Shown here: positions 1 to 49,000 of the stretch, one piece after another
Layout: every line of letters begins with the position of its first letter
How positions within the stretch are numbered: the stretch's first letter is position 1
Assembly: GCA_022450155.1 (NCBI GenBank)
Contig: JAKUQR010000021.1
Location: 1 to 49,000, forward strand
DNA: 49,000 nucleotides
DNA from: Gammaproteobacteria bacterium
Lineage (GTDB): Bacteria; Pseudomonadota; Gammaproteobacteria; Arenicellales; UBA868
Direction of reading: 5' to 3'
Notes under the pieces: generated by a model
Database searches by the model: none
The model's input: only the letters and a program-made list of their open reading frames with translations
Told to the model about the DNA's origin: nothing
Translations under genes and position numbers: made by a program

Positions 1-2
1 GG

Positions 3-107
3 CTGGATTTGACCAGAGACCCCCGCTGTGTGAAGAATGCAGCGGGCGAAATCGTACTGCTGAATTTCCATACCAATCTCTATGATCGCAGATCACGACG
101 GGGCTGA
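3..107 (+). CDS. C-terminal end of an unidentified protein cut by the window edge
   Basis: Frame 3 is open from the first base to a TGA at 105-107 and gives 34 residues ending with a LLNFHTNLYDRRSRRG-like tail. Its codons favour G or C at the third position, as in the genes to its right, which is why this frame was preferred over frame 2. The family is not recognised. It converges on the Rieske gene on the other strand. Confidence 0.3.
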   Translation: MDLTRDPRCVKNAAGEIVLLNFHTNLYDRRSRRG

Positions 108-139
108 GGCTTGGCTCTTGGACTGTTACCCCACCCGGT

Positions 140-1273
140 TCAGGAAGATTTGATTGTCTGGTCCAGTACCCAGTTGGCGATGGCGTGAACGCATGGCTCG
201 TAGTAAGACAATCGGCCGGGCCGACTGCTTCTCGAATTGAGCCCCTGTTGCTGGCGTTCGGATATCGCATTGTCTTCGGGAAGCGCCTTGTCCCAGCGAG
301 CGTAGTATTTCAGCACCTCGCGCGCGAAGTCCTCGCGAGCGATGCTCGAGCGGGGAAAGCACGAGCCGATGACTACGGTCGTGCGGTCCGGTGCATGTGG
401 AAGGAGTTGCAGCCACCACATGCAGTCCTGGTGGGTGGCAAAGAAGGTGCCTGGATAAATCACCGAAAAGTAGGTGCCCTTGGCTGCCAGGCCACTCAGT
501 TTTTCAATATGGGGTAGGGTGGTGTTGTCTTCGGTCAGCACGGCGATCGTGTCCGCCGCCTCGAGGTGGATTGCGGCCCACTGGCCCTTGGTAGAAACGG
601 GAACACAGTCCTGGTTGCCGATCGAGTCCTTGTGAACGGTGGCGGTGTGGTAGTCCTCCATAGCGTTCTCGATGTAGAGTTTCCAGTTGCACTTGAGGTC
701 GTAGCTTCTACGCCGGACACAGAGCATGTCGGCAAACCGGTATGACGCGTACTGCTCGGTCATGTCGCCGAGGTGTTCCTCGAGTGGCATCACGTCGTTA
801 GCAAAGGAAACAAACAGGAAGCCGGCCCAGGATTCTACCTGGAGCGGGATCAGCCCGTTCTCGGCCGGATCGAACCCAGCTGTCTGCTCCATGCCTTTCA
901 TCCGGAGTAAGGTGCCGTCGAGATCATAGACCCAGGAATGGTACGGACAGACGATGGTTCGGCAGCGGCCACGGCCTTCCAGCAGCCTTGCGCTGCGGTG
1001 CCGGCAGACGTTGGCAAAGGCGCGCACCACGTCGTCCTTGCCGCGGATGACAATCACAGACTCGCCACAGAAGTCGAGCGACATGTAATCACCCGAATCC
1101 GGAATCTCGTCGAGGCGGCCGGCGAAGTTCCACTGCTTTAGGAAAATCTGTTCAACCTCGCGCTGGTAGAAGGCCTCGCTGGTATAGCACCATGATGGCA
1201 GAGTTGAGGCCTCGATCAGAGGTCGGCGGACATCTTCGTAATGCGTGGAATCGAACAGGTTGGCTGGTAACAC
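140..1273 (-). CDS. Rieske non-heme iron oxygenase, alpha subunit
   Basis: A 377-residue ring-hydroxylating-type oxygenase alpha subunit, which uses a [2Fe-2S] Rieske centre to feed electrons to a mononuclear iron for hydroxylation or N-/O-demethylation. The Rieske ligands are visible as C90-x-H92 and C109-x2-H112. The iron site is in the segment around residues 202-214 (ENAMEDYHTATVH), giving H209 and H214. The C-terminal part (near QQQGLNSRSSRPGRL) resembles the glycine-betaine/carnitine/choline monooxygenase branch more than classical aromatic dioxygenases; this is a judgement by eye. No reductase or small subunit lies beside it, so its electron donor must be elsewhere. It is divergent from the D-2-hydroxyacid dehydrogenase across a 200-bp gap, so a shared control region is likely. 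Substrate unknown. Confidence 0.9.
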   Translation of the reverse strand: MLPANLFDSTHYEDVRRPLIEASTLPSWCYTSEAFYQREVEQIFLKQWNFAGRLDEIPDSGDYMSLDFCGESVIVIRGKDDVVRAFANVCRHRSARLLEGRGRCRTIVCPYHSWVYDLDGTLLRMKGMEQTAGFDPAENGLIPLQVESWAGFLFVSFANDVMPLEEHLGDMTEQYASYRFADMLCVRRRSYDLKCNWKLYIENAMEDYHTATVHKDSIGNQDCVPVSTKGQWAAIHLEAADTIAVLTEDNTTLPHIEKLSGLAAKGTYFSVIYPGTFFATHQDCMWWLQLLPHAPDRTTVVIGSCFPRSSIAREDFAREVLKYYARWDKALPEDNAISERQQQGLNSRSSRPGRLSYYEPCVHAIANWVLDQTIKSS

Positions 1274-1473
1274 GGGATTAAATTGCGACTGAGATTGTCT
1301 GCCTGTCTGTCTGAGTTAACGAGACGCTCGATGACCCTGGGTTGCGGCTTAGGATGACCATGAGCTACCAATTCCCGAGAGATGTAAAGTCGAGTCGTTG
1401 CTGATAGATTTTACAGCAGTTTCCCAACTAGGTCATAAAACACAATTGATCTAGATCACTCAGGTTAAGGACC
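1274..1473. promoter_or_regulatory. Divergent intergenic region between oxygenase and dehydrogenase genes
   Basis: This 200-bp gap separates two start codons that point away from each other, so it must carry both promoters or initiation signals. A purine-rich TTAAGGACC lies just before the ATG at 1474. It contains AT-rich stretches (around 1385-1445), including TTGATCTAGATCA, but no operator could be assigned with confidence. Confidence 0.4.
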
Positions 1474-2457
1474 ATGAAATTTCATCTCCATGTCGAAAAC
1501 ACGAGCGCGCTGGGCCCGGTATTCGAAGCATCGCCAGCGCGGGTGGCGGCGGCATTGGACCGAGTGCCGGGATTGGCAGAATCGCTTCGGGTAACCATTG
1601 GATACGATTATGACAACCTCGATAAGCACCTGGCCACGGCCGATGCTGTGTTCTGCTGGGATTTGCCTCGCGACAGGCTCGAGGAGCGGGCACCGCATCT
1701 GCGGTGGATTCACGTACACGGGGCCGGGATCAACCATTGGATGCCGCTCGAGGCTTTGCCGAGACGAATTACCCTCACCAATAGCCGCGGCGTCCATGGC
1801 GAGCGGGCCACCGAGTACGTAATGATGGCGGTACTGGCATTGAATAACCGGTTGCCGGAAATGGTTACTCACCAGCGCTCGGGAAGATGGCAACAGTGCT
1901 TCAGTACTGCCCTAGCCGGCAAGACGTTGCTCATTATTGGGGTCGGGCATATCGGCAGTGCGGTCGCGCGCTGGGCAAAGGGTGTCGGCCTCCATGTCAT
2001 CGGTATCCGGCGCTCCGGTAAGCCGCGGCGATGGGTCGACGAAATGTACCAGACAGGCGAACTAGTGTTTGTTCTTCCACGTGCGAACTTTGTTCTCATC
2101 AGTGCGCCGCACACCCGCGAGACCGACCAACTGATCGGGGCCCGCGAACTGGACAAGATGAAATCTGGGGCGGGGCTCATTAATTACAGCCGGGCTGGCC
2201 TGGTCGATTACGAAGCACTCAGGGCCCGGCTCGACACTGGCCGGTTGAGCGCGGTGCTCGACGTGTTCTCGCCGGAGCCGTTGCCAACCGAGTCACCGCT
2301 GTGGCAGACAAAGAACCTGCTGATTACACCGCACTGCTCATCGGACGACCAGGCCTATTACACACCGCGAACGCTGGACCTTGTGTTCGACAATGTTCAA
2401 CGCTTTATCGAGGGCAAACCACTGCGAAACTGCGTGAGCCGCCGGCTTCAATACTGA
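1474..2457 (+). CDS. D-2-hydroxyacid dehydrogenase (NAD(P)-dependent)
   Basis: A 327-residue member of the D-isomer 2-hydroxyacid dehydrogenase family, most like glyoxylate/hydroxypyruvate reductases of the GhrA type. These enzymes interconvert 2-oxoacids and D-2-hydroxyacids. The Rossmann motif GVGHIG is at 156-161. The family catalytic residues can be placed as R240 (in NYSRAGLVD), E268 (in SPEPL) and H287 (in TPHCSS). Length is normal for the family. The start follows an AAGGACC-like ribosome binding site. It is the first gene of a same-strand series with the DUF1989 protein and the ABC importer, 174 bp upstream of the former, so it may handle an oxoacid product of the imported compound; that link is inference. 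Confidence 0.9.
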   Translation: MKFHLHVENTSALGPVFEASPARVAAALDRVPGLAESLRVTIGYDYDNLDKHLATADAVFCWDLPRDRLEERAPHLRWIHVHGAGINHWMPLEALPRRITLTNSRGVHGERATEYVMMAVLALNNRLPEMVTHQRSGRWQQCFSTALAGKTLLIIGVGHIGSAVARWAKGVGLHVIGIRRSGKPRRWVDEMYQTGELVFVLPRANFVLISAPHTRETDQLIGARELDKMKSGAGLINYSRAGLVDYEALRARLDTGRLSAVLDVFSPEPLPTESPLWQTKNLLITPHCSSDDQAYYTPRTLDLVFDNVQRFIEGKPLRNCVSRRLQY

Positions 2458-2631
2458 TGGGTGTTTTCCAGCGGTGTCGAGTTGGGAGAAAAGCAATCAC
2501 TATTGAATCTGAATTACTGATTGTTAATGGCTTCTTGGCAGTTGGAAGGTTATTCTGTAGTTTGTGACCAATCTGTTTCTGCACGCTGTTAATTCAAACT
2601 ACTGGATAACAAACCTGCTACTGGAGGGAGT

Positions 2632-3261
2632 ATGACTTTTACTAACCCGATCGAAGGCGGTACGGTACTTGAGGATACCGTCGTTCCCGAAGGCGAACCC
2701 TGGAGCGTCAGGCTGGCCGCAGGCGATGTGCTCCGCTTGGTTGACCTTGAAGGCCAGCAAGCGGTGGATTTCCTTTGCTACAGCACCGATGATCTAGCCG
2801 ACAGGTACAACGCGGCAAACACGATCAAACTCAACGGGAACATCTACCTAGGCCAAGATTCAACGCTATGGTCAGTACGGGCGCGCAAATTGATGACCAT
2901 AATAGAGGATACTTGCGGTTTCCATGACACGATATATGGTTGCTGTTCAGTAGAGGTCGACGACGTGCGGTTCGGGAAAAATAACGGCAAGGGCTGTCAG
3001 GGTAATTTCGAGACGGAACTCGCCAAGCACGGGTTGGACCGAAGAGACATCGTTGCCAATGTTAACTTTTTCATGCGCGTTCCGGTTGAAGAATCTGGTG
3101 TACTAAGCATCGTCCCAGGCCTCTCCAAACCTGGAGACTACCTCAGTTTACGCGCGGAACGGGATGTGTTGGCGGTTCTGTCAAATTGCCCGGAGTGCCT
3201 GAATAATGCGGCCGGTTTCAAACCGACTCCGATCCGCGTTATCGTCTATTCCACTAAATGA
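2632..3261 (+). CDS. Urea carboxylase-associated (DUF1989) family protein
   Basis: A 209-residue DUF1989 protein. Members are found with urea carboxylase, guanidine/carboxyguanidine metabolism genes and amino-compound transporters; the biochemical role of most is not settled. The hallmark opening (GDVLRLVDLEGQQAVDFLCY) is at residues 31-50, and conserved Cys and His residues that could bind a metal lie near C95, H98 and C104-C105. A strong GGAGGGAG precedes the ATG. It sits 30 bp before an amino-acid-type ABC permease, the same linkage seen for urea carboxylase-associated genes, so it probably acts on the imported compound. A second, divergent DUF1989 gene lies at 46659. Confidence 0.9.
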   Translation: MTFTNPIEGGTVLEDTVVPEGEPWSVRLAAGDVLRLVDLEGQQAVDFLCYSTDDLADRYNAANTIKLNGNIYLGQDSTLWSVRARKLMTIIEDTCGFHDTIYGCCSVEVDDVRFGKNNGKGCQGNFETELAKHGLDRRDIVANVNFFMRVPVEESGVLSIVPGLSKPGDYLSLRAERDVLAVLSNCPECLNNAAGFKPTPIRVIVYSTK

Positions 3262-3291
3262 CTGGGGTAACCCTAGCCACAGGAGGTCGCG

Positions 3292-3954
3292 ATGTATGAC
3301 TGGAACTTCAATGTCATCTGGGACTACCGGATGGTCTACATGCGAGGGGCCTTGATCACGCTGGAACTCAGTCTGTTGGCCTTGGTGTTCAGCATGTCTT
3401 TAGGCTTGTTTGTGGGCATCGCCAGGCATAGTAAACGCTATATTCTTTCGTTCCCTGCCTCCTGGTACGTGGAAATATTCCGGGATACCCCGCTTCTAAT
3501 TCAGATCGTCTGGATCTACTATTGCCTTCCGATCCTCCTGGGTGTGACGTTGACGGCGTTCTGGGCTTCTACCGTAGCGCTGTCTTTGCACATGTCTGCC
3601 TACGTGGCGGAGATTTTTCGCGCAGGAATCGCGTCAGTCGACAAAGGGCACGTGGATGCCGCAAAAATCTTGGGATTGAATTACTTTCAGACCATGACCC
3701 GCATCATTTTGCCACAGGTCTTCCGCCGGATGCTTCCGCCTCTGGTCAATAATTTTGCCGACATCTTGAAGCTCTCGGCCCTAGCCTCGGTGATCGGTGT
3801 TTACGAGCTGCTCCACTCAGTCGACAATGTCATCATGAACAACTTCCGCCCGCTGGAGATGTATTCTGTCCTCGCGCTTGTGTACTTCGTCCTGATTTTT
3901 CCAGTGGCCTTCGGCGCAAGGCGCGCCGAACTCTATTTTGCTCGGAGAATTTGA
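3292..3954 (+). CDS. Polar amino acid ABC transporter permease (HisM/GlnP family)
   Basis: A 220-residue inner-membrane permease of the polar amino acid uptake family (HisM/ArtQ/GlnP type). Hydrophobic segments run through the protein, and the cytoplasmic coupling (EAA) loop is visible around AKILGLNYFQTMTRIILPQ. AGGAGG stands 6-7 bases before the ATG. Only one permease gene is present, so the transporter is probably a homodimeric permease; many relatives use two. The ATPase gene starts 3 bp after its stop, so the two are almost certainly co-translated. Confidence 0.93.
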   Translation: MYDWNFNVIWDYRMVYMRGALITLELSLLALVFSMSLGLFVGIARHSKRYILSFPASWYVEIFRDTPLLIQIVWIYYCLPILLGVTLTAFWASTVALSLHMSAYVAEIFRAGIASVDKGHVDAAKILGLNYFQTMTRIILPQVFRRMLPPLVNNFADILKLSALASVIGVYELLHSVDNVIMNNFRPLEMYSVLALVYFVLIFPVAFGARRAELYFARRI

Positions 3955-3957
3955 TCG

Positions 3958-4740
3958 ATGACTCCGACAGTTCCGGCCATTCAATTGCAAGATGTTAAAA
4001 AGCGTTTCGGGTCTCTTGACGTTTTGTGCGGAATCAATCTTGAAGTGGACCCGGGAGGGGTAGTATGTGTAATAGGGCCTTCGGGTTCCGGGAAAAGCAC
4101 TCTGCTGCGGTGCATCGCTTACCTGGAAGACGATTTTGAAGGGAAGATTTATCTGGAAGGCGACCTTCTAGGTCGAGCCTTACGCAACGGCCACCTAGAG
4201 CGGGTAGGAGGTGCTGCGCTACGGAAAGTACAGATAAAGGTGGGCATGGTGTTTCAGAACTTCAACCTTTGGCCCCACAAGACCGTCCTCGGGAACATTA
4301 TCCAAGCTCTTATCCTGGTAAAGAAGATGACGAGGACCGAAGCCGAGGATATTGGTGATCAACTCTTAGCCAAGGTGGGTCTGAGCGACAAGCGTAAGGA
4401 ATATCCCTCGCGTCTCTCGGGTGGACAACAACAGCGAGTTGCTATCGCCCGGGCCCTGGCCATGCGCCCCCGGATCATGCTTTTCGATGAGGTTACTTCC
4501 GCTCTCGACGCTGAGTTGGTGGACGAGGTTCTCCAGGTTATGAAGCAACTTGCCGAAGAGGGAATGACGATGTTGGTGGTGACCCACGAGCTTGGTTTCG
4601 CCGCCAGGGTGGCAGATCGGGTTGTCTTCATGGATGAAGGGGTGGTTATTGAGGAAGGGCCGTCAGAGAAAGTTCTGAAGAACCCTAGTCAATTAAGGAC
4701 CCGGGAATTCCTCTCGTTGGTGACCCATGAAGAAATTTGA
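3958..4740 (+). CDS. Amino acid ABC transporter ATP-binding protein
   Basis: A 260-residue ATPase of the GlnQ/HisP family that powers the neighbouring permease. Walker [10 protein letters not shown] is at residues 40-48, the Q-loop glutamine is Q100 ([11 protein letters not shown]), the signature LSGGQQQR is at 153-160 and Walker B IMLFDE is at 173-178. All motifs are intact and length is normal. It lies between permease and binding protein in one transcription unit. The Walker B has E-V-T in place of the commoner E-P-T, which is a mild variation. Confidence 0.95.
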
Positions 4741-4842
4741 TGTAATCTGCTCCGGCGTATTTTACGATCCAAGTTGGAAGGTCGATTTTCCAAGGAGTTT
4801 AAGCACGGGCACATGCCCATGATAACTAAGAGGAGTAACACT

Positions 4843-5658
4843 ATGATTTGTAAAACAAAATGTATCTATCGTCTCCTGCCGTCTTTGTTTGCAGTTGTGG
4901 CAATGGTGTCATTGGTGATGGCACCGGCAGCGGCAAGGGATATGGCTGAAATCACCAAGGCAAAGCAGTTCAACATTGGGGTTGTTCCCTTCCCCCCTGA
5001 TGTAATCAAGGATCCCATTACCGGCGAGTACAAGGGCATTTTTGTGGACGCTGCCCGATACATCTGCGAGACCATCGAAGTCGAGTGCGTATTCAAGGAG
5101 TTTGCCTGGGCTACGTTTATCGCCGGGCTGCAGTCAAGGCAGATTGATCTCTCTGTTGCCTCAACTTACTCGAAGATGAAGAGGGCTCTCGTCGTAAACT
5201 TCAGTCAGCCTATTTATTTCCTCGGGTACAGGGCCGTAGCGAAAAAGGGGGACACCCGGTTTAACAGTCCCGAAGACTTGAACAATCCCGGTATCACGAT
5301 TGGGGTTACCCAGGGGACAGGTGAACATGACTGGGTACAAAAGGTGGCTCCCAAGGCCAAGTTAAGCGTTGTCAAGACAGAAGAGATGAATATGCTTCAG
5401 ATTGTGACAGGCAAGGTTGACGTCGCTATTGGCGACTCAGTTGCGGCCCACCATGCACTAGTCAAACAGTCAGGTATCGAGGCGGTGCTCGGAGGGCGGA
5501 TTTACAGCAGGAACATGGTTGCCTGGGCGATGCACAAAGAGGACACCGATATCTTGCGCTTCGTAAATACAGCGCTTAATCAGCTCATCGCCAGCGGTAA
5601 GTTGGAGGATCTCGCGAAGGCGTATGAGGCACCATGGATTAACGACTTAGCTTTCTGA
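4843..5658 (+). CDS. Amino acid ABC transporter substrate-binding protein
   Basis: A periplasmic solute-binding protein of family 3 (polar amino acids), about 271 residues from the ATG at 4843. That start was chosen over the upstream in-frame ATG at 4774 because AGAGGAG stands just before it and it gives a normal signal peptide, MICKTKCIYR...MAPAAA, cleaved before RDMAE. The mature part shows the usual pattern of a first lobe (FNIGVVPFPPDV), a ligand region (SVASTYSKMKRA) and the hinge-lobe GITIGVTQGTGEHDW. It completes the importer with the two preceding genes. The ligand is probably an amino acid or related small zwitterion; specificity cannot be read. Confidence 0.93.
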   Translation: MICKTKCIYRLLPSLFAVVAMVSLVMAPAAARDMAEITKAKQFNIGVVPFPPDVIKDPITGEYKGIFVDAARYICETIEVECVFKEFAWATFIAGLQSRQIDLSVASTYSKMKRALVVNFSQPIYFLGYRAVAKKGDTRFNSPEDLNNPGITIGVTQGTGEHDWVQKVAPKAKLSVVKTEEMNMLQIVTGKVDVAIGDSVAAHHALVKQSGIEAVLGGRIYSRNMVAWAMHKEDTDILRFVNTALNQLIASGKLEDLAKAYEAPWINDLAF

Positions 5659-5891
5659 CAGTGGCTCAGGGTGCGGGGGTTCTGAATGACGGCTTGTGCT
5701 GTCGAACCCGCGCGCCCTGGCAAATTCATTGCTCAAAAGCACCGGTGATTCGATCTCGTTGATTCAGCGACAACTCATCTTTTCGGCCTAGGTGGTGCGT
5801 CGGCAACCTACCCCGATTGGCAACAAGGTTAATCGAGACCGCCAAAGTGTGATGATCGGGTTCTTAGCTGACTGGATGAACGCGGGTTTGA

Positions 5892-6184
5892 AGAGATGAA
5901 AACCAAAGTCGGAGCAAGAACCATCGGTTGTATTTGCTCACGCTGGATGGTCAGCCACTAGACGAAAGGGCCAAAATTAACAGTTCACCGGCAACTGTTT
6001 TGAGTCGGTCGCCGAAGGCGATGCGCTACAGCAACTGACATTGGCCGTGTTTGCAGACCGCCTGGGTGGAAACGAGCGAGTACTGGCGTTACCTGAAGGG
6101 TTTATGAAGCAGGTGACCACGGACCTTGACAATGTATGGGTCCCCACCAGCACCGGCATTGATGTCGCACTTGACAACAACTAG
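5892..6184 (+). pseudogene. Frameshifted remnant of an unidentified gene
   Basis: Two protein-like stretches in different frames abut here. The first, from about 5892, contains YLLTLDGQPLDERAKI. The second, from 5981 to a TAG at 6182, contains QQLTLAVFADRLGGNERVL and ends TSTGIDVALDNN. They join if the frame changes near 5975-5981, beside an AAAA run. No start codon or ribosome binding site is evident. Codon use in the second piece resembles real genes. Family not recognised; it could be a decayed gene displaced when the CoA-transferase cluster arrived. Confidence 0.35.
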
Positions 6185-6300
6185 CGGTGTTGCCAGACAG
6201 GAGTGCAGACACACCCTGATAGGCAGATTACCATGCCGTTTCAATTGCAGCCGGTTGGGTGCAACAGAACGGGCTGGCAGGAAATTAACGAGGGAGTAGC

Positions 6301-7272
6301 ATGACCGATCCACTTCAGGTTAAGCCGTACCTTGACCTTCGCGCGGAAACCCAGGCACGCGACCGGGGGCTCAAAGAAAAAGTCATGTCGCTCGAGGAAG
6401 CGGCCGCACTGGTGTGCGACGGTGATCACGTCGCAATCGGCGGTAGCACGATATCTCGCACTCCGATGGCAATGATCTGGGCGCTGATCCGGCAGGGCCG
6501 GCGTAAGCTCATCGCCTCGCGCAGCATCATGTCGCACGAGGGTGACCTGCTGCTGGCTTCTGGCGTCAGTTCGCACGTAGTCACGAGCTGGTTCAGCCAG
6601 GGTATCGTCTGGGGTGTATCGAAGGTCATGCGTCTTCACGTCGAATCTGGCAAAGCCCGCTTTGACGAGTGGTCACACATGTCGATGGGCTTGCGTTACC
6701 GGGCTGGCGCGATGGGTATTCCCTTCATGCCAACACGATCCATGATGGGATCGGGCGTGGGCGAGAGAACGAGGTCGGAAACACACGAGATGACCTGTCC
6801 GTTTAGCGGCGACCAACTCGTCTTGCTGCCGGCACTCAACCCAGACGTGGCCATCATCCACGTCCAACGAGCCGACGCGTACGGCAACGCACAGATCGAC
6901 GGCCTCCAGTTCATGGACATAGATATCGCGATGGCGGCAACAAAGGTGATCCTTACCACCGAACGGCTGATCGACAACGCCCAGATTCGCCGTACCCCCG
7001 ACCGAACCCGGATTCCGTTCTTCACCGTAGATGCGGTTGTCGAGGTGCCGTTTGGTTGCGCACCCCACGAGTGCTACGGCACCTACGAACCATTCTTCGA
7101 TCAAATGGACGACTACGCGAAACAGGTCTCTGCAGACCCGGAACAGGGTGCTGCCAATTACCTAAAAGAGTACTTCTACGATACCGCGACCTGGCAGGAC
7201 TACCTCGAGAAATTCGGCATAGCCGCGATGCTGGACGCGAGCCGGCGCGGGCGGAGCATTTATGATGACTGA
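6301..7272 (+). CDS. CoA transferase subunit A (glutaconate CoA-transferase-like)
   Basis: A 323-residue family I CoA-transferase alpha subunit, most like GctA. The N-terminal CoA-binding part shows the DGDHVAIGGSTISRTPMA stretch, comparable to the usual glycine-rich region near the start of subunit A. GAGGGAG precedes the ATG. Its end overlaps the start of subunit B by 11 bp, as expected for a heteromeric enzyme made in equal amounts. Such enzymes move CoA between carboxylic acids. In this neighbourhood it probably activates an acid arising in the same catabolic route, but GctAB homologues near LLM oxidoreductases often have no known substrate. Confidence 0.88.
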   Translation: MTDPLQVKPYLDLRAETQARDRGLKEKVMSLEEAAALVCDGDHVAIGGSTISRTPMAMIWALIRQGRRKLIASRSIMSHEGDLLLASGVSSHVVTSWFSQGIVWGVSKVMRLHVESGKARFDEWSHMSMGLRYRAGAMGIPFMPTRSMMGSGVGERTRSETHEMTCPFSGDQLVLLPALNPDVAIIHVQRADAYGNAQIDGLQFMDIDIAMAATKVILTTERLIDNAQIRRTPDRTRIPFFTVDAVVEVPFGCAPHECYGTYEPFFDQMDDYAKQVSADPEQGAANYLKEYFYDTATWQDYLEKFGIAAMLDASRRGRSIYDD

Positions 7273-8035
7273 CAAGCCTGCCTGCACCGCATCGGAACTA
7301 TTGGCTGTGATGAGTGCGAGACTCCTCAACGACGGCCAGATCGTGTTTGCCGGTGTCGGTATACCGCTGTTGGCCGTGACGCTCGCACAGAGACTGCACG
7401 CACCCAGCCTCACGATCATGTTCGAGGGTGGCGTGATTGGCCCGTTCATCGAGCCCGGTAAATTACCGCCCTCGACCAACGAGCAGCGCTGTACGCGCAA
7501 GGCCAACATGGTGCTGCCGATTACCGATGTCCTGCTGCTGCTGCAGCGGGGCTATATCGATATCGGTTTCATGGGCGGGGCCCAGATCGACCGCTACGGT
7601 AACCTCAACAGCTCGTTCATCGGTGATCCGGACAAACCGAAAATCCGTCTTCCCGGCACCGGCGGCGGCAACGACATCTCCAGCCTGGCCAACATGATCG
7701 TGGCTATGAAACACGAGAAACGCCGCTTCGTAGCGGAGGTCGACTTCGTGACCAGCCCTGGATTCCTGACCGGCGGCACTTCGCGGATCGATGCAGGCCT
7801 CGTTACCGGCGGCATGTTTCGGGTCGTGACTGATCTTGCCTTAATAGGGTTTGACAGCGAGAGCCGGCAGATGAGTGTGTTGGCACTGCACGAGGGAGTA
7901 ACCCGCGAGCAGGTGCTGGATAACACCGGCTTTGACCTTGCGTTCGATGACACACTCGCCGTGACCGCCCCGCCTTCTTCGGACGAACTTGCAGTGTTAC
8001 GGGAACTGGATCCGGAACAACTCTACACCGCCTGA
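7262..8035 (+). CDS. CoA transferase subunit B (glutaconate CoA-transferase-like)
   Basis: A 257-residue beta subunit of the same enzyme. The family's catalytic glutamate sits in the MFEGGVIGPF segment near residue 55, comparable to the E-x-G motif of GctB. The downstream GTGGGNDISSLANM region is characteristic of subunit B. Two ATG codons occur at 7262 and 7265; the first is used here. It overlaps subunit A and is followed 41 bp later by the LLM oxidoreductase on the same strand, which suggests a three-gene operon. Confidence 0.88.
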   Translation: MMTDKPACTASELLAVMSARLLNDGQIVFAGVGIPLLAVTLAQRLHAPSLTIMFEGGVIGPFIEPGKLPPSTNEQRCTRKANMVLPITDVLLLLQRGYIDIGFMGGAQIDRYGNLNSSFIGDPDKPKIRLPGTGGGNDISSLANMIVAMKHEKRRFVAEVDFVTSPGFLTGGTSRIDAGLVTGGMFRVVTDLALIGFDSESRQMSVLALHEGVTREQVLDNTGFDLAFDDTLAVTAPPSSDELAVLRELDPEQLYTA

Positions 8036-8076
8036 ACCGCAGCTACACTAACTGAATTCAACTGGAGGCTAAGAAG

Positions 8077-9024
8077 ATGCCGTCGAACCAAGTTGCCTAT
8101 GGCATGACACTGCGCAATTTCGTGGCCTACCCGGAACTGCCCAACCCTGCCGGCCTAATCGAACAAGGCGAGTGGATCGAGCAACTCGGCTTCGAATCGG
8201 TCTGGGTCTGGGACCACATCCTGCTTGGGGTCGAGCCCCACTTCCCGATCATCGACTCGCTCTCGCTCCTGACCGCGATCGCGGCAAGAACGCGCACAGT
8301 CAAACTCGGTACCGGTGTTCTTATTCTGCCACTCAGGAATCCGGTGATCCTTGCCAAGCAGCTCTCCAGCATGGACGTAATCTCAGGCGGGCGACTGCTG
8401 CTGGGTCTCGCCTCGGGCTGGTACAAGCGCGAATTCGATGCCGTTGGCGTTGACTTTCACCAGCGGGGCAAGATCATGGACCAAAACCTCGATATTCTCG
8501 AGCGCCTGTGGACCGAAGACAAGATAACCGCCGAGTACCCACCACACAAATTAAGAAGCGCAGCCATGTTCCCTAAACCACAGCAACAGCCCCGGCCACC
8601 GATCCTCATCGGCGGTTACGCCGACCGCGTACTCAAACGTGTCGCGACACGAAGCGATGGTTGGCTTACCTACTGCTACACCGCCACTTCCTATGCCGAA
8701 GACAAGGCACGAATTCTCCAGTTCGCCGAGGAAGCCGGCCGCGACCCGACAGCGCTGTCATTCACTAACCAGTTACCAATCGGAATCGGCCCACGGGAAA
8801 AAATGGAAGGACCGATGATGGAGTGGCTTAACACGGAGTGGGATTTCGCCTCCTGGAGCAAATCGACTGCAGACAGCGCGATTATCGGCACGGTGGACGA
8901 ATGCGCCGAACAACTTCGCGCCCACTTCGAAAAGGGCCTCGATCGGCTGGTCTTCATGCCCTACCGGTACCAAGACGAGCAGGTGGAAGCGATAGCGAAG
9001 GAACTGATCCCGCTACTTGGTTGA
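8077..9024 (+). CDS. LLM class flavin- or F420-dependent oxidoreductase
   Basis: A 315-residue luciferase-like monooxygenase-superfamily protein, close in layout to the TIGR03619 group predicted to use F420. The TIM-barrel hallmarks are visible: GFESVWVWDHI early, KLGTGVLILPLRNP in the middle, and GRLLLGLASGWYKREF. GGAGG lies 8 bases before the ATG. No F420 biosynthesis gene is in the window, so FMN is equally possible. Placed directly behind a CoA transferase and before 5-oxoprolinase genes, it may oxygenate or reduce a ring or acyl intermediate; inference only. It is one of three LLM proteins in the window. Confidence 0.88.
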   Translation: MPSNQVAYGMTLRNFVAYPELPNPAGLIEQGEWIEQLGFESVWVWDHILLGVEPHFPIIDSLSLLTAIAARTRTVKLGTGVLILPLRNPVILAKQLSSMDVISGGRLLLGLASGWYKREFDAVGVDFHQRGKIMDQNLDILERLWTEDKITAEYPPHKLRSAAMFPKPQQQPRPPILIGGYADRVLKRVATRSDGWLTYCYTATSYAEDKARILQFAEEAGRDPTALSFTNQLPIGIGPREKMEGPMMEWLNTEWDFASWSKSTADSAIIGTVDECAEQLRAHFEKGLDRLVFMPYRYQDEQVEAIAKELIPLLG

Positions 9025-9213
9025 CACTGATCACCGCACTCTGTGCGCTAGACCAACTGGAAACCGTTAGCGCTCGCTGACAACAACCCCATCGCGAACG
9101 CCATTGCCGATCGACTGGGTGAACACATGGCCCCAGGCAACTGTCCTGGCCAGGGCCCAGGGATGCGCGCCTGACCCATCGCTATACCTACCAGCGAGGT
9201 CAGGCTGCCAGAC

Positions 9214-9987
9214 TCAGATGAGCATCTCCGGCAGCGGCACCACGGCGATGCCCGCTGCCTCGAGCCCTTTCCGTACTTCGCGCGCGACGGCCACACCGGT
9301 CAACTCGTCACCGTGGACACACAACGTTTCCACCTGGACCGGAATCACCTTGCCATGGCGGGATACGACCTCGCCATCCCGAACCATGCGAACCGCCTGT
9401 TCGCACGCCACTACAGGATCCTTGATCACAGTGCCGGAAATCGATCGTGACGCAAGATTGCCATCGTCCTCGTACTGGCGGTCGGCGAATCCCTCGCGCG
9501 CCAGGCGCAGGCCGAGCTTTTCCGCTGCGGTGTGCATAGAGGAACCGGCCAGCGCGACGTAGATGATGCCGGGATCAGTGATCTGGATGGCACGGCCAAT
9601 CGCCATTGCCAGTGTCTCGTCCTCAGCTGCCATGTTATTTAACGCGCCGTGGGGCTTAAGGTGGGTAACCGACAAGCCCTCGTAACGCACCATCGCCTGG
9701 AGGGCACCGATCTGATAGGCGATGAGGTATTCGAGGTCCTCGGCAGGCATCGTGATCCGCCGGCGGCCAAATCCCCAAAGATCATTGAACCCCGGGTGAA
9801 CGCCAACGCTGGCACCAACCCGGGCAGCGTGGGCGACTAACCGGCGCATGGTCAAGGGGTCGCCGGCGTGAAACCCGCAGGCGATGCTGGCAGATTTGAT
9901 AATCTCCATTAACTCGGCGTCATTGCCGATGTCGTATGCACCGAACCCTTCACCGATGTCGGCATTGAGATTGATCTTGTCAGCCAT
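9214..9987 (-). CDS. pxpA: 5-oxoprolinase subunit A (LamB/YcsF family)
   Basis: A 257-residue PxpA protein. With PxpB and PxpC it hydrolyses 5-oxo-L-proline (pyroglutamate) to glutamate with ATP. The family opening INLNADIGEGFGAYDIGND is at residues 4-22 and a CGFHAGDP motif follows. The ATG at 9987 was chosen because GGGAG stands 7 bases upstream; an in-frame TTG 6 bp further out is less likely. Unusually, pxpA is on the opposite strand to pxpBC and diverges from them across about 120 bp, whereas they are commonly one operon. Confidence 0.94.
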   Translation of the reverse strand: MADKINLNADIGEGFGAYDIGNDAELMEIIKSASIACGFHAGDPLTMRRLVAHAARVGASVGVHPGFNDLWGFGRRRITMPAEDLEYLIAYQIGALQAMVRYEGLSVTHLKPHGALNNMAAEDETLAMAIGRAIQITDPGIIYVALAGSSMHTAAEKLGLRLAREGFADRQYEDDGNLASRSISGTVIKDPVVACEQAVRMVRDGEVVSRHGKVIPVQVETLCVHGDELTGVAVAREVRKGLEAAGIAVVPLPEMLI

Positions 9988-10109
9988 GCACAAACTCCCG
10001 GGTCAAGAAACTAGAATCACCAGAATGAAGGTCCCGCATACCCACCGGGCGACGCCATCCAGTTTACTATAGTACCTAACTGTCCCAGCCTAAGCCAACG
10101 ACCAGATCG

Positions 10110-10838
10110 ATGAATCCGCCGGCCAAATTTCTCCCTAACGGCGACACCGTCATGGTTGTTGAATTTGGCGAAGAAATTGATCTGGACATAAGCCGGAGGG
10201 TGACTGCGCTCTATGCTGGTGTGAACGCGCTCGAACTCGCTGGCATCACTGATTTGGTGCCGACCTTCCGTTCCCTCGCGATCCACTACGACCCCGAAAT
10301 CGTCTCTTTCGCCGGACTCGAAAATACACTTGCCAAAATCCTGCCCGACCTTCCCATTGATGACTTCACCGGGCGTGACTGGTCAATACCGGCCTGCTAT
10401 GACCTGGATCTGTCACCGGACCTTGAAGCGGTCGCTGAGGCATGTTCCTTGTCGATCGAGGAGGTCATCCAGCGCCACAGCAGTGACACCTACCATGTTT
10501 ACATGGTCGGGTTCCTGCCGGGTTATCCCTACCTGGGGGATCTCACCGCGGAAATCGCTTTGCCCCGCAAGGCCACACCCAACCTGCGCATCCCTGCCCG
10601 TTCAATCGCTATTGCCGAGCGGATGACTGCGGTCTACCCGATCGAGTGCCCCGGCGGGTGGCACGTGATTGGCCGAACGCCGGTGAGGTTGTTCGACCAA
10701 ACCGCTTCGCCCCCGGCCCTTCTGGCACAAGGCGACCGGGTTCGCTTTACACCGATCAGCCGTCGCGAGTACGACTGTCTTGCTGAAAAGGACGCCGGGG
10801 CTAACCACGTCCTGCCACACGGGAAATCGGCAACGTGA
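10110..10838 (+). CDS. pxpB: 5-oxoprolinase subunit B (KipI-like, allophanate hydrolase subunit 1)
   Basis: A 242-residue PxpB protein. The family signature GFLPGYPYLGDL is at about residues 134-145 and the IECPGGWHVIGRTP motif follows near 180. Its last codon overlaps the GTG start of pxpC (GTGA at 10835-10838), a sign of translational coupling. Length is normal. It forms the 5-oxoprolinase complex with PxpA and PxpC. An alternative reading as allophanate hydrolase subunit 1 is less likely because pxpA is adjacent. Confidence 0.95.
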   Translation: MNPPAKFLPNGDTVMVVEFGEEIDLDISRRVTALYAGVNALELAGITDLVPTFRSLAIHYDPEIVSFAGLENTLAKILPDLPIDDFTGRDWSIPACYDLDLSPDLEAVAEACSLSIEEVIQRHSSDTYHVYMVGFLPGYPYLGDLTAEIALPRKATPNLRIPARSIAIAERMTAVYPIECPGGWHVIGRTPVRLFDQTASPPALLAQGDRVRFTPISRREYDCLAEKDAGANHVLPHGKSAT

Positions 10839-11884
10839 TTCCCATCCTCCGCGTGCACAAGCCCGGCCTGCACACCACGGTCCAGGATCTGGGCCGCTAC
10901 GGCCTGCAGTCTATGGGAGTGCCGGTCTCCGGTGCGCTTGACACGACCGCGCTTCGTATTGCAAACCACCTCGTTGGCAATGAACCGACGATTGCGGCCC
11001 TCGAAGTGCTTGGCGCGGGGCCCGTGCTGGAAGTCACCACAGAATCAGTGCGCATCGCCGTTGCGGGTGGCAAAGCGTTGATTGAACTTCTCTCGCCGTA
11101 TCGCCGTCAGCTGCCCACGTTTGAGAGTTTCTGCCTGCACCGTGGTGATGTCTTTTGCATTGGGCCGGTCACCGACATGGCAATGACATACCTCTCGGTC
11201 GAGGGCGGCTTCGACCTGCCACCCGCTATGGGCAGTCTCTCGACCTACACCCGTGGGGGCTTCGGCGGCTTCAACGGTCGGCAGCTAGAAAGTGACGATG
11301 AACTTTCTCTGGTCCTGTCAGCAGCACCGGTTCGGGATGAATTACGCTTCGTCGAGCGTAGGCTGCCAGGCGACCTCCCCATCCGCATCATCCCGGGACC
11401 GCAGGATGACTTTTTCACTCCCGAGTCTTTGCACACTCTGGTCAGCTGTGACTACACGGTCTCATCCGCCGTTGATCGCATGGGCATGCGCCTGAAGGGT
11501 CCGCAGCTTGAGCATGCACGCGGCTTCAACATTACTTCTGACGGTACGGCACCCGGTTCGATCCAGGTGCCAGGTGACGGCCTGCCGATCGTGCTCCTGG
11601 CTGATAGACAGACCACCGGTGGTTACCCGAAGATAGGCTGTGTGATCTCAGCCGATCTGCCAACGGTAGCGCGCCTGCGTCCGGGGAACACAATCCGGTT
11701 TGCCCTAGCCACACTCGAACAGGCGGCCGAGGCGCGGCGCGAACGGGAAAGCTGGTTTGCCAGGTTCCGCTCACACATCAAGCGGTCGACCTTATCTGGT
11801 ATCATCGATCCCATTACCCTTCACACGCAAAACCTGGTCAGCGGGGTAGTTGGGCCCGATGATGCTACCGAGCTTGGTAAATAG
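10835..11884 (+). CDS. pxpC: 5-oxoprolinase subunit C (biotin-dependent carboxyltransferase family)
   Basis: A 349-residue PxpC/KipA protein. It starts with GTG at 10835, overlapping the pxpB stop by 4 bp. Visible signatures are PGLHTTVQDLGRYGLQSMGV near the N-terminus, then YLSVEGGFDLPPAMGS and LADRQTTGGYPKIGCV. The C-terminal extension after about residue 300 is slightly longer than in many homologues. Function: with PxpA and PxpB, ATP-driven opening of the pyroglutamate lactam, here perhaps of an analogous lactam in a larger pathway. Confidence 0.95.
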   Translation: MIPILRVHKPGLHTTVQDLGRYGLQSMGVPVSGALDTTALRIANHLVGNEPTIAALEVLGAGPVLEVTTESVRIAVAGGKALIELLSPYRRQLPTFESFCLHRGDVFCIGPVTDMAMTYLSVEGGFDLPPAMGSLSTYTRGGFGGFNGRQLESDDELSLVLSAAPVRDELRFVERRLPGDLPIRIIPGPQDDFFTPESLHTLVSCDYTVSSAVDRMGMRLKGPQLEHARGFNITSDGTAPGSIQVPGDGLPIVLLADRQTTGGYPKIGCVISADLPTVARLRPGNTIRFALATLEQAAEARRERESWFARFRSHIKRSTLSGIIDPITLHTQNLVSGVVGPDDATELGK

Positions 11885-11956
11885 GAAACATCCTGTTCGA
11901 CCCCGGGCACACGACAAACCTGCTTGTTTGGAATTATCTGACTGACGGGGCATCCG

Positions 11957-14311
11957 ATGAGCACACACGGTGTCGGCGCTTCAGTGCTGCGCAAGGAAGA
12001 CGATCGCTACCTGCGTGGGCGGGGAGAATTTGTCGGCGACATTCAGCTGGCAGGTACCCGCCATGTCGCCTTCCTCCGGAGCCCCGTTGCTCACGGCTAC
12101 CTCCGCAATGCCTCGATTCCGAACGAATGCCGTCAGCAGGTGTTTGTCGCTGACGATCTCGCGGCGGTCGCCCCGATCCGGGCGCATTCCACCCTGCCTG
12201 GTTTCAAATCCTCCGATCAACCAGTACTGGCGAGCGGTAAGGTCCGCCATGTCGGCGAACTGATCGCAATGTGTGTGGCTGACACACGGGCTGAGGCCGA
12301 GGACATCGTTGATGCGATCGGCGTCGAGATCGAGGAACTGCCAGTACTTAGCGACATGCTCGCCGCTCGCGAAGCCGGCGCGCCCCTGGTGCACGAGGAG
12401 TGGGGTGACAACGTGTTCCTTACAACAGACTTTGAACAGGACCTCGACCCGATCATTGCTCGAGCTGCTGCTTCGGTCACCCGCACAATTCGTACCGCAC
12501 GCCAGTCGATGAGCCCACTCGAGGGCCGCGGCGTCCTCGCCAGATGGGACAGCCGACTCGAACAACTCGTGGTTTATACCTCGACCCAGCAACCCCATAT
12601 TGTACGTACCGGTCTTTCCGAATGTCTCGGCATTGAACATGCCCGGATCCGGGTGGTGGCACCAGATGTCGGTGGTGGTTTCGGCTACAAGGGCATTCTT
12701 CTACCGGAAGAAATCTGCCTTGCCTGGGCGGCAATAAAGCTGGGGCACCCGCTCAAGTGGCTGGAAGACCGGCGCGAAAACCTCATCGCATCATCCAATT
12801 GTCGCGAGCACCACTACACCATTACCGTTTACGGTGATGCGAACGGCAAACTCCTCGCCATCGATGCCGAGGCAACGGTCGATGCTGGTGCCTACTCTTC
12901 TTATCCTTTCTCCGCCTGCCTAGAAGCAGCCCAGGTCGTCAGCATTCTGCCCGGTGTGTATGACCTGGAGGGGTACCGCTGCCGGACCTATGCCGTCGCC
13001 ACCAACAAGCCCCCCATCCTGCCGTACCGCGGCGTTGCCCGTTGCGGGGTCTGCACTGCACTGGAACTAATGGTCGATGCGCTGGCGCGGGAACTGGCAA
13101 TCGAACCCACCGAAGTGCGTTTCCAGAGTCTTATCGGTCCCGAGCAGATGCCATTCAACAATATCACGAGCAAACATTTTGACAGCGGCGATTACCCGGA
13201 GTCGCTGCGCCAGGTGATCGACACAATTGATCTCGACTCTATCCGAAGCCGCCAGCAACGTGGCGAAGCAGACGGGCGACGGATCGGGATCGGCTTTGCG
13301 ATGTACACAGAACAAGGAGCCCACGGTACCACCGTTTATGCCAACTGGGGGATCCCAATGGTGCCGGGCCACGAACAGTGCACGGCCCGCCTGACCCCGG
13401 ATGGGGGGTTGGAACTGCGCATTGGAGCCCATTCCCACGGACAGGGTTTGGAAACCACCCTGGCTCAGGTCGCGCACGAGGTTCTCGGTATCCCGCTGGA
13501 ACAGACTCGACTGATCCACGGTGACACCGCGATCACGCCTTACTCGACCGGTACCTGGGGCTCACGCTCAATGGTGATGTCTGGCGGAGCAGTTGCCTGC
13601 GCATGCGATGAGTTGGCACGGCGGGTGTTGCGCATTGGCGCCAACTTGCTCCAGTGTCCAGTGGAGGCAGTGCGACTAAAAGACGGCGCTGTCCAAGGCG
13701 CCGCCGGCAGTATCCAACTTGCCGAGATCTCCCGCACCTGGTACCTCAAGCCGCAGGAGCTGGATACCGAGGCAGACCCGGCGGGTCTCGAGGTCACCGC
13801 GGGCTACAAGCCAGAACGGGATTCGGGTACTTTCAGTTACGCCACCCATGCTGCCGTCATAGCTGTTGACCCGCTGACCGGCGAGATTGAATTACTTGAT
13901 TACGTGATTGCCGAGGATGGTGGAGTGCTGGTCAACCCCATGATTGTCGATGGCCAGATCCTTGGCGGGCTGGCCCAGGGTATAGGTACCGCCCTGTTCG
14001 AGGAAATGGTCTACAGCACAGACGGCCAGCCACAGGCATCCACTCTGTCGGAATACCTGTTGCCTGGCCCGACCGAGGTCCCGGACGCGCAAATCATCCA
14101 TCTGGAAACGCCCTCGCCCTATACCCGTTTCGGCGTCAAGGGCATCGGTGAGGGTGGCTGTATCGCACCACCGGCCGCGATCACCAACGCGATTAACGAT
14201 GCGCTTCGAGCTATCGGAGTGGAACTGTCGGTGCTACCAGTCACACCGCGGCGTATCGTGGAGGCTGTTGCCGCGGCAAGCGATTCGTCACTTGGCAAGG
14301 TGACAACATGA
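11957..14311 (+). CDS. Molybdenum hydroxylase large subunit (CoxL / xanthine dehydrogenase family)
   Basis: A 784-residue molybdopterin-cytosine-dinucleotide-binding catalytic subunit. The moco-binding DVGGGFGYKG is near residue 237. The active-site loop near residue 356 reads PYRGVARCGVCT. It therefore lacks the cysteine of the AYRCSFR motif of true CO dehydrogenase (form I) and follows the form II pattern, usually AYRGAGR; that argues for hydroxylation of an organic, often N-heterocyclic or aldehyde, substrate. The catalytic glutamate is expected in GEGGCIAP near 731. Its stop overlaps the next ATG (ATGA at 14308-14311). It is the first gene of a three-gene coupled operon in the order L-M-S. 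Confidence 0.92.
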   Translation: MSTHGVGASVLRKEDDRYLRGRGEFVGDIQLAGTRHVAFLRSPVAHGYLRNASIPNECRQQVFVADDLAAVAPIRAHSTLPGFKSSDQPVLASGKVRHVGELIAMCVADTRAEAEDIVDAIGVEIEELPVLSDMLAAREAGAPLVHEEWGDNVFLTTDFEQDLDPIIARAAASVTRTIRTARQSMSPLEGRGVLARWDSRLEQLVVYTSTQQPHIVRTGLSECLGIEHARIRVVAPDVGGGFGYKGILLPEEICLAWAAIKLGHPLKWLEDRRENLIASSNCREHHYTITVYGDANGKLLAIDAEATVDAGAYSSYPFSACLEAAQVVSILPGVYDLEGYRCRTYAVATNKPPILPYRGVARCGVCTALELMVDALARELAIEPTEVRFQSLIGPEQMPFNNITSKHFDSGDYPESLRQVIDTIDLDSIRSRQQRGEADGRRIGIGFAMYTEQGAHGTTVYANWGIPMVPGHEQCTARLTPDGGLELRIGAHSHGQGLETTLAQVAHEVLGIPLEQTRLIHGDTAITPYSTGTWGSRSMVMSGGAVACACDELARRVLRIGANLLQCPVEAVRLKDGAVQGAAGSIQLAEISRTWYLKPQELDTEADPAGLEVTAGYKPERDSGTFSYATHAAVIAVDPLTGEIELLDYVIAEDGGVLVNPMIVDGQILGGLAQGIGTALFEEMVYSTDGQPQASTLSEYLLPGPTEVPDAQIIHLETPSPYTRFGVKGIGEGGCIAPPAAITNAINDALRAIGVELSVLPVTPRRIVEAVAAASDSSLGKVTT

Positions 14312-15147
14312 AGCCAGTCGACTTCGATTACGAACAGGCGAAAAGCGTCGACGAGGCAATTACGCTCCTGACTCAGTCGGCGGACGCCCTGATTCTCGCC
14401 GGCGGCCAGACGCTCGGTCCGATGCTCAACCTGCGACTGGTTCAACCTGAACTGCTGGTAGACATTACTCGCATCGATGAACTCGTCCGCGTTGAGGCGT
14501 CGACAACCCACGTCACCATCGGTGCCTGCGTATCCCATGCCGCGGTCGAAGACCGGCGAATTGCCGATCTGGGTCATGATTTTCTTGCCCGGGTCGCTGG
14601 CGGCATCGGTTACCGCGCGGTCCGGAATCGTGGCACCCTCGGCGGCAGTGTCGCCAATGCGGATCCAGCGGCTGACTGGGTGTCGTGTTTTGCCGCGCTC
14701 GACGCCGAGATCCTGGTCTCCGGCCAAAGTGGGCAGCGGATTGTCAAGATCGATGACTTCCTGGTTGGAGCAATGGAAACAACCATCGGCACAGGAGAAC
14801 TGATAAACGGGATCCGCATGCCCCGACTCGGCGCCTCCGTGCGTTGCGGATATGCCAAGATTTCACGCAAACCCGGTGAATTTGCCGACGCGATCGCAGC
14901 GATTGTGCATGACCCCGACCGTGGTTGTTGTCGTGTGGTTGTCGGCGCCACCGACGGCTTGCCTCTCTTGCTCGACAATGATGCACTTGGCCTCGGCCCC
15001 GCTGTGGCACTCCCCGCTGTACTGGACCCAGGACCGGTTCGCGATCATCTTGCGTGGCACATGCCGGTGCCCGATCTCTATCGCCTCAATGTCCAGTGCG
15101 CTGTACTCCAGCGCGCGCTGGCCGATGCCCACGCATTCCCGTCATGA
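14308..15147 (+). CDS. Molybdenum hydroxylase FAD-binding subunit (CoxM-like)
   Basis: A 279-residue medium subunit that carries electrons from the iron-sulfur subunit through FAD. The two FAD-binding signatures are present: AGGQTLGPMLNLRL at about residues 31-44 and GTLGGSVANADPAADW near 109-124. It begins within the stop of the large subunit and ends within the start of the next gene, both by ATGA overlaps. Length is normal for the family. Confidence 0.92.
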   Translation: MKPVDFDYEQAKSVDEAITLLTQSADALILAGGQTLGPMLNLRLVQPELLVDITRIDELVRVEASTTHVTIGACVSHAAVEDRRIADLGHDFLARVAGGIGYRAVRNRGTLGGSVANADPAADWVSCFAALDAEILVSGQSGQRIVKIDDFLVGAMETTIGTGELINGIRMPRLGASVRCGYAKISRKPGEFADAIAAIVHDPDRGCCRVVVGATDGLPLLLDNDALGLGPAVALPAVLDPGPVRDHLAWHMPVPDLYRLNVQCAVLQRALADAHAFPS

Positions 15148-16364
15148 GACCGTTTGAGGTGACGGTCAATGGGCGTCTTCATCGTGCTGCGGTGTCGCCA
15201 CGCACTTCCCTGGCCGATTTCCTGCGCGATGATATCGGCCTTACCGGTACCCATCTTGGCTGCGAGCATGGGATTTGTGGTGCCTGCACCGTACTCATCA
15301 ATGGTCAGATATCCCGCTCCTGTATCACGTACGCCGTTACCTGCGCTGGTGCGACAGTAGAAACCATCGAGGGTCTGGACGACGACCCGCTGATGGGGGA
15401 GCTGCGCCGGACATTTTCAGAGGAGCACGCCCTGCAGTGTGGCTACTGTACCCCAGGTATGCTGATCACCGCTCGCGATGTGCTCTCGCGGCACACAGAT
15501 CTCACGCAGGCGCAGATACGGCGCGAGATGAGCGGCAACCTGTGCCGCTGTACCGGTTATCGCGGTATCGTCCGAGCCATTGCGCGGGTCGCCGCTCAGC
15601 CTTTGGTCAGTGGCCCGCAGCAGAACACAGTTGGGCTCGGTCCTGCACCGGGGCCCGGTGCGTGCGAGACAAGATCAACGCCGGAGGCGATAGGCACTCC
15701 TCAAGGCTTGGCAACGCCGTCGCCGACAACGCCAGTCCCGGGTGGTTTGCCGTCGGGGATTACCGTCAGTGTCCGTGACGTAAGAGAGTCCGATGGCTGG
15801 GTTACTATCGAGCAGGTGTTCACGTTACCCCACCCCCGCACCACGGTGTGGCCGTTGCTTTCAGACCTCGAAAAAACCTGTGCAGCACTGCCTGGGATCG
15901 AACTCGATGGTCCACCGGTCGACGGTGCGGTCAGTGGCAAAGCCTCGATCAAACTGGGTCCGATTAGACCGGTTTTCGCCTTTTCCGGGACATACGCTGT
16001 GGATGATCGAAGTTACTCGTCAACAATCGAGGGCGTGGGAACGGATCGCCGGAGCCACTCGCGGGCCAAGGCGCGCATCCAGAACCGTTTGTTCGACCTC
16101 GACGAGGAGAACACGCGGGTGGAAGTTGAGATCGCTTATACCATCGCCGGTCCACTGGCCCAGTTCGGTCGCTCGGGCTTTGTCCGCAATCTTGTTGGCC
16201 GACTGGCGACCACCTTTGCCCACAACGTGAACGCCGCCTTGTCTGGTGAGTCCGGGTCCGCCGCTGCACTGGCACAATCCCAGGGCTGGTGGAAAAAGTG
16301 GCTGGCACCCCTCTGTCGCCTTATCGCCGCCTTCAACCGACGACGCCCACGACAAGGGGATTAG
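15144..16364 (+). CDS. Fusion of [2Fe-2S] small subunit (CoxS-like) and CoxG-like SRPBCC domain
   Basis: A 406-residue protein if started at the ATG 15144, which overlaps the previous stop (ATGA); an upstream in-frame ATG at 15054 would add 30 residues inside coxM and is unlikely. Residues 1-150 are a complete small subunit with ligands C40, C45, C48, C60 (plant-type ferredoxin cluster) and C99, C102, C134, C136 (second cluster, CRCTGY). Residues 150-220 form a Pro/Gly/Thr-rich linker. Residues 220-375 match the CoxG/SRPBCC fold (FTLPHPRTTVWPLLSDLEKT, AGPLAQFGRSGFVRN). CoxG is normally a separate protein tied to CO dehydrogenase maturation or membrane attachment, so the fusion may tether the enzyme or shuttle substrate. 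Confidence 0.92.
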   Translation: MRPFEVTVNGRLHRAAVSPRTSLADFLRDDIGLTGTHLGCEHGICGACTVLINGQISRSCITYAVTCAGATVETIEGLDDDPLMGELRRTFSEEHALQCGYCTPGMLITARDVLSRHTDLTQAQIRREMSGNLCRCTGYRGIVRAIARVAAQPLVSGPQQNTVGLGPAPGPGACETRSTPEAIGTPQGLATPSPTTPVPGGLPSGITVSVRDVRESDGWVTIEQVFTLPHPRTTVWPLLSDLEKTCAALPGIELDGPPVDGAVSGKASIKLGPIRPVFAFSGTYAVDDRSYSSTIEGVGTDRRSHSRAKARIQNRLFDLDEENTRVEVEIAYTIAGPLAQFGRSGFVRNLVGRLATTFAHNVNAALSGESGSAAALAQSQGWWKKWLAPLCRLIAAFNRRRPRQGD

Positions 16365-16369
16365 TCGAT

Positions 16370-16450
16370 CCATCCAACCCACCCCAATCAATCAGCCATC
16401 ATGCAGTAGACTCAAACACTCTCACATCAACTGGACTAGATTATCGGGCA
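16370..16450 (+). repeat. Left copy of an ~83-bp inverted repeat
   Basis: This stretch recurs in opposite orientation at 26987-27072 with about 85% identity by hand alignment. The best-kept part is AACTGGACTAGATTATCGGG (ends 16448), identical in both copies. Another conserved part is CATCATGCAGTA. The copy lies just downstream of the hydroxylase operon and just before the tRNA remnant. Confidence 0.7.
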
Positions 16451-16494
16451 CGTCAGGTCCATTTGCGTGGAGTCGGAGTCTGTTATTTGAGGGG

Positions 16495-16570
16495 TTTTTG
16501 GACTGTTAGTTGGTAGGACTCTGCCTTCACACGGAAGCGGTCGCTGGTTCAAATCCAGCCGCGCCCACCA
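16495..16570 (+). pseudogene. Degenerate tRNA-Val(CAC)
   Basis: The 3' half is tRNA-like: anticodon stem-loop CTGCC-TTCACAC-GGAAG (anticodon CAC at 16528-16530, one stem mismatch), a perfect T arm GCTGG-TTCAAAT-CCAGC, acceptor 3' strand CGCGCCC, discriminator A and encoded CCA at 16568-16570. The 5' half does not supply GGGCGCG for the acceptor and the D stem does not pair, although TTAGTTGGTAGG resembles a D loop. It is best read as a tRNA whose 5' part has decayed, or as the 3' fragment left by an integrase using the tRNA as a site. Confidence 0.6.
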
Positions 16571-16583
16571 TTTTCTACTGCTT

Positions 16584-16859
16584 CTAGGCTATTCTGGTAG
16601 AGCACTGTCTTTTTAGTTTTTCGGTGTGCTGAAAACGTACTGAAAATTCGAGATTAGCCACTCCATCATGCAGATAATCCGAGGCCAGATGGGCATACCG
16701 CTCTGTCATCTAGATATTGGCATGGCGAAGCAGTTTGTTCACTTCAAAGAGCGGCACAACTTTCATCTCGAACCAACCGGCAAAGGTGTGGCGCAGGTCA
16801 TGGATTCTATAATTACGCCTGAGAACCCAATGTTCATATATTTCAATTCGTCGTGCCAT
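16584..16859 (-). pseudogene. Tyrosine recombinase C-terminal catalytic domain, broken
   Basis: On the minus strand one frame of 92 codons from 16859 reads through the catalytic half of a phage-type integrase: RIHDLRHTFAGWF (the H-x-x-R box), LRHANI (the third-box histidine) and MTERYAHLASDYL with the nucleophile tyrosine. An internal TAG falls between LRHANI and MTERY, and the N-terminal two-thirds of the gene is missing, so it is dead. The tail ends at a TAG 13 bp from the tRNA-Val remnant. It explains the flanking tRNA damage as an old integration site. Confidence 0.75.
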
Positions 16860-16872
16860 TTCTAGTGAAGAG

Positions 16873-17802
16873 ATGCCACTGAAAAAGACTAAAGTCGGCG
16901 TACTTTATCATCGCTATCTGCCAGGCTATAGCGCAGAACGGTTTGCTATCGATGCTGAAGAGTTAGGCTTCGATTCGTTGTGGGTAAGCGAAAACACATT
17001 TTCCCGTGCACCCAAAGCGGATCCATTCGTCGTACTTGGAATTTTTGCTGCAGTCACAAATCGTCCGCTAATTGGAACAGCAGTCGTGCGACTGCCGCTG
17101 AGAAGTCCAGCTGCAATGGCAAAGGCTTGCGCCTACGTCGACCAACTGTCGAACGGACGATTAATCTTCGGAATCGGCGTCGGCGGCGACTTCCCAGAGG
17201 AGTTCACTGCAGCCGGAATACCGTTTGTCGAGCGCGGTGCGAGAACGGATGAGTGTATGGATATACTAAAGGCATTGTGGAAAAACGCAGAAACGACATT
17301 TCACGGCCGGTTCTACCAGTTTGACAAAGCAATTCAGTATCCAAAACCAATTCAGGCAGGTGGACCACCACTATGGGTGGGTGGGCGTGGAGATCCGGCG
17401 TTGCGACGGGCGATCCGTTATGGCCATGGTATTTTCCCCCTCTTTTTTACGCCCCAGCACTATCGGGAGGCCTGCTCCCGTCTGGAAGAACTGGCCACGG
17501 AAACGAAGCGGGATCCAACTGAGATTACGCGAGCACTGACTGTGTTCCTGTCGATAGGTAAGACACGACAAGCCGCGTTACGCATGATGGGTGAAAGCAT
17601 CGGTGTGGATTACAACCTGCGTGAGGATCAGGTCGAACGCCTCAACGTAACCGGCACGCCAAGTGAAGTTACTGAGCAACTCGAAGCTTATATTGAAGCC
17701 GGTGTCGAACATTTTGCCATAGCATTTGGATGTCCTCACGATGAGGTTGCCACACAACTGGAAACACTGGGGTCAGAAGTGTTACCGCATCTGAGTAGGT
17801 AG
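16873..17802 (+). CDS. LLM class flavin-dependent oxidoreductase
   Basis: A 309-residue luciferase-like protein. The pattern GFDSLWVSENTF, then IGTAVVRLPLRSP, GRLIFGIGVGGDFPEE and WVGGRGDPALRRA is that of the TIM-barrel FMN/F420 group. GAAGAG lies 3 bases before the ATG, an unusually tight spacing. It is a lone gene bounded on one side by the integrase remnant only 13 bp upstream and on the other by a dead fragment at 17810, so it looks like cargo. Substrate unknown; the alpha/beta hydrolase at 18333 on the same strand is the nearest intact partner. Confidence 0.88.
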   Translation: MPLKKTKVGVLYHRYLPGYSAERFAIDAEELGFDSLWVSENTFSRAPKADPFVVLGIFAAVTNRPLIGTAVVRLPLRSPAAMAKACAYVDQLSNGRLIFGIGVGGDFPEEFTAAGIPFVERGARTDECMDILKALWKNAETTFHGRFYQFDKAIQYPKPIQAGGPPLWVGGRGDPALRRAIRYGHGIFPLFFTPQHYREACSRLEELATETKRDPTEITRALTVFLSIGKTRQAALRMMGESIGVDYNLREDQVERLNVTGTPSEVTEQLEAYIEAGVEHFAIAFGCPHDEVATQLETLGSEVLPHLSR

Positions 17803-17809
17803 AGGGTCG

Positions 17810-17974
17810 CTATGGTGCCTGCTCAATGTGTAAGCGGTAGGTCGTGCAAATGACCGAGAGGTTACGTATTCTTTTGACCGCATTTTCGTTTGCTACGTCA
17901 GACAATTCTGAAAGTCTTTCGTCAATCAAGCTTACCGCTTCGTCGAACCGCGACAACTCTCGCCTGATCTCGGC
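17810..17974 (-). pseudogene. C-terminal fragment of a helical (TPR-like) protein
   Basis: A 54-residue stretch closed by a TGA immediately upstream reads EIRRELSRFDEAVSLIDERL followed by another amphipathic helix and ends IEQAP. The spacing recalls the last TPR-type repeat of a longer protein. No start codon is available, so it is a remnant. It converges on the LLM gene, whose stop is 7 bp away. Family assignment is tentative. Confidence 0.35.
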
Positions 17975-18332
17975 TCAAAACTCAGGTAGTCAGGGATAAG
18001 GAGCGCTGCTTTCCCCTGGCTGTGCCTTTTTTAGGCCTATTCATCGTGGCACAGTGGGGTCTTGGGCGTGTCTTTAGCCTTAAGGATCGTCCGCCTGAGG
18101 GTGTGGGTAGGCGTTAATATCGGGGTTATGGTTGCTATGCTCCATTACGAATAACGAAATCAAACTTACTCATTGACCTGATCTGTTTGCGGCCATATGA
18201 CTTGCGAATGCGCCTGAGTATGGTTCAGTATCAGACTCTATTAGCAAGACAGCACGACATTGGAAGCAGCCATTTGACAGCACGCTTCGGTCCTGGTGAC
18301 TGATTGATTCTTAACCCTAAGGCGACCAAACC
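17975..18332. other. Intergenic stretch with no recognised gene
   Basis: No open frame with convincing codon use, RNA structure or repeat was recognised in these 358 bases. The last part before 18333 should contain the initiation signals of the alpha/beta hydrolase, but only a weak purine run (TAAGGCGACC) is seen. Confidence 0.4.
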
Positions 18333-19214
18333 ATGCCCTATGTCACGACAGATGATGGCATTCAGTTGTACTACGAGGAAGCAGGCAGTGGCGACACCGT
18401 ACTGTTCGTGCACGAATTCGGCGGCGATCATCGCTCATGGGAGCCACAAATCCGATTCTTCTCGCGCCGCTACCGTTGCATTACCTATGGTGCCCGCGGC
18501 TATCCCCCCTCAGATGTGCCCGATGACCCTGCCACATATTCGCAGCAAAGAGCCGTAATCGATGCCATCAATGTTCTCGACGAGTTGCACATCAGTAACG
18601 CCCATATCGTAGGACTTTCGATGGGGGGCTTTACGGCACTGCACGTTGGGCTTGAATATCCTCAACGGGCACGCTCCCTAGTCGTCGCCGGTTGTGGTTA
18701 CGGCGCGGAAAAAGAACACGCCGAATATTTCAAAGGGGTATCGCTGGAAGTCGCTCAGCAATTCGAATCACTGGGCAGCAAAGCTTTCGCAACGACCTAC
18801 GCCAGCGGCGCAGCGCGCGTCCAGTTTCAAAACAAGGATCCACGAGGATGGGGCGAACTGGTCGAATGGCTCGGCCAGCACTCTTCCGTGGGTGTGGCGA
18901 ATACCATGCGTGGCGTTCAGTGCCAACGACCTTCCCTATACGATTTGGAACCCGGACTGAGCAACCTCGCCACACCGACGCTCGTCATTAACGGAGACGA
19001 GGACGACCACTGTCTGCAACCCGGCCTATTTCTCAAACGCACCATTCCTGCCTGTGGATTGTTAGTGCTGCCAAAGACCGGGCACACGATCAACCTTGAA
19101 GAGCCAAATATGTTCAACTCAGCGGTGGCGGAGTTTTTTGCCCAGGTCGACGCAGGCCAGTGGGCACCGCGCGATCCGCGCGCCGATCCGGCCCAAGTCA
19201 TGCGTACCCGCTGA
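18333..19214 (+). CDS. Alpha/beta hydrolase
   Basis: A 293-residue alpha/beta hydrolase resembling 3-oxoadipate enol-lactonase-type esterases. The nucleophile elbow GLSMGG places S96. The acid is expected in VINGDEDDH near residue 224-227 and the histidine is in KTGHTINLEEP near 250. The oxyanion HG-type motif reads HEFGGDH at 27-33. Length is normal, with a short extra C-terminal tail (PRDPRADPAQVMRTR). It lies between two integrase remnants (16584 and 19231) together with the LLM gene, which suggests the two were brought in together. Confidence 0.9.
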   Translation: MPYVTTDDGIQLYYEEAGSGDTVLFVHEFGGDHRSWEPQIRFFSRRYRCITYGARGYPPSDVPDDPATYSQQRAVIDAINVLDELHISNAHIVGLSMGGFTALHVGLEYPQRARSLVVAGCGYGAEKEHAEYFKGVSLEVAQQFESLGSKAFATTYASGAARVQFQNKDPRGWGELVEWLGQHSSVGVANTMRGVQCQRPSLYDLEPGLSNLATPTLVINGDEDDHCLQPGLFLKRTIPACGLLVLPKTGHTINLEEPNMFNSAVAEFFAQVDAGQWAPRDPRADPAQVMRTR

Positions 19215-19230
19215 CCGGTCGGACAAAACT

Positions 19231-19540
19231 TCAGGTGCAGTCCGCCAGGCGCGCTACGGTGCCCGTGAGTACCCGTGTGCCGTGAAACAGGTCCTCTGCC
19301 TTGCAGGATTCGGGCGCCTTTAGGATCAGGCCAGTGTGACCAGAATGTGACCAATCCTCGAGTACTTTGACTGCATTTCGCAGGTTCTCAGGTACTAGGT
19401 GTGCATACCTCTCCGTCATCTTCACAGTACTGTGTCCTAAGATTTCGCGCACTTCCATCAAGGGTCTGCCTGCCAGCCATGACCATCCAGGACGCACAAG
19501 TATGCCGACGGGTATTAGGCGTGCAATCCTCGATCTGAGC
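19231..19540 (-). pseudogene. Second tyrosine recombinase C-terminal fragment, frameshifted
   Basis: The minus strand encodes PLMEVREILGHSTVKMTERY with AHLVPENLRNAVKVLEDW after it: the LGH box, the nucleophile tyrosine and the end of an integrase. Just upstream, in another frame, RRHTCASWMVMAGR continues the same protein, so a frameshift lies near 19468. The preceding residues read NTRRHT where HDLRHT is expected. The N-terminal half is absent. The tail SHSGHTGLILKAPESCK covers the repeated motif at 19332. Ends 16 bp after the hydrolase stop. Confidence 0.72.
19332..19352 (+). repeat. Copy 1 of a ~21-bp motif found in recombinase tails
   Basis: The core GTGTGACCAGAATGTGACC occurs here, at 37487-37507 with one change and at 48973-48993 with one change, all in the same orientation. 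In each case the complementary strand encodes the S-H-x-G-x-T tail of an integrase-like frame, so it is a candidate recombination core. Confidence 0.6.
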
Positions 19541-19615
19541 CTCAGTGTTAGGGGACTTTAAAGCCCAAACACTATTATTTAAGTCTTTTCTGAATATTCA
19601 CGTACAATGTTTTAG

Positions 19616-19819
19616 ATAAAACAGGGGTTTGCCCTTAGTAAGTCACCAGAGGAGCTTAAATGGACTTACGGGCTAAGTGATCCCAGTAATGGAGAAGGCG
19701 ATTCATACAACCTTGTCTACTCCCAATACCCAACTAACACTGTAAACCTCTCTGCAGGAACAGACAGAGGAATGTGTAGATGTGTTTCATCCGACCGCAG
19801 TTTCAATTCCTTTGCGTGA
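19616..19819 (+). pseudogene. Open fragment of an unidentified protein without a start codon
   Basis: After a TAG at 19613 the frame stays open for 67 codons to a TGA at 19817. The reading includes SKSPEELKWTYGLSDPSNGE and a Cys pair (GMCRCVS). It has no usable start codon or ribosome binding site and a lower GC content than the genes to the left. No family recognised. The rest of 19820-20031 shows nothing beyond a GGAGA before the next ATG. Confidence 0.3.
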
Positions 19820-20031
19820 GTAAGGCATGATTAGATGCAGGCATACGACTGTATGACTCGTTTTCTTTGGGAATTTGATGGAGAGGCTAGGCGAGTTACT
19901 CCCAGCACTCCACTGCCAGAACTTCGGCTATCTACATATACTTTCAGCCACCTTCAATAAACAATACTACTAAATGAAAAAATGGAGGGTGCCAAAAGTC
20001 AATCGCACCATTCTCGAAGCGGAGAGATCGT

Positions 20032-20469
20032 ATGAGTGAACAAAATGGACTATCGACTCAAGACTACCTGGACATTCAAAACCTGTATGCCTTGTACAAC
20101 CTCAGCAGCGATGCCGCAGACTCCGACACTTATGCCTCGTGTTTTACCAACGATGGTGTTCTTGAGGCGCCGGATATAGGCATCAGTGTCTCCGGCCGAG
20201 AAGCTCTGATAGCTCACAAGGAACGCGATAAAGCGAACCGTGGGGGCAAATATAGGCGGCACTGGAATGGCAGCTTGCATCTAGAACTCAGATCCGATGG
20301 CTCAGTCCTGGGGCGTTGTTACCTGGTTGCCTACAACGGCTCGCCGGGACAACTTCCGGTATTGGCCGACTGCGGCGTATACGAAGACACCGTGATCCAG
20401 CATAACGGTCAGTGGAAATTTTCCCGACGCATCCTGACCATGGATGCTTCGAGTTGGGGGAAAAACTGA
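20032..20469 (+). CDS. SnoaL-like (NTF2-fold) protein
   Basis: A 145-residue NTF2/SnoaL-like domain protein. The family pattern is visible in DIQNLYALYNLSSDAADSDT followed by YASCFTNDGVLEAP, then a LHLELRSDGSVLGRCYLVAY beta region and KFSRRILTMD near the end. Such proteins may be small dehydratases, cyclases or ligand binders; the reaction is not predictable here. GGAGA lies 6-8 bases before the ATG. Its 3' end overlaps an opposing frame (20302-20781) that is probably artificially extended. Confidence 0.85.
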   Translation: MSEQNGLSTQDYLDIQNLYALYNLSSDAADSDTYASCFTNDGVLEAPDIGISVSGREALIAHKERDKANRGGKYRRHWNGSLHLELRSDGSVLGRCYLVAYNGSPGQLPVLADCGVYEDTVIQHNGQWKFSRRILTMDASSWGKN

Positions 20470-20781
20470 GGAAATAAGAAAACTGAAGACGGACATCACG
20501 TACATGTCGGTTGCCTTGATCGTCGGATTCTGTTGATAAACTAGAAAATAGGATCTGATTGGTTTAACCATTTCTCTCCAGGGCCGAATAAGTCGCCCTG
20601 CTGATATCTCGTCTTCTATTAATGGTAGGAATCCCAGCGCAATATCTGAAGTATCGTCGTATTGATCGAGATTTTCTTTCACAAAATCAACATATCGCTG
20701 TTTCTCACTGTCTGACATAGCAATGGCATTTGTGGTGAAAAATGCTCCTAAGAAGAAGATTGTTACTAGCAACTTGGGCAT
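20302..20781 (-). pseudogene. Chimeric frame: signal peptide joined to a possible LysR C-terminal tail
   Basis: The ATG at 20781 has GGAGG 5 bases upstream and gives a clean signal peptide MPKLLVTIFFLGAFFTTNAIA. After about 25 polar residues the reading becomes ALGFLPLIEDEISAGRLIRP and continues RSYFLVYQQNP, which resembles the end of the effector domain of GcvA-type LysR regulators. Such a tail does not belong behind a signal peptide. The last ~55 codons run antisense through the SnoaL-like gene and are probably not native. It may be a small secreted protein truncated by a rearrangement. The LysR resemblance is by eye. Confidence 0.4.
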
Positions 20782-20822
20782 TTCGACCTCCAAAATGTTT
20801 TTGCAACACGAATATCTATGGG

Positions 20823-21233
20823 CTATAAATCAAGTCTTTGGAGAAACCACATACTGTGTTTTTCGATCGTTACCGGATCATTGATCCAGACCCATTGACC
20901 AGTCTTACCTAGTCCCTCAAGGATTGCGTCACCAGAAATGCTGGTAGTCAGTTCATCACTACACGTGATCTCTAAATAGTAACTTTGCCGAATTCTTGAA
21001 TAAGTATTAGCAGAACCTATGTCTTCTACAAAAGGACCAACAGAAAGCATGCCTTCATTCTTATCGCGCCACTCGTATGGAATATCCAACTTGCTAAGCT
21101 GTTGAGCAATTGATTCTCGAATCCTCGTACATGACACATCGTGTACACCCATACTTGCTCCCATCGACACACGCTCTAGTGATTCTGTTTGCAAAGAAGT
21201 TGTTTGCACACAACCCACCATGCCAAAGATCAC
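20823..21233 (-). CDS. Putative lipoprotein of unknown function
   Basis: A 136-residue protein if started at GTG 21233. The frame is open upstream to a TAA and would supply ALYYYLIAVIFGMVGC, a good lipoprotein signal with cysteine at the lipobox, but no ATG is available there (only GTA or ATT), so either a rare start is used or the start was lost. The rest has three cysteines and a PFVEDIGSANTYSRIRQSYY segment; no family recognised. It follows the metalloprotease-like gene by about 30 bp on the same strand and is AT-rich like its neighbours. Confidence 0.5.
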   Translation of the reverse strand: MIFGMVGCVQTTSLQTESLERVSMGASMGVHDVSCTRIRESIAQQLSKLDIPYEWRDKNEGMLSVGPFVEDIGSANTYSRIRQSYYLEITCSDELTTSISGDAILEGLGKTGQWVWINDPVTIEKHSMWFLQRLDL

Positions 21234-21265
21234 TGCAATAAGATAATAATATAAAGCAATCCTAA

Positions 21266-22649
21266 TTACTTATTCTCCTCCGTAAAATAAATCCCCAGCG
21301 GAATCAGTTTTCTTCCATTCTTCTCATATGCGATAGACGATTTAGGAGACCGTGAATAGTTACTGGTTAATTTTGAACTAATATTTTTTCCCGGCGACAG
21401 TGAGTATAAAAGTCCAATCATATTGGTGACTGCAGACGTTCTCGGGCCAACTCCTACATATTTGTTCATTACAGTTTTGTCATCCGTGTGTCGCGCAAAC
21501 CCACTACAATGGCCTATCTCATGCTCCATAAGGTCTGCGTGGGTACAGTTCATGTTGCCTATGTCGGAGTTAACGTAAATCTTACACTTAGCATATTCCC
21601 CCGAACTGTACATATACGGAACTGCCCAACCACAAGCATTTCTATATTGACTCGAGTAACCCATAATTTGAATGCCCTGAGCAGGTGCCGACCCAACAAA
21701 GCTAAAACTTACAGTTGGCCACCATTGCACCCTCTCGCCACTCTGATCTCGTCGCTCCGGACACTTGTATTCTTGTTGATGGCCAGCGTCGTGTCCTATT
21801 CGAGAATTTTGTACATTCATTGTGCTTACATAGGTAGTTGTAAACTCCACTCGGCCAACTACATGTAGTAGTTGTAGTTGTACTCGTTGAAGTCGTAGAA
21901 CAAGCTGAGCGTCCCTCCGTTTGTCCATGATTGATGTAGTGCGAATTACCCCATGCTTCAATACTTTGTCCACCACCGGATGAGTTATAAACAGCCAACA
22001 AGTCTGGATATTTGCGAACGTAATCTCCGTAGCAACTTTCGGCACTCGAAGAAGTCGTCGTGGTAGTAGTTGTGGCGGTCGTTGAGCTACAGCTTGCAGC
22101 GGACAATCCGCTGTAGGTTCGACCTTCTGTGCGACCATTATTGCAGTAGTGGTTCTTTCCCCACGCACTTTTGGTTTGTCCGCCTCCACTAGCATTGTAG
22201 ACAGCCAACAGATCACCATATTTATTAACATAACCAACAGTCACAACGTTATAAGCGCCACTACCACTACTACACTGCTGCTCATCAGCATCAATGATGG
22301 TAGTAGTACTACCATGTTGGCTTGTACACCAATTGTCCAACGCTTGAATTAACGTCGCCGTACTATGAGGTTTTCCGTGATAAGCATAGTACTTGTTAAC
22401 CGAATCGCATTTCGCCAGAACTTTATGCAATATGTGGTCGACATATTTCGTCCCAGCAAATACGAGATCACAACTGGCTGACCGATTATAGGGAGAACCT
22501 TCTACATCCAAATTATCAGCTGCAGTTGGCGCAACATCTGTCCCAGCTAATCCCAACTCCACACCAGATTGTGTGCTGTTATCACTACAAGAAGAGATCA
22601 CCAATGCCGTTAGGCATACGGATGCAACCAAGACTAAGCGCTTGATCAT
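21266..22649 (-). pseudogene. Secreted lipoprotein metalloprotease (metzincin-like) split by a frameshift
   Basis: The first frame starts at 22649 with a lipoprotein signal (LVISSC, C21). It holds two ~38-residue repeats at residues 140-177 and 210-247 (core LLAVYNxSGGGQ...WG..HY.N.G.TEGR) separated by Thr/Ser-rich linkers, and closes at 21702. The second frame, open over 21266-22237, carries CPERRDQSGERVQWWP and then MEHEIGHCSGFARH, an H-E-x-G-H-x-x-G-x-x-x-H zinc site as in metzincins, with a possible Met-turn TVMN. A frame change between about 21715 and 21880 would join them into one ~460-residue surface protease. The break could be real decay, a sequencing error, or a regulated shift. Confidence 0.68.
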
Positions 22650-22666
22650 AGAATCCTTCCTCTTCT

Positions 22667-22999
22667 TCAGTACAACTTAACCAGCCTCCAACGGGTCGTA
22701 TTACTCACGAATTTATAGGGTTTATTGATGCTGGCAATCCTTAAGTCAGCGTCAGTCTGATACAGCTTCAATGGCACGATTAGGTTAGGTGTGAGTGCGG
22801 GGTATACACCGGTTAGTTTCTTAATCTTTATCTTCGCTAATGGTGCAAATTTCCCTGTCTCATCTCTTCTAATGTGCTCTGGTCCAACCCCATCCAACCA
22901 AATCCAGCACTTTGGACGGTGACTTTTTGACTGTTCTGACGATACCGTACTACAATTCAATACCTTATCGATCAGTGTGGAGTCTTCCGGACTTACCAT
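22667..22999 (-). pseudogene. Doubtful frame ending next to the protease gene, partly inside a repeat
   Basis: A 110-codon frame whose first ~45 codons are the complement of the 208-bp repeat. The other half includes YQTDADLRIASINKPYKF, which faintly recalls the N-terminus of phage-type integrases (TDA-x-I-R-x-A-x-x-x-x-K-P-Y-K). It may be another recombinase scrap rather than a gene. No ribosome binding site was seen. Confidence 0.22.
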
Positions 23000-23067
23000 C
23001 TTTTCAACGACTTACGTAGTCTGATTACCGGTTTTCTCTTCGACTGTGCCTAAAATGTACCTAACTG
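22860..23067 (+). repeat. 208-bp direct repeat, copy 1
   Basis: Starting TCATCTCTTCTAATGTGCTC and ending GTACCTAACTG, this block recurs at 37595-37802 in the same orientation and at exactly the same length, with only about a dozen scattered changes. The complementary strand near its end encodes LGTVEEKTGNQTT before a stop, which looks like an integrase tail. A third, diverged 50-bp version of the end is at 44669-44720. Confidence 0.75.
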
Positions 23068-23161
23068 TTGTGCACGTTAGACAGTTCTGTCACTGCGTCA
23101 TGCATCCGTTTCTTATCTATCATTCGAGAAATCACTTATAGATGAAGCACGAGAAATAGAA

Positions 23162-24238
23162 ATGCCGACCAACGTCAGCCCGGAATACAAACAGGCCGAG
23201 GTGGAGTACCGTCAGGCACGGGAACCTCGTGAGCGCCTTGACTGCCTGCAGGAGATGCTCCGTACCATCCCAAAGCACAAGGGTACGGAGAACCTGCAGG
23301 CCGATATCAAGACCCGTGTCAAGCAACTCAGGGAAGAGCTGACGGGGCCCAAGAAAGGGGCTCATCGCAGTGGACCTTCCCATGTAATTCGCGCAGAGGG
23401 TGCCGCGCAGGTCAGTCTAATCGGTGCCCCTAACGTTGGAAAGTCGAGCCTCCATGATCGGTTGACTCATTCCGGCGCCGGCATCGGCGTGTATCCGTTT
23501 ACGACCCACTTACCACAGCCGGGCATGATGGCATTTGAGGACATTCAGTTTCAATTGATCGACCTGCCACCCGTATCTGCGGATTTCATGGAAAACTGGT
23601 ACATAAACGCATTGCAACCGGCGGACGCAGCTCTGCTCGTGGTCGACCCTGCTGAACCGGACTGTGTCGAGCAGGTGCAGGTGATCCTCAATCGGCTGGT
23701 GGAAAAGAAGGTCACGTTGCTCGAGTCTTGGCCCGGACCGATCCCACAGGCTAACGCCGCAGCGCTCCCAGCTGCCAACGGTAGATTCGATGATGGCACC
23801 TCGCAAGACGGTGATGAGATCAAGGATCCCTTTCGCAACGACCTCCCCACGTTGATGGTGGCAAACAAGGCAGACCTGAGTGGTAGTGGCGAGGAGTTGC
23901 AGTTGCTGCAGGCTCTGCTCGGCACCCGGTTGCCGGCGATGGTGGTTTCGGCCAAAACCGGCGACGGATTGGAATACCTGGGGCCGTTCCTTGCCAGTGC
24001 ACTGCAGATTGTTCGCGTGTACACCCGTATCCCCGGTAAATCCGCTGATCTCGATCGACCGTTTACAGTACGCCAGGGCGGCACCGTGCGGGACGTCGCC
24101 CGCCTGGTGCACAAGGATATTGCGCACTCGCTCAAGTTTGCCCGCCTCTGGGGTGGTGGCCAGTTTGTCGGACAGCGAGTGAGTGCTGAGTACCAAGTCG
24201 CCGACGGCGATATTATTGAGTTACACAGTGACCCGTGA
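23162..24238 (+). CDS. DRG/Obg-type GTPase with C-terminal TGS domain
   Basis: A 358-residue GTP-binding protein of the developmentally regulated GTPase (DRG) type, which in bacteria occurs sporadically and is probably ribosome-associated. An N-terminal helical segment (1-65) precedes the G domain: G1 GAPNVGKSS at 88-96, G3 LIDLPPV near 141-147 (the usual glycine of D-x-x-G is proline) and G4 NKAD near 236. A TGS domain fills about 290-358 (RPFTVRQGGTVRDVARLVHK and DGDIIELH). Length is normal. It stands alone, just downstream of the repeat, and runs directly into a truncated alcohol dehydrogenase stub. Confidence 0.9.
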   Translation: MPTNVSPEYKQAEVEYRQAREPRERLDCLQEMLRTIPKHKGTENLQADIKTRVKQLREELTGPKKGAHRSGPSHVIRAEGAAQVSLIGAPNVGKSSLHDRLTHSGAGIGVYPFTTHLPQPGMMAFEDIQFQLIDLPPVSADFMENWYINALQPADAALLVVDPAEPDCVEQVQVILNRLVEKKVTLLESWPGPIPQANAAALPAANGRFDDGTSQDGDEIKDPFRNDLPTLMVANKADLSGSGEELQLLQALLGTRLPAMVVSAKTGDGLEYLGPFLASALQIVRVYTRIPGKSADLDRPFTVRQGGTVRDVARLVHKDIAHSLKFARLWGGGQFVGQRVSAEYQVADGDIIELHSDP

Positions 24239-24346
24239 TTGAAAACCAAAGCAGCTGTTTTCAAGCAACCCGGCGATACATTGGCAATCGAGGAGGTGAC
24301 CGATCCCACTACGGCAGCGTTTCTTCTGTGTGCAATCCGTGGGTAA
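24239..24346 (+). pseudogene. N-terminal stub of a zinc-type alcohol dehydrogenase (MDR family)
   Basis: Immediately after the GTPase stop, a TTG-started frame of 35 codons reads KTKAAVFKQPGDTLAIEEV, which matches the first strand of medium-chain dehydrogenases (KAAV..EPG..L.IEEV). It collapses after about 25 residues and ends at a TAA. The rest of the enzyme is missing. No start ATG; it is the 5' scrap of a deleted gene. The following 123 bases before the slipin gene show nothing. Confidence 0.55.
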
Positions 24347-24469
24347 TTCTGGCCAGCCCCCAGCTATCTTGAATGACGTCGATAGGGGATGTCATGGCCG
24401 GCAGGGAGGTCATTTTCCTGCTTTGCGGTCAGAGAGCACCGTCTCGTTCATTGATAACGGCCCCCTTCT

Positions 24470-25390
24470 TTAGTCAGGTTCCTGGTGAGTGCTGCCGTCG
24501 TCCGTCCGGTCTTGCTTGACCAGATTCGCCAAGGACCCTAGGAAATCCATTGGCAGTGGAAACACAATCGTCGAGGTGCCTTCTCCTGTAATCTCGGTCA
24601 GCGTCTGCAGATAGCGCAATTGCAGCGCCTGTGGTTGCCTAGAGAGTACCTGGGCCGCCTGCAGCAGATTCTCCGATGCCTGGAGTTCACCTTCGGCATG
24701 GATGACTTTGGCACGCCGCTCCCGTTCTGCTTCCGCCTGTCGGGCAATGGCCCGGACCATGCTCTCGTCTAGGTCAACGTGTTTGATCTCGACGTTGGAC
24801 ACCTTGATTCCCCAACTGTCAGTATTCTGGTCCAGTATCTCCTGAATGTCATGGTTGAGTTTTTCCCGTTCGGACAGCATTTCGTCGAGCTCGTGCTGGC
24901 CCAGCACCGAGCGCAGTGTAGTCTGCGCGAGCTGGCTGGTCGCCGCGAGGAAGTTCTCGACCTGGATGATGGCCCGTTCAGCATCAATGACACGGAAGTA
25001 CACGACCGCGTTGACTTTGACTGAGACGTTGTCTTTGGAGATGACATCCTGTGTGGGAACGTCCATGACGATAGTACGCATGTCTACGCGCACCATTTGC
25101 TGAATGCCGGGAATCAGGATGATGAGTCCGGGGCCTTTTACTTTCCAGAAGCGGCCCAGCATAAACACAACGCTACGCTGGTACTCCCTCAGAATGCGAA
25201 TGGCGGAGGCAAATAACGCCACAACAACAAGCAGTCCAATACCCCATGACAACATTGTCATTCCACTACCCCCGGGCTCCTTGCCTGCCAGTACTGGTAG
25301 AACCGAATTACTCGAGAAGATCTCTACAAGGACATACCCTATCACAAAGAGCAAACCGAGAAGACTTGTGATTAGGGCTCCTTTCCACAT
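24470..25390 (-). CDS. Slipin / stomatin-like SPFH-domain membrane protein
   Basis: A 306-residue protein with two N-terminal hydrophobic segments (near 5-30 and 45-65) and an SPFH/band-7 domain. Diagnostic parts are [20 protein letters not shown] at about 70-89, [20 protein letters not shown] and [20 protein letters not shown]. Partnered slipin and NfeD proteins form membrane microdomain complexes involved in membrane-protein quality control. It starts 5 bp after the NfeD stop on the same strand, the classic NfeD-slipin operon. Confidence 0.93.
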
Positions 25391-25395
25391 TCTTC

Positions 25396-26808
25396 TTAAT
25401 CCCGCGGATGTGGCTCAACAATGACCGTCAGGCCCTCCACCGCAGTGACACGCACTCTGTCGCCCGCCTTCAGCGGAACCCGAGTGCGCGCTTTCCAGTC
25501 CTCACTGTGGACCCGCACCCGCCCTTCATCTGCAAACTCCGTAATTACTTCACCGACACTGCCCAACAGTTCTTCCTGGCCCGTGACAATTGGTTGGCGC
25601 CGAGCTTTTGCAGCTAGACCAACAATCCCAACAAACACCAAGGCATTAACGATCCCTATACCAATCATCATAGGTAACGACACGGCAAACCCCTCAATAT
25701 CTGTGTCGATCAGAATGACTGTCCCGATTACAAATGCGACCACACCGCCGATTCCCAACGCCCCGAAACTAGGAAGAAACGCCTCCGCTACCATAAAGCC
25801 AATGCCAACTAAGATGAGTCCTACGCCCGCATAGTCAACCGGTAGCACTTGCGCGGCATAAAGCGCTAGCAGCAAACAAATTGCCCCAACCACTCCTGGC
25901 AATACAAATCCTGGGTTAAGTAACTCATATATTAGGCCCAACATGCCGAGTGTCATCAATATAGGAAGAATGGTCGGGTGCGTGATTACCGACAACAACT
26001 GACTACGCCAGTCGGGTCGAAGATATTCTACGGAAACTTCTGTAGTTTTTAAGACCTGCTCGACCCCAAGGACATTGACCGTGTGTCCGTCCAACTTCTG
26101 CAGTAGGTCTGTTACATCATCTGCCAGGAAATCGATAACTTGCTGGTCAATAGCCTCGTTTGACGAGAGGCTTGCTGCCTCCCGGACAGCTTTCTCGGCC
26201 CAGTCGGCGTTACGCCCGCGTAAGTGCGCCAACCCGCGAATGTACGCAGCCGCGTCATTGACGATTTTTCGCTCCATAGCACTTTCAGGTTCGTTGTTCT
26301 GGTCCGCGTTCTGGTCGCCGCCCGGACCCGGCGTTTCTTGATTTTCTCTATCCTTTGCATCTGAATCACGGCGCGGATCGGATGGAAGATCGGGGAGACC
26401 AGGGGCACTACCAATTTGTACAGGAGTGGCCGCACCAAGCGTTGTAGCAGGCGCCATTGCTGCGATATGACTTGCGTACAAGATATAAGTACCCGCGCTC
26501 GCAGCCCGTGCCCCGCTAGGTGCCACAAAAGTTACGACCGGAATCGGCGAGGCAATGATGTCCTGTATGATGTCCCGCATTGCGAGATCTAGCCCCCCTG
26601 GCGTGTCAAGCCGAAGGATTGCAACAGCAGCGTTGGATTGCTGAGCGTCTTTGAGTCCGCGCCGAATATAATCACTAGTGGCGGGGCCAATAGGTCCATC
26701 TACTTCTAGTACTACCGCCTGTGTCGCTGTAGATTCTTGACTTAACGACAAGAATGGCCATATTAGTAAAGCAACCCAAGTTATCCAACGAATTCGGCAC
26801 GGGGTCAT
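25396..26808 (-). CDS. NfeD-type membrane-bound serine protease (ClpP class)
   Basis: A 470-residue long NfeD protein. A signal peptide or first membrane segment (residues 5-25) is followed by a ClpP/SppA-like protease domain ([20 protein letters not shown]), with the catalytic serine in [12 protein letters not shown] near residue 106. A charged linker follows, then several membrane segments (from about 285) and a C-terminal OB-fold NfeD domain ([22 protein letters not shown]). In family members the Ser-Lys dyad cleaves stomatin-like partners, here the adjacent slipin. Length and motifs are intact. Confidence 0.93.
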
Positions 26809-27381
26809 AGTTATGGCTCCTTATTCCCTATATCAACTAACTACATAAGCACGTCGATGTGCTTCCAGTGCTAAGACAATGACACAAACTCCAACCAAGA
26901 GAGCGTCTAATTCCTAGGTCGATATGGTGTTTTCTTATACACCCACGCTATCACTTGTAGCAACAACAGATCTACTAAAAATGCCCTGCCCGATAATCTA
27001 GTCCAGTTGTTGTGAGCGTGTTTTGAGCTTACTGCATGATGGTCATTTGGTTGGTTGGGGTGGGTTTGATGGCTCGGGTTACTGGTGCTGGGGGCCTGTC
27101 ATAGTCCAATCAAATCCAGCACTTTCGACGGTAGCTTTGACGGTAACAATATGGCCGTCGTAAGATTACATTCACTATTTCAATCTCTTACAGATCAGTT
27201 CGATCCCACCCATAGCCACCATCTAATCAAATACTTAGGTTTGTGCGTGACGACGCTGACTCGCCGGGGTGCAAATACGGCACAGCAGATTCCCAACAGC
27301 CAGAAAATTCTGTGTTTCTCCGAGAACAGAACGGAATTATCGACATTCGGACGCAACGTAAGCCACGGTTAGAATCCATGC
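26809..27381. other. 573-bp intergenic region with repeat sequences
   Basis: No convincing gene. It holds the right copy of the inverted repeat (26987-27072). From about 27107 to 27143, CAAATCCAGCACTTT plus CGACGGTAGC is a diverged short copy of the 22890 and 37620 repeat segment. An in-frame stretch of 95 codons (27085-27372) has no ribosome binding site and unremarkable composition, so it was not called. Confidence 0.5.
26987..27072 (-). repeat. Right copy of the ~83-bp inverted repeat
   Basis: Reverse complement of the block at 16370-16450 with a few gaps. It shares CCCACCCCAA, CATCATGCAGTA and the block CTGGACTAGATTATCGGGCA. The two copies enclose about 10.5 kb running from the tRNA remnant to the NfeD gene. 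Confidence 0.7.
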
Positions 27382-28347
27382 ATGGCAGAACATCATGGTA
27401 TCGGCTTCATCGGCCTCGGTAGCATTGGACAGCGTATGCTCGCTCAGGCCTGGAGTCATCCGCGGGTCCAACCTACCGTCGCCTGGGACCTAGCCGCAGA
27501 AAGATTAGCCCAAACAGTGGCCAACTCAGTTGGGTTGCGGGCTGCCGCGGACGTGAATAGCCTGATCAACGATGATGCGGTAGATGTGGTTTATATCGCA
27601 TCGCCACCCCTGACCCATGCAGCACATGCCAACGCTGCCCTCGAGTTCGGCAAACCGGTATTTTGCGAAAAACCCCTTGGAATCGACATCGCGACCAGCG
27701 AGGCCTTGGCAGCGCGTGCAACTGCCAGTGGCATTGCACACGGCGTTAACTTTATTTTCGCCTCTGCACATCCCACCACGCAGATCGAGCAGGCGCTGGC
27801 ACGGGCAGAACTCGGTGAAATCAAAGGTGCGGAAGCCCAGTTGCACCTACCGAATTGGGCGAGGCGGCGATATGCCGAGGCCCCTTGGCTAATGGAGTCC
27901 GATCAGGGTGGTTTTGTCCGCGAAGTACTTTCTCATTTCATTTACCTGACTGAGCGTCTGTTCGGGCCGGCCGTCGTCAACTATTCGCATTGCCGCCAAG
28001 GCCTTCGACATGGCAGCGCAATCACCGGCGTTGTTGCAGAACTCACCTGTGGTGATATCCCGATCAACATCCATGGCAGCACACTGGGCTGGGGTCCGGA
28101 CGTCTGCAATTACACAGTATGGGGCGAACACTGTTCGTACCGTGTGCACGATCTGCACGGATTGCAGGTCACTACCGGTGAGCGTTGGCTCGATTCAAAT
28201 ACCGCTGGCACCGATCCCGCAAATGACTGGCACCAACGACAATATGATCAACTTGCCGCAATGCTTGACGGCCAAACTCATACTTTGCCCGATTTTGCGG
28301 CAGGTCTATCGGTACAGAGACTGATCGAAGAGATATTGGCAGACTGA
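27382..28347 (+). CDS. Gfo/Idh/MocA family oxidoreductase
   Basis: A 321-residue NAD(P)-dependent dehydrogenase of the glucose-fructose oxidoreductase/inositol dehydrogenase family. The nucleotide-binding GFIGLGSIGQRM is at residues 8-19, and the family EKP motif is present (VFCEKPLGIDIATSEA, near 93-108). The C-terminal half contains WLMESDQGGFVREVLSHFIY, the substrate-side beta-sheet region. Its substrate could be a sugar, inositol or an amino-acid-derived compound; the neighbouring AA_synth protein gives no firm clue. A small open frame begins 4 bp after its stop. Confidence 0.9.
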   Translation: MAEHHGIGFIGLGSIGQRMLAQAWSHPRVQPTVAWDLAAERLAQTVANSVGLRAAADVNSLINDDAVDVVYIASPPLTHAAHANAALEFGKPVFCEKPLGIDIATSEALAARATASGIAHGVNFIFASAHPTTQIEQALARAELGEIKGAEAQLHLPNWARRRYAEAPWLMESDQGGFVREVLSHFIYLTERLFGPAVVNYSHCRQGLRHGSAITGVVAELTCGDIPINIHGSTLGWGPDVCNYTVWGEHCSYRVHDLHGLQVTTGERWLDSNTAGTDPANDWHQRQYDQLAAMLDGQTHTLPDFAAGLSVQRLIEEILAD

Positions 28348-28351
28348 TTCG

Positions 28352-28510
28352 ATGACCGGGACTGTTGTGGTGCTCTCAGAAAACCGCAGAAATCGAAGGG
28401 GGCCAAAATATCGCGGCCTCGAAATCGCGCTAACGCATCTGCAAGCTTACGAATTCCACCACGCGCAAACAGCGTCTGAGGAAGCCTTAGCGCTGGCGTC
28501 TCAGCCTTAA
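28352..28510 (+). CDS. Small hypothetical protein between dehydrogenase and AA_synth genes
   Basis: A 52-residue frame (MTGTVVVLSENRR...ALALASQP) starts 4 bp after the Gfo/Idh stop and ends 44 bp before the AA_synth start, so position suggests a member of the same operon. It has a basic N-terminal patch (NRRNRRGPKY) and a helical second half. No family recognised. It could instead be the N-terminus of a deleted protein. Confidence 0.42.
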   Translation: MTGTVVVLSENRRNRRGPKYRGLEIALTHLQAYEFHHAQTASEEALALASQP

Positions 28511-28554
28511 ATTGAACAAGTCAAATTTCAGACCGAACAAAGGAGATACCAATT

Positions 28555-29148
28555 ATGGAATTACGTAAAATTGCGATTTTTGTTGATGATATTCTTAGTG
28601 AAGGCGGCCGGAAACTCCCGTCGCCCACAAGGCGGGTTGCCGCGTGTGGGGTTATCAGAAATCCCTTCGCTGGCAAACCACCCATCGACGATTTTTCAGA
28701 GTTGGTTGATATCTCCGTGGATGCTGGGGAGGTGCTTACCCAGCGAGCCTTGGAGGCTCTGGGAGAAATTGAACCTCACGCCTACGGCAAAGGAGCGATT
28801 GTTGGCGCCGCAGGGGACCTGGAGCAGGGTGCTGCGATGATCCATGTCCGAGTTGGTCTGCCGATGCGCCGCCAAGCCGGCGGTGGACCTGCATTGATTC
28901 CGGGAAACGCTAAAGTTGGTCCAATGGGGGGGACTATCGACATCATTTTCGGTGGCATGGAGGATAGCTGGGACTATGACGCCATGGATGCCATGACGAT
29001 TTCGGTTTCGGACGCGCCCAAACCGGATGAAATCTTGCTTGTCATTGCGTTTCTTGGCGGCACACGTCCAAACGCTCGTATTAAGGGCAATCCGCCTGAA
29101 CAAGTGGCCGCATTTGTTGAGAAGCTTCGCGAGTCGGGAAGCAAGTAG
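28555..29148 (+). CDS. AA_synth (DUF1185) family protein
   Basis: A 197-residue member of the amino acid synthesis/DUF1185 family (PF06684). Recognisable parts are RKIAIFVDDILSEGGRK at the N-terminus, NPFAGKPPIDDFSEL near 37-51, EPHAYGKGAIVGAAGDLEQG near 72-91 and PLIPGN-like ALIPGNAKVGPMGGTIDIIF. AAAGGAGAT precedes the ATG. Homologues in catabolic operons lie beside amidohydrolases and transporters; the reaction is not established. Probably co-transcribed with the Gfo/Idh gene. Confidence 0.88.
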   Translation: MELRKIAIFVDDILSEGGRKLPSPTRRVAACGVIRNPFAGKPPIDDFSELVDISVDAGEVLTQRALEALGEIEPHAYGKGAIVGAAGDLEQGAAMIHVRVGLPMRRQAGGGPALIPGNAKVGPMGGTIDIIFGGMEDSWDYDAMDAMTISVSDAPKPDEILLVIAFLGGTRPNARIKGNPPEQVAAFVEKLRESGSK

Positions 29149-29424
29149 CAACCCCACCTGTCTCGCATACATGGGAATGACAGTTGAAGGAAAGCCCGCC
29201 TTGGGTCACTAAGAGACAAAAACGGCGAGACGGAATATGGTCCGTTGTGCGTCCGTCACCGTAAGTCAAAAGACGGCCCTTCCTGGAGACAGCAACATAC
29301 CTCTAGATTGGGTGACACCGCCACCTCTAGCTGATTACACCACTTTGTTTATGTGTGTGATATGGTGTTTATAGGCCCGATAGAGGCTGATCTAAATCAA
29401 CTTGTGGAGAAAGACAATGAAAAG

Positions 29425-29881
29425 ATGTTAATCGTAGTGCTAGGCATATTGGCTTTTCAGAGTGCTGCCTGGGCTGAGACTTGGGAAGACCGCGCCGCAA
29501 GGATAAGCTGCTTGGAGTGCTGATTTTACAGATGATCCCGCCTGTTGGAACCCACCTGTTGGATGGAACACCGAAAACCTATGGGTCGTAGATAAGGGGG
29601 ATCACGAAGCTTATTACGGGCTTGCCAACTGTTTTAGAGGCTGTGCGGAAAATGACACCTGTTACAAAGATAGTTGGCGGGATGAGGCTGCAGCGTCAAC
29701 GACATGTGATTTGCGGGGTATTGATCAATTCATAGTCATGTGTGCGCAAGAGGGTGCCACCTGCCCTGCGGGTAGCAGTGGGCCGCCATGGTGGAAAGCT
29801 ACAACGGCTTTAAAATCGATTAAACCGATAGGCGCCGGCGGTATGCCAGGGAAATTGTATGCCATGGCGTGGTGTGAATAG
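29425..29881 (+). pseudogene. Small secreted cysteine-rich protein with a broken frame
   Basis: ATG 29425 begins a signal peptide (MLIVVLGILAFQSAAWA) and continues ETWEDRAARISCLEC to an early TGA. One frame over, an open stretch from about 29506 to a TAG at 29879 reads ADFTDDPACWNPPVGW, NCFRGCAENDTCYKD and ends KLYAMAWCE, with eight cysteines in total. The two halves fit one ~150-residue exported protein if a single frame change occurs near 29500-29515. A second ATG at 29417 in another frame hints at a further change near the start. Family unknown. Confidence 0.5.
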
Positions 29882-29922
29882 ATAAACTAGAAATGCTGTG
29901 ATAAGGGCAGAGTTAGTAGTGT

Positions 29923-30372
29923 ATGGCTGATCACGAACATTACATGCGCATCGCGTTAGAGGAGGCGGAGCGAGGAGCAGCGGAAGGGAATGCTGCCGTG
30001 GGCTCGATTTTGGTCGGAGTGGAAAGGGTGGTGGCGCGCGGTCGCAATCTTGTGACTTCCACCTCCGATCCGACCGCTCATGCGGAAACGGTGGCGTTGC
30101 GTCATGCCGGCGAGCAGCTCGGTCATACTGATTTTTCGAAATTGACACTCTATACGACCTTTGAACCGTGCCCCATGTGTTGCGGTGCAATTTTGGCCAG
30201 CGGCGTGCACACATTAGTCATGGGCGCGCGTCATGATTTGACGAAAAGTCGTTGGGGAGCGTACACGGTAGAAACATTACTCGAGCTGACAAACAGAGCG
30301 GATCAGCTAATTGTAATTACCGGCATCTTAACGCAGGCATGTGCCGATGTTAGAAAGCTTGAAACAGAATGA
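29923..30372 (+). CDS. Nucleoside/cytidine-type deaminase
   Basis: A 149-residue zinc deaminase of the CDA/guanine deaminase/TadA superfamily. The zinc site is complete: H53-A-E55 (AHAETVAL) and P-C83-P-M-C86 (FEPCPMCCGAIL). The length and the ending (WGAYTVETLLELTNRADQL) differ from typical TadA, so a stand-alone nucleoside or guanine-type deaminase is more likely than tRNA editing. A purine-poor leader gives no obvious ribosome binding site. Single gene. Confidence 0.9.
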   Translation: MADHEHYMRIALEEAERGAAEGNAAVGSILVGVERVVARGRNLVTSTSDPTAHAETVALRHAGEQLGHTDFSKLTLYTTFEPCPMCCGAILASGVHTLVMGARHDLTKSRWGAYTVETLLELTNRADQLIVITGILTQACADVRKLETE

Positions 30373-30549
30373 TGGCAGAAAGGTTTACAGTTTTAGTGGG
30401 ATGTTGGGAATGAGAGGATAGATTTACGTTGCTACGATGACCAATGCTGTAACTAATGCCTTAGGGAATCGGGCAACAGCAGCCTATGAAGTTCCTGCTG
30501 TAACTACACCAACTGTAAGTATCGGCCTAAATGAGCTTCTCAGCACCCA

Positions 30550-31218
30550 CTAACTGGCGACATACACTTGCGTGTGCCACATCGGTGAGTCGCGGTCGAA
30601 GACACGCTTAAATCCACCCGCCTCGATAGATTCCTGGACGAGTCGAGGCTCATGCATGAAGCTGCGAAAGTCCGAGCGAAACAACCAAAAGCCAAAGTTC
30701 CAAATCTTATTGTAGATTTCGCCGAGCAAGTGCTTTCTCGGATAGGTAAGTGCGATAACGCGGCTGGTACAATCGAGAGTCGCGCGAATCAATTCCTTGG
30801 GGTCGGGATAGCAGCAAACCACTTTGTCCAAAACCGTTACGTCCACGCTGTCCAGCGACTCACTCATCTCGACGAAATCACCAAGCCGGTACTGCGTGCG
30901 CTGCTCTAATTCGTGCTCCTTGGCGCGGCTCTCGGCAAGTTGCAACATGCGCGGTGCGAGGTCGATGCCGGTGGCAGTCGAAGCCCCCTTCTCCAACAAC
31001 GTTTGGTGTAAAGCGCCCACACCGCAGCCTACTTCTAACAAGGTTAGACCATCGAGCCCCATCGATTCGAGTTCGCGCACAAGTTGCAGTTGGTTGTCAT
31101 CGAGCCCTTTGCGTCGGTATCGGCGCTCATAATGCTTCGACATCCAACCGAAGCACGTTTGAGCAGCGCCTATATGTCGTGAGCAACAGTTTATGCAGCC
31201 CTCCCGAATTTGGGCCAT
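30550..31218 (-). CDS. SAM-dependent methyltransferase
   Basis: A class I methyltransferase of about 222 residues if started at ATG 31218; an in-frame TTG at 31263 with AGGAG upstream is possible and adds 15 residues. The SAM-binding motif I is LLEVGCGVGALHQTL, followed by the acidic end of strand 2 in TGIDLAPRML. The N-terminal CINCCSRHIG... and YRRKGLDDNQ stretches are typical of a family annotated as magnesium-protoporphyrin O-methyltransferase-like, often small-molecule methyltransferases. Substrate unknown; isolated gene. Confidence 0.83.
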   Translation of the reverse strand: MAQIREGCINCCSRHIGAAQTCFGWMSKHYERRYRRKGLDDNQLQLVRELESMGLDGLTLLEVGCGVGALHQTLLEKGASTATGIDLAPRMLQLAESRAKEHELEQRTQYRLGDFVEMSESLDSVDVTVLDKVVCCYPDPKELIRATLDCTSRVIALTYPRKHLLGEIYNKIWNFGFWLFRSDFRSFMHEPRLVQESIEAGGFKRVFDRDSPMWHTQVYVAS

Positions 31219-31413
31219 AGACTTGCACAGCAGGATACCACGCCCGGAAATGGGCTGTTCCAACCAACGCCTGCGCTCCTAACGAGCTGCGAGCGAGGCT
31301 ATACGAGGATTTTGGGGATATACACAGCGTTGGATTTAAGAGTTGGTGGAGAACAAGGAATTTGGACCTGAGACTCCACGACTCAGACGACCAATGCTCC
31401 ACGATTCAGATTT

Positions 31414-31545
31414 CTAAGGCTCCACAGCCCATATTATGGCCAGTATTACTACGAAAGCTACGAATACGAATCCCGCACCACCGCCTATCCCTAGCACCCT
31501 TAAAACTGCGCTGCGTTTACACTTCGGATTCTTGTCTTCTGGCAT
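31414..31545 (-). CDS. Small single-pass membrane protein
   Basis: A 43-residue frame (MPEDKNPKCKR...IIWAVEP) with a basic N-terminus and one clear hydrophobic helix (GAGFVFVAFVVILAIIWAV). This arrangement predicts a cytoplasmic N-terminus and an inner-membrane helix. The ribosome binding site is weak, so the call rests on composition. The flanking stretches 31264-31413 and 31546-31711 show no gene. Confidence 0.4.
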   Translation of the reverse strand: MPEDKNPKCKRSAVLRVLGIGGGAGFVFVAFVVILAIIWAVEP

Positions 31546-31711
31546 AGCAGGAATCTAGCAGAACATCTCATTAGCAGGTGGTTAACCAGTTAACTCCATA
31601 AAGTCGCTAACTGGCGCACATCTTTACTCTGTTAGAAGTTAACTTTTAACGGTATTAATGATGTCCTATCCGCGCACCCTCACGCCTCAATATTCTTAGC
31701 CCTTCACCCAA

Positions 31712-31903
31712 TTACCGTTTCCGTCGTCTCCCTGACATAACTGGTGCTATTGTCCAACCCTGCTTGTAGATTGGGTCATCAGGTTTAGCCCAGCCACCGC
31801 TGACACGGCTCGCCTTGGCAACCTCTTCACCAGTATCCTCTGGTTGCGAGTCTGAATTCGGCGGTCTACCCGAAACTCTGGTTGTAATCGTCCAACCTCG
31901 CAC
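31712..31903 (-). CDS. Doubtful small frame with an internal GWTI...SGR repeat
   Basis: A GTG-started frame of 63 residues beginning 10 bp after the LLM gene. It contains GWTITTRVSGRPP near the start and GWTIAPVMSGRRR at the end, so the DNA carries a diverged ~40-bp repeat. It may be a small basic protein or a scrap of a repetitive one. No family recognised. Confidence 0.25.
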   Translation of the reverse strand: MRGWTITTRVSGRPPNSDSQPEDTGEEVAKASRVSGGWAKPDDPIYKQGWTIAPVMSGRRRKR

Positions 31904-31913
31904 TATTAACGAC

Positions 31914-32762
31914 TTAATTCATAAACGCAGTGTATTTGTCGAGCAGCGGTAAGACGACGTCGGCGCCCTCGGAAGGCAACGGCAAGATTCCCCGCAGTGC
32001 GCCGAGATCGGAATGGGCCTTCAGGTCCTCCGCGTTAGCCCCCCGCGCATAGTACATGCTCAACGCAATACTTGCAGGATCACGACCAATTTTGACGCAC
32101 GCATCCCTAATCTTGGTAAGCCCAGAGTCGATGCTATGCGCGCCGCCCAAAGGCAGCCAACCGTCACAGAACTCAGCAATGTGCGCCGCAGTTTTCGGCC
32201 CCACCGAGCCGCCCATCAGAATCGGCGGATGCGGTCGCTGCGTCGGCTTTGGCCAGGCCCAGCTTTTCTCGAACTCTATGTGTTCTCCTTGGTAGCTTGC
32301 CTCATCCTGCGTCCACAGTTCCTTCATCAATAGAACTTTTTCGCGTAGCAGCTCGCGTCGCTGGTTAAAGACAACACCATGATTGCGCATTTCTTCGACG
32401 CACCAGCCGTAACCAACACCCAATTCAAATCGACCGTTGGAAATCATGTCCACGCTCGCCACCTCTTTGGCCAGCCAGATGGGATCGCGTTGCGCAACAA
32501 GGGTAATACCTGTACCGAGACGAATTTTCTCAGTCACGGCGGCGCAGGCTGCGAGTCCGACAAACTGATCGTGTGCACGCCAATAAATTTCCGGAAGCGG
32601 TGGCGCACCCTTTCTGCCACCCCAAGGCGTCTCGCGACTGACGGGGATGTGACTGTGTTCGGGAAACCAGAGCGAATCGAATCCGCGCGCTTCAACTTCC
32701 TTTGCAAGCTGAATCGGCTGAATTGACTTGTCCGTTGGGAAGATCATGACTCCAATTTTCAC
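31914..32762 (-). CDS. LLM class F420-dependent-type oxidoreductase
   Basis: A 282-residue luciferase-like protein, closest in layout to the TIGR03619 group. Features are GFDSLWFPEHSHIPVSRE at about 29-46, RLGTGITLVAQRDPIWLAKE near 81-100, GRFELGVGYGWCVEE, and PPILMGGSVGPKTAAHIAE. Third LLM protein in the window and the only one on the minus strand. It may bind F420 or FMN; no partner reductase is seen. Two tiny membrane proteins lie upstream on the same strand. Confidence 0.9.
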   Translation of the reverse strand: MKIGVMIFPTDKSIQPIQLAKEVEARGFDSLWFPEHSHIPVSRETPWGGRKGAPPLPEIYWRAHDQFVGLAACAAVTEKIRLGTGITLVAQRDPIWLAKEVASVDMISNGRFELGVGYGWCVEEMRNHGVVFNQRRELLREKVLLMKELWTQDEASYQGEHIEFEKSWAWPKPTQRPHPPILMGGSVGPKTAAHIAEFCDGWLPLGGAHSIDSGLTKIRDACVKIGRDPASIALSMYYARGANAEDLKAHSDLGALRGILPLPSEGADVVLPLLDKYTAFMN

Positions 32763-32968
32763 GACATGCCTCCTTGTGCTGGGGCAGCTGGTTTTGATGC
32801 AACAAACGCAAACAGAGCAATGATCACGCTCAGTTGCTCAAACGATAACAGGATCGAATTCCTACAAGCGACATGCGATCCTACAGCGTGCCAGATAATT
32901 GTCAACGATGAAGCGCCGTTTGTGTCGCGCCTGGAGTCCTTGACGCTGAAGCTACCAGCCAGAGGTAT

Positions 32969-33091
32969 TTACTCGCCGTCAGCGTTCCAGTAGGCACGAA
33001 TAAACCGATAGATAAAAATGCCACAGTACACCACTGCTGCGCAGATCAAGATGCCGAAAACGGTTAACCAAATGACCCCCGCTACGTCCAT
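32969..33091 (-). CDS. Small membrane protein, second of a pair
   Basis: A 40-residue protein (MDVAGVIW...YWNADGE) dominated by one hydrophobic helix (VIWLTVFGILICAAVVYCGI) and a basic-aromatic end. GAGGA, inside the end of the preceding small gene, lies about 9 bases before its ATG, and only 4 bases separate the two genes, so the pair is almost certainly co-translated. Function unknown; such tiny proteins often accompany transporters or membrane enzymes. Confidence 0.55.
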   Translation of the reverse strand: MDVAGVIWLTVFGILICAAVVYCGIFIYRFIRAYWNADGE

Positions 33092-33095
33092 TTAG

Positions 33096-33212
33096 TCAGT
33101 CCTCTGCCGATTTCTCTTGTAGCCAACGAAGACCTTTGAACACAAATACCTTCCAGATAACCCAGACTATAACCAGAATGAGCAGTGGGAAAGTGAGCCA
33201 GAATGATTCCAT
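33096..33212 (-). CDS. Small membrane protein, first of a pair
   Basis: A 38-residue protein (MESFWLTF...EKSAED) with one membrane helix (LTFPLLILVIVWVIWKVFVF) followed by a short charged tail. The ribosome binding site is weak (GGCTGG). It and the next gene form a minus-strand pair about 200 bp upstream of the LLM gene at 31914 and could share its transcript. No homologue recognised. Confidence 0.55.
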   Translation of the reverse strand: MESFWLTFPLLILVIVWVIWKVFVFKGLRWLQEKSAED

Positions 33213-33264
33213 TACCAGCCGTCAGTCCATTCGCCTGTCACTATTTGTAACGTAAGCTATAACC

Positions 33265-33303
33265 TTAACCCAATCTCTCCACCAAATTCTCTGCTCTTAT
33301 TAT
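33265..33303 (-). pseudogene. Recombinase tail scrap (RAENLVERLG)
   Basis: The minus strand reads IIRAENLVERLG before a stop, nearly the same as the last residues of the clearer integrase remnant at 46369 ([11 protein letters not shown], stop). The DNA CTCCACCAAATTCTCTGCTC is shared with 46381 and, with changes, 34545. The scrap sits right before the EctC-like gene. Confidence 0.48.
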
Positions 33304-33329
33304 CTGCAACGACAACAAAGGAGGCAGTC

Positions 33330-34157
33330 ATGTTCATACGCTCGCTTAAAGATGTAAAGGACACCGACCGTTACAAGGTTATGCCGAGAAGCGCTACATA
33401 CACAGCGCGGTATCTGACCGCCGCTGATGGCATGGGTTTTTCATTGCACGTAAACCGGGGCGAAGCTATCCCACCCACGCAACTCTGGTACAAGAACCAT
33501 TGGGAAGCCAACTACCTAATTGGGGGTGTGATCAAGGTGACAGACATGACTAGTGGGCAGGAATGGGTGCTTGAGTCCGGTGATCTTTACCAGGTTGGTC
33601 CGAACGACCGGCATCTGTACGAAGTGCTGGAAGACGAACACCACTTAAGCATTTTCTGTCCTTCGCTACGGGGCGACGAAACCCATGATGAGGATGGCGC
33701 CTATTCCGCAAGTGGTCCGGTGCCGGTTACCGAGCAACGTATGTTCGTCAGACACATTGAACAGATGCGGGAAGCCGGTCGGGAAATGCTGGTTGCTAAC
33801 GGCCAGGCACGGGTAGTTCGCGCGCTAACCAAATCTGACGGCCTGGGTTTTAGCTTTTCCGATGTCAATTTTGCCGCCGGCGCAACAACTAAGCTGTGGT
33901 ACAAACACCATTGGGAAACCAACTACATCGTTTCGGGTACCGGCCAGGTTGAAGATCTGACAACCGGCGAATCCTGGAAGCTCGAACCCGATATGACCTA
34001 CAACGTCGGCCCAAAAGACCGGCACCAGTTGAGCGCGGAAACTGACCTGCACCTGGCCAGTGTTTTTTGTCCACCGCTCGAAGGAACTGAGCAACACGAT
34101 TCGGATGGCGCGCTTGAACCCAGCGGACCAGTTCCACCAGGACCTCCTGGTTACTGA
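33330..34157 (+). CDS. Tandem ectoine synthase-like (EctC) cupin protein
   Basis: A 275-residue protein made of two EctC-like cupin units, about 1-130 and 138-270. Each repeats the order seen in ectoine synthase: an R-x-L...TARYLTAADGMGFSLH-type start, WYKNHWEANY or WYKHHWETNY, and GP(N/K)DRH, then a FCPxLxGxExHDxDGA ending. The iron-binding residues of EctC (Glu57, Tyr85, His93) correspond to E59, Y87, H95 in unit 1 and E196, Y224, H232 in unit 2, with identical spacing. AAAGGAGG precedes the ATG. No ectA or ectB is nearby, so ectoine synthesis is unlikely; another cyclisation or lyase reaction is possible. Confidence 0.9.
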   Translation: MFIRSLKDVKDTDRYKVMPRSATYTARYLTAADGMGFSLHVNRGEAIPPTQLWYKNHWEANYLIGGVIKVTDMTSGQEWVLESGDLYQVGPNDRHLYEVLEDEHHLSIFCPSLRGDETHDEDGAYSASGPVPVTEQRMFVRHIEQMREAGREMLVANGQARVVRALTKSDGLGFSFSDVNFAAGATTKLWYKHHWETNYIVSGTGQVEDLTTGESWKLEPDMTYNVGPKDRHQLSAETDLHLASVFCPPLEGTEQHDSDGALEPSGPVPPGPPGY

Positions 34158-34172
34158 AATTTTCTGCCAAAA

Positions 34173-34538
34173 CTAAGCTGGTTCGTCCCAAATCTCGGTA
34201 GCGGTATCTACCACAAGCTGAAGCTTTGCGATCTGGTCGGATTCAGTAAGTTCAGTTCCAAGATCGGCACTTGCGAATCCGCACTGTGGGCTAAGGCATA
34301 GTCTCTCTAGGGGAACGAACGCTGCTGCTGCTTCGATCTGCCGGCAGAGAGCAGATCGGGACTCCATTAGAGGCGTCTTGGTGCTTATCAGGCCGAGCAC
34401 AACCAGTTTGTCTTTGGGTATAAATCGTAAGGGTTCAAACCCACCGGCACGCTCAGAATCATATTCTAGAAAGGATGCATCGACGTCTAGAGAATTGAAG
34501 ATTGTTTCAGCGACATGCTCGTAGCTTCCGGAACCCAT
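34173..34538 (-). pseudogene. C-terminal fragment of a MetE-like methionine synthase
   Basis: The frame encodes only the last ~120 residues of a cobalamin-independent methionine synthase-like protein: FLEYDSERAGGFEPLRFIP, KLVVLGLISTKTPLMESR and LCLSPQCGFAS, the last carrying the zinc-site cysteine. The N-terminal two-thirds is gone, and the break at about 34534-34540 coincides with a recombinase tail scrap. The remaining piece has no separate function that can be predicted. It converges on the EctC-like gene. Confidence 0.8.
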
Positions 34539-34587
34539 CCAATCTCCCTACCAAATCCTCTGCTCTTAGGTAGGTGTACTGCATCAA
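34534..34587 (-). pseudogene. Recombinase tail scrap (RAEDLVGRLD)
   Basis: Eighteen codons on the minus strand read LMQYTYLRAEDLVGRLDG, matching the tail [17 protein letters not shown] of the remnant at 46369, including the nucleophile tyrosine position. The stop is replaced by the junction with the MetE fragment, with which it overlaps by a few bases. The bases 34588-34861 that follow show no gene. Confidence 0.52.
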
Positions 34588-34861
34588 CGAACGGGGCACA
34601 CACAGGGCACAGTACCTTATTAAAATTCCGGGTAACCCTCTTCCATTTGGCTATCTAAAGAGGTAGTCTGAATCTACGGGAATAGGCTGTGTTTACAGAT
34701 GTTTCTTCATGACAAAGTGCGCCCTTATGGCGTGCTTCTGTTCATGATGATGGCGGCTTGGAGGCACTCATAATGCCGGGGTCGGTGGTTGACATATCTT
34801 AAACGGGTGTTCAGGTTAGGGTTTCTATTTTCGGATCACTGACACCCACAATTACACCCCC

Positions 34862-35980
34862 ATGAGTGATCACACAGAAAATCTGATGGTACTTGATCTG
34901 AAGGCGCTGGCTTCGAACCTTGACTATATCAAGCATCTAGCCGGACCTGAAAAGCAGGTGATCGTATCGATCAAGGCAAATGCTTATGGGCATGACGTAA
35001 GACTTGTCGCTGGCGCTCTTCAGGAAAAGCAAGTCGATATGCTGGCCACCGGAAATATTGAAGACGCCAGAGCTTTGCGCACATGCGGTGTAGACACACC
35101 GTTACTGCTTTTTGCCTATGCAACGGCAGAAAACACGATAGACGCCGCGAAGGACGGGTTTATTTCGACTATCCCTAATCTTGCGTCTGCGATTTCACTT
35201 AATGCGATCAGTCCTGTCCAGATACCCGTCTATCTAAAAATAGATTGCGGCCTGGGTCGACTAGGCGTCCCCCTAAGTAAGGCAAAGGAGTTCGTTACCA
35301 AGATATTCCAGCTGGAGAAACTCAAAGTTGAAGGGATCTATACCCATGTCCCCTTCCCTGAAGTTGCGTCTGGCGCCTGGGCCCAAGAAAAGCTGAATCA
35401 ATTCGATGAGTTTATAGAAGCCCTCGAGTCCGATGGGTATTCAATACCTGTAACCCAAGCAATGGCCAGTTGTTGCGTATTGGCCGGGTTACGTGACGAA
35501 TCCAGCGCCATATGTATCGGCCATGCCCTTTATGGGCTGTCACCATTCTCATCAGAACAAGCACCAACTTTCCGGCACCTGCGACCTGTTACCCACTCTG
35601 TCTCCAGCACGCTGATCCATATTGGCCACCACGAAAAGGGATCGGACATTGCAGCCGGTGGACTCTACGGAACAGCAAATGCCCACGTTGTTGGCGTATT
35701 GCCTTTAGGTGCGGCTATGGGTATGAGACCACCCGCCGACAACAAGGAGATGTTTGTGCTTGTGCGAGGCAAGAAATGCCCAGTAATGGCTGTATCCTTA
35801 GAACATATATCGATCAACTTAGACAATATTGAGAATGTGGCTATCGGAGATAAAGTAACCATAATCGGCCAAGACGGTGACGAATCGCTATCATTGGATG
35901 AACTGGCAGACGTTTGGCAAGTGACGCCACTTCAAGCGCTAATGAGCATCTCCGGAAAATTTTCAGTCAAATCGATATAG
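34862..35980 (+). CDS. Alanine racemase-like PLP protein lacking key catalytic residues
   Basis: A 372-residue fold-type III PLP protein of alanine racemase length. The PLP lysine is K38 in IKANAYGH and the barrel motifs are normal (KIDCGLGRLGV). The residues that define racemases are changed. The NxVRxGIAMYG motif, which holds the arginine that contacts the PLP ring nitrogen, reads AICIGHALYG with C217 in its place. The GYADGY motif, which holds the second acid/base tyrosine, reads GAAMGM with A284. It is therefore probably not an alanine racemase and may catalyse another PLP reaction or none. The start has no strong ribosome binding site. Confidence 0.85.
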   Translation: MSDHTENLMVLDLKALASNLDYIKHLAGPEKQVIVSIKANAYGHDVRLVAGALQEKQVDMLATGNIEDARALRTCGVDTPLLLFAYATAENTIDAAKDGFISTIPNLASAISLNAISPVQIPVYLKIDCGLGRLGVPLSKAKEFVTKIFQLEKLKVEGIYTHVPFPEVASGAWAQEKLNQFDEFIEALESDGYSIPVTQAMASCCVLAGLRDESSAICIGHALYGLSPFSSEQAPTFRHLRPVTHSVSSTLIHIGHHEKGSDIAAGGLYGTANAHVVGVLPLGAAMGMRPPADNKEMFVLVRGKKCPVMAVSLEHISINLDNIENVAIGDKVTIIGQDGDESLSLDELADVWQVTPLQALMSISGKFSVKSI

Positions 35981-36018
35981 CAAATTCAGCCTTTGATAAG
36001 AGACAAGCGGAGTCAACA

Positions 36019-36093
36019 ATGAATCGCCTACAAGGGAAAGTCGCAGTTATTACTGGTGCTGCAAGCGTCTTTTTTGGATTGTCTGGTTTTTGA
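36019..36093 (+). pseudogene. N-terminal stub of a short-chain dehydrogenase
   Basis: The ATG at 36019, preceded by GCGGAG, begins MNRLQGKVAVITGAAS, the first strand and start of the TGxxxGIG motif of an SDR enzyme. It then breaks into unrelated sequence and stops after 24 codons. It lies 38 bp after the alanine-racemase-like gene, so a dehydrogenase once followed it in the operon. Confidence 0.55.
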
Positions 36094-36193
36094 TGAATTT
36101 GAGGCGTGGGAGCGAGGCATGGTGGATGTGGATGTAGGAATGGGCGGCAAATTAACCTTTTCTATGAATTTTGTTGACCAGTTAACGGGCTAA
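36068..36193 (+). pseudogene. C-terminal fragment of an unidentified protein fused to the SDR stub
   Basis: In another frame the sequence reads LDCLVFDEFEAWERGMVDVD, then GMGGKLTFSMNFVDQLTG and a TAA at 36191. Composition is protein-like and acidic. It has no start of its own and begins at the SDR break, so it marks the other side of a deletion or insertion junction. Family not recognised. Confidence 0.3.
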
Positions 36194-36256
36194 CTGACTT
36201 TTAGATTAATTCACGCCGTAGAATTTTGAAATTTACAAGAATGACACTTCTATTTG

Positions 36257-37337
36257 TCATTTGTACATTGCCTGAGGGTCGCCCAACATATCTGCATTGA
36301 TCTCTAACCCAAGGCCCGGCCCGTCGTTGCATCGGACACGACCTCTATCCATAACCGGAGCGCCACTGGCGAGTGATTTGTCCACTTTTATTGTCGTTGC
36401 GACGAGCAGGAGGTGTTCAGGAATTGTGTGGGCAAGGTGGGTAGTTGCTGCGTAGGTGATTTCCGCTCCGCCCACCTCTTGAACAAACATCGCACATCCC
36501 GCTTTGAGACACAGGTCGCGCATTTGGCGGGTTTTGGTGATCCCGCCAATTCGCTCAATTTTTAGATTCACCGCCGAGACTTGCTTGAGGGTCAGGATAC
36601 TGGAGAGAACACCCAGGTCATCAATACTCTCATCAAGAACAATCGGATGGTTGGTCCGTTTGCCCAGTTCAACACAGTCGGAAACCGTTTCGCATGGTTG
36701 CTCGATCATGACCCCGGGAGCATCTTGAATGCGGTGGATGTAGGTCATAGCTTCGTGCAGCAACCAGCCGCCATTCGCATCTGCCAATATGCGATCCCCC
36801 GGTTGTGCCTGCGCAGCAACCGCCAGTGTAAGTTCAGCGTCTGCGACCGGATCATCACCAACCTTGAGGGTCAGAACCTGAAATCCCTGCCTCCGTTTTG
36901 CTTCGATACCAGCGGCCAGATCACCTTCGGCTGCGTTGACGCTTGTTCTCACCAGCGGTGCCTTATTCGTCATTCCACCGAGCAGCGTGTAAAGTGGAAG
37001 GCCCGTGGTTTTGCCAAGGATATCCCAGCACGCGATATCAATTGCCGACTTGGCATAGATATGTCCGGTGAGCGTAGCGTCCATGAACCAGTTGATCGCA
37101 TCGATCTCTAGTGGGTTCCGACCGATCAATAGTGGGCAGAGTTCCTCCAGAGCCGCAAGTGCTCCGCCGCCAAAGCCTTCAAGATAATTGAGACCGAATG
37201 GACAACTTTCGCCCCAACCGGTTACTCCTGTATCAGTGGTGATCTCTACGACCACATTGGCCGTTTGTGTGACAAGACGCCCGCGCCTTTTTTTTGGTTA
37301 GGTCGACGCAATAGAGCCTGATCTGTGAGATTTTCAT
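36257..37337 (-). CDS. Mandelate racemase/muconate lactonizing family enzyme, frameshifted at A8
   Basis: An enolase-superfamily enzyme. The intact frame (36257-37255, 332 residues) has the barrel metal ligands in ILADANGG, VMIEQPC and IVLDESID, and lysines in LTLKVGDD and VNLKIERIGG, as in the MLE/dipeptide epimerase/hydroxyproline-betaine epimerase group. Its N-terminus is too short. Upstream, ATG 37337 starts MKISQIRLYCVDLTKK, the missing cap-domain strand, but in another frame; the two join within a run of eight A on the coding strand (37288-37295). So the gene is either inactivated, phase-variable, or affected by a homopolymer error. Reaction: probably epimerisation or dehydration of a carboxylate. 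Confidence 0.83.
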
Positions 37338-37433
37338 TCCGTTTTTCTCATCATTAAAAAGGTTTCAACGCACATGTACAGGGTGTGGTTTCACCATATT
37401 AAACAAATAGCCGTCGTCGTTAAATGGAACGCG

Positions 37434-37520
37434 TCAGGCTGGAGGGATACAAATTTGCTTTTGGCCGATGCGACGTCTTACGCGATCAGTGTGACCATAA
37501 TGTGACCGACAGGAGTTCTC
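37434..37520 (-). pseudogene. Recombinase tail scrap (SHYGHTDRVRRR)
   Basis: The minus strand reads ENSCRSHYGHTDRVRRRIGQ and ends QICIPPA before a TGA at 37434-37436. The S-H-x-G-x-T block lines up with SHSGHT in the integrase remnant at 19231, and the underlying DNA is repeat copy 2. Nothing of the catalytic domain remains. Confidence 0.5.
37487..37507 (+). repeat. Copy 2 of the ~21-bp recombinase-tail motif
   Basis: CAGTGTGACCATAATGTGAC plus C; one difference from the copy at 19332. It is followed by CGACAGGAG, and copy 3 at 48973 is followed by CGACAAGA, extending the match. Confidence 0.6.
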
Positions 37521-37594
37521 TCCAGTCCATTTGAGTCACAATCAGTCACAGTCGCCCGGGATTGTTGTGCAATTCTGACGCTATTTGACCTAGA

Positions 37595-37802
37595 TCATCT
37601 CTTCTAATGTGCTCTGGTCCAACCCTGACCAACTAAAGCCAGCACTTTAGACGGTAACTTTTTGACTGTTCTGACGATACCTTACTACAATTCAATACCT
37701 TATCGATCAGTGTGGAGTCTTCCAGACTTACCATCTTTTCAACGACTTACGTAGTCTGATTACCGGTTTTCTCTTCGACTGTGCCTAAAACGTACCTAAC
37801 TG
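37595..37802 (+). repeat. 208-bp direct repeat, copy 2
   Basis: Same length and orientation as 22860-23067, with only about a dozen scattered substitutions. It lies between the enolase-family gene and the cyanophycin operon. The two copies enclose about 14.5 kb. The 126 bases after it, up to the Mur ligase stop, show no gene. Confidence 0.75.
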
Positions 37803-37928
37803 AAGTCCATTCCAGTCCCTTTCAGTTAATTCAGGACAAACAAATGCAGCGTTGAGGTGCTTGGATGTCTCTCTTAGAAATTCCGCTCAAGTGTCCGAAA
37901 TACTCTGACAACATTCACAATCGGGCCG

Positions 37929-39614
37929 CTAGCGCGGAGACGACAGCGATTTCAGCTTGTCCTGTATCGCCTCCCTGTCGCTAAGAGCTAGCATGATGAT
38001 CAGGTCGCCGGGCTGTGCCCAGTCGAGGGCGGCATCGAGAGACTCGGTTTCTTCCATAAAGTGCTGGATCTGGTCCTTTCTTGCGCCACAATTGATCAGC
38101 TCGTCGCGAATAATGCCGAACACTTCTCCTCTTGACCGGCCACGCGCGTAAGCCTCGAGTTCCGACACGACGACTTTATCAAGGCCAATTGACCAAGCGC
38201 TTCTCGCCAATTCACGAATGGACTCATCCGTTCGATCGCCCGCCTGAGCGAAAGCGAGTAGCCGGCGTTTGGCAGGCAATGCGTGCGCCATGTTGAACAG
38301 CGCCTTCATCGCGTGAGGGTTGTGTGCGAAATCCACGAGCACTTTGAAATCCGAAATCGAATAGACGTTGCTGCGGCCGGGATTGTTGTCCTGCGACATC
38401 GAGGTCAGTCCTTCATGGATATCCGACATTGGGATACCGAGACAGTGTGTTAACGCGGCTGCGGCCAGCGCATTGGCGATGTTGTGGCTCGCCACCCCAT
38501 CGAGCGCGATCGGTATCTCTGCACTCTTGCAGATTTCTTCGATCGAATCGCCGTCGACGCGTAGCAAACTATCGCCATCCAGCACGAACGCCAAGCCGCC
38601 GTTCCTGGTGTGTTCTTTGACGGTGGGATTGTCCGGATTCAATGTGAACCACACTATCACTCCCGGAAATTCGGCTGATTTCGCAACAAGCAGTTCGTCG
38701 TCGGCGTTCAAGATGAGCGAGCCGGACGTTTCAACAGCACGACTGACGATCCACTTGACGTTCAGCAATTCACCAAGGTTCTGCGAGCCGAAATCGCCGA
38801 GATGATCTTCCGCAACATTGGTAATCAGTGCGGCATCTGCCTTCATTACACCCAAGCCGCGACGCAACAGCCCGCCTCTCGCTGTTTCCAGAATTCCTAA
38901 GTCGACATCCTGTTGACGCAATACGATTCTGGCACCACCGGGTCCTGACCAGTCGCCACGATCGATCACCCGATCATTCAACGCAATCCAGTCTGTCGAA
39001 CTTAGACCGACGTTCTTGCCCGATGCACGCGCAATGTGTGTTGCAAGGCGCACCGTGCTCGTCTTGCCGTTGGTGCCGGTGATCAACCCGGCAGGTATGT
39101 CATGCAGGGAGTCCCAGTCGAGTTCGTCAGGCTCAGGTAGTTTTCGTACTGGCCAGGTTAGCGAGCCGGTGCCCTGACCAACCGATGCCTTGTCGTCATC
39201 GCTAAGAAATGTAACACCGTGCGCCTCGGCAGCGGCTTCGAGCTTCAGCAGCCCAGGGTTTTCCTCTTCGGCAATCACTGTGCGCATGCGCTTGACAGTC
39301 TCGTCGAAATCCGGGACATCCGCGCCGTTGAACTCACTGTCACAACATGCCCATGCCCACTCGTTGATCTCGGATGCAGCATACAGCGCGTCGACCGGCG
39401 CAGAGAAAGCCAGGCTTACGCCTGCGGACAGGCGCCAGCTGCAGGTGGATTCATCTGCCCAACCGACGGCATTGAGCATGCGGCGGATGTTGGTGTCCCA
39501 GAACGGGATAAGCTGATCGGCCTCCTCGTCACTGCAGCAAACATCGAGGATCGTGCCCGGCTTGTTCCACAACAAGCTCGGCCCGGTGAGTCTGCGGGCG
39601 TCAATGTACTCCAT
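37929..39614 (-). CDS. Mur ligase family protein paired with cyanophycin synthetase
   Basis: A 561-residue protein whose residues ~170-555 match the Mur-ligase half of cyanophycin synthetase: P-loop GLITGTNGKTST near 178-189, LETARGGLLRRGLG, TNVAEDHLGDFG and a C-terminal VLVDFAHNPHAMKALFNM. The first ~165 residues are not an ATP-grasp domain and are not recognised. Genes of this kind accompany cphA in proteobacterial clusters and are thought to assist cyanophycin metabolism. It is the last gene of the minus-strand operon, 26 bp after cphA. Confidence 0.88.
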   Translation of the reverse strand: MEYIDARRLTGPSLLWNKPGTILDVCCSDEEADQLIPFWDTNIRRMLNAVGWADESTCSWRLSAGVSLAFSAPVDALYAASEINEWAWACCDSEFNGADVPDFDETVKRMRTVIAEEENPGLLKLEAAAEAHGVTFLSDDDKASVGQGTGSLTWPVRKLPEPDELDWDSLHDIPAGLITGTNGKTSTVRLATHIARASGKNVGLSSTDWIALNDRVIDRGDWSGPGGARIVLRQQDVDLGILETARGGLLRRGLGVMKADAALITNVAEDHLGDFGSQNLGELLNVKWIVSRAVETSGSLILNADDELLVAKSAEFPGVIVWFTLNPDNPTVKEHTRNGGLAFVLDGDSLLRVDGDSIEEICKSAEIPIALDGVASHNIANALAAAALTHCLGIPMSDIHEGLTSMSQDNNPGRSNVYSISDFKVLVDFAHNPHAMKALFNMAHALPAKRRLLAFAQAGDRTDESIRELARSAWSIGLDKVVVSELEAYARGRSRGEVFGIIRDELINCGARKDQIQHFMEETESLDAALDWAQPGDLIIMLALSDREAIQDKLKSLSSPR

Positions 39615-39640
39615 CGGCGTCGTGTGTGGCGGCTTGTGGG

Positions 39641-42427
39641 CTAGTCGCCGGCTTCCCGGGCTATACGAACGCCGCGCTCGTCACTGATGATTTCGAGGTT
39701 GTCGTCAAAATTGAAGTCTTCGGTGTCCGGCAGTTCGATGCTCACCGACGATCTCTTAGGTGCGTCCTCGACCAAAGCGCCGGAATTGAAATAGATAATC
39801 TGCTTCCAAGTGCGCTTGATAGCATCGGCAAGAACCAAAAGCAGATCGTCGGGCCCCGCTGCCTCGAGTGCCCGCGTCGTTGCCTCCTGTTCGTCTGGAA
39901 TAACTTCGATCTGATCCGTCGAAACACCTTCCTCGAGCAGTTTGTTCTTGAGCATGACCGCGACTTCATCATCACCACGTCCGCGACGGTTGTCGTCGCA
40001 GCGGCAGATGAAATGATCGAAGTGTCCGGTAGCGATTTCGGCTATTTCTCTGATGTCTTCATCTCGCCGATCACCGGGAGCAGACAGCACCACGATGCGT
40101 TTTCCTTCAGGCTCGAAACGATCGACCAGATTGCACATTGCCCGAACGGCGGCGGGATTATGCGCGTAATCGAGAATGACCTTGAATGGATGTTCGTCAT
40201 AAATATTCATGCGGCCCGGTGTTTGAAAAAACGTCGTGTCAAAGGTTCGGAGCCCGTGGCGGATATCCTCGAGCCCAATATCCATGTTGTAGGCGAGCGC
40301 AGCGGCAAACATCGCATTTTGCACATTGTGAATTGCCCGGCCTTCAATCGTTGCGGGAATCAGGTGTGTCCAAAGCAGTGGAATATGGCTTTCCTTATCG
40401 TAAATCGTGATCATGTGGCCATTCATGCCCTCTTCGAGCACGAAGGCCTGCCCACCGGCACGAATATGCTGTTTGACCAGCGAATGCCCGGGATTCATCG
40501 TCACATAGCAAAGCGTTGCCGCGTTGGTGTAGTCCGCCATTTGCAGGCAATGCGTATCGTCGGCATTGAGGACGGCCGCGTCCTTGGCGATCTCTATCGG
40601 GACACGTTTGATTTCGGCCAACTGCTCGAGCGTATTGATGCCCTTTAGGCCCAGATGATCTGCAGCAACATTGAGGCAGGCAGCGACGTTACACTCTTGG
40701 AATCCCAGCCCGCTGCGCAACATGCCGCCACGAGCCGTTTCCATGACGGCTGCGTCAACAGACGGATCCCGTAGAATTATCTTCGCCGATAGCGGGCCCG
40801 TCATGTCACCCGGAACTCTGAGTTGCCCGTCGATATAGATACCGTCTGTTGACGTCAGGCCGACGGTCAAGCCGCGCATCTTCAGAATGTGGGCAAGCAT
40901 GCGTGACGTTGTCGTCTTTCCATTCGTGCCGGTCACTGCAGCAATCGGGATACGGCTGGGGGAGTCCGGTGGAAAGAGCATGTCGAGCACCGGGCCGGCT
41001 ACGTCTCGTGGTGTGCCTTCACTCGGTGCAACATGCATTCGGAAACCGGGCCCCGCATTTACTTCGCATATGCCGCCGCCTGTTTCACGGTATGACTCGG
41101 TGATGTCTTTAGTGAGGAAATCGACGCCACCGATATCCAGGCCGATTGCTTTGATGGTGCGAATTGCCATCTCGCGATTGTCAGGATGAATGGTGTCTGT
41201 TACGTCGATCGCCGTACCGCCGGTTGACAGGTTCGCGGTCGATCGCAGATAAACAATCTCCCCGTCCTTTGGAACCGTATCGCGGTCGTAGCCCAGTTTT
41301 GCCAGCAGGCGCTCCGCCTGGTGGTCCAATTCCAGCCGTGTCAGCACCTTCTCATGACCAACGCCACGCCGCGGATCTTCATTAACGATTCCCACAAGCT
41401 GCTCGATCGATTGACTGCCATCGCCGACGACATGGCCCGGGACGCGCTTGGCTGCAGCAACGAGGTCGCCATTGACGACGAGCAGCCTGTGATCGTAGCC
41501 CTCGAGATAACTCTCCACGATGACGTTGCGATCGTGCTCTCTTGATTTATCAAACGCGACTTCAACTTCATCGTTCGTTTTCAGATTGATGGAGACGCCG
41601 CGCCCATGATTACCGGCGAGTGGTTTCAATACGACAGGAAAACCGATTTGCGCCGCCGCGCGTTTTGCGTCACTCGAGTTCTGCACTAGTCGCTGCTTCG
41701 GCACCGGCAATCCAAGATCGCGGAGAATATTGTTGGTTTCCTCTTTGTCCGATGCAAGTTCAACGGCGATATTGCTGGTGTTACCAGTCGTTGTCGCCTG
41801 GATGCGTTGCTGGTACTTGCCGTGACCGAATTGCACGAGGCTTTGCCGGTTCAGGCGAATCCAGGGTATGCCGCGCTCTTCTGCAGCACGTACCAGCGAT
41901 GCGGTACTCGGACCAAATGCACGACTCTGCGCGTAGCGAATGAAGCTGTCCCGTTCTTCGGCGAATTCCCAATCGTCGCCGGGCGCATCGTCTAGTTTCA
42001 ATTCGGCCGGCAGGAGGCTATGGAGCAACGCCAGAGACAACTGGCTCGCTTCGCGACCGACTGCATCGTCGTGGTATTGAAAGACCATGTCGTAGTGGCC
42101 GGGCTGGTCGTCGATCGAACGCGTACGGCCGAAAGTCACCGGATAGCCGGCAATATTCTGCAACTCGATCGCGACGTGCTCCATAACATGCCCGAGCCAC
42201 GTGCCCTCGTCCTCCTTCAGTCGGCGCACGAACCCGCCGGGTTCCTTGTAGGAGCAGCCGTGTTCCTGCAACCCAGGTAGATATTGAAGTAACGGATCAA
42301 TGAAGCCCGTACCCAGTCGGCCTGTCGGCCAGTCCTCCAGATCACCCAAATCGAGAACATGCCGGATTACCGGGAAGTGTGCATAAATATTAGGCCCAAC
42401 ATAGATGTTGGTACTGACGATTTTCAT
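39641..42427 (-). CDS. cphA: Cyanophycin synthetase
   Basis: A 928-residue CphA. It polymerises aspartate and arginine into multi-L-arginyl-poly-L-aspartate with ATP. An N-terminal domain is followed by an ATP-grasp region (FPVVLKPLAGNHGRGVSINL, VIVESYLEGYDHRLLVVNGD), then the Mur-ligase half with P-loop AAVTGTNGKTTTSRM at about residues 495-505, METARGGMLRSGLGFQECNV, and VILDYAHNPAAVRAMCNLVD in the C-terminal lobe. Length is typical. The operon order cphB-cphA-Mur ligase links synthesis and breakdown of a nitrogen store. Start ATG 42427 is 16 bp after cphB. Confidence 0.96.
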   Translation of the reverse strand: MKIVSTNIYVGPNIYAHFPVIRHVLDLGDLEDWPTGRLGTGFIDPLLQYLPGLQEHGCSYKEPGGFVRRLKEDEGTWLGHVMEHVAIELQNIAGYPVTFGRTRSIDDQPGHYDMVFQYHDDAVGREASQLSLALLHSLLPAELKLDDAPGDDWEFAEERDSFIRYAQSRAFGPSTASLVRAAEERGIPWIRLNRQSLVQFGHGKYQQRIQATTTGNTSNIAVELASDKEETNNILRDLGLPVPKQRLVQNSSDAKRAAAQIGFPVVLKPLAGNHGRGVSINLKTNDEVEVAFDKSREHDRNVIVESYLEGYDHRLLVVNGDLVAAAKRVPGHVVGDGSQSIEQLVGIVNEDPRRGVGHEKVLTRLELDHQAERLLAKLGYDRDTVPKDGEIVYLRSTANLSTGGTAIDVTDTIHPDNREMAIRTIKAIGLDIGGVDFLTKDITESYRETGGGICEVNAGPGFRMHVAPSEGTPRDVAGPVLDMLFPPDSPSRIPIAAVTGTNGKTTTSRMLAHILKMRGLTVGLTSTDGIYIDGQLRVPGDMTGPLSAKIILRDPSVDAAVMETARGGMLRSGLGFQECNVAACLNVAADHLGLKGINTLEQLAEIKRVPIEIAKDAAVLNADDTHCLQMADYTNAATLCYVTMNPGHSLVKQHIRAGGQAFVLEEGMNGHMITIYDKESHIPLLWTHLIPATIEGRAIHNVQNAMFAAALAYNMDIGLEDIRHGLRTFDTTFFQTPGRMNIYDEHPFKVILDYAHNPAAVRAMCNLVDRFEPEGKRIVVLSAPGDRRDEDIREIAEIATGHFDHFICRCDDNRRGRGDDEVAVMLKNKLLEEGVSTDQIEVIPDEQEATTRALEAAGPDDLLLVLADAIKRTWKQIIYFNSGALVEDAPKRSSVSIELPDTEDFNFDDNLEIISDERGVRIAREAGD

Positions 42428-42443
42428 GGACCAGGTTCCATCG

Positions 42444-43274
42444 TTATTCTTTTGGCTCTACGAATGCTTCTCGGGAAGCAATCTCGAAGCGGCCGCCGGC
42501 TATCAGTATATGCAGCTTTACGTCGATCAGGCTAACAGGTTCGCCCTTTTGTGCACGGTCCATTGAAGAATAGCTAAGGTTGCTCGGATCGATGATCGTG
42601 ATGCCGCCGCTGCCGACGACTTCGAGACAGTCGCCTGGCTTGATGAAAGCTGCCGTGTTTTCATCCAGCCCGATACCGACCGCAAACGGGTTGTAAGCGA
42701 GCGCCGTCAGAAGGCGTCCGAGCCTGTCTCTCTTGCGAAAATGCTGGTCGATGATGAAGCTGTTGGTCAGGCCGAGGCCAGGGGCCATCGTCACCATGTC
42801 CATCCTGGGCGTGTTGCCTTCGTCGCCACCCGCGATCATGTGTTCGGGCATGAATGCCGCACCCGCTGACGTTCCCGCGACGTGCATGCCGCCGGCATTT
42901 CGGCGCCGAATCATCTGTGCAACGGGTGTTCCGCCCAGCGTTGTCGACAGTCGCAGTTGGTTTCCGCCCGTCATAAAAACACCCTGGGCGCCCTCGATGT
43001 AATCGAGAAACTTCTGCGAGTGGCAGTCTTCGCGCATCTGCATCTGCAAGACACGTACATGCTTGATGCCGAGTTTGCGGAATAGCTTCTCGTAAGTCCG
43101 GCCCGTATCTTCGAGCTCGGACGCAGTGGGTATGATCGCAATGCGGGCCGACCTGCCGCCGCAAACTTCGACAAAGCTTTCCAGGATTTCCGGGTTGTGC
43201 AGTTTTTCCTCGGCGCCACCGATCGGGATGATGAAGCCACGCTCACCCTCGTCTGTGTGATTCGACGGACCCAT
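42444..43274 (-). CDS. cphB: Cyanophycinase
   Basis: A 276-residue serine peptidase of the S51 family that cuts cyanophycin to beta-Asp-Arg dipeptides. The nucleophile elbow is GTSAGAAF with S136. Conserved parts include FIIPIGGAEEKL at 14-25, GVFMTGGNQLRL near 98-109 and the VGIGLDENTAAFI region. It is intact and directly precedes cphA on the same strand. The dipeptide product needs an isoaspartyl dipeptidase, of which only a fragment remains upstream. Confidence 0.95.
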   Translation of the reverse strand: MGPSNHTDEGERGFIIPIGGAEEKLHNPEILESFVEVCGGRSARIAIIPTASELEDTGRTYEKLFRKLGIKHVRVLQMQMREDCHSQKFLDYIEGAQGVFMTGGNQLRLSTTLGGTPVAQMIRRRNAGGMHVAGTSAGAAFMPEHMIAGGDEGNTPRMDMVTMAPGLGLTNSFIIDQHFRKRDRLGRLLTALAYNPFAVGIGLDENTAAFIKPGDCLEVVGSGGITIIDPSNLSYSSMDRAQKGEPVSLIDVKLHILIAGGRFEIASREAFVEPKE

Positions 43275-43332
43275 TACTGTTTCATCCCGTTCTGCTCTTC
43301 GAACTGACCAAAGATTTGCTGATGGCGATCTT

Positions 43333-43647
43333 TCACGTGCCAGATCCAGCGATTATGACATCGAGAATATCGTGGGTCTCATCGAGCGCGATGACATCGG
43401 CGGCATTTCCCGCCCTGATTCTGCCTCTGTCGCGCAGGCGCAGAATGTTTGCGACGTTCGAAGTGAATGCAGGCAGTACCTGCTCCAGCGGTGTGTCTCT
43501 CGCCAGTAGATTCTTAAGCGTTAGCGGCAGACTTGCGGCCCGGCCGATGTCCATCTCCTCGACCTCGCCCTGTTCAGAGTATAGGAAGAATAAACACTCG
43601 TTCTGTTCTGAACAACCGCCAGGAATGGCCCTGTAAATGGGAGACAT
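43333..43647 (-). pseudogene. C-terminal fragment of isoaspartyl dipeptidase (IadA-like)
   Basis: The 104-residue frame matches only the end of beta-aspartyl dipeptidase: PGGCSEQN (compare the family's DGGGCLPVF region), DTPLEQVLPAFTSNVANILR, RGRIRAGNAADVIALDETH and DVIIAGSGT. The N-terminal ~280 residues with most metal ligands are missing and the extreme C-terminus is also short. Placed 58 bp upstream of cphB on the same strand, it was evidently the dipeptidase of the cyanophycin operon. A working copy must be elsewhere if beta-Asp-Arg is used. The bases 43648-43915 upstream hold no gene. Confidence 0.8.
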
Positions 43648-43915
43648 ACCCAGGTTCTAACCCTCTTTTCTACACCCCGGCCGTGGATATCCCCGCGCCT
43701 TTTACTGCCGCCCTGCTCTGGTTGGGTGCGAGACCGATTTAGTTCAGCGTCTGCAGAATTTCCCCTAATGTAAAAGCCCCGCCGAGGTGCGGTGAAATTG
43801 CACGGAGGAAGAACGTTGGTGTATTTTAAGTTTAAAACTCAACTCACCTTCATGTATTAGATTTGTGGCAATCAGAGTGAGGGATTATTCGCAGAATTTC
43901 GAACAGACCAAGCAA

Positions 43916-44353
43916 TCAATACGGCCAGCCAGAACGACGAATCTCACTCAGCTCGTCAGTCCTGATCCGACCGGACGCAACGACCGAGATATCCCCGGCT
44001 GTCAGGCCGATGTCCTTAAGTAGCTCAGGCGAAAGGCGGGACAGCTCAGCAACCGCAAGACCAGTCTGGTGATTAGATTTCAGTCGACGCCACAAGGATC
44101 GGGCCAGGCTGGGTACGGTTGAGGACAGGAATCGCTTGATTCCGCGACCCATCGCACTGAAAGATTGCGCGAAGGCTTCGGCCTGCAGTTTTTTCCCCAT
44201 CTGAACAGCCGAATGGTAGTCCAGATAAGCAAATTCTTTGCCATCTAAGACTGTGAGAACGGGTTTTTCACGGTTTCGGGGGATATAGACGTCATCATTA
44301 GCCGCCAGCCAATCGGAGACGATTGGATCGGTGTTGGGAGGCGTTTTAGCCAT
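43916..44353 (-). CDS. DUF1127 domain protein with long N-terminal part
   Basis: A protein of about 145 residues if started at ATG 44353; an in-frame TTG at 44371 would add six residues. Near the C-terminus, RLKSNHQTGLAVAELSRLSP and ELLKDIGLTAGDI match the arginine-rich DUF1127 motif found in small proteobacterial proteins tied to phosphate/carbon balance and sRNA control. The first ~85 residues (IVSDWLAANDDVYIPRNREK, a helix ending in RGIKRFLSSTV) are unusual for the family. Single gene. Confidence 0.7.
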   Translation of the reverse strand: MAKTPPNTDPIVSDWLAANDDVYIPRNREKPVLTVLDGKEFAYLDYHSAVQMGKKLQAEAFAQSFSAMGRGIKRFLSSTVPSLARSLWRRLKSNHQTGLAVAELSRLSPELLKDIGLTAGDISVVASGRIRTDELSEIRRSGWPY

Positions 44354-44668
44354 GTTAATATACCTATACAATAATTAATTGGTGTTCAACTTTTCAGGCT
44401 GTAATTTAGGTATGATTCACTTTACTTGCAAACGATAATAAATTGAATCTAGTTTAGATAAACTAATGTCTAATCGATCCCCGGCTATCGTTACTTCCAG
44501 TTAGGGCGCTGGAAGCTATCAGATCTGCCCGCCTGTCCGTGTTGTCAGGGCCACGAGGTCAACAACCACCGATCCGATTACGGGCCCCGGCGGTTTGCGC
44601 AGGAGCGCAATTCTTCGTGGCTACGCTTAACCTTGCCCCAGCCACACTGAGATTGTTCGAGCTAGGCT
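44354..44668. other. 315-bp region without a gene, containing a short perfect hairpin
   Basis: No credible open frame. TTGCGC-AGGA-GCGCAA near 44595-44610 is a perfect 6-bp stem with a four-base loop, but no T-run follows, so it is not a clear terminator. An inverted pair TTCCAG...CTGGAA is also seen near 44489-44510. Possible structured RNA or leftover of the adjacent repeat. Confidence 0.35.
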
Positions 44669-44720
44669 CGACTTGCGTCGTCTAATCACTGGTCTTCATC
44701 TTTGACTGTACCTAAACTGC
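44669..44720 (+). repeat. Diverged third copy of the end of the 208-bp repeat
   Basis: CGACTTGCGTCGTCTAATCA and the following GGTCTTCATC...GACTGTACCTAAA align with 23008-23060 and 37743-37795 at roughly 75-80% identity by hand. The complement encodes LGTVKDEDQ before a stop, parallel to LGTVEEKTGNQ in the other copies. It lies 35 bp before a truncated gene. Confidence 0.48.
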
Positions 44721-44755
44721 ATCGTCATTACGGATGAAGTTGCTAGCATGACAGT

Positions 44756-44890
44756 ATGACCAGCCCCTTGTTGTCGCTGACCAGTCATGAATGGGAGAGC
44801 CTTTGTGACGGCTGTGGCCGTTGTTGCCTGGTTAAACTCGAGGATGAGGAAACCGGGGAGTTGCACTACACCAGTGTTGCCTGCCTGTAA
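44756..44890 (+). pseudogene. N-terminal stub of a YcgN/UPF0260 cysteine-cluster protein
   Basis: Forty-four codons from ATG 44756 read [20 protein letters not shown] and [18 protein letters not shown], the start of the YcgN (YkgJ-type, CxxCxxCC) family, which is about 150 residues long. A TAA follows where the protein should continue (ACRLLD). It is a stub left after loss of the rest. Confidence 0.75.
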
Positions 44891-44907
44891 CAGGAATAAG
44901 ATAACGG
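44884..44907 (+). repeat. Imperfect 24-bp direct repeat, left of the DUF411 gene
   Basis: CCTGTAACAGGAATAAGATA plus ACGG matches 21 of 24 bases at 45434-45457. The two copies bracket the DUF411 gene, and the left one overlaps the YcgN break. Confidence 0.45.
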
Positions 44908-44946
44908 TCTTTCGATTCCAGTTGGATTTAATTACCAAGCAAAACA

Positions 44947-45396
44947 ATGAAGATACAAATAAGGTATTACTCAATCGTTCTGGTAATGGTTTTCGCGTTT
45001 GTAATGAACCCGGCGTTCTCGGTCGAACCCACTATTACTGTATGGAAGTCGGCGAGTTGTGGTTGTTGCCAGCGATGGGTCGATTATCTGCAGGACGATG
45101 GATTTGAAGTAACAGCTCACAATGTTGACGATGTTGTTTCAATAAAGCAGAAGTTGGGAATTACCAATCCGGCGCTATATTCTTGCCATACGGCCAAGGT
45201 GGGCGGCTATATCATTGAGGGTCATGTCCCCGCATCAGATATTCGCCGACTATTGGATGAGCGCCCAAAATTGATGGGGCTTGCTGCACCGGGTATGCCG
45301 CAGATGTCCCCCGGCATGTTGAGTATCGAACCCAAAGGCTACGATGTTTTGCAATTTAATACGAAACAGGAAACCAGCGTGTTCTCCAGTTACTAG
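44947..45396 (+). CDS. DUF411 metal-binding-type secreted protein
   Basis: A 149-residue exported protein: signal peptide with cleavage near NPAFS-VEP (about residue 26), then the DUF411 motif WKSASCGCCQRWVDYLQ, SCHTAKVGGYIIEGHVPA and DIRRLLDERP, with a methionine-rich end (PGMPQMSPGM). DUF411 proteins are often near copper resistance genes and probably bind metal through the cysteines; no other metal gene is adjacent here. The gene is flanked by a 24-bp imperfect direct repeat, as if it were a small inserted unit. Confidence 0.9.
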   Translation: MKIQIRYYSIVLVMVFAFVMNPAFSVEPTITVWKSASCGCCQRWVDYLQDDGFEVTAHNVDDVVSIKQKLGITNPALYSCHTAKVGGYIIEGHVPASDIRRLLDERPKLMGLAAPGMPQMSPGMLSIEPKGYDVLQFNTKQETSVFSSY

Positions 45397-45433
45397 TAGT
45401 GAAGATTAATCAGCGTAACAGTCTGGTTGTCTC

Positions 45434-45457
45434 CCTGTAACAAGAATAGGATAGCGG
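45434..45457 (+). repeat. Imperfect 24-bp direct repeat, right of the DUF411 gene
   Basis: CCTGTAACAAGAATAGGATA plus GCGG; partner of 44884-44907. It lies 38 bp after the DUF411 stop and 33 bp before the GFA start. Confidence 0.45.
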
Positions 45458-45489
45458 TATAGGGTTTTGACTAGTAAAGGCGGACAAAA

Positions 45490-45951
45490 ATGAAGATCCA
45501 GAAAAGGAAAGGCGGCTGTCAATGCGGGGTAATTTCGTATGAATTGTTGGGTCCACCTATCACTTTATATCGTTGCCATTGCACTGATTGTCAAACCGCA
45601 TCGGGTTCAGCATTTGGTATGAGCATGTGGGTGAAGAAAGATGATTTCAAACTCACTTCTGGCATTCTCAAATCATTCGTTAGAATTGCAGACAGTAATG
45701 CCAAGGTAGAGAGTTTCTTCTGTGGTTCTTGTGGCGTAAGGATCTATGCCAAAGCAGCGGTATTAGATTCCGAACACATAGTTTTGAAGCCGGGTACGCT
45801 TCAAGATACTGACGATCTACGTCCTTCTGCAGATATCTGGATTGAAAGCAAGCAAGAGTGGTTTGAGCTACCAACAGATACCAAGCATTTTCAAGGGCAA
45901 CCACTTCCTGAGGAGTTAATTGGAAGTTATGAAGAAGTAAAACTTTCCTAA
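45490..45951 (+). CDS. GFA (CENP-V/Mss4-like) family zinc protein
   Basis: A 153-residue protein of the glutathione-dependent formaldehyde-activating enzyme family. Zinc ligands are visible as GGCQCG (C10, C12), CHCTDCQ and FCGSCGVR, with the usual TASGSAFGMSMWV between. Most small GFA proteins are of unknown substrate, so glutathione-formaldehyde chemistry should not be assumed. AAGGCGGA precedes the ATG. Single gene. Confidence 0.92.
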   Translation: MKIQKRKGGCQCGVISYELLGPPITLYRCHCTDCQTASGSAFGMSMWVKKDDFKLTSGILKSFVRIADSNAKVESFFCGSCGVRIYAKAAVLDSEHIVLKPGTLQDTDDLRPSADIWIESKQEWFELPTDTKHFQGQPLPEELIGSYEEVKLS

Positions 45952-46061
45952 CCCAATCTCCCCAATGAAGTCCGTAAAGGGCGGATCAATGGGTGGTCCG
46001 ATCGTGGCTACTTAATTAGGTATATCCTGTTATTCTAGATTTAGACTGGAGGTCAGAAATT

Positions 46062-46313
46062 ATGGCGATTGGTAAATTCACGACAGCCGTTCAAGCCGCT
46101 AAAGCAATTAAAAGCATGTTGCCTGACAGTTTTTATGAGAACATGAAGAAATATGTTGAAACCCAAGTCCAGTCCGTAATTGGGAAAATGAACCTCGTGG
46201 GCCGGGAAGAATACGAGGAGCAGAACAAACAGTTACGTCAACTGCGCGAGAAAATCGAAACATTAGAACAGTCAGCCGCAAAACCCCAACAACAAACCGA
46301 GAACAAAACCTAG
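46062..46313 (+). CDS. UbiK-like ubiquinone biosynthesis accessory factor (BMFP family)
   Basis: An 83-residue protein of the membrane-fusogenic BMFP/UbiK family, which helps assemble the aerobic ubiquinone biosynthesis complex. It starts with an amphipathic helix, and the middle MNLVGREEYEEQNKQLRQLR matches the conserved VTREEFDVQ region leading into a C-terminal coiled coil (REKIETLEQS) and a Gln-rich tail. GGAGG lies about 9 bases before the ATG. The N-terminal part is divergent from E. coli UbiK, so the exact role is less sure. Confidence 0.78.
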   Translation: MAIGKFTTAVQAAKAIKSMLPDSFYENMKKYVETQVQSVIGKMNLVGREEYEEQNKQLRQLREKIETLEQSAAKPQQQTENKT

Positions 46314-46368
46314 ATAATTCCGTAATAATGAACAGCAATTTACGGTACTAGTGGGGTGTGGGCAGCAA

Positions 46369-46521
46369 CTAATCCAGCCTCTCCACCAAATCCTCTGCTC
46401 TTAAATGCGTATAGCGCATCAGCATCTTGATGTCTTTGTGTCCGGTAATGGTTGCTACTTCTACTGGGTTTAAGCCTTTCTCAAAGAATCGTGATGTGGC
46501 TTCATGGCGATATTCAAGGCA
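46369..46521 (-). pseudogene. C-terminal end of a third type of tyrosine recombinase
   Basis: Fifty codons on the minus strand read [20 protein letters not shown], then [20 protein letters not shown] and LVERLD with a stop. The third-box TGH and the nucleophile tyrosine (MRYTHL) are intact, and LEYRHEAT stands where DLRHEAT is expected. The upstream two-thirds is missing. Shorter scraps of this same tail are at 33265 and 34534. Confidence 0.72.
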
Positions 46522-46614
46522 CTACGCCGGTCTATGATGGAGATTGCCAGCCACAGGAGAACAGCGCATCCTATCTTCTGGTCACCTTTTGTAGTGGTCG
46601 GTAACAGTCGTTAG
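46519..46614 (+). pseudogene. C-terminal scrap of a CHAT-domain protease-like protein
   Basis: The frame reads [31 protein letters not shown] and a TAG at 46612. It lines up with the usual end of CHAT (caspase-like) domains, where ALR......HPYYWA-F-LVG closes the domain. Nothing of the catalytic His/Cys part is present. It meets the opposing recombinase scrap head-on at about 46519. By-eye match only. Confidence 0.45.
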
Positions 46615-46658
46615 TCTTGGCAACCATCCATACGTCACAGCGAAAGAGAGGTCAGCAC

Positions 46659-47264
46659 ATGGAAACACTGGTTATTCCAGCGGGCGAAGGCCGCGCGTTT
46701 CACCTTAGTGAGGGTCAGGGTCTGCGCATCATCACCCCTAAGGGCCAGCAGTCCGCCGACTTCTTTGCCTTTTGCGCCGACGACATCAGCGAGTGGTTAT
46801 CACCCCCCCATACCTGGATGCCGACACGCGCGCTACACCCTCGGGTCGGCGACACTTTTCTAAGTCGCTTCCGCCAGCCGATGCTTGATTTTGTCGAGGA
46901 CGGGGCCGATGGCATCCACGACCTGATCATCGCCCCCTGCGATGCCATTCGCTACAAGCAGTTCGGCGTCGAGGGTCATCACAGGAGCTGCGCTGAGAAC
47001 CTCGAAATAGCGATGGGTGAACTGGGTCATGAGGTCATCGTGACCCCCCTCGCAGTAAATTTCTTCACCAACACAACGGTGGAGGACGGCTTCATGTTCA
47101 ATACACCGGCTGCACCCGTGGTCAAGCCGGGTGGCTATGTCGTGCTGAAGGCACGCATGGGCCTCATCTGCGCCGTCTCCTCTTGCCCCTACGACCTGGT
47201 AGGGCCTGGTTGGGCGATCAACGCGCCCGATGGACCAACGGAGATCGTCGTTGAACTGCTCTGA
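46659..47264 (+). CDS. Urea carboxylase-associated (DUF1989) family protein, second copy
   Basis: About 201 residues from ATG 46659, chosen over the upstream ATG 46617 because GAGAGG stands 8 bases before it. The DUF1989 opening GQGLRIITPKGQQSADFFAF aligns with that of the protein at 2632. The middle has ALHPRVGDTFLSR, APCDAIRYKQFGVEGHHRSC and the Asn-rich VNFFTNTTV, with possible metal ligands. It is clearly diverged from the first copy and belongs to the subgroup with a His-His-x-Ser-Cys motif. A methyltransferase follows 118 bp later on the same strand. Confidence 0.9.
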   Translation: METLVIPAGEGRAFHLSEGQGLRIITPKGQQSADFFAFCADDISEWLSPPHTWMPTRALHPRVGDTFLSRFRQPMLDFVEDGADGIHDLIIAPCDAIRYKQFGVEGHHRSCAENLEIAMGELGHEVIVTPLAVNFFTNTTVEDGFMFNTPAAPVVKPGGYVVLKARMGLICAVSSCPYDLVGPGWAINAPDGPTEIVVELL

Positions 47265-47382
47265 GTGTTTCGGTACCGAGCCAAATGATTGCCGCCCGGG
47301 TTCTGGCCGACAAACCGTGCGACCCCGATAATAGGCGTGTACGGTTCTGCAAAATCCCCTGTCCATCTAAAAGGAAAAGTTC

Positions 47383-48006
47383 ATGCCCAAAACGAACGTT
47401 TCTCACTCCTACCAGGCAACCAGCCTGGAAGAACAGCAGGCGGCCTATGACCGGTGGGCCAAGGAATATGAGTTTGACCTTTGCGCCATGGGTTATCGGA
47501 TACCCGCGGTGATTGCTGCCGTCTTTACACGATTCGTTGCGTCGGGTACGGCACCGATTCTCGATGCCGGGTGCGGGGGTGGTATCCAGAGCGAAGCACT
47601 TGCCATGCTGGGCTATGGGCCGATGACGGGTATCGATCTATCCGAAGGGATGCTCCACATTGCCCGTGATAAAGGGATCTATGCAGAACTACATCAGATG
47701 ACACTCGGCGAACGACTGAGGTTTAGTGACGATACGTTTGCTGCTGTGCTGTCGAGCGGAACGATCACTCCGAAACATGCGCCGGCCCACAGTTTTGATG
47801 AACTGATTAGGGTGGCAATGCCGGGTGCATCCATTGTTTTCAGTTTGCGTGATGACCCTACTCAGGAGCCCGCCTACCCAGAAGCACTGTTGCGCCTGAC
47901 GGCATCAGGCGCTTGGCGCGAGACCTTTGTGACAGAAAGTTTTAAAAGTATGCCTTATGGGGAACCCGAGATATCCCATCGAGTTCATGTCTACGAGGTA
48001 AGCTGA
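47383..48006 (+). CDS. SAM-dependent methyltransferase
   Basis: A 207-residue class I methyltransferase. Motif I is PILDAGCGGGIQSEAL near 62-77, the strand-2 acid is in TGIDLSEGML, and a conserved N-terminal EEQQAAYDRWAKEYEFDL resembles Williams-Beuren-type methyltransferase-like proteins. AAAAGGAAAAG precedes the ATG. It may modify the same small molecule as the upstream DUF1989 protein; this is only suggested by position. Confidence 0.88.
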   Translation: MPKTNVSHSYQATSLEEQQAAYDRWAKEYEFDLCAMGYRIPAVIAAVFTRFVASGTAPILDAGCGGGIQSEALAMLGYGPMTGIDLSEGMLHIARDKGIYAELHQMTLGERLRFSDDTFAAVLSSGTITPKHAPAHSFDELIRVAMPGASIVFSLRDDPTQEPAYPEALLRLTASGAWRETFVTESFKSMPYGEPEISHRVHVYEVS

Positions 48007-48026
48007 GTAGGTTTTGGATCGGCTCT

Positions 48027-48410
48027 GCTAGATCAAGATGTGATTTCCAAGGACCTGGCAAGTACGGGAGGTGGTACTCAGAATCTTTCGGGTCCCCGGG
48101 TTCATGTACGGGGCTCGATACAGTTGCCACTGAATTTGGAGCGCAAGGACTTGAGTTGGACGCTTGTTTGCTCGCTTGGGGAACTGACTTCATTCGTCGT
48201 GACGGCCGTTGGAGTACAGAGTTTGCTGCTGGTTATAGGGAATCCAGCAGAGTTGTAATTCCAGCAAGCCTTCGTATGAACTCATATCGAGTGTTATTAA
48301 CCCGTGGCAGGGATGCCTGCGTCGTATTCATTCCTCCAATACCTGACAAGACTAGAGAAACATTCAAATATCTAAAGGACTGCGGATTTTCTGAATTGAG
48401 GGAACAGTAA
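48027..48410 (+). pseudogene. C-terminal remnant of a DUF2075 (AAA/helicase-like) protein
   Basis: From soon after the methyltransferase stop the frame reads YGRWYSESFGSPGSC, VATEFGAQGLELDACLLAWG and MNSYRVLLTRGRDACVVFIP before a TAA. These match the end of DUF2075 proteins (schlafen/helicase-type ATPases), where TEFG-QGLE-D and NxYRVLLTRGRDG are conserved. All Walker motifs are missing, so it is a dead fragment truncated at the methyltransferase junction. Confidence 0.62.
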
Positions 48411-48582
48411 CATTACGAAAGTCGAAGATTCTGTAAAATTTCTCAGTGACTCCCTACATGTACAAAGCCCCCCAGAAACTGATATACAACAACCAGTTCA
48501 CTCATACCGTGTTGGGCCCCGATACCAAAGGCGGGGCCACCGGGCTATCTCTGAAAAGACAGCTAAGTAAAATTATCGCCAC

Positions 48583-48903
48583 TTAGCCTGCTAATCCCAA
48601 TTGAGACAGCATTGTCATCATGTCCAAGTAATTTTTCACAGACTTGACCTTGCCGTCTTGGAATTCCCAGATCAGCACGTTCTTCAGGTTGACGCTTTTG
48701 CCAGTTGGCGGAATGGTGCTTCCATCAGGTGCCACAAGATTTCCTGTGTTAGTGCTAGTCCAGGAACACTCTTCAACTAGGACATCTCCGGCATCAATCC
48801 TGTTCTCACATTTTCCAACCATATCAGGAAAACCAGTTTTCCAACCCTGCACATACGCCAGTACTTCGTCAGAACCAACGGATTTGCTTCTCCATTTGAG
48901 AGT
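48583..48903 (-). CDS. SnoaL-like ester-cyclase-type protein, N-terminus incomplete
   Basis: A SnoaL-like polyketide-cyclase-family fold: YVQGWKTGFPDM..., VLVEECSWTSTNTG, PPTGKSVNLKNVLIWEFQDG and KSVKNYLDMMTMLSQLGL. The frame is open back to a TAA at 48904 but contains no ATG; GTG 48852 is the only ordinary start and would cut off the first helix. The gene is therefore either started at a non-standard codon or has lost its beginning. The bases 48411-48582 before it hold no gene. Confidence 0.65.
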   Translation of the reverse strand, partial: TLKWRSKSVGSDEVLAYVQGWKTGFPDMVGKCENRIDAGDVLVEECSWTSTNTGNLVAPDGSTIPPTGKSVNLKNVLIWEFQDGKVKSVKNYLDMMTMLSQLGLAG

Positions 48904-48972
48904 TTAGTTTGGGGCCTGCGACTACCTGATTAAAAGTCAGATGCTCTAAATCGAGGGCCCTTTCGACACAAA

Positions 48973-49000
48973 CAGTGTAACCAGAATGTGACCGACAAGA
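48973..49000 (+). repeat. Copy 3 of the recombinase-tail motif, at the window edge
   Basis: GTGTAACCAGAATGTGACCG differs by one base from the copy at 19332 within the core and shares CCGACA with the copy at 37487. The complement encodes SCRSHSGYT, parallel to SCRSHYGHT at 37487. The window ends here, so more of the recombinase may lie beyond. Confidence 0.55.

What the first reader, a model, noticed from the sequence alone, without database searches (positions are those of the whole stretch)
22860..37802. 208-bp direct repeat enclosing 14.5 kb, with a third diverged copy
22860-23067 and 37595-37802 are equal in length and nearly identical although their surroundings are not. A ~50-bp diverged end is at 44669-44720 and a short piece at about 27107-27143. 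The complement encodes a possible integrase tail (LGTVEEKTGNQTT). This is a second scar family, different from the 20-bp motif, and could mediate excision of the intervening genes by homologous recombination.
Basis: seen in the sequence. Interest (0 to 1): 0.62.

Follow-up and report, generated by a model that had tools for sequence, protein, structure and literature searches.

The report
Scar left by repeated gene-island insertions
The 208-bp repeat is a fossil docking site where mobile gene islands once joined at a transfer-RNA gene end, one of about a dozen such scars that divide this stretch of an uncultured, probably marine bacterium's DNA into small cargo blocks; the mechanism is a known one, unusually dense here.

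Summary
The repeat is real: 22860-23067 and 37595-37802 agree at 198 of 208 positions. The 27.1-kb piece and the 44.7-kb end are real too. I found no sign of a transposon or a structured RNA. On the + strand it reads as a compound attachment site: an outer arm (W) that recurs in this genome and in relatives, a decayed tRNA-Met 3' end, then the inner arm and last codons of a tyrosine-integrase gene (Y, minus strand). Undecayed relatives support this: the W arm is followed exactly 72 bases on by a tRNA 3' end at 7 of 15 sites (three tRNAs), and the Y arm directly follows the CCA of tRNA-Met in relatives. Two relatives share the sequence right of a core but not left of it. The 14.5 kb is not one element: it holds four more scars and no integrase gene. 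Both copies share the same decayed core, so the pair most likely arose by homologous recombination rather than by two insertions. A near-identical contig in another genome record joins copy 1's flank to a copy-2-like repeat, so exchange or conversion has happened; loss of the 14.5 kb is not shown. Known kind: tandem tRNA-targeted islands.

The parts
22860..23067 (+). Copy 1 of the repeat: compound attachment site (W arm, decayed tRNA core, Y inner arm with integrase tail)
22975..22998 (+). Decayed tRNA-Met 3' end including CCA (core), copy 1
   Evidence: sequence; undecayed versions
23012..23065 (-). Last 17 codons and stop of a Y-type integrase (tail), overlapping the arm direct repeat at 23046-23062
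37485..37570 (+). X-type outer arm with direct repeat 37491-37507, joined to the left of copy 2
37595..37802 (+). Copy 2 of the repeat
37710..37733 (+). Decayed tRNA-Met 3' end, copy 2 (one difference from copy 1)
37747..37800 (-). Y-type integrase tail, copy 2
37778..37868 (+). Arm direct repeat followed by a Y-type OUTER arm: both ends of a Y element apparently fused at one direct repeat
   Evidence: 81% to the C42 arm over 91 bp
27104..27221 (+). Third scar: W arm plus undecayed 23-nt tRNA 3' end (27199-27221)
44669..44720 (+). Fourth scar: Y inner arm / integrase tail
16521..16817 (-). tRNA-Val 3' fragment (on the + strand, 16521-16574) and C7-type integrase tail (16590-16814, minus)
19329..19564 (-). 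C7/C40-type integrase tail with arm direct repeat at 19336
33263..33317 (-). C66-type integrase tail (short)
34532..34596 (-). C66-type integrase tail (short)
34762..34790 (+). Truncated 3' half of a CAT-anticodon tRNA
46367..46515 (-). C66-type integrase tail

Best explanation
The 208-bp repeat is a worn attachment site for tRNA-targeting tyrosine integrases, of the kind that forms where two integrated elements abut: outer arm of one element (W), 3' end of tRNA-Met as crossover core, inner arm of the next element (Y), which overlaps the last codons of its integrase gene. Successive insertions at tRNA ends, with loss of integrase genes, left a row of mostly same-facing scars that cut 16-47 kb into small cargo blocks. 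Shown: the anatomy, tRNA cores in undecayed relatives, the same-facing order inside the contig, two places where homology with a relative stops at a core. Inferred: the two copies flanking the 14.5 kb arose when a single already-dead site was duplicated by homologous recombination (for example single-crossover insertion of a circle bearing the same scar), and the repeat is now a substrate for RecA-type exchange rather than for an integrase.
For: Integrases of this genome that look intact at C7 and C40, and one cut by the contig end at C13, point at the 3' ends of tRNA-Pro, tRNA-Val and tRNA-Arg. The arm direct repeat GTGNYYNNAANGTRNYY occurs 4 times in the window, all on +, against 0.06 per strand in 50 first-order Markov sequences (the motif was itself drawn from these copies and their relatives). 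The repeat of the X arm also lies in the last codons of the C40 integrase (24 bases, 92%, E 0.02). A tRNA 3' end (TTCRANNC, 12 bases, CCA) follows the W direct repeat at exactly +72 at 7 of 15 W sites. It lies within 360 bp of the X arm at 12 of 26 X sites, against a mean of 0.16 and a maximum of 2 in 200 randomisations, and in 65 of 3000 random segments. TTCGATCCCTGCACGGCCCACCA is the exact 3' end of the genome's own tRNA-Lys(ctt) and recurs at 4 scars. The Y inner arm directly follows the CCA of tRNA-Met 3' parts in L111 and L116; the first 7 and 14 bases of it follow intact tRNA-Met in L105 and L106, where the contigs end. Homology with G004:C14 starts at 22987, inside the core, and with G001:C18 at 27198, one base before a core. 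All 8 integrase tails recognised in the window lie on the minus strand. The copies share the core damage and differ at 3 of 141 positions right of position 67, against 7 of 67 left of it.
Against: The window has no intact tRNA, and no intact Y-type or W-type integrase was found in the loci searched. The cores of the two 208-bp copies are themselves decayed, so their tRNA origin rests on relatives. Ends of homology blocks shared with relatives are not significantly closer to the scars than by chance (5 of 22 within 100 bp, mean 2.7, p = 0.18); p = 0.009 after adding a 40-bp repeat is post hoc. Scars at both contig ends hold tRNA parts in the opposite orientation, which simple tandem insertion does not explain. 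14 of 26 X sites and 8 of 15 W sites lack a strict tRNA end. An element that already carried a damaged core and inserted twice would also give shared damage.
Confidence: 0.88

Rival explanations
1. The 14.5 kb is one integrated element and the two copies are its left and right attachment sites, still excisable by an integrase acting in trans.
For: Direct orientation and arm-core-arm order at both copies. Related integrases that look intact exist elsewhere in the genome.
Against: Both cores carry the same damage, which an attL/attR pair from one insertion would not be expected to acquire separately. Four more scars inside. The W arm lies left of both cores and the Y tail right of both, so each copy looks like a junction of two elements. 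No integrase-domain match in between.
Confidence: 0.12
2. Homologous recombination between the copies excises or has excised the 14.5 kb in part of the population.
For: G004:C15 matches window 1-22913 at 99.7-99.8%, but its last 55 bases fit copy 2 (1 mismatch) better than copy 1 (5 mismatches), while the 300 bp beside it has 1 mismatch.
Against: That contig ends inside the repeat, so what follows is unknown; gene conversion would give the same picture. It is not a clean copy-2 sequence either (repeat position 32 fits copy 1).
Confidence: 0.3
3. An ordinary dispersed repeat: a miniature transposon or insertion-sequence fragment.
For: Many partial copies in the genome; the extended site matches in 15 of 33 genomes of the family.
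Against: No inverted repeat within 22840-23080, and in 37480-37870 only one 11-nt pair that does not mark the ends of the 208 bp. Undecayed sites carry different tRNA ends at one fixed distance, and the right side overlaps integrase codons.
Confidence: 0.03
4. Assembly duplication.
For: The contig itself starts and ends in scars of this kind, where short-read assemblies may break.
Against: The copies differ at 10 positions; another genome record reproduces the left junction of copy 1.
Confidence: 0.03

Closest known systems
tRNA-targeted tyrosine-integrase genomic islands as catalogued by Islander (PMC4383910, abstract and passages seen)
   Same: Islands end at a tRNA gene and a displaced tRNA fragment; tandem arrays occur
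   Different: Islander requires an intact tRNA and an integrase gene per island; here tails and tRNA fragments remain, and arms of different types are combined at one core
Dehalococcoides ssrA islands (PMC3146451, passages seen)
   Same: Row of tandem islands separated by 20-bp repeats of an RNA gene's 3' end; islands without their own integration genes discussed as mobilizable through accretion; integrase gene overlapping the site at its 3' end
   Different: Serine recombinase and a single target gene there; tyrosine recombinases of several types and several tRNA ends here
Additive flexible genomic islands of Methylophilaceae (PMC10872708, passages seen)
   Same: Aquatic bacteria; island marked by recurring copies of the last 20 bp of tRNA-Lys(ctt)
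   Different: One tRNA repeat there; here longer compound sites with integrase tails
Tycheposons (seen only as described in PMC10872708; the original paper is recalled, not read)
   Same: tRNA border, tyrosine recombinase, metabolic cargo in aquatic plankton
   Different: No tycheposon marker was tested for here

Membership tests
tRNA-targeted integrase island (Islander sense) | Displaced tRNA 3' fragment at the end of the island | tested here: met
   Undecayed tRNA 3' ends at W sites, including 27199-27221 in the window; decayed at the two 208-bp copies
tRNA-targeted integrase island (Islander sense) | Intact (regenerated) tRNA gene at the other end | tested here: not met
   0 tRNA genes in the window; intact tRNA-Met beside the start of a Y arm only in relatives L105 and L106
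tRNA-targeted integrase island (Islander sense) | Integrase gene within the island | tested here: not met
   Only tails in the window
Additive flexible genomic island / tandem accretion array | Repeated same-facing tRNA-end repeats separating different cargo | tested here: met
   8 of 8 recognised integrase tails minus, 4 of 4 arm repeats plus; tRNA parts at the contig ends face the other way
Cis-mobilizable element (CIME) | Functional attL/attR without integrase, moved by a neighbour | not testable with these tools
   Sites present, but cores of the 208-bp copies are decayed
Integron cassette array | IntI integrase and foldable attC sites | tested here: not met
   None of the 5 non-Xer integrases scanned reaches NCBIfam's integron cut-off; copy 1 folds no better than shuffles, z -0.05 and 0.72 on the two strands
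Insertion sequence / MITE | Terminal inverted repeats | tested here: not met
   none in 22840-23080; one internal 11-nt pair in 37480-37870
Tycheposon | Its defining recombinase and tRNA set | not tested
   The original description did not appear in the listings

The most novel reading that the evidence does not exclude
The region is a cassette system built from tRNA ends: units of one to a few genes, each carrying only an attachment site and the integrase codons that overlap it, gained, lost and re-joined in trans by a few resident integrases of different types because all use a tRNA 3' end as crossover core; half-sites of different integrases can therefore be recombined into hybrid sites such as the 208-bp repeat.
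Probability: 0.15. Interest if true: 0.75.

Novelty: new member of a known kind. Interest (0 to 1): 0.42.

Why it matters
It gives a readable record of how an uncultured, probably marine bacterium builds its variable gene pool: insertions at tRNA ends, loss of the integrase, and later exchange between scars. Integrase arm sites inside the last codons of the gene offer a simple reason why so many scars end in an integrase tail. It also warns that assemblies of such genomes can break at these scars.

Tried and rejected
Structured RNA: no Rfam match in the window at gathering thresholds; copy 1 folds like its shuffles on both strands. Phage origin: no match to the W pattern in viral contigs (one pattern, one scan); of 10 window ORFs scanned with PHROGs, 6 had no match, and the matches of the others were to a lipoprotein family, deaminases and families of unknown function, none to a structural category. 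Inverted-repeat transposon: not supported. Intact Y or W integrase: not found by tblastn with five integrases of this genome in the loci held at the time. A first tRNA-end pattern gave 8 of 26; I replaced it by one with exact tRNA spacing, which gave 12 of 26. The 26 X sites are those matches that reach the left part of the arm (10 own, 16 relatives); matches without that part, and one at the contig end (48973), were left out. The distances to the tRNA end vary (6 of the 12 at 154-156, 3 at 242, others at 89, 146 and 314; the last is a whole tRNA). The W sites are those hit by a pattern built from known copies; copy 1 itself is not hit by it. Coincidence of homology-block ends with scars: not significant on scars alone; I chose 12 blocks, left out two ends that are contig ends, and one boundary (24360) counts twice. 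Sequence lacking the 14.5 kb: none seen, but only window 16000-24500 and 26700-46600 were compared, with five relatives each. I did not build a tree of the integrases.
Full report
WHAT WAS CLAIMED AND CHECKED. The two 208-bp copies are real, in direct orientation, identical at 198 of 208 positions, 14,735 bp apart start to start. The window is contig C21 of a 3.2-Mb, 77-contig genome, 95.5% complete. Six named loci in other genomes carry an exact W pattern; four titles say Acidiferrobacteraceae and two Gammaproteobacteria, all metagenome assemblies, one from the Red Sea by its title. That the host is marine is inferred from this.

ANATOMY. laid copies side by side. On the + strand, copy 2 with its surroundings reads: an 11-bp-period direct repeat (37491-37507) and a CCAGTCC-rich stretch, together called the X arm; a stretch called the W arm (about 37572-37709); a 24-base core ending in CCA (37710-37733); a short spacer; and the minus-strand end of a reading frame, VRYVLGTVEEKTGNQTT*, which overlaps a second direct repeat (37781-37797). 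Copy 1 has the W arm from repeat position 1 on, a core with one difference, and the same tail with one residue changed. The letters X, W and Y are labels of this report.

WHY THIS IS AN ATTACHMENT SITE. Integrases of the same genome show the plan: at C7 and C40 (apparently intact) and at the start of C13 (cut by the contig end) the integrase points at the 3' end of tRNA-Pro(cgg), tRNA-Val(cac) and tRNA-Arg(ccg), with 5 to 58 bases between its stop codon and the tRNA gene. The last codons of C40 contain the direct repeat of the X arm (92% over 24 bases, but E only 0.02). Five non-Xer integrases of the genome carry the Pfam Phage_integrase domain; two others match XerC/XerD best, one over the curated XerD cut-off, the other just under the XerC cut-off.

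THE CORES ARE tRNA ENDS. The motif TTCRANNC-12 bases-CCA, the spacing of a tRNA 3' end, follows the W direct repeat at +72 at 7 of 15 W sites found by pattern. At 5 of the other 8 a damaged end with CCA stands at that same place, at copy 2 it stands 11 bases nearer, and at two (L043, L051) the CCA is missing. It occurs within 360 bp of the X arm at 12 of 26 X sites; 200 randomisations give 0.16 on average and at most 2, and 65 of 3000 random segments of held loci have it (the pool itself contains scars). One core is the exact 3' end of this genome's tRNA-Lys(ctt) and recurs at four scars. Another is tRNA-Met(cat): ARAGORN found an intact gene at 10 of the 20 loci scanned. The Y inner arm, CCATCTTTTCAATGACTTA, directly follows the CCA of tRNA-Met parts in L111 and L116; intact tRNA-Met in L105 and L106 is followed by its first 7 and 14 bases before the contigs end; a Y outer arm precedes a tRNA-Met 3' half in L103 and L118. 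Other tRNA-Met loci of that call are followed by other sequences. The cores of the two 208-bp copies are damaged relatives of the tRNA-Met end at C42. A third core belongs to a tRNA with CAT anticodon whose intact gene I did not identify.

JUNCTIONS SWAP AT THE CORE. Window and G004:C14 are homologous from 22987, inside copy 1's core, rightwards at 89%, but not to the left; window and G001:C18 are homologous from 27198, one base before the next core, rightwards at 91%, with an X arm instead of a W arm on the left. These are two cases of different left halves joined to the same right half at a tRNA end.

THE 14.5 kb IS NOT A UNIT. Between the copies lie four more scars: a W site with an undecayed tRNA end (27104-27221), C66-type integrase tails at 33263 and 34532, and a truncated tRNA half at 34762. 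By Pfam the cargo includes a TGS-domain GTPase, a Band-7 protein, an oxidoreductase, a methyltransferase and an ectoine-synthase-like protein, a deaminase and a mandelate-racemase-like enzyme; right of copy 2 are cyanophycin synthetase and cyanophycinase. In genomes of the same genus several of these genes occur as separate blocks on different contigs or in another order. All 8 integrase tails recognised in the window lie on the minus strand; four of them are 17 codons or shorter and rest on similarity to the others. The ends of the contig, however, hold tRNA-Val and tRNA-Lys parts facing the other way. The ends of homology blocks shared with relatives do not lie significantly nearer to the scars than chance.

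HOW THE PAIR AROSE. The two copies share the same core damage and differ at 10 positions, 7 of them in the first 67 bases. Two separate insertions would not be expected to share damage, unless the inserting elements already carried it. The economical reading is that one already-dead site was duplicated by homologous recombination, bringing in or rearranging what now lies between. At copy 2 the Y inner arm runs through its direct repeat straight into a Y outer arm (81% over 91 bp with C42), as if the two ends of a Y element had recombined across their shared repeat and lost what lay between; this would also explain why only the integrase tail survives. These steps are inferred.

RECOMBINATION AT THE REPEAT. 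G004:C15, in a genome assigned to another genus, matches window 1-22913 at 99.7-99.8% with 47 mismatches and 4 gaps. The two long stretches of G004:C14 match at only 85-89%, so C15 is probably a strain of the window's species binned elsewhere (inference). It ends 55 bases into the repeat region, and those bases fit copy 2 (1 mismatch) better than copy 1 (5), while 300 bp of flank has 1. So exchange between copies, or conversion, has occurred. Whether the 14.5 kb is absent there is unknown.

DISTRIBUTION. The extended site (37480-37810) matched in 16 of 61 genomes: 15 of 33 in the own family, the own genome included, and 1 of 28 outside it, weakly. An exact W pattern gave 6 loci among named genome contigs and none among viral contigs.

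STANDING. Tandem islands at tRNA or tmRNA genes, with repeats of the gene's end between them, are known (PMC3146451, PMC4383910, PMC10872708; passages seen). What seems less usual is the density, the number of integrase types and the hybrid sites. Six literature searches listed no paper that by its title or abstract start describes this region or repeat; subscription journals are largely outside that library.

Noticed in passing
window 30374-30413: Another dispersed repeat of about 40 bp with 14 further copies in the genome at E<=0.001, lying between two blocks that relatives hold separately.
   Followed up: partly
window 16368-16455 and 26982-27070: Inverted pair of about 90 bp that recurs in relatives, next to scars; perhaps the arm of yet another integrase type.
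   Followed up: no
window 33263-33317, 34532-34596, 46367-46515; L095 11507-11556: Integrase tails of one type (C66-like) sharing AAGAGCAGAG(A/G)ATTTGGT; two keep only about the last 10-20 codons and I saw no tRNA end next to them, so the crossover may lie inside the gene's last codons.
   Followed up: partly
window 1-36 and 48909-49000: Both contig ends lie in tRNA-fragment scars (tRNA-Val, tRNA-Lys), so the assembly breaks there.
   Followed up: partly
L027 (C42) 114-527: Part of an integrase 28% identical to C7, near a tRNA-Met core and read away from it, unlike the others.
   Followed up: no
window 37929-43274: Cyanophycin cluster: a synthetase over the curated cut-off, a second shorter synthetase-like protein under it, and cyanophycinase.
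   Followed up: no
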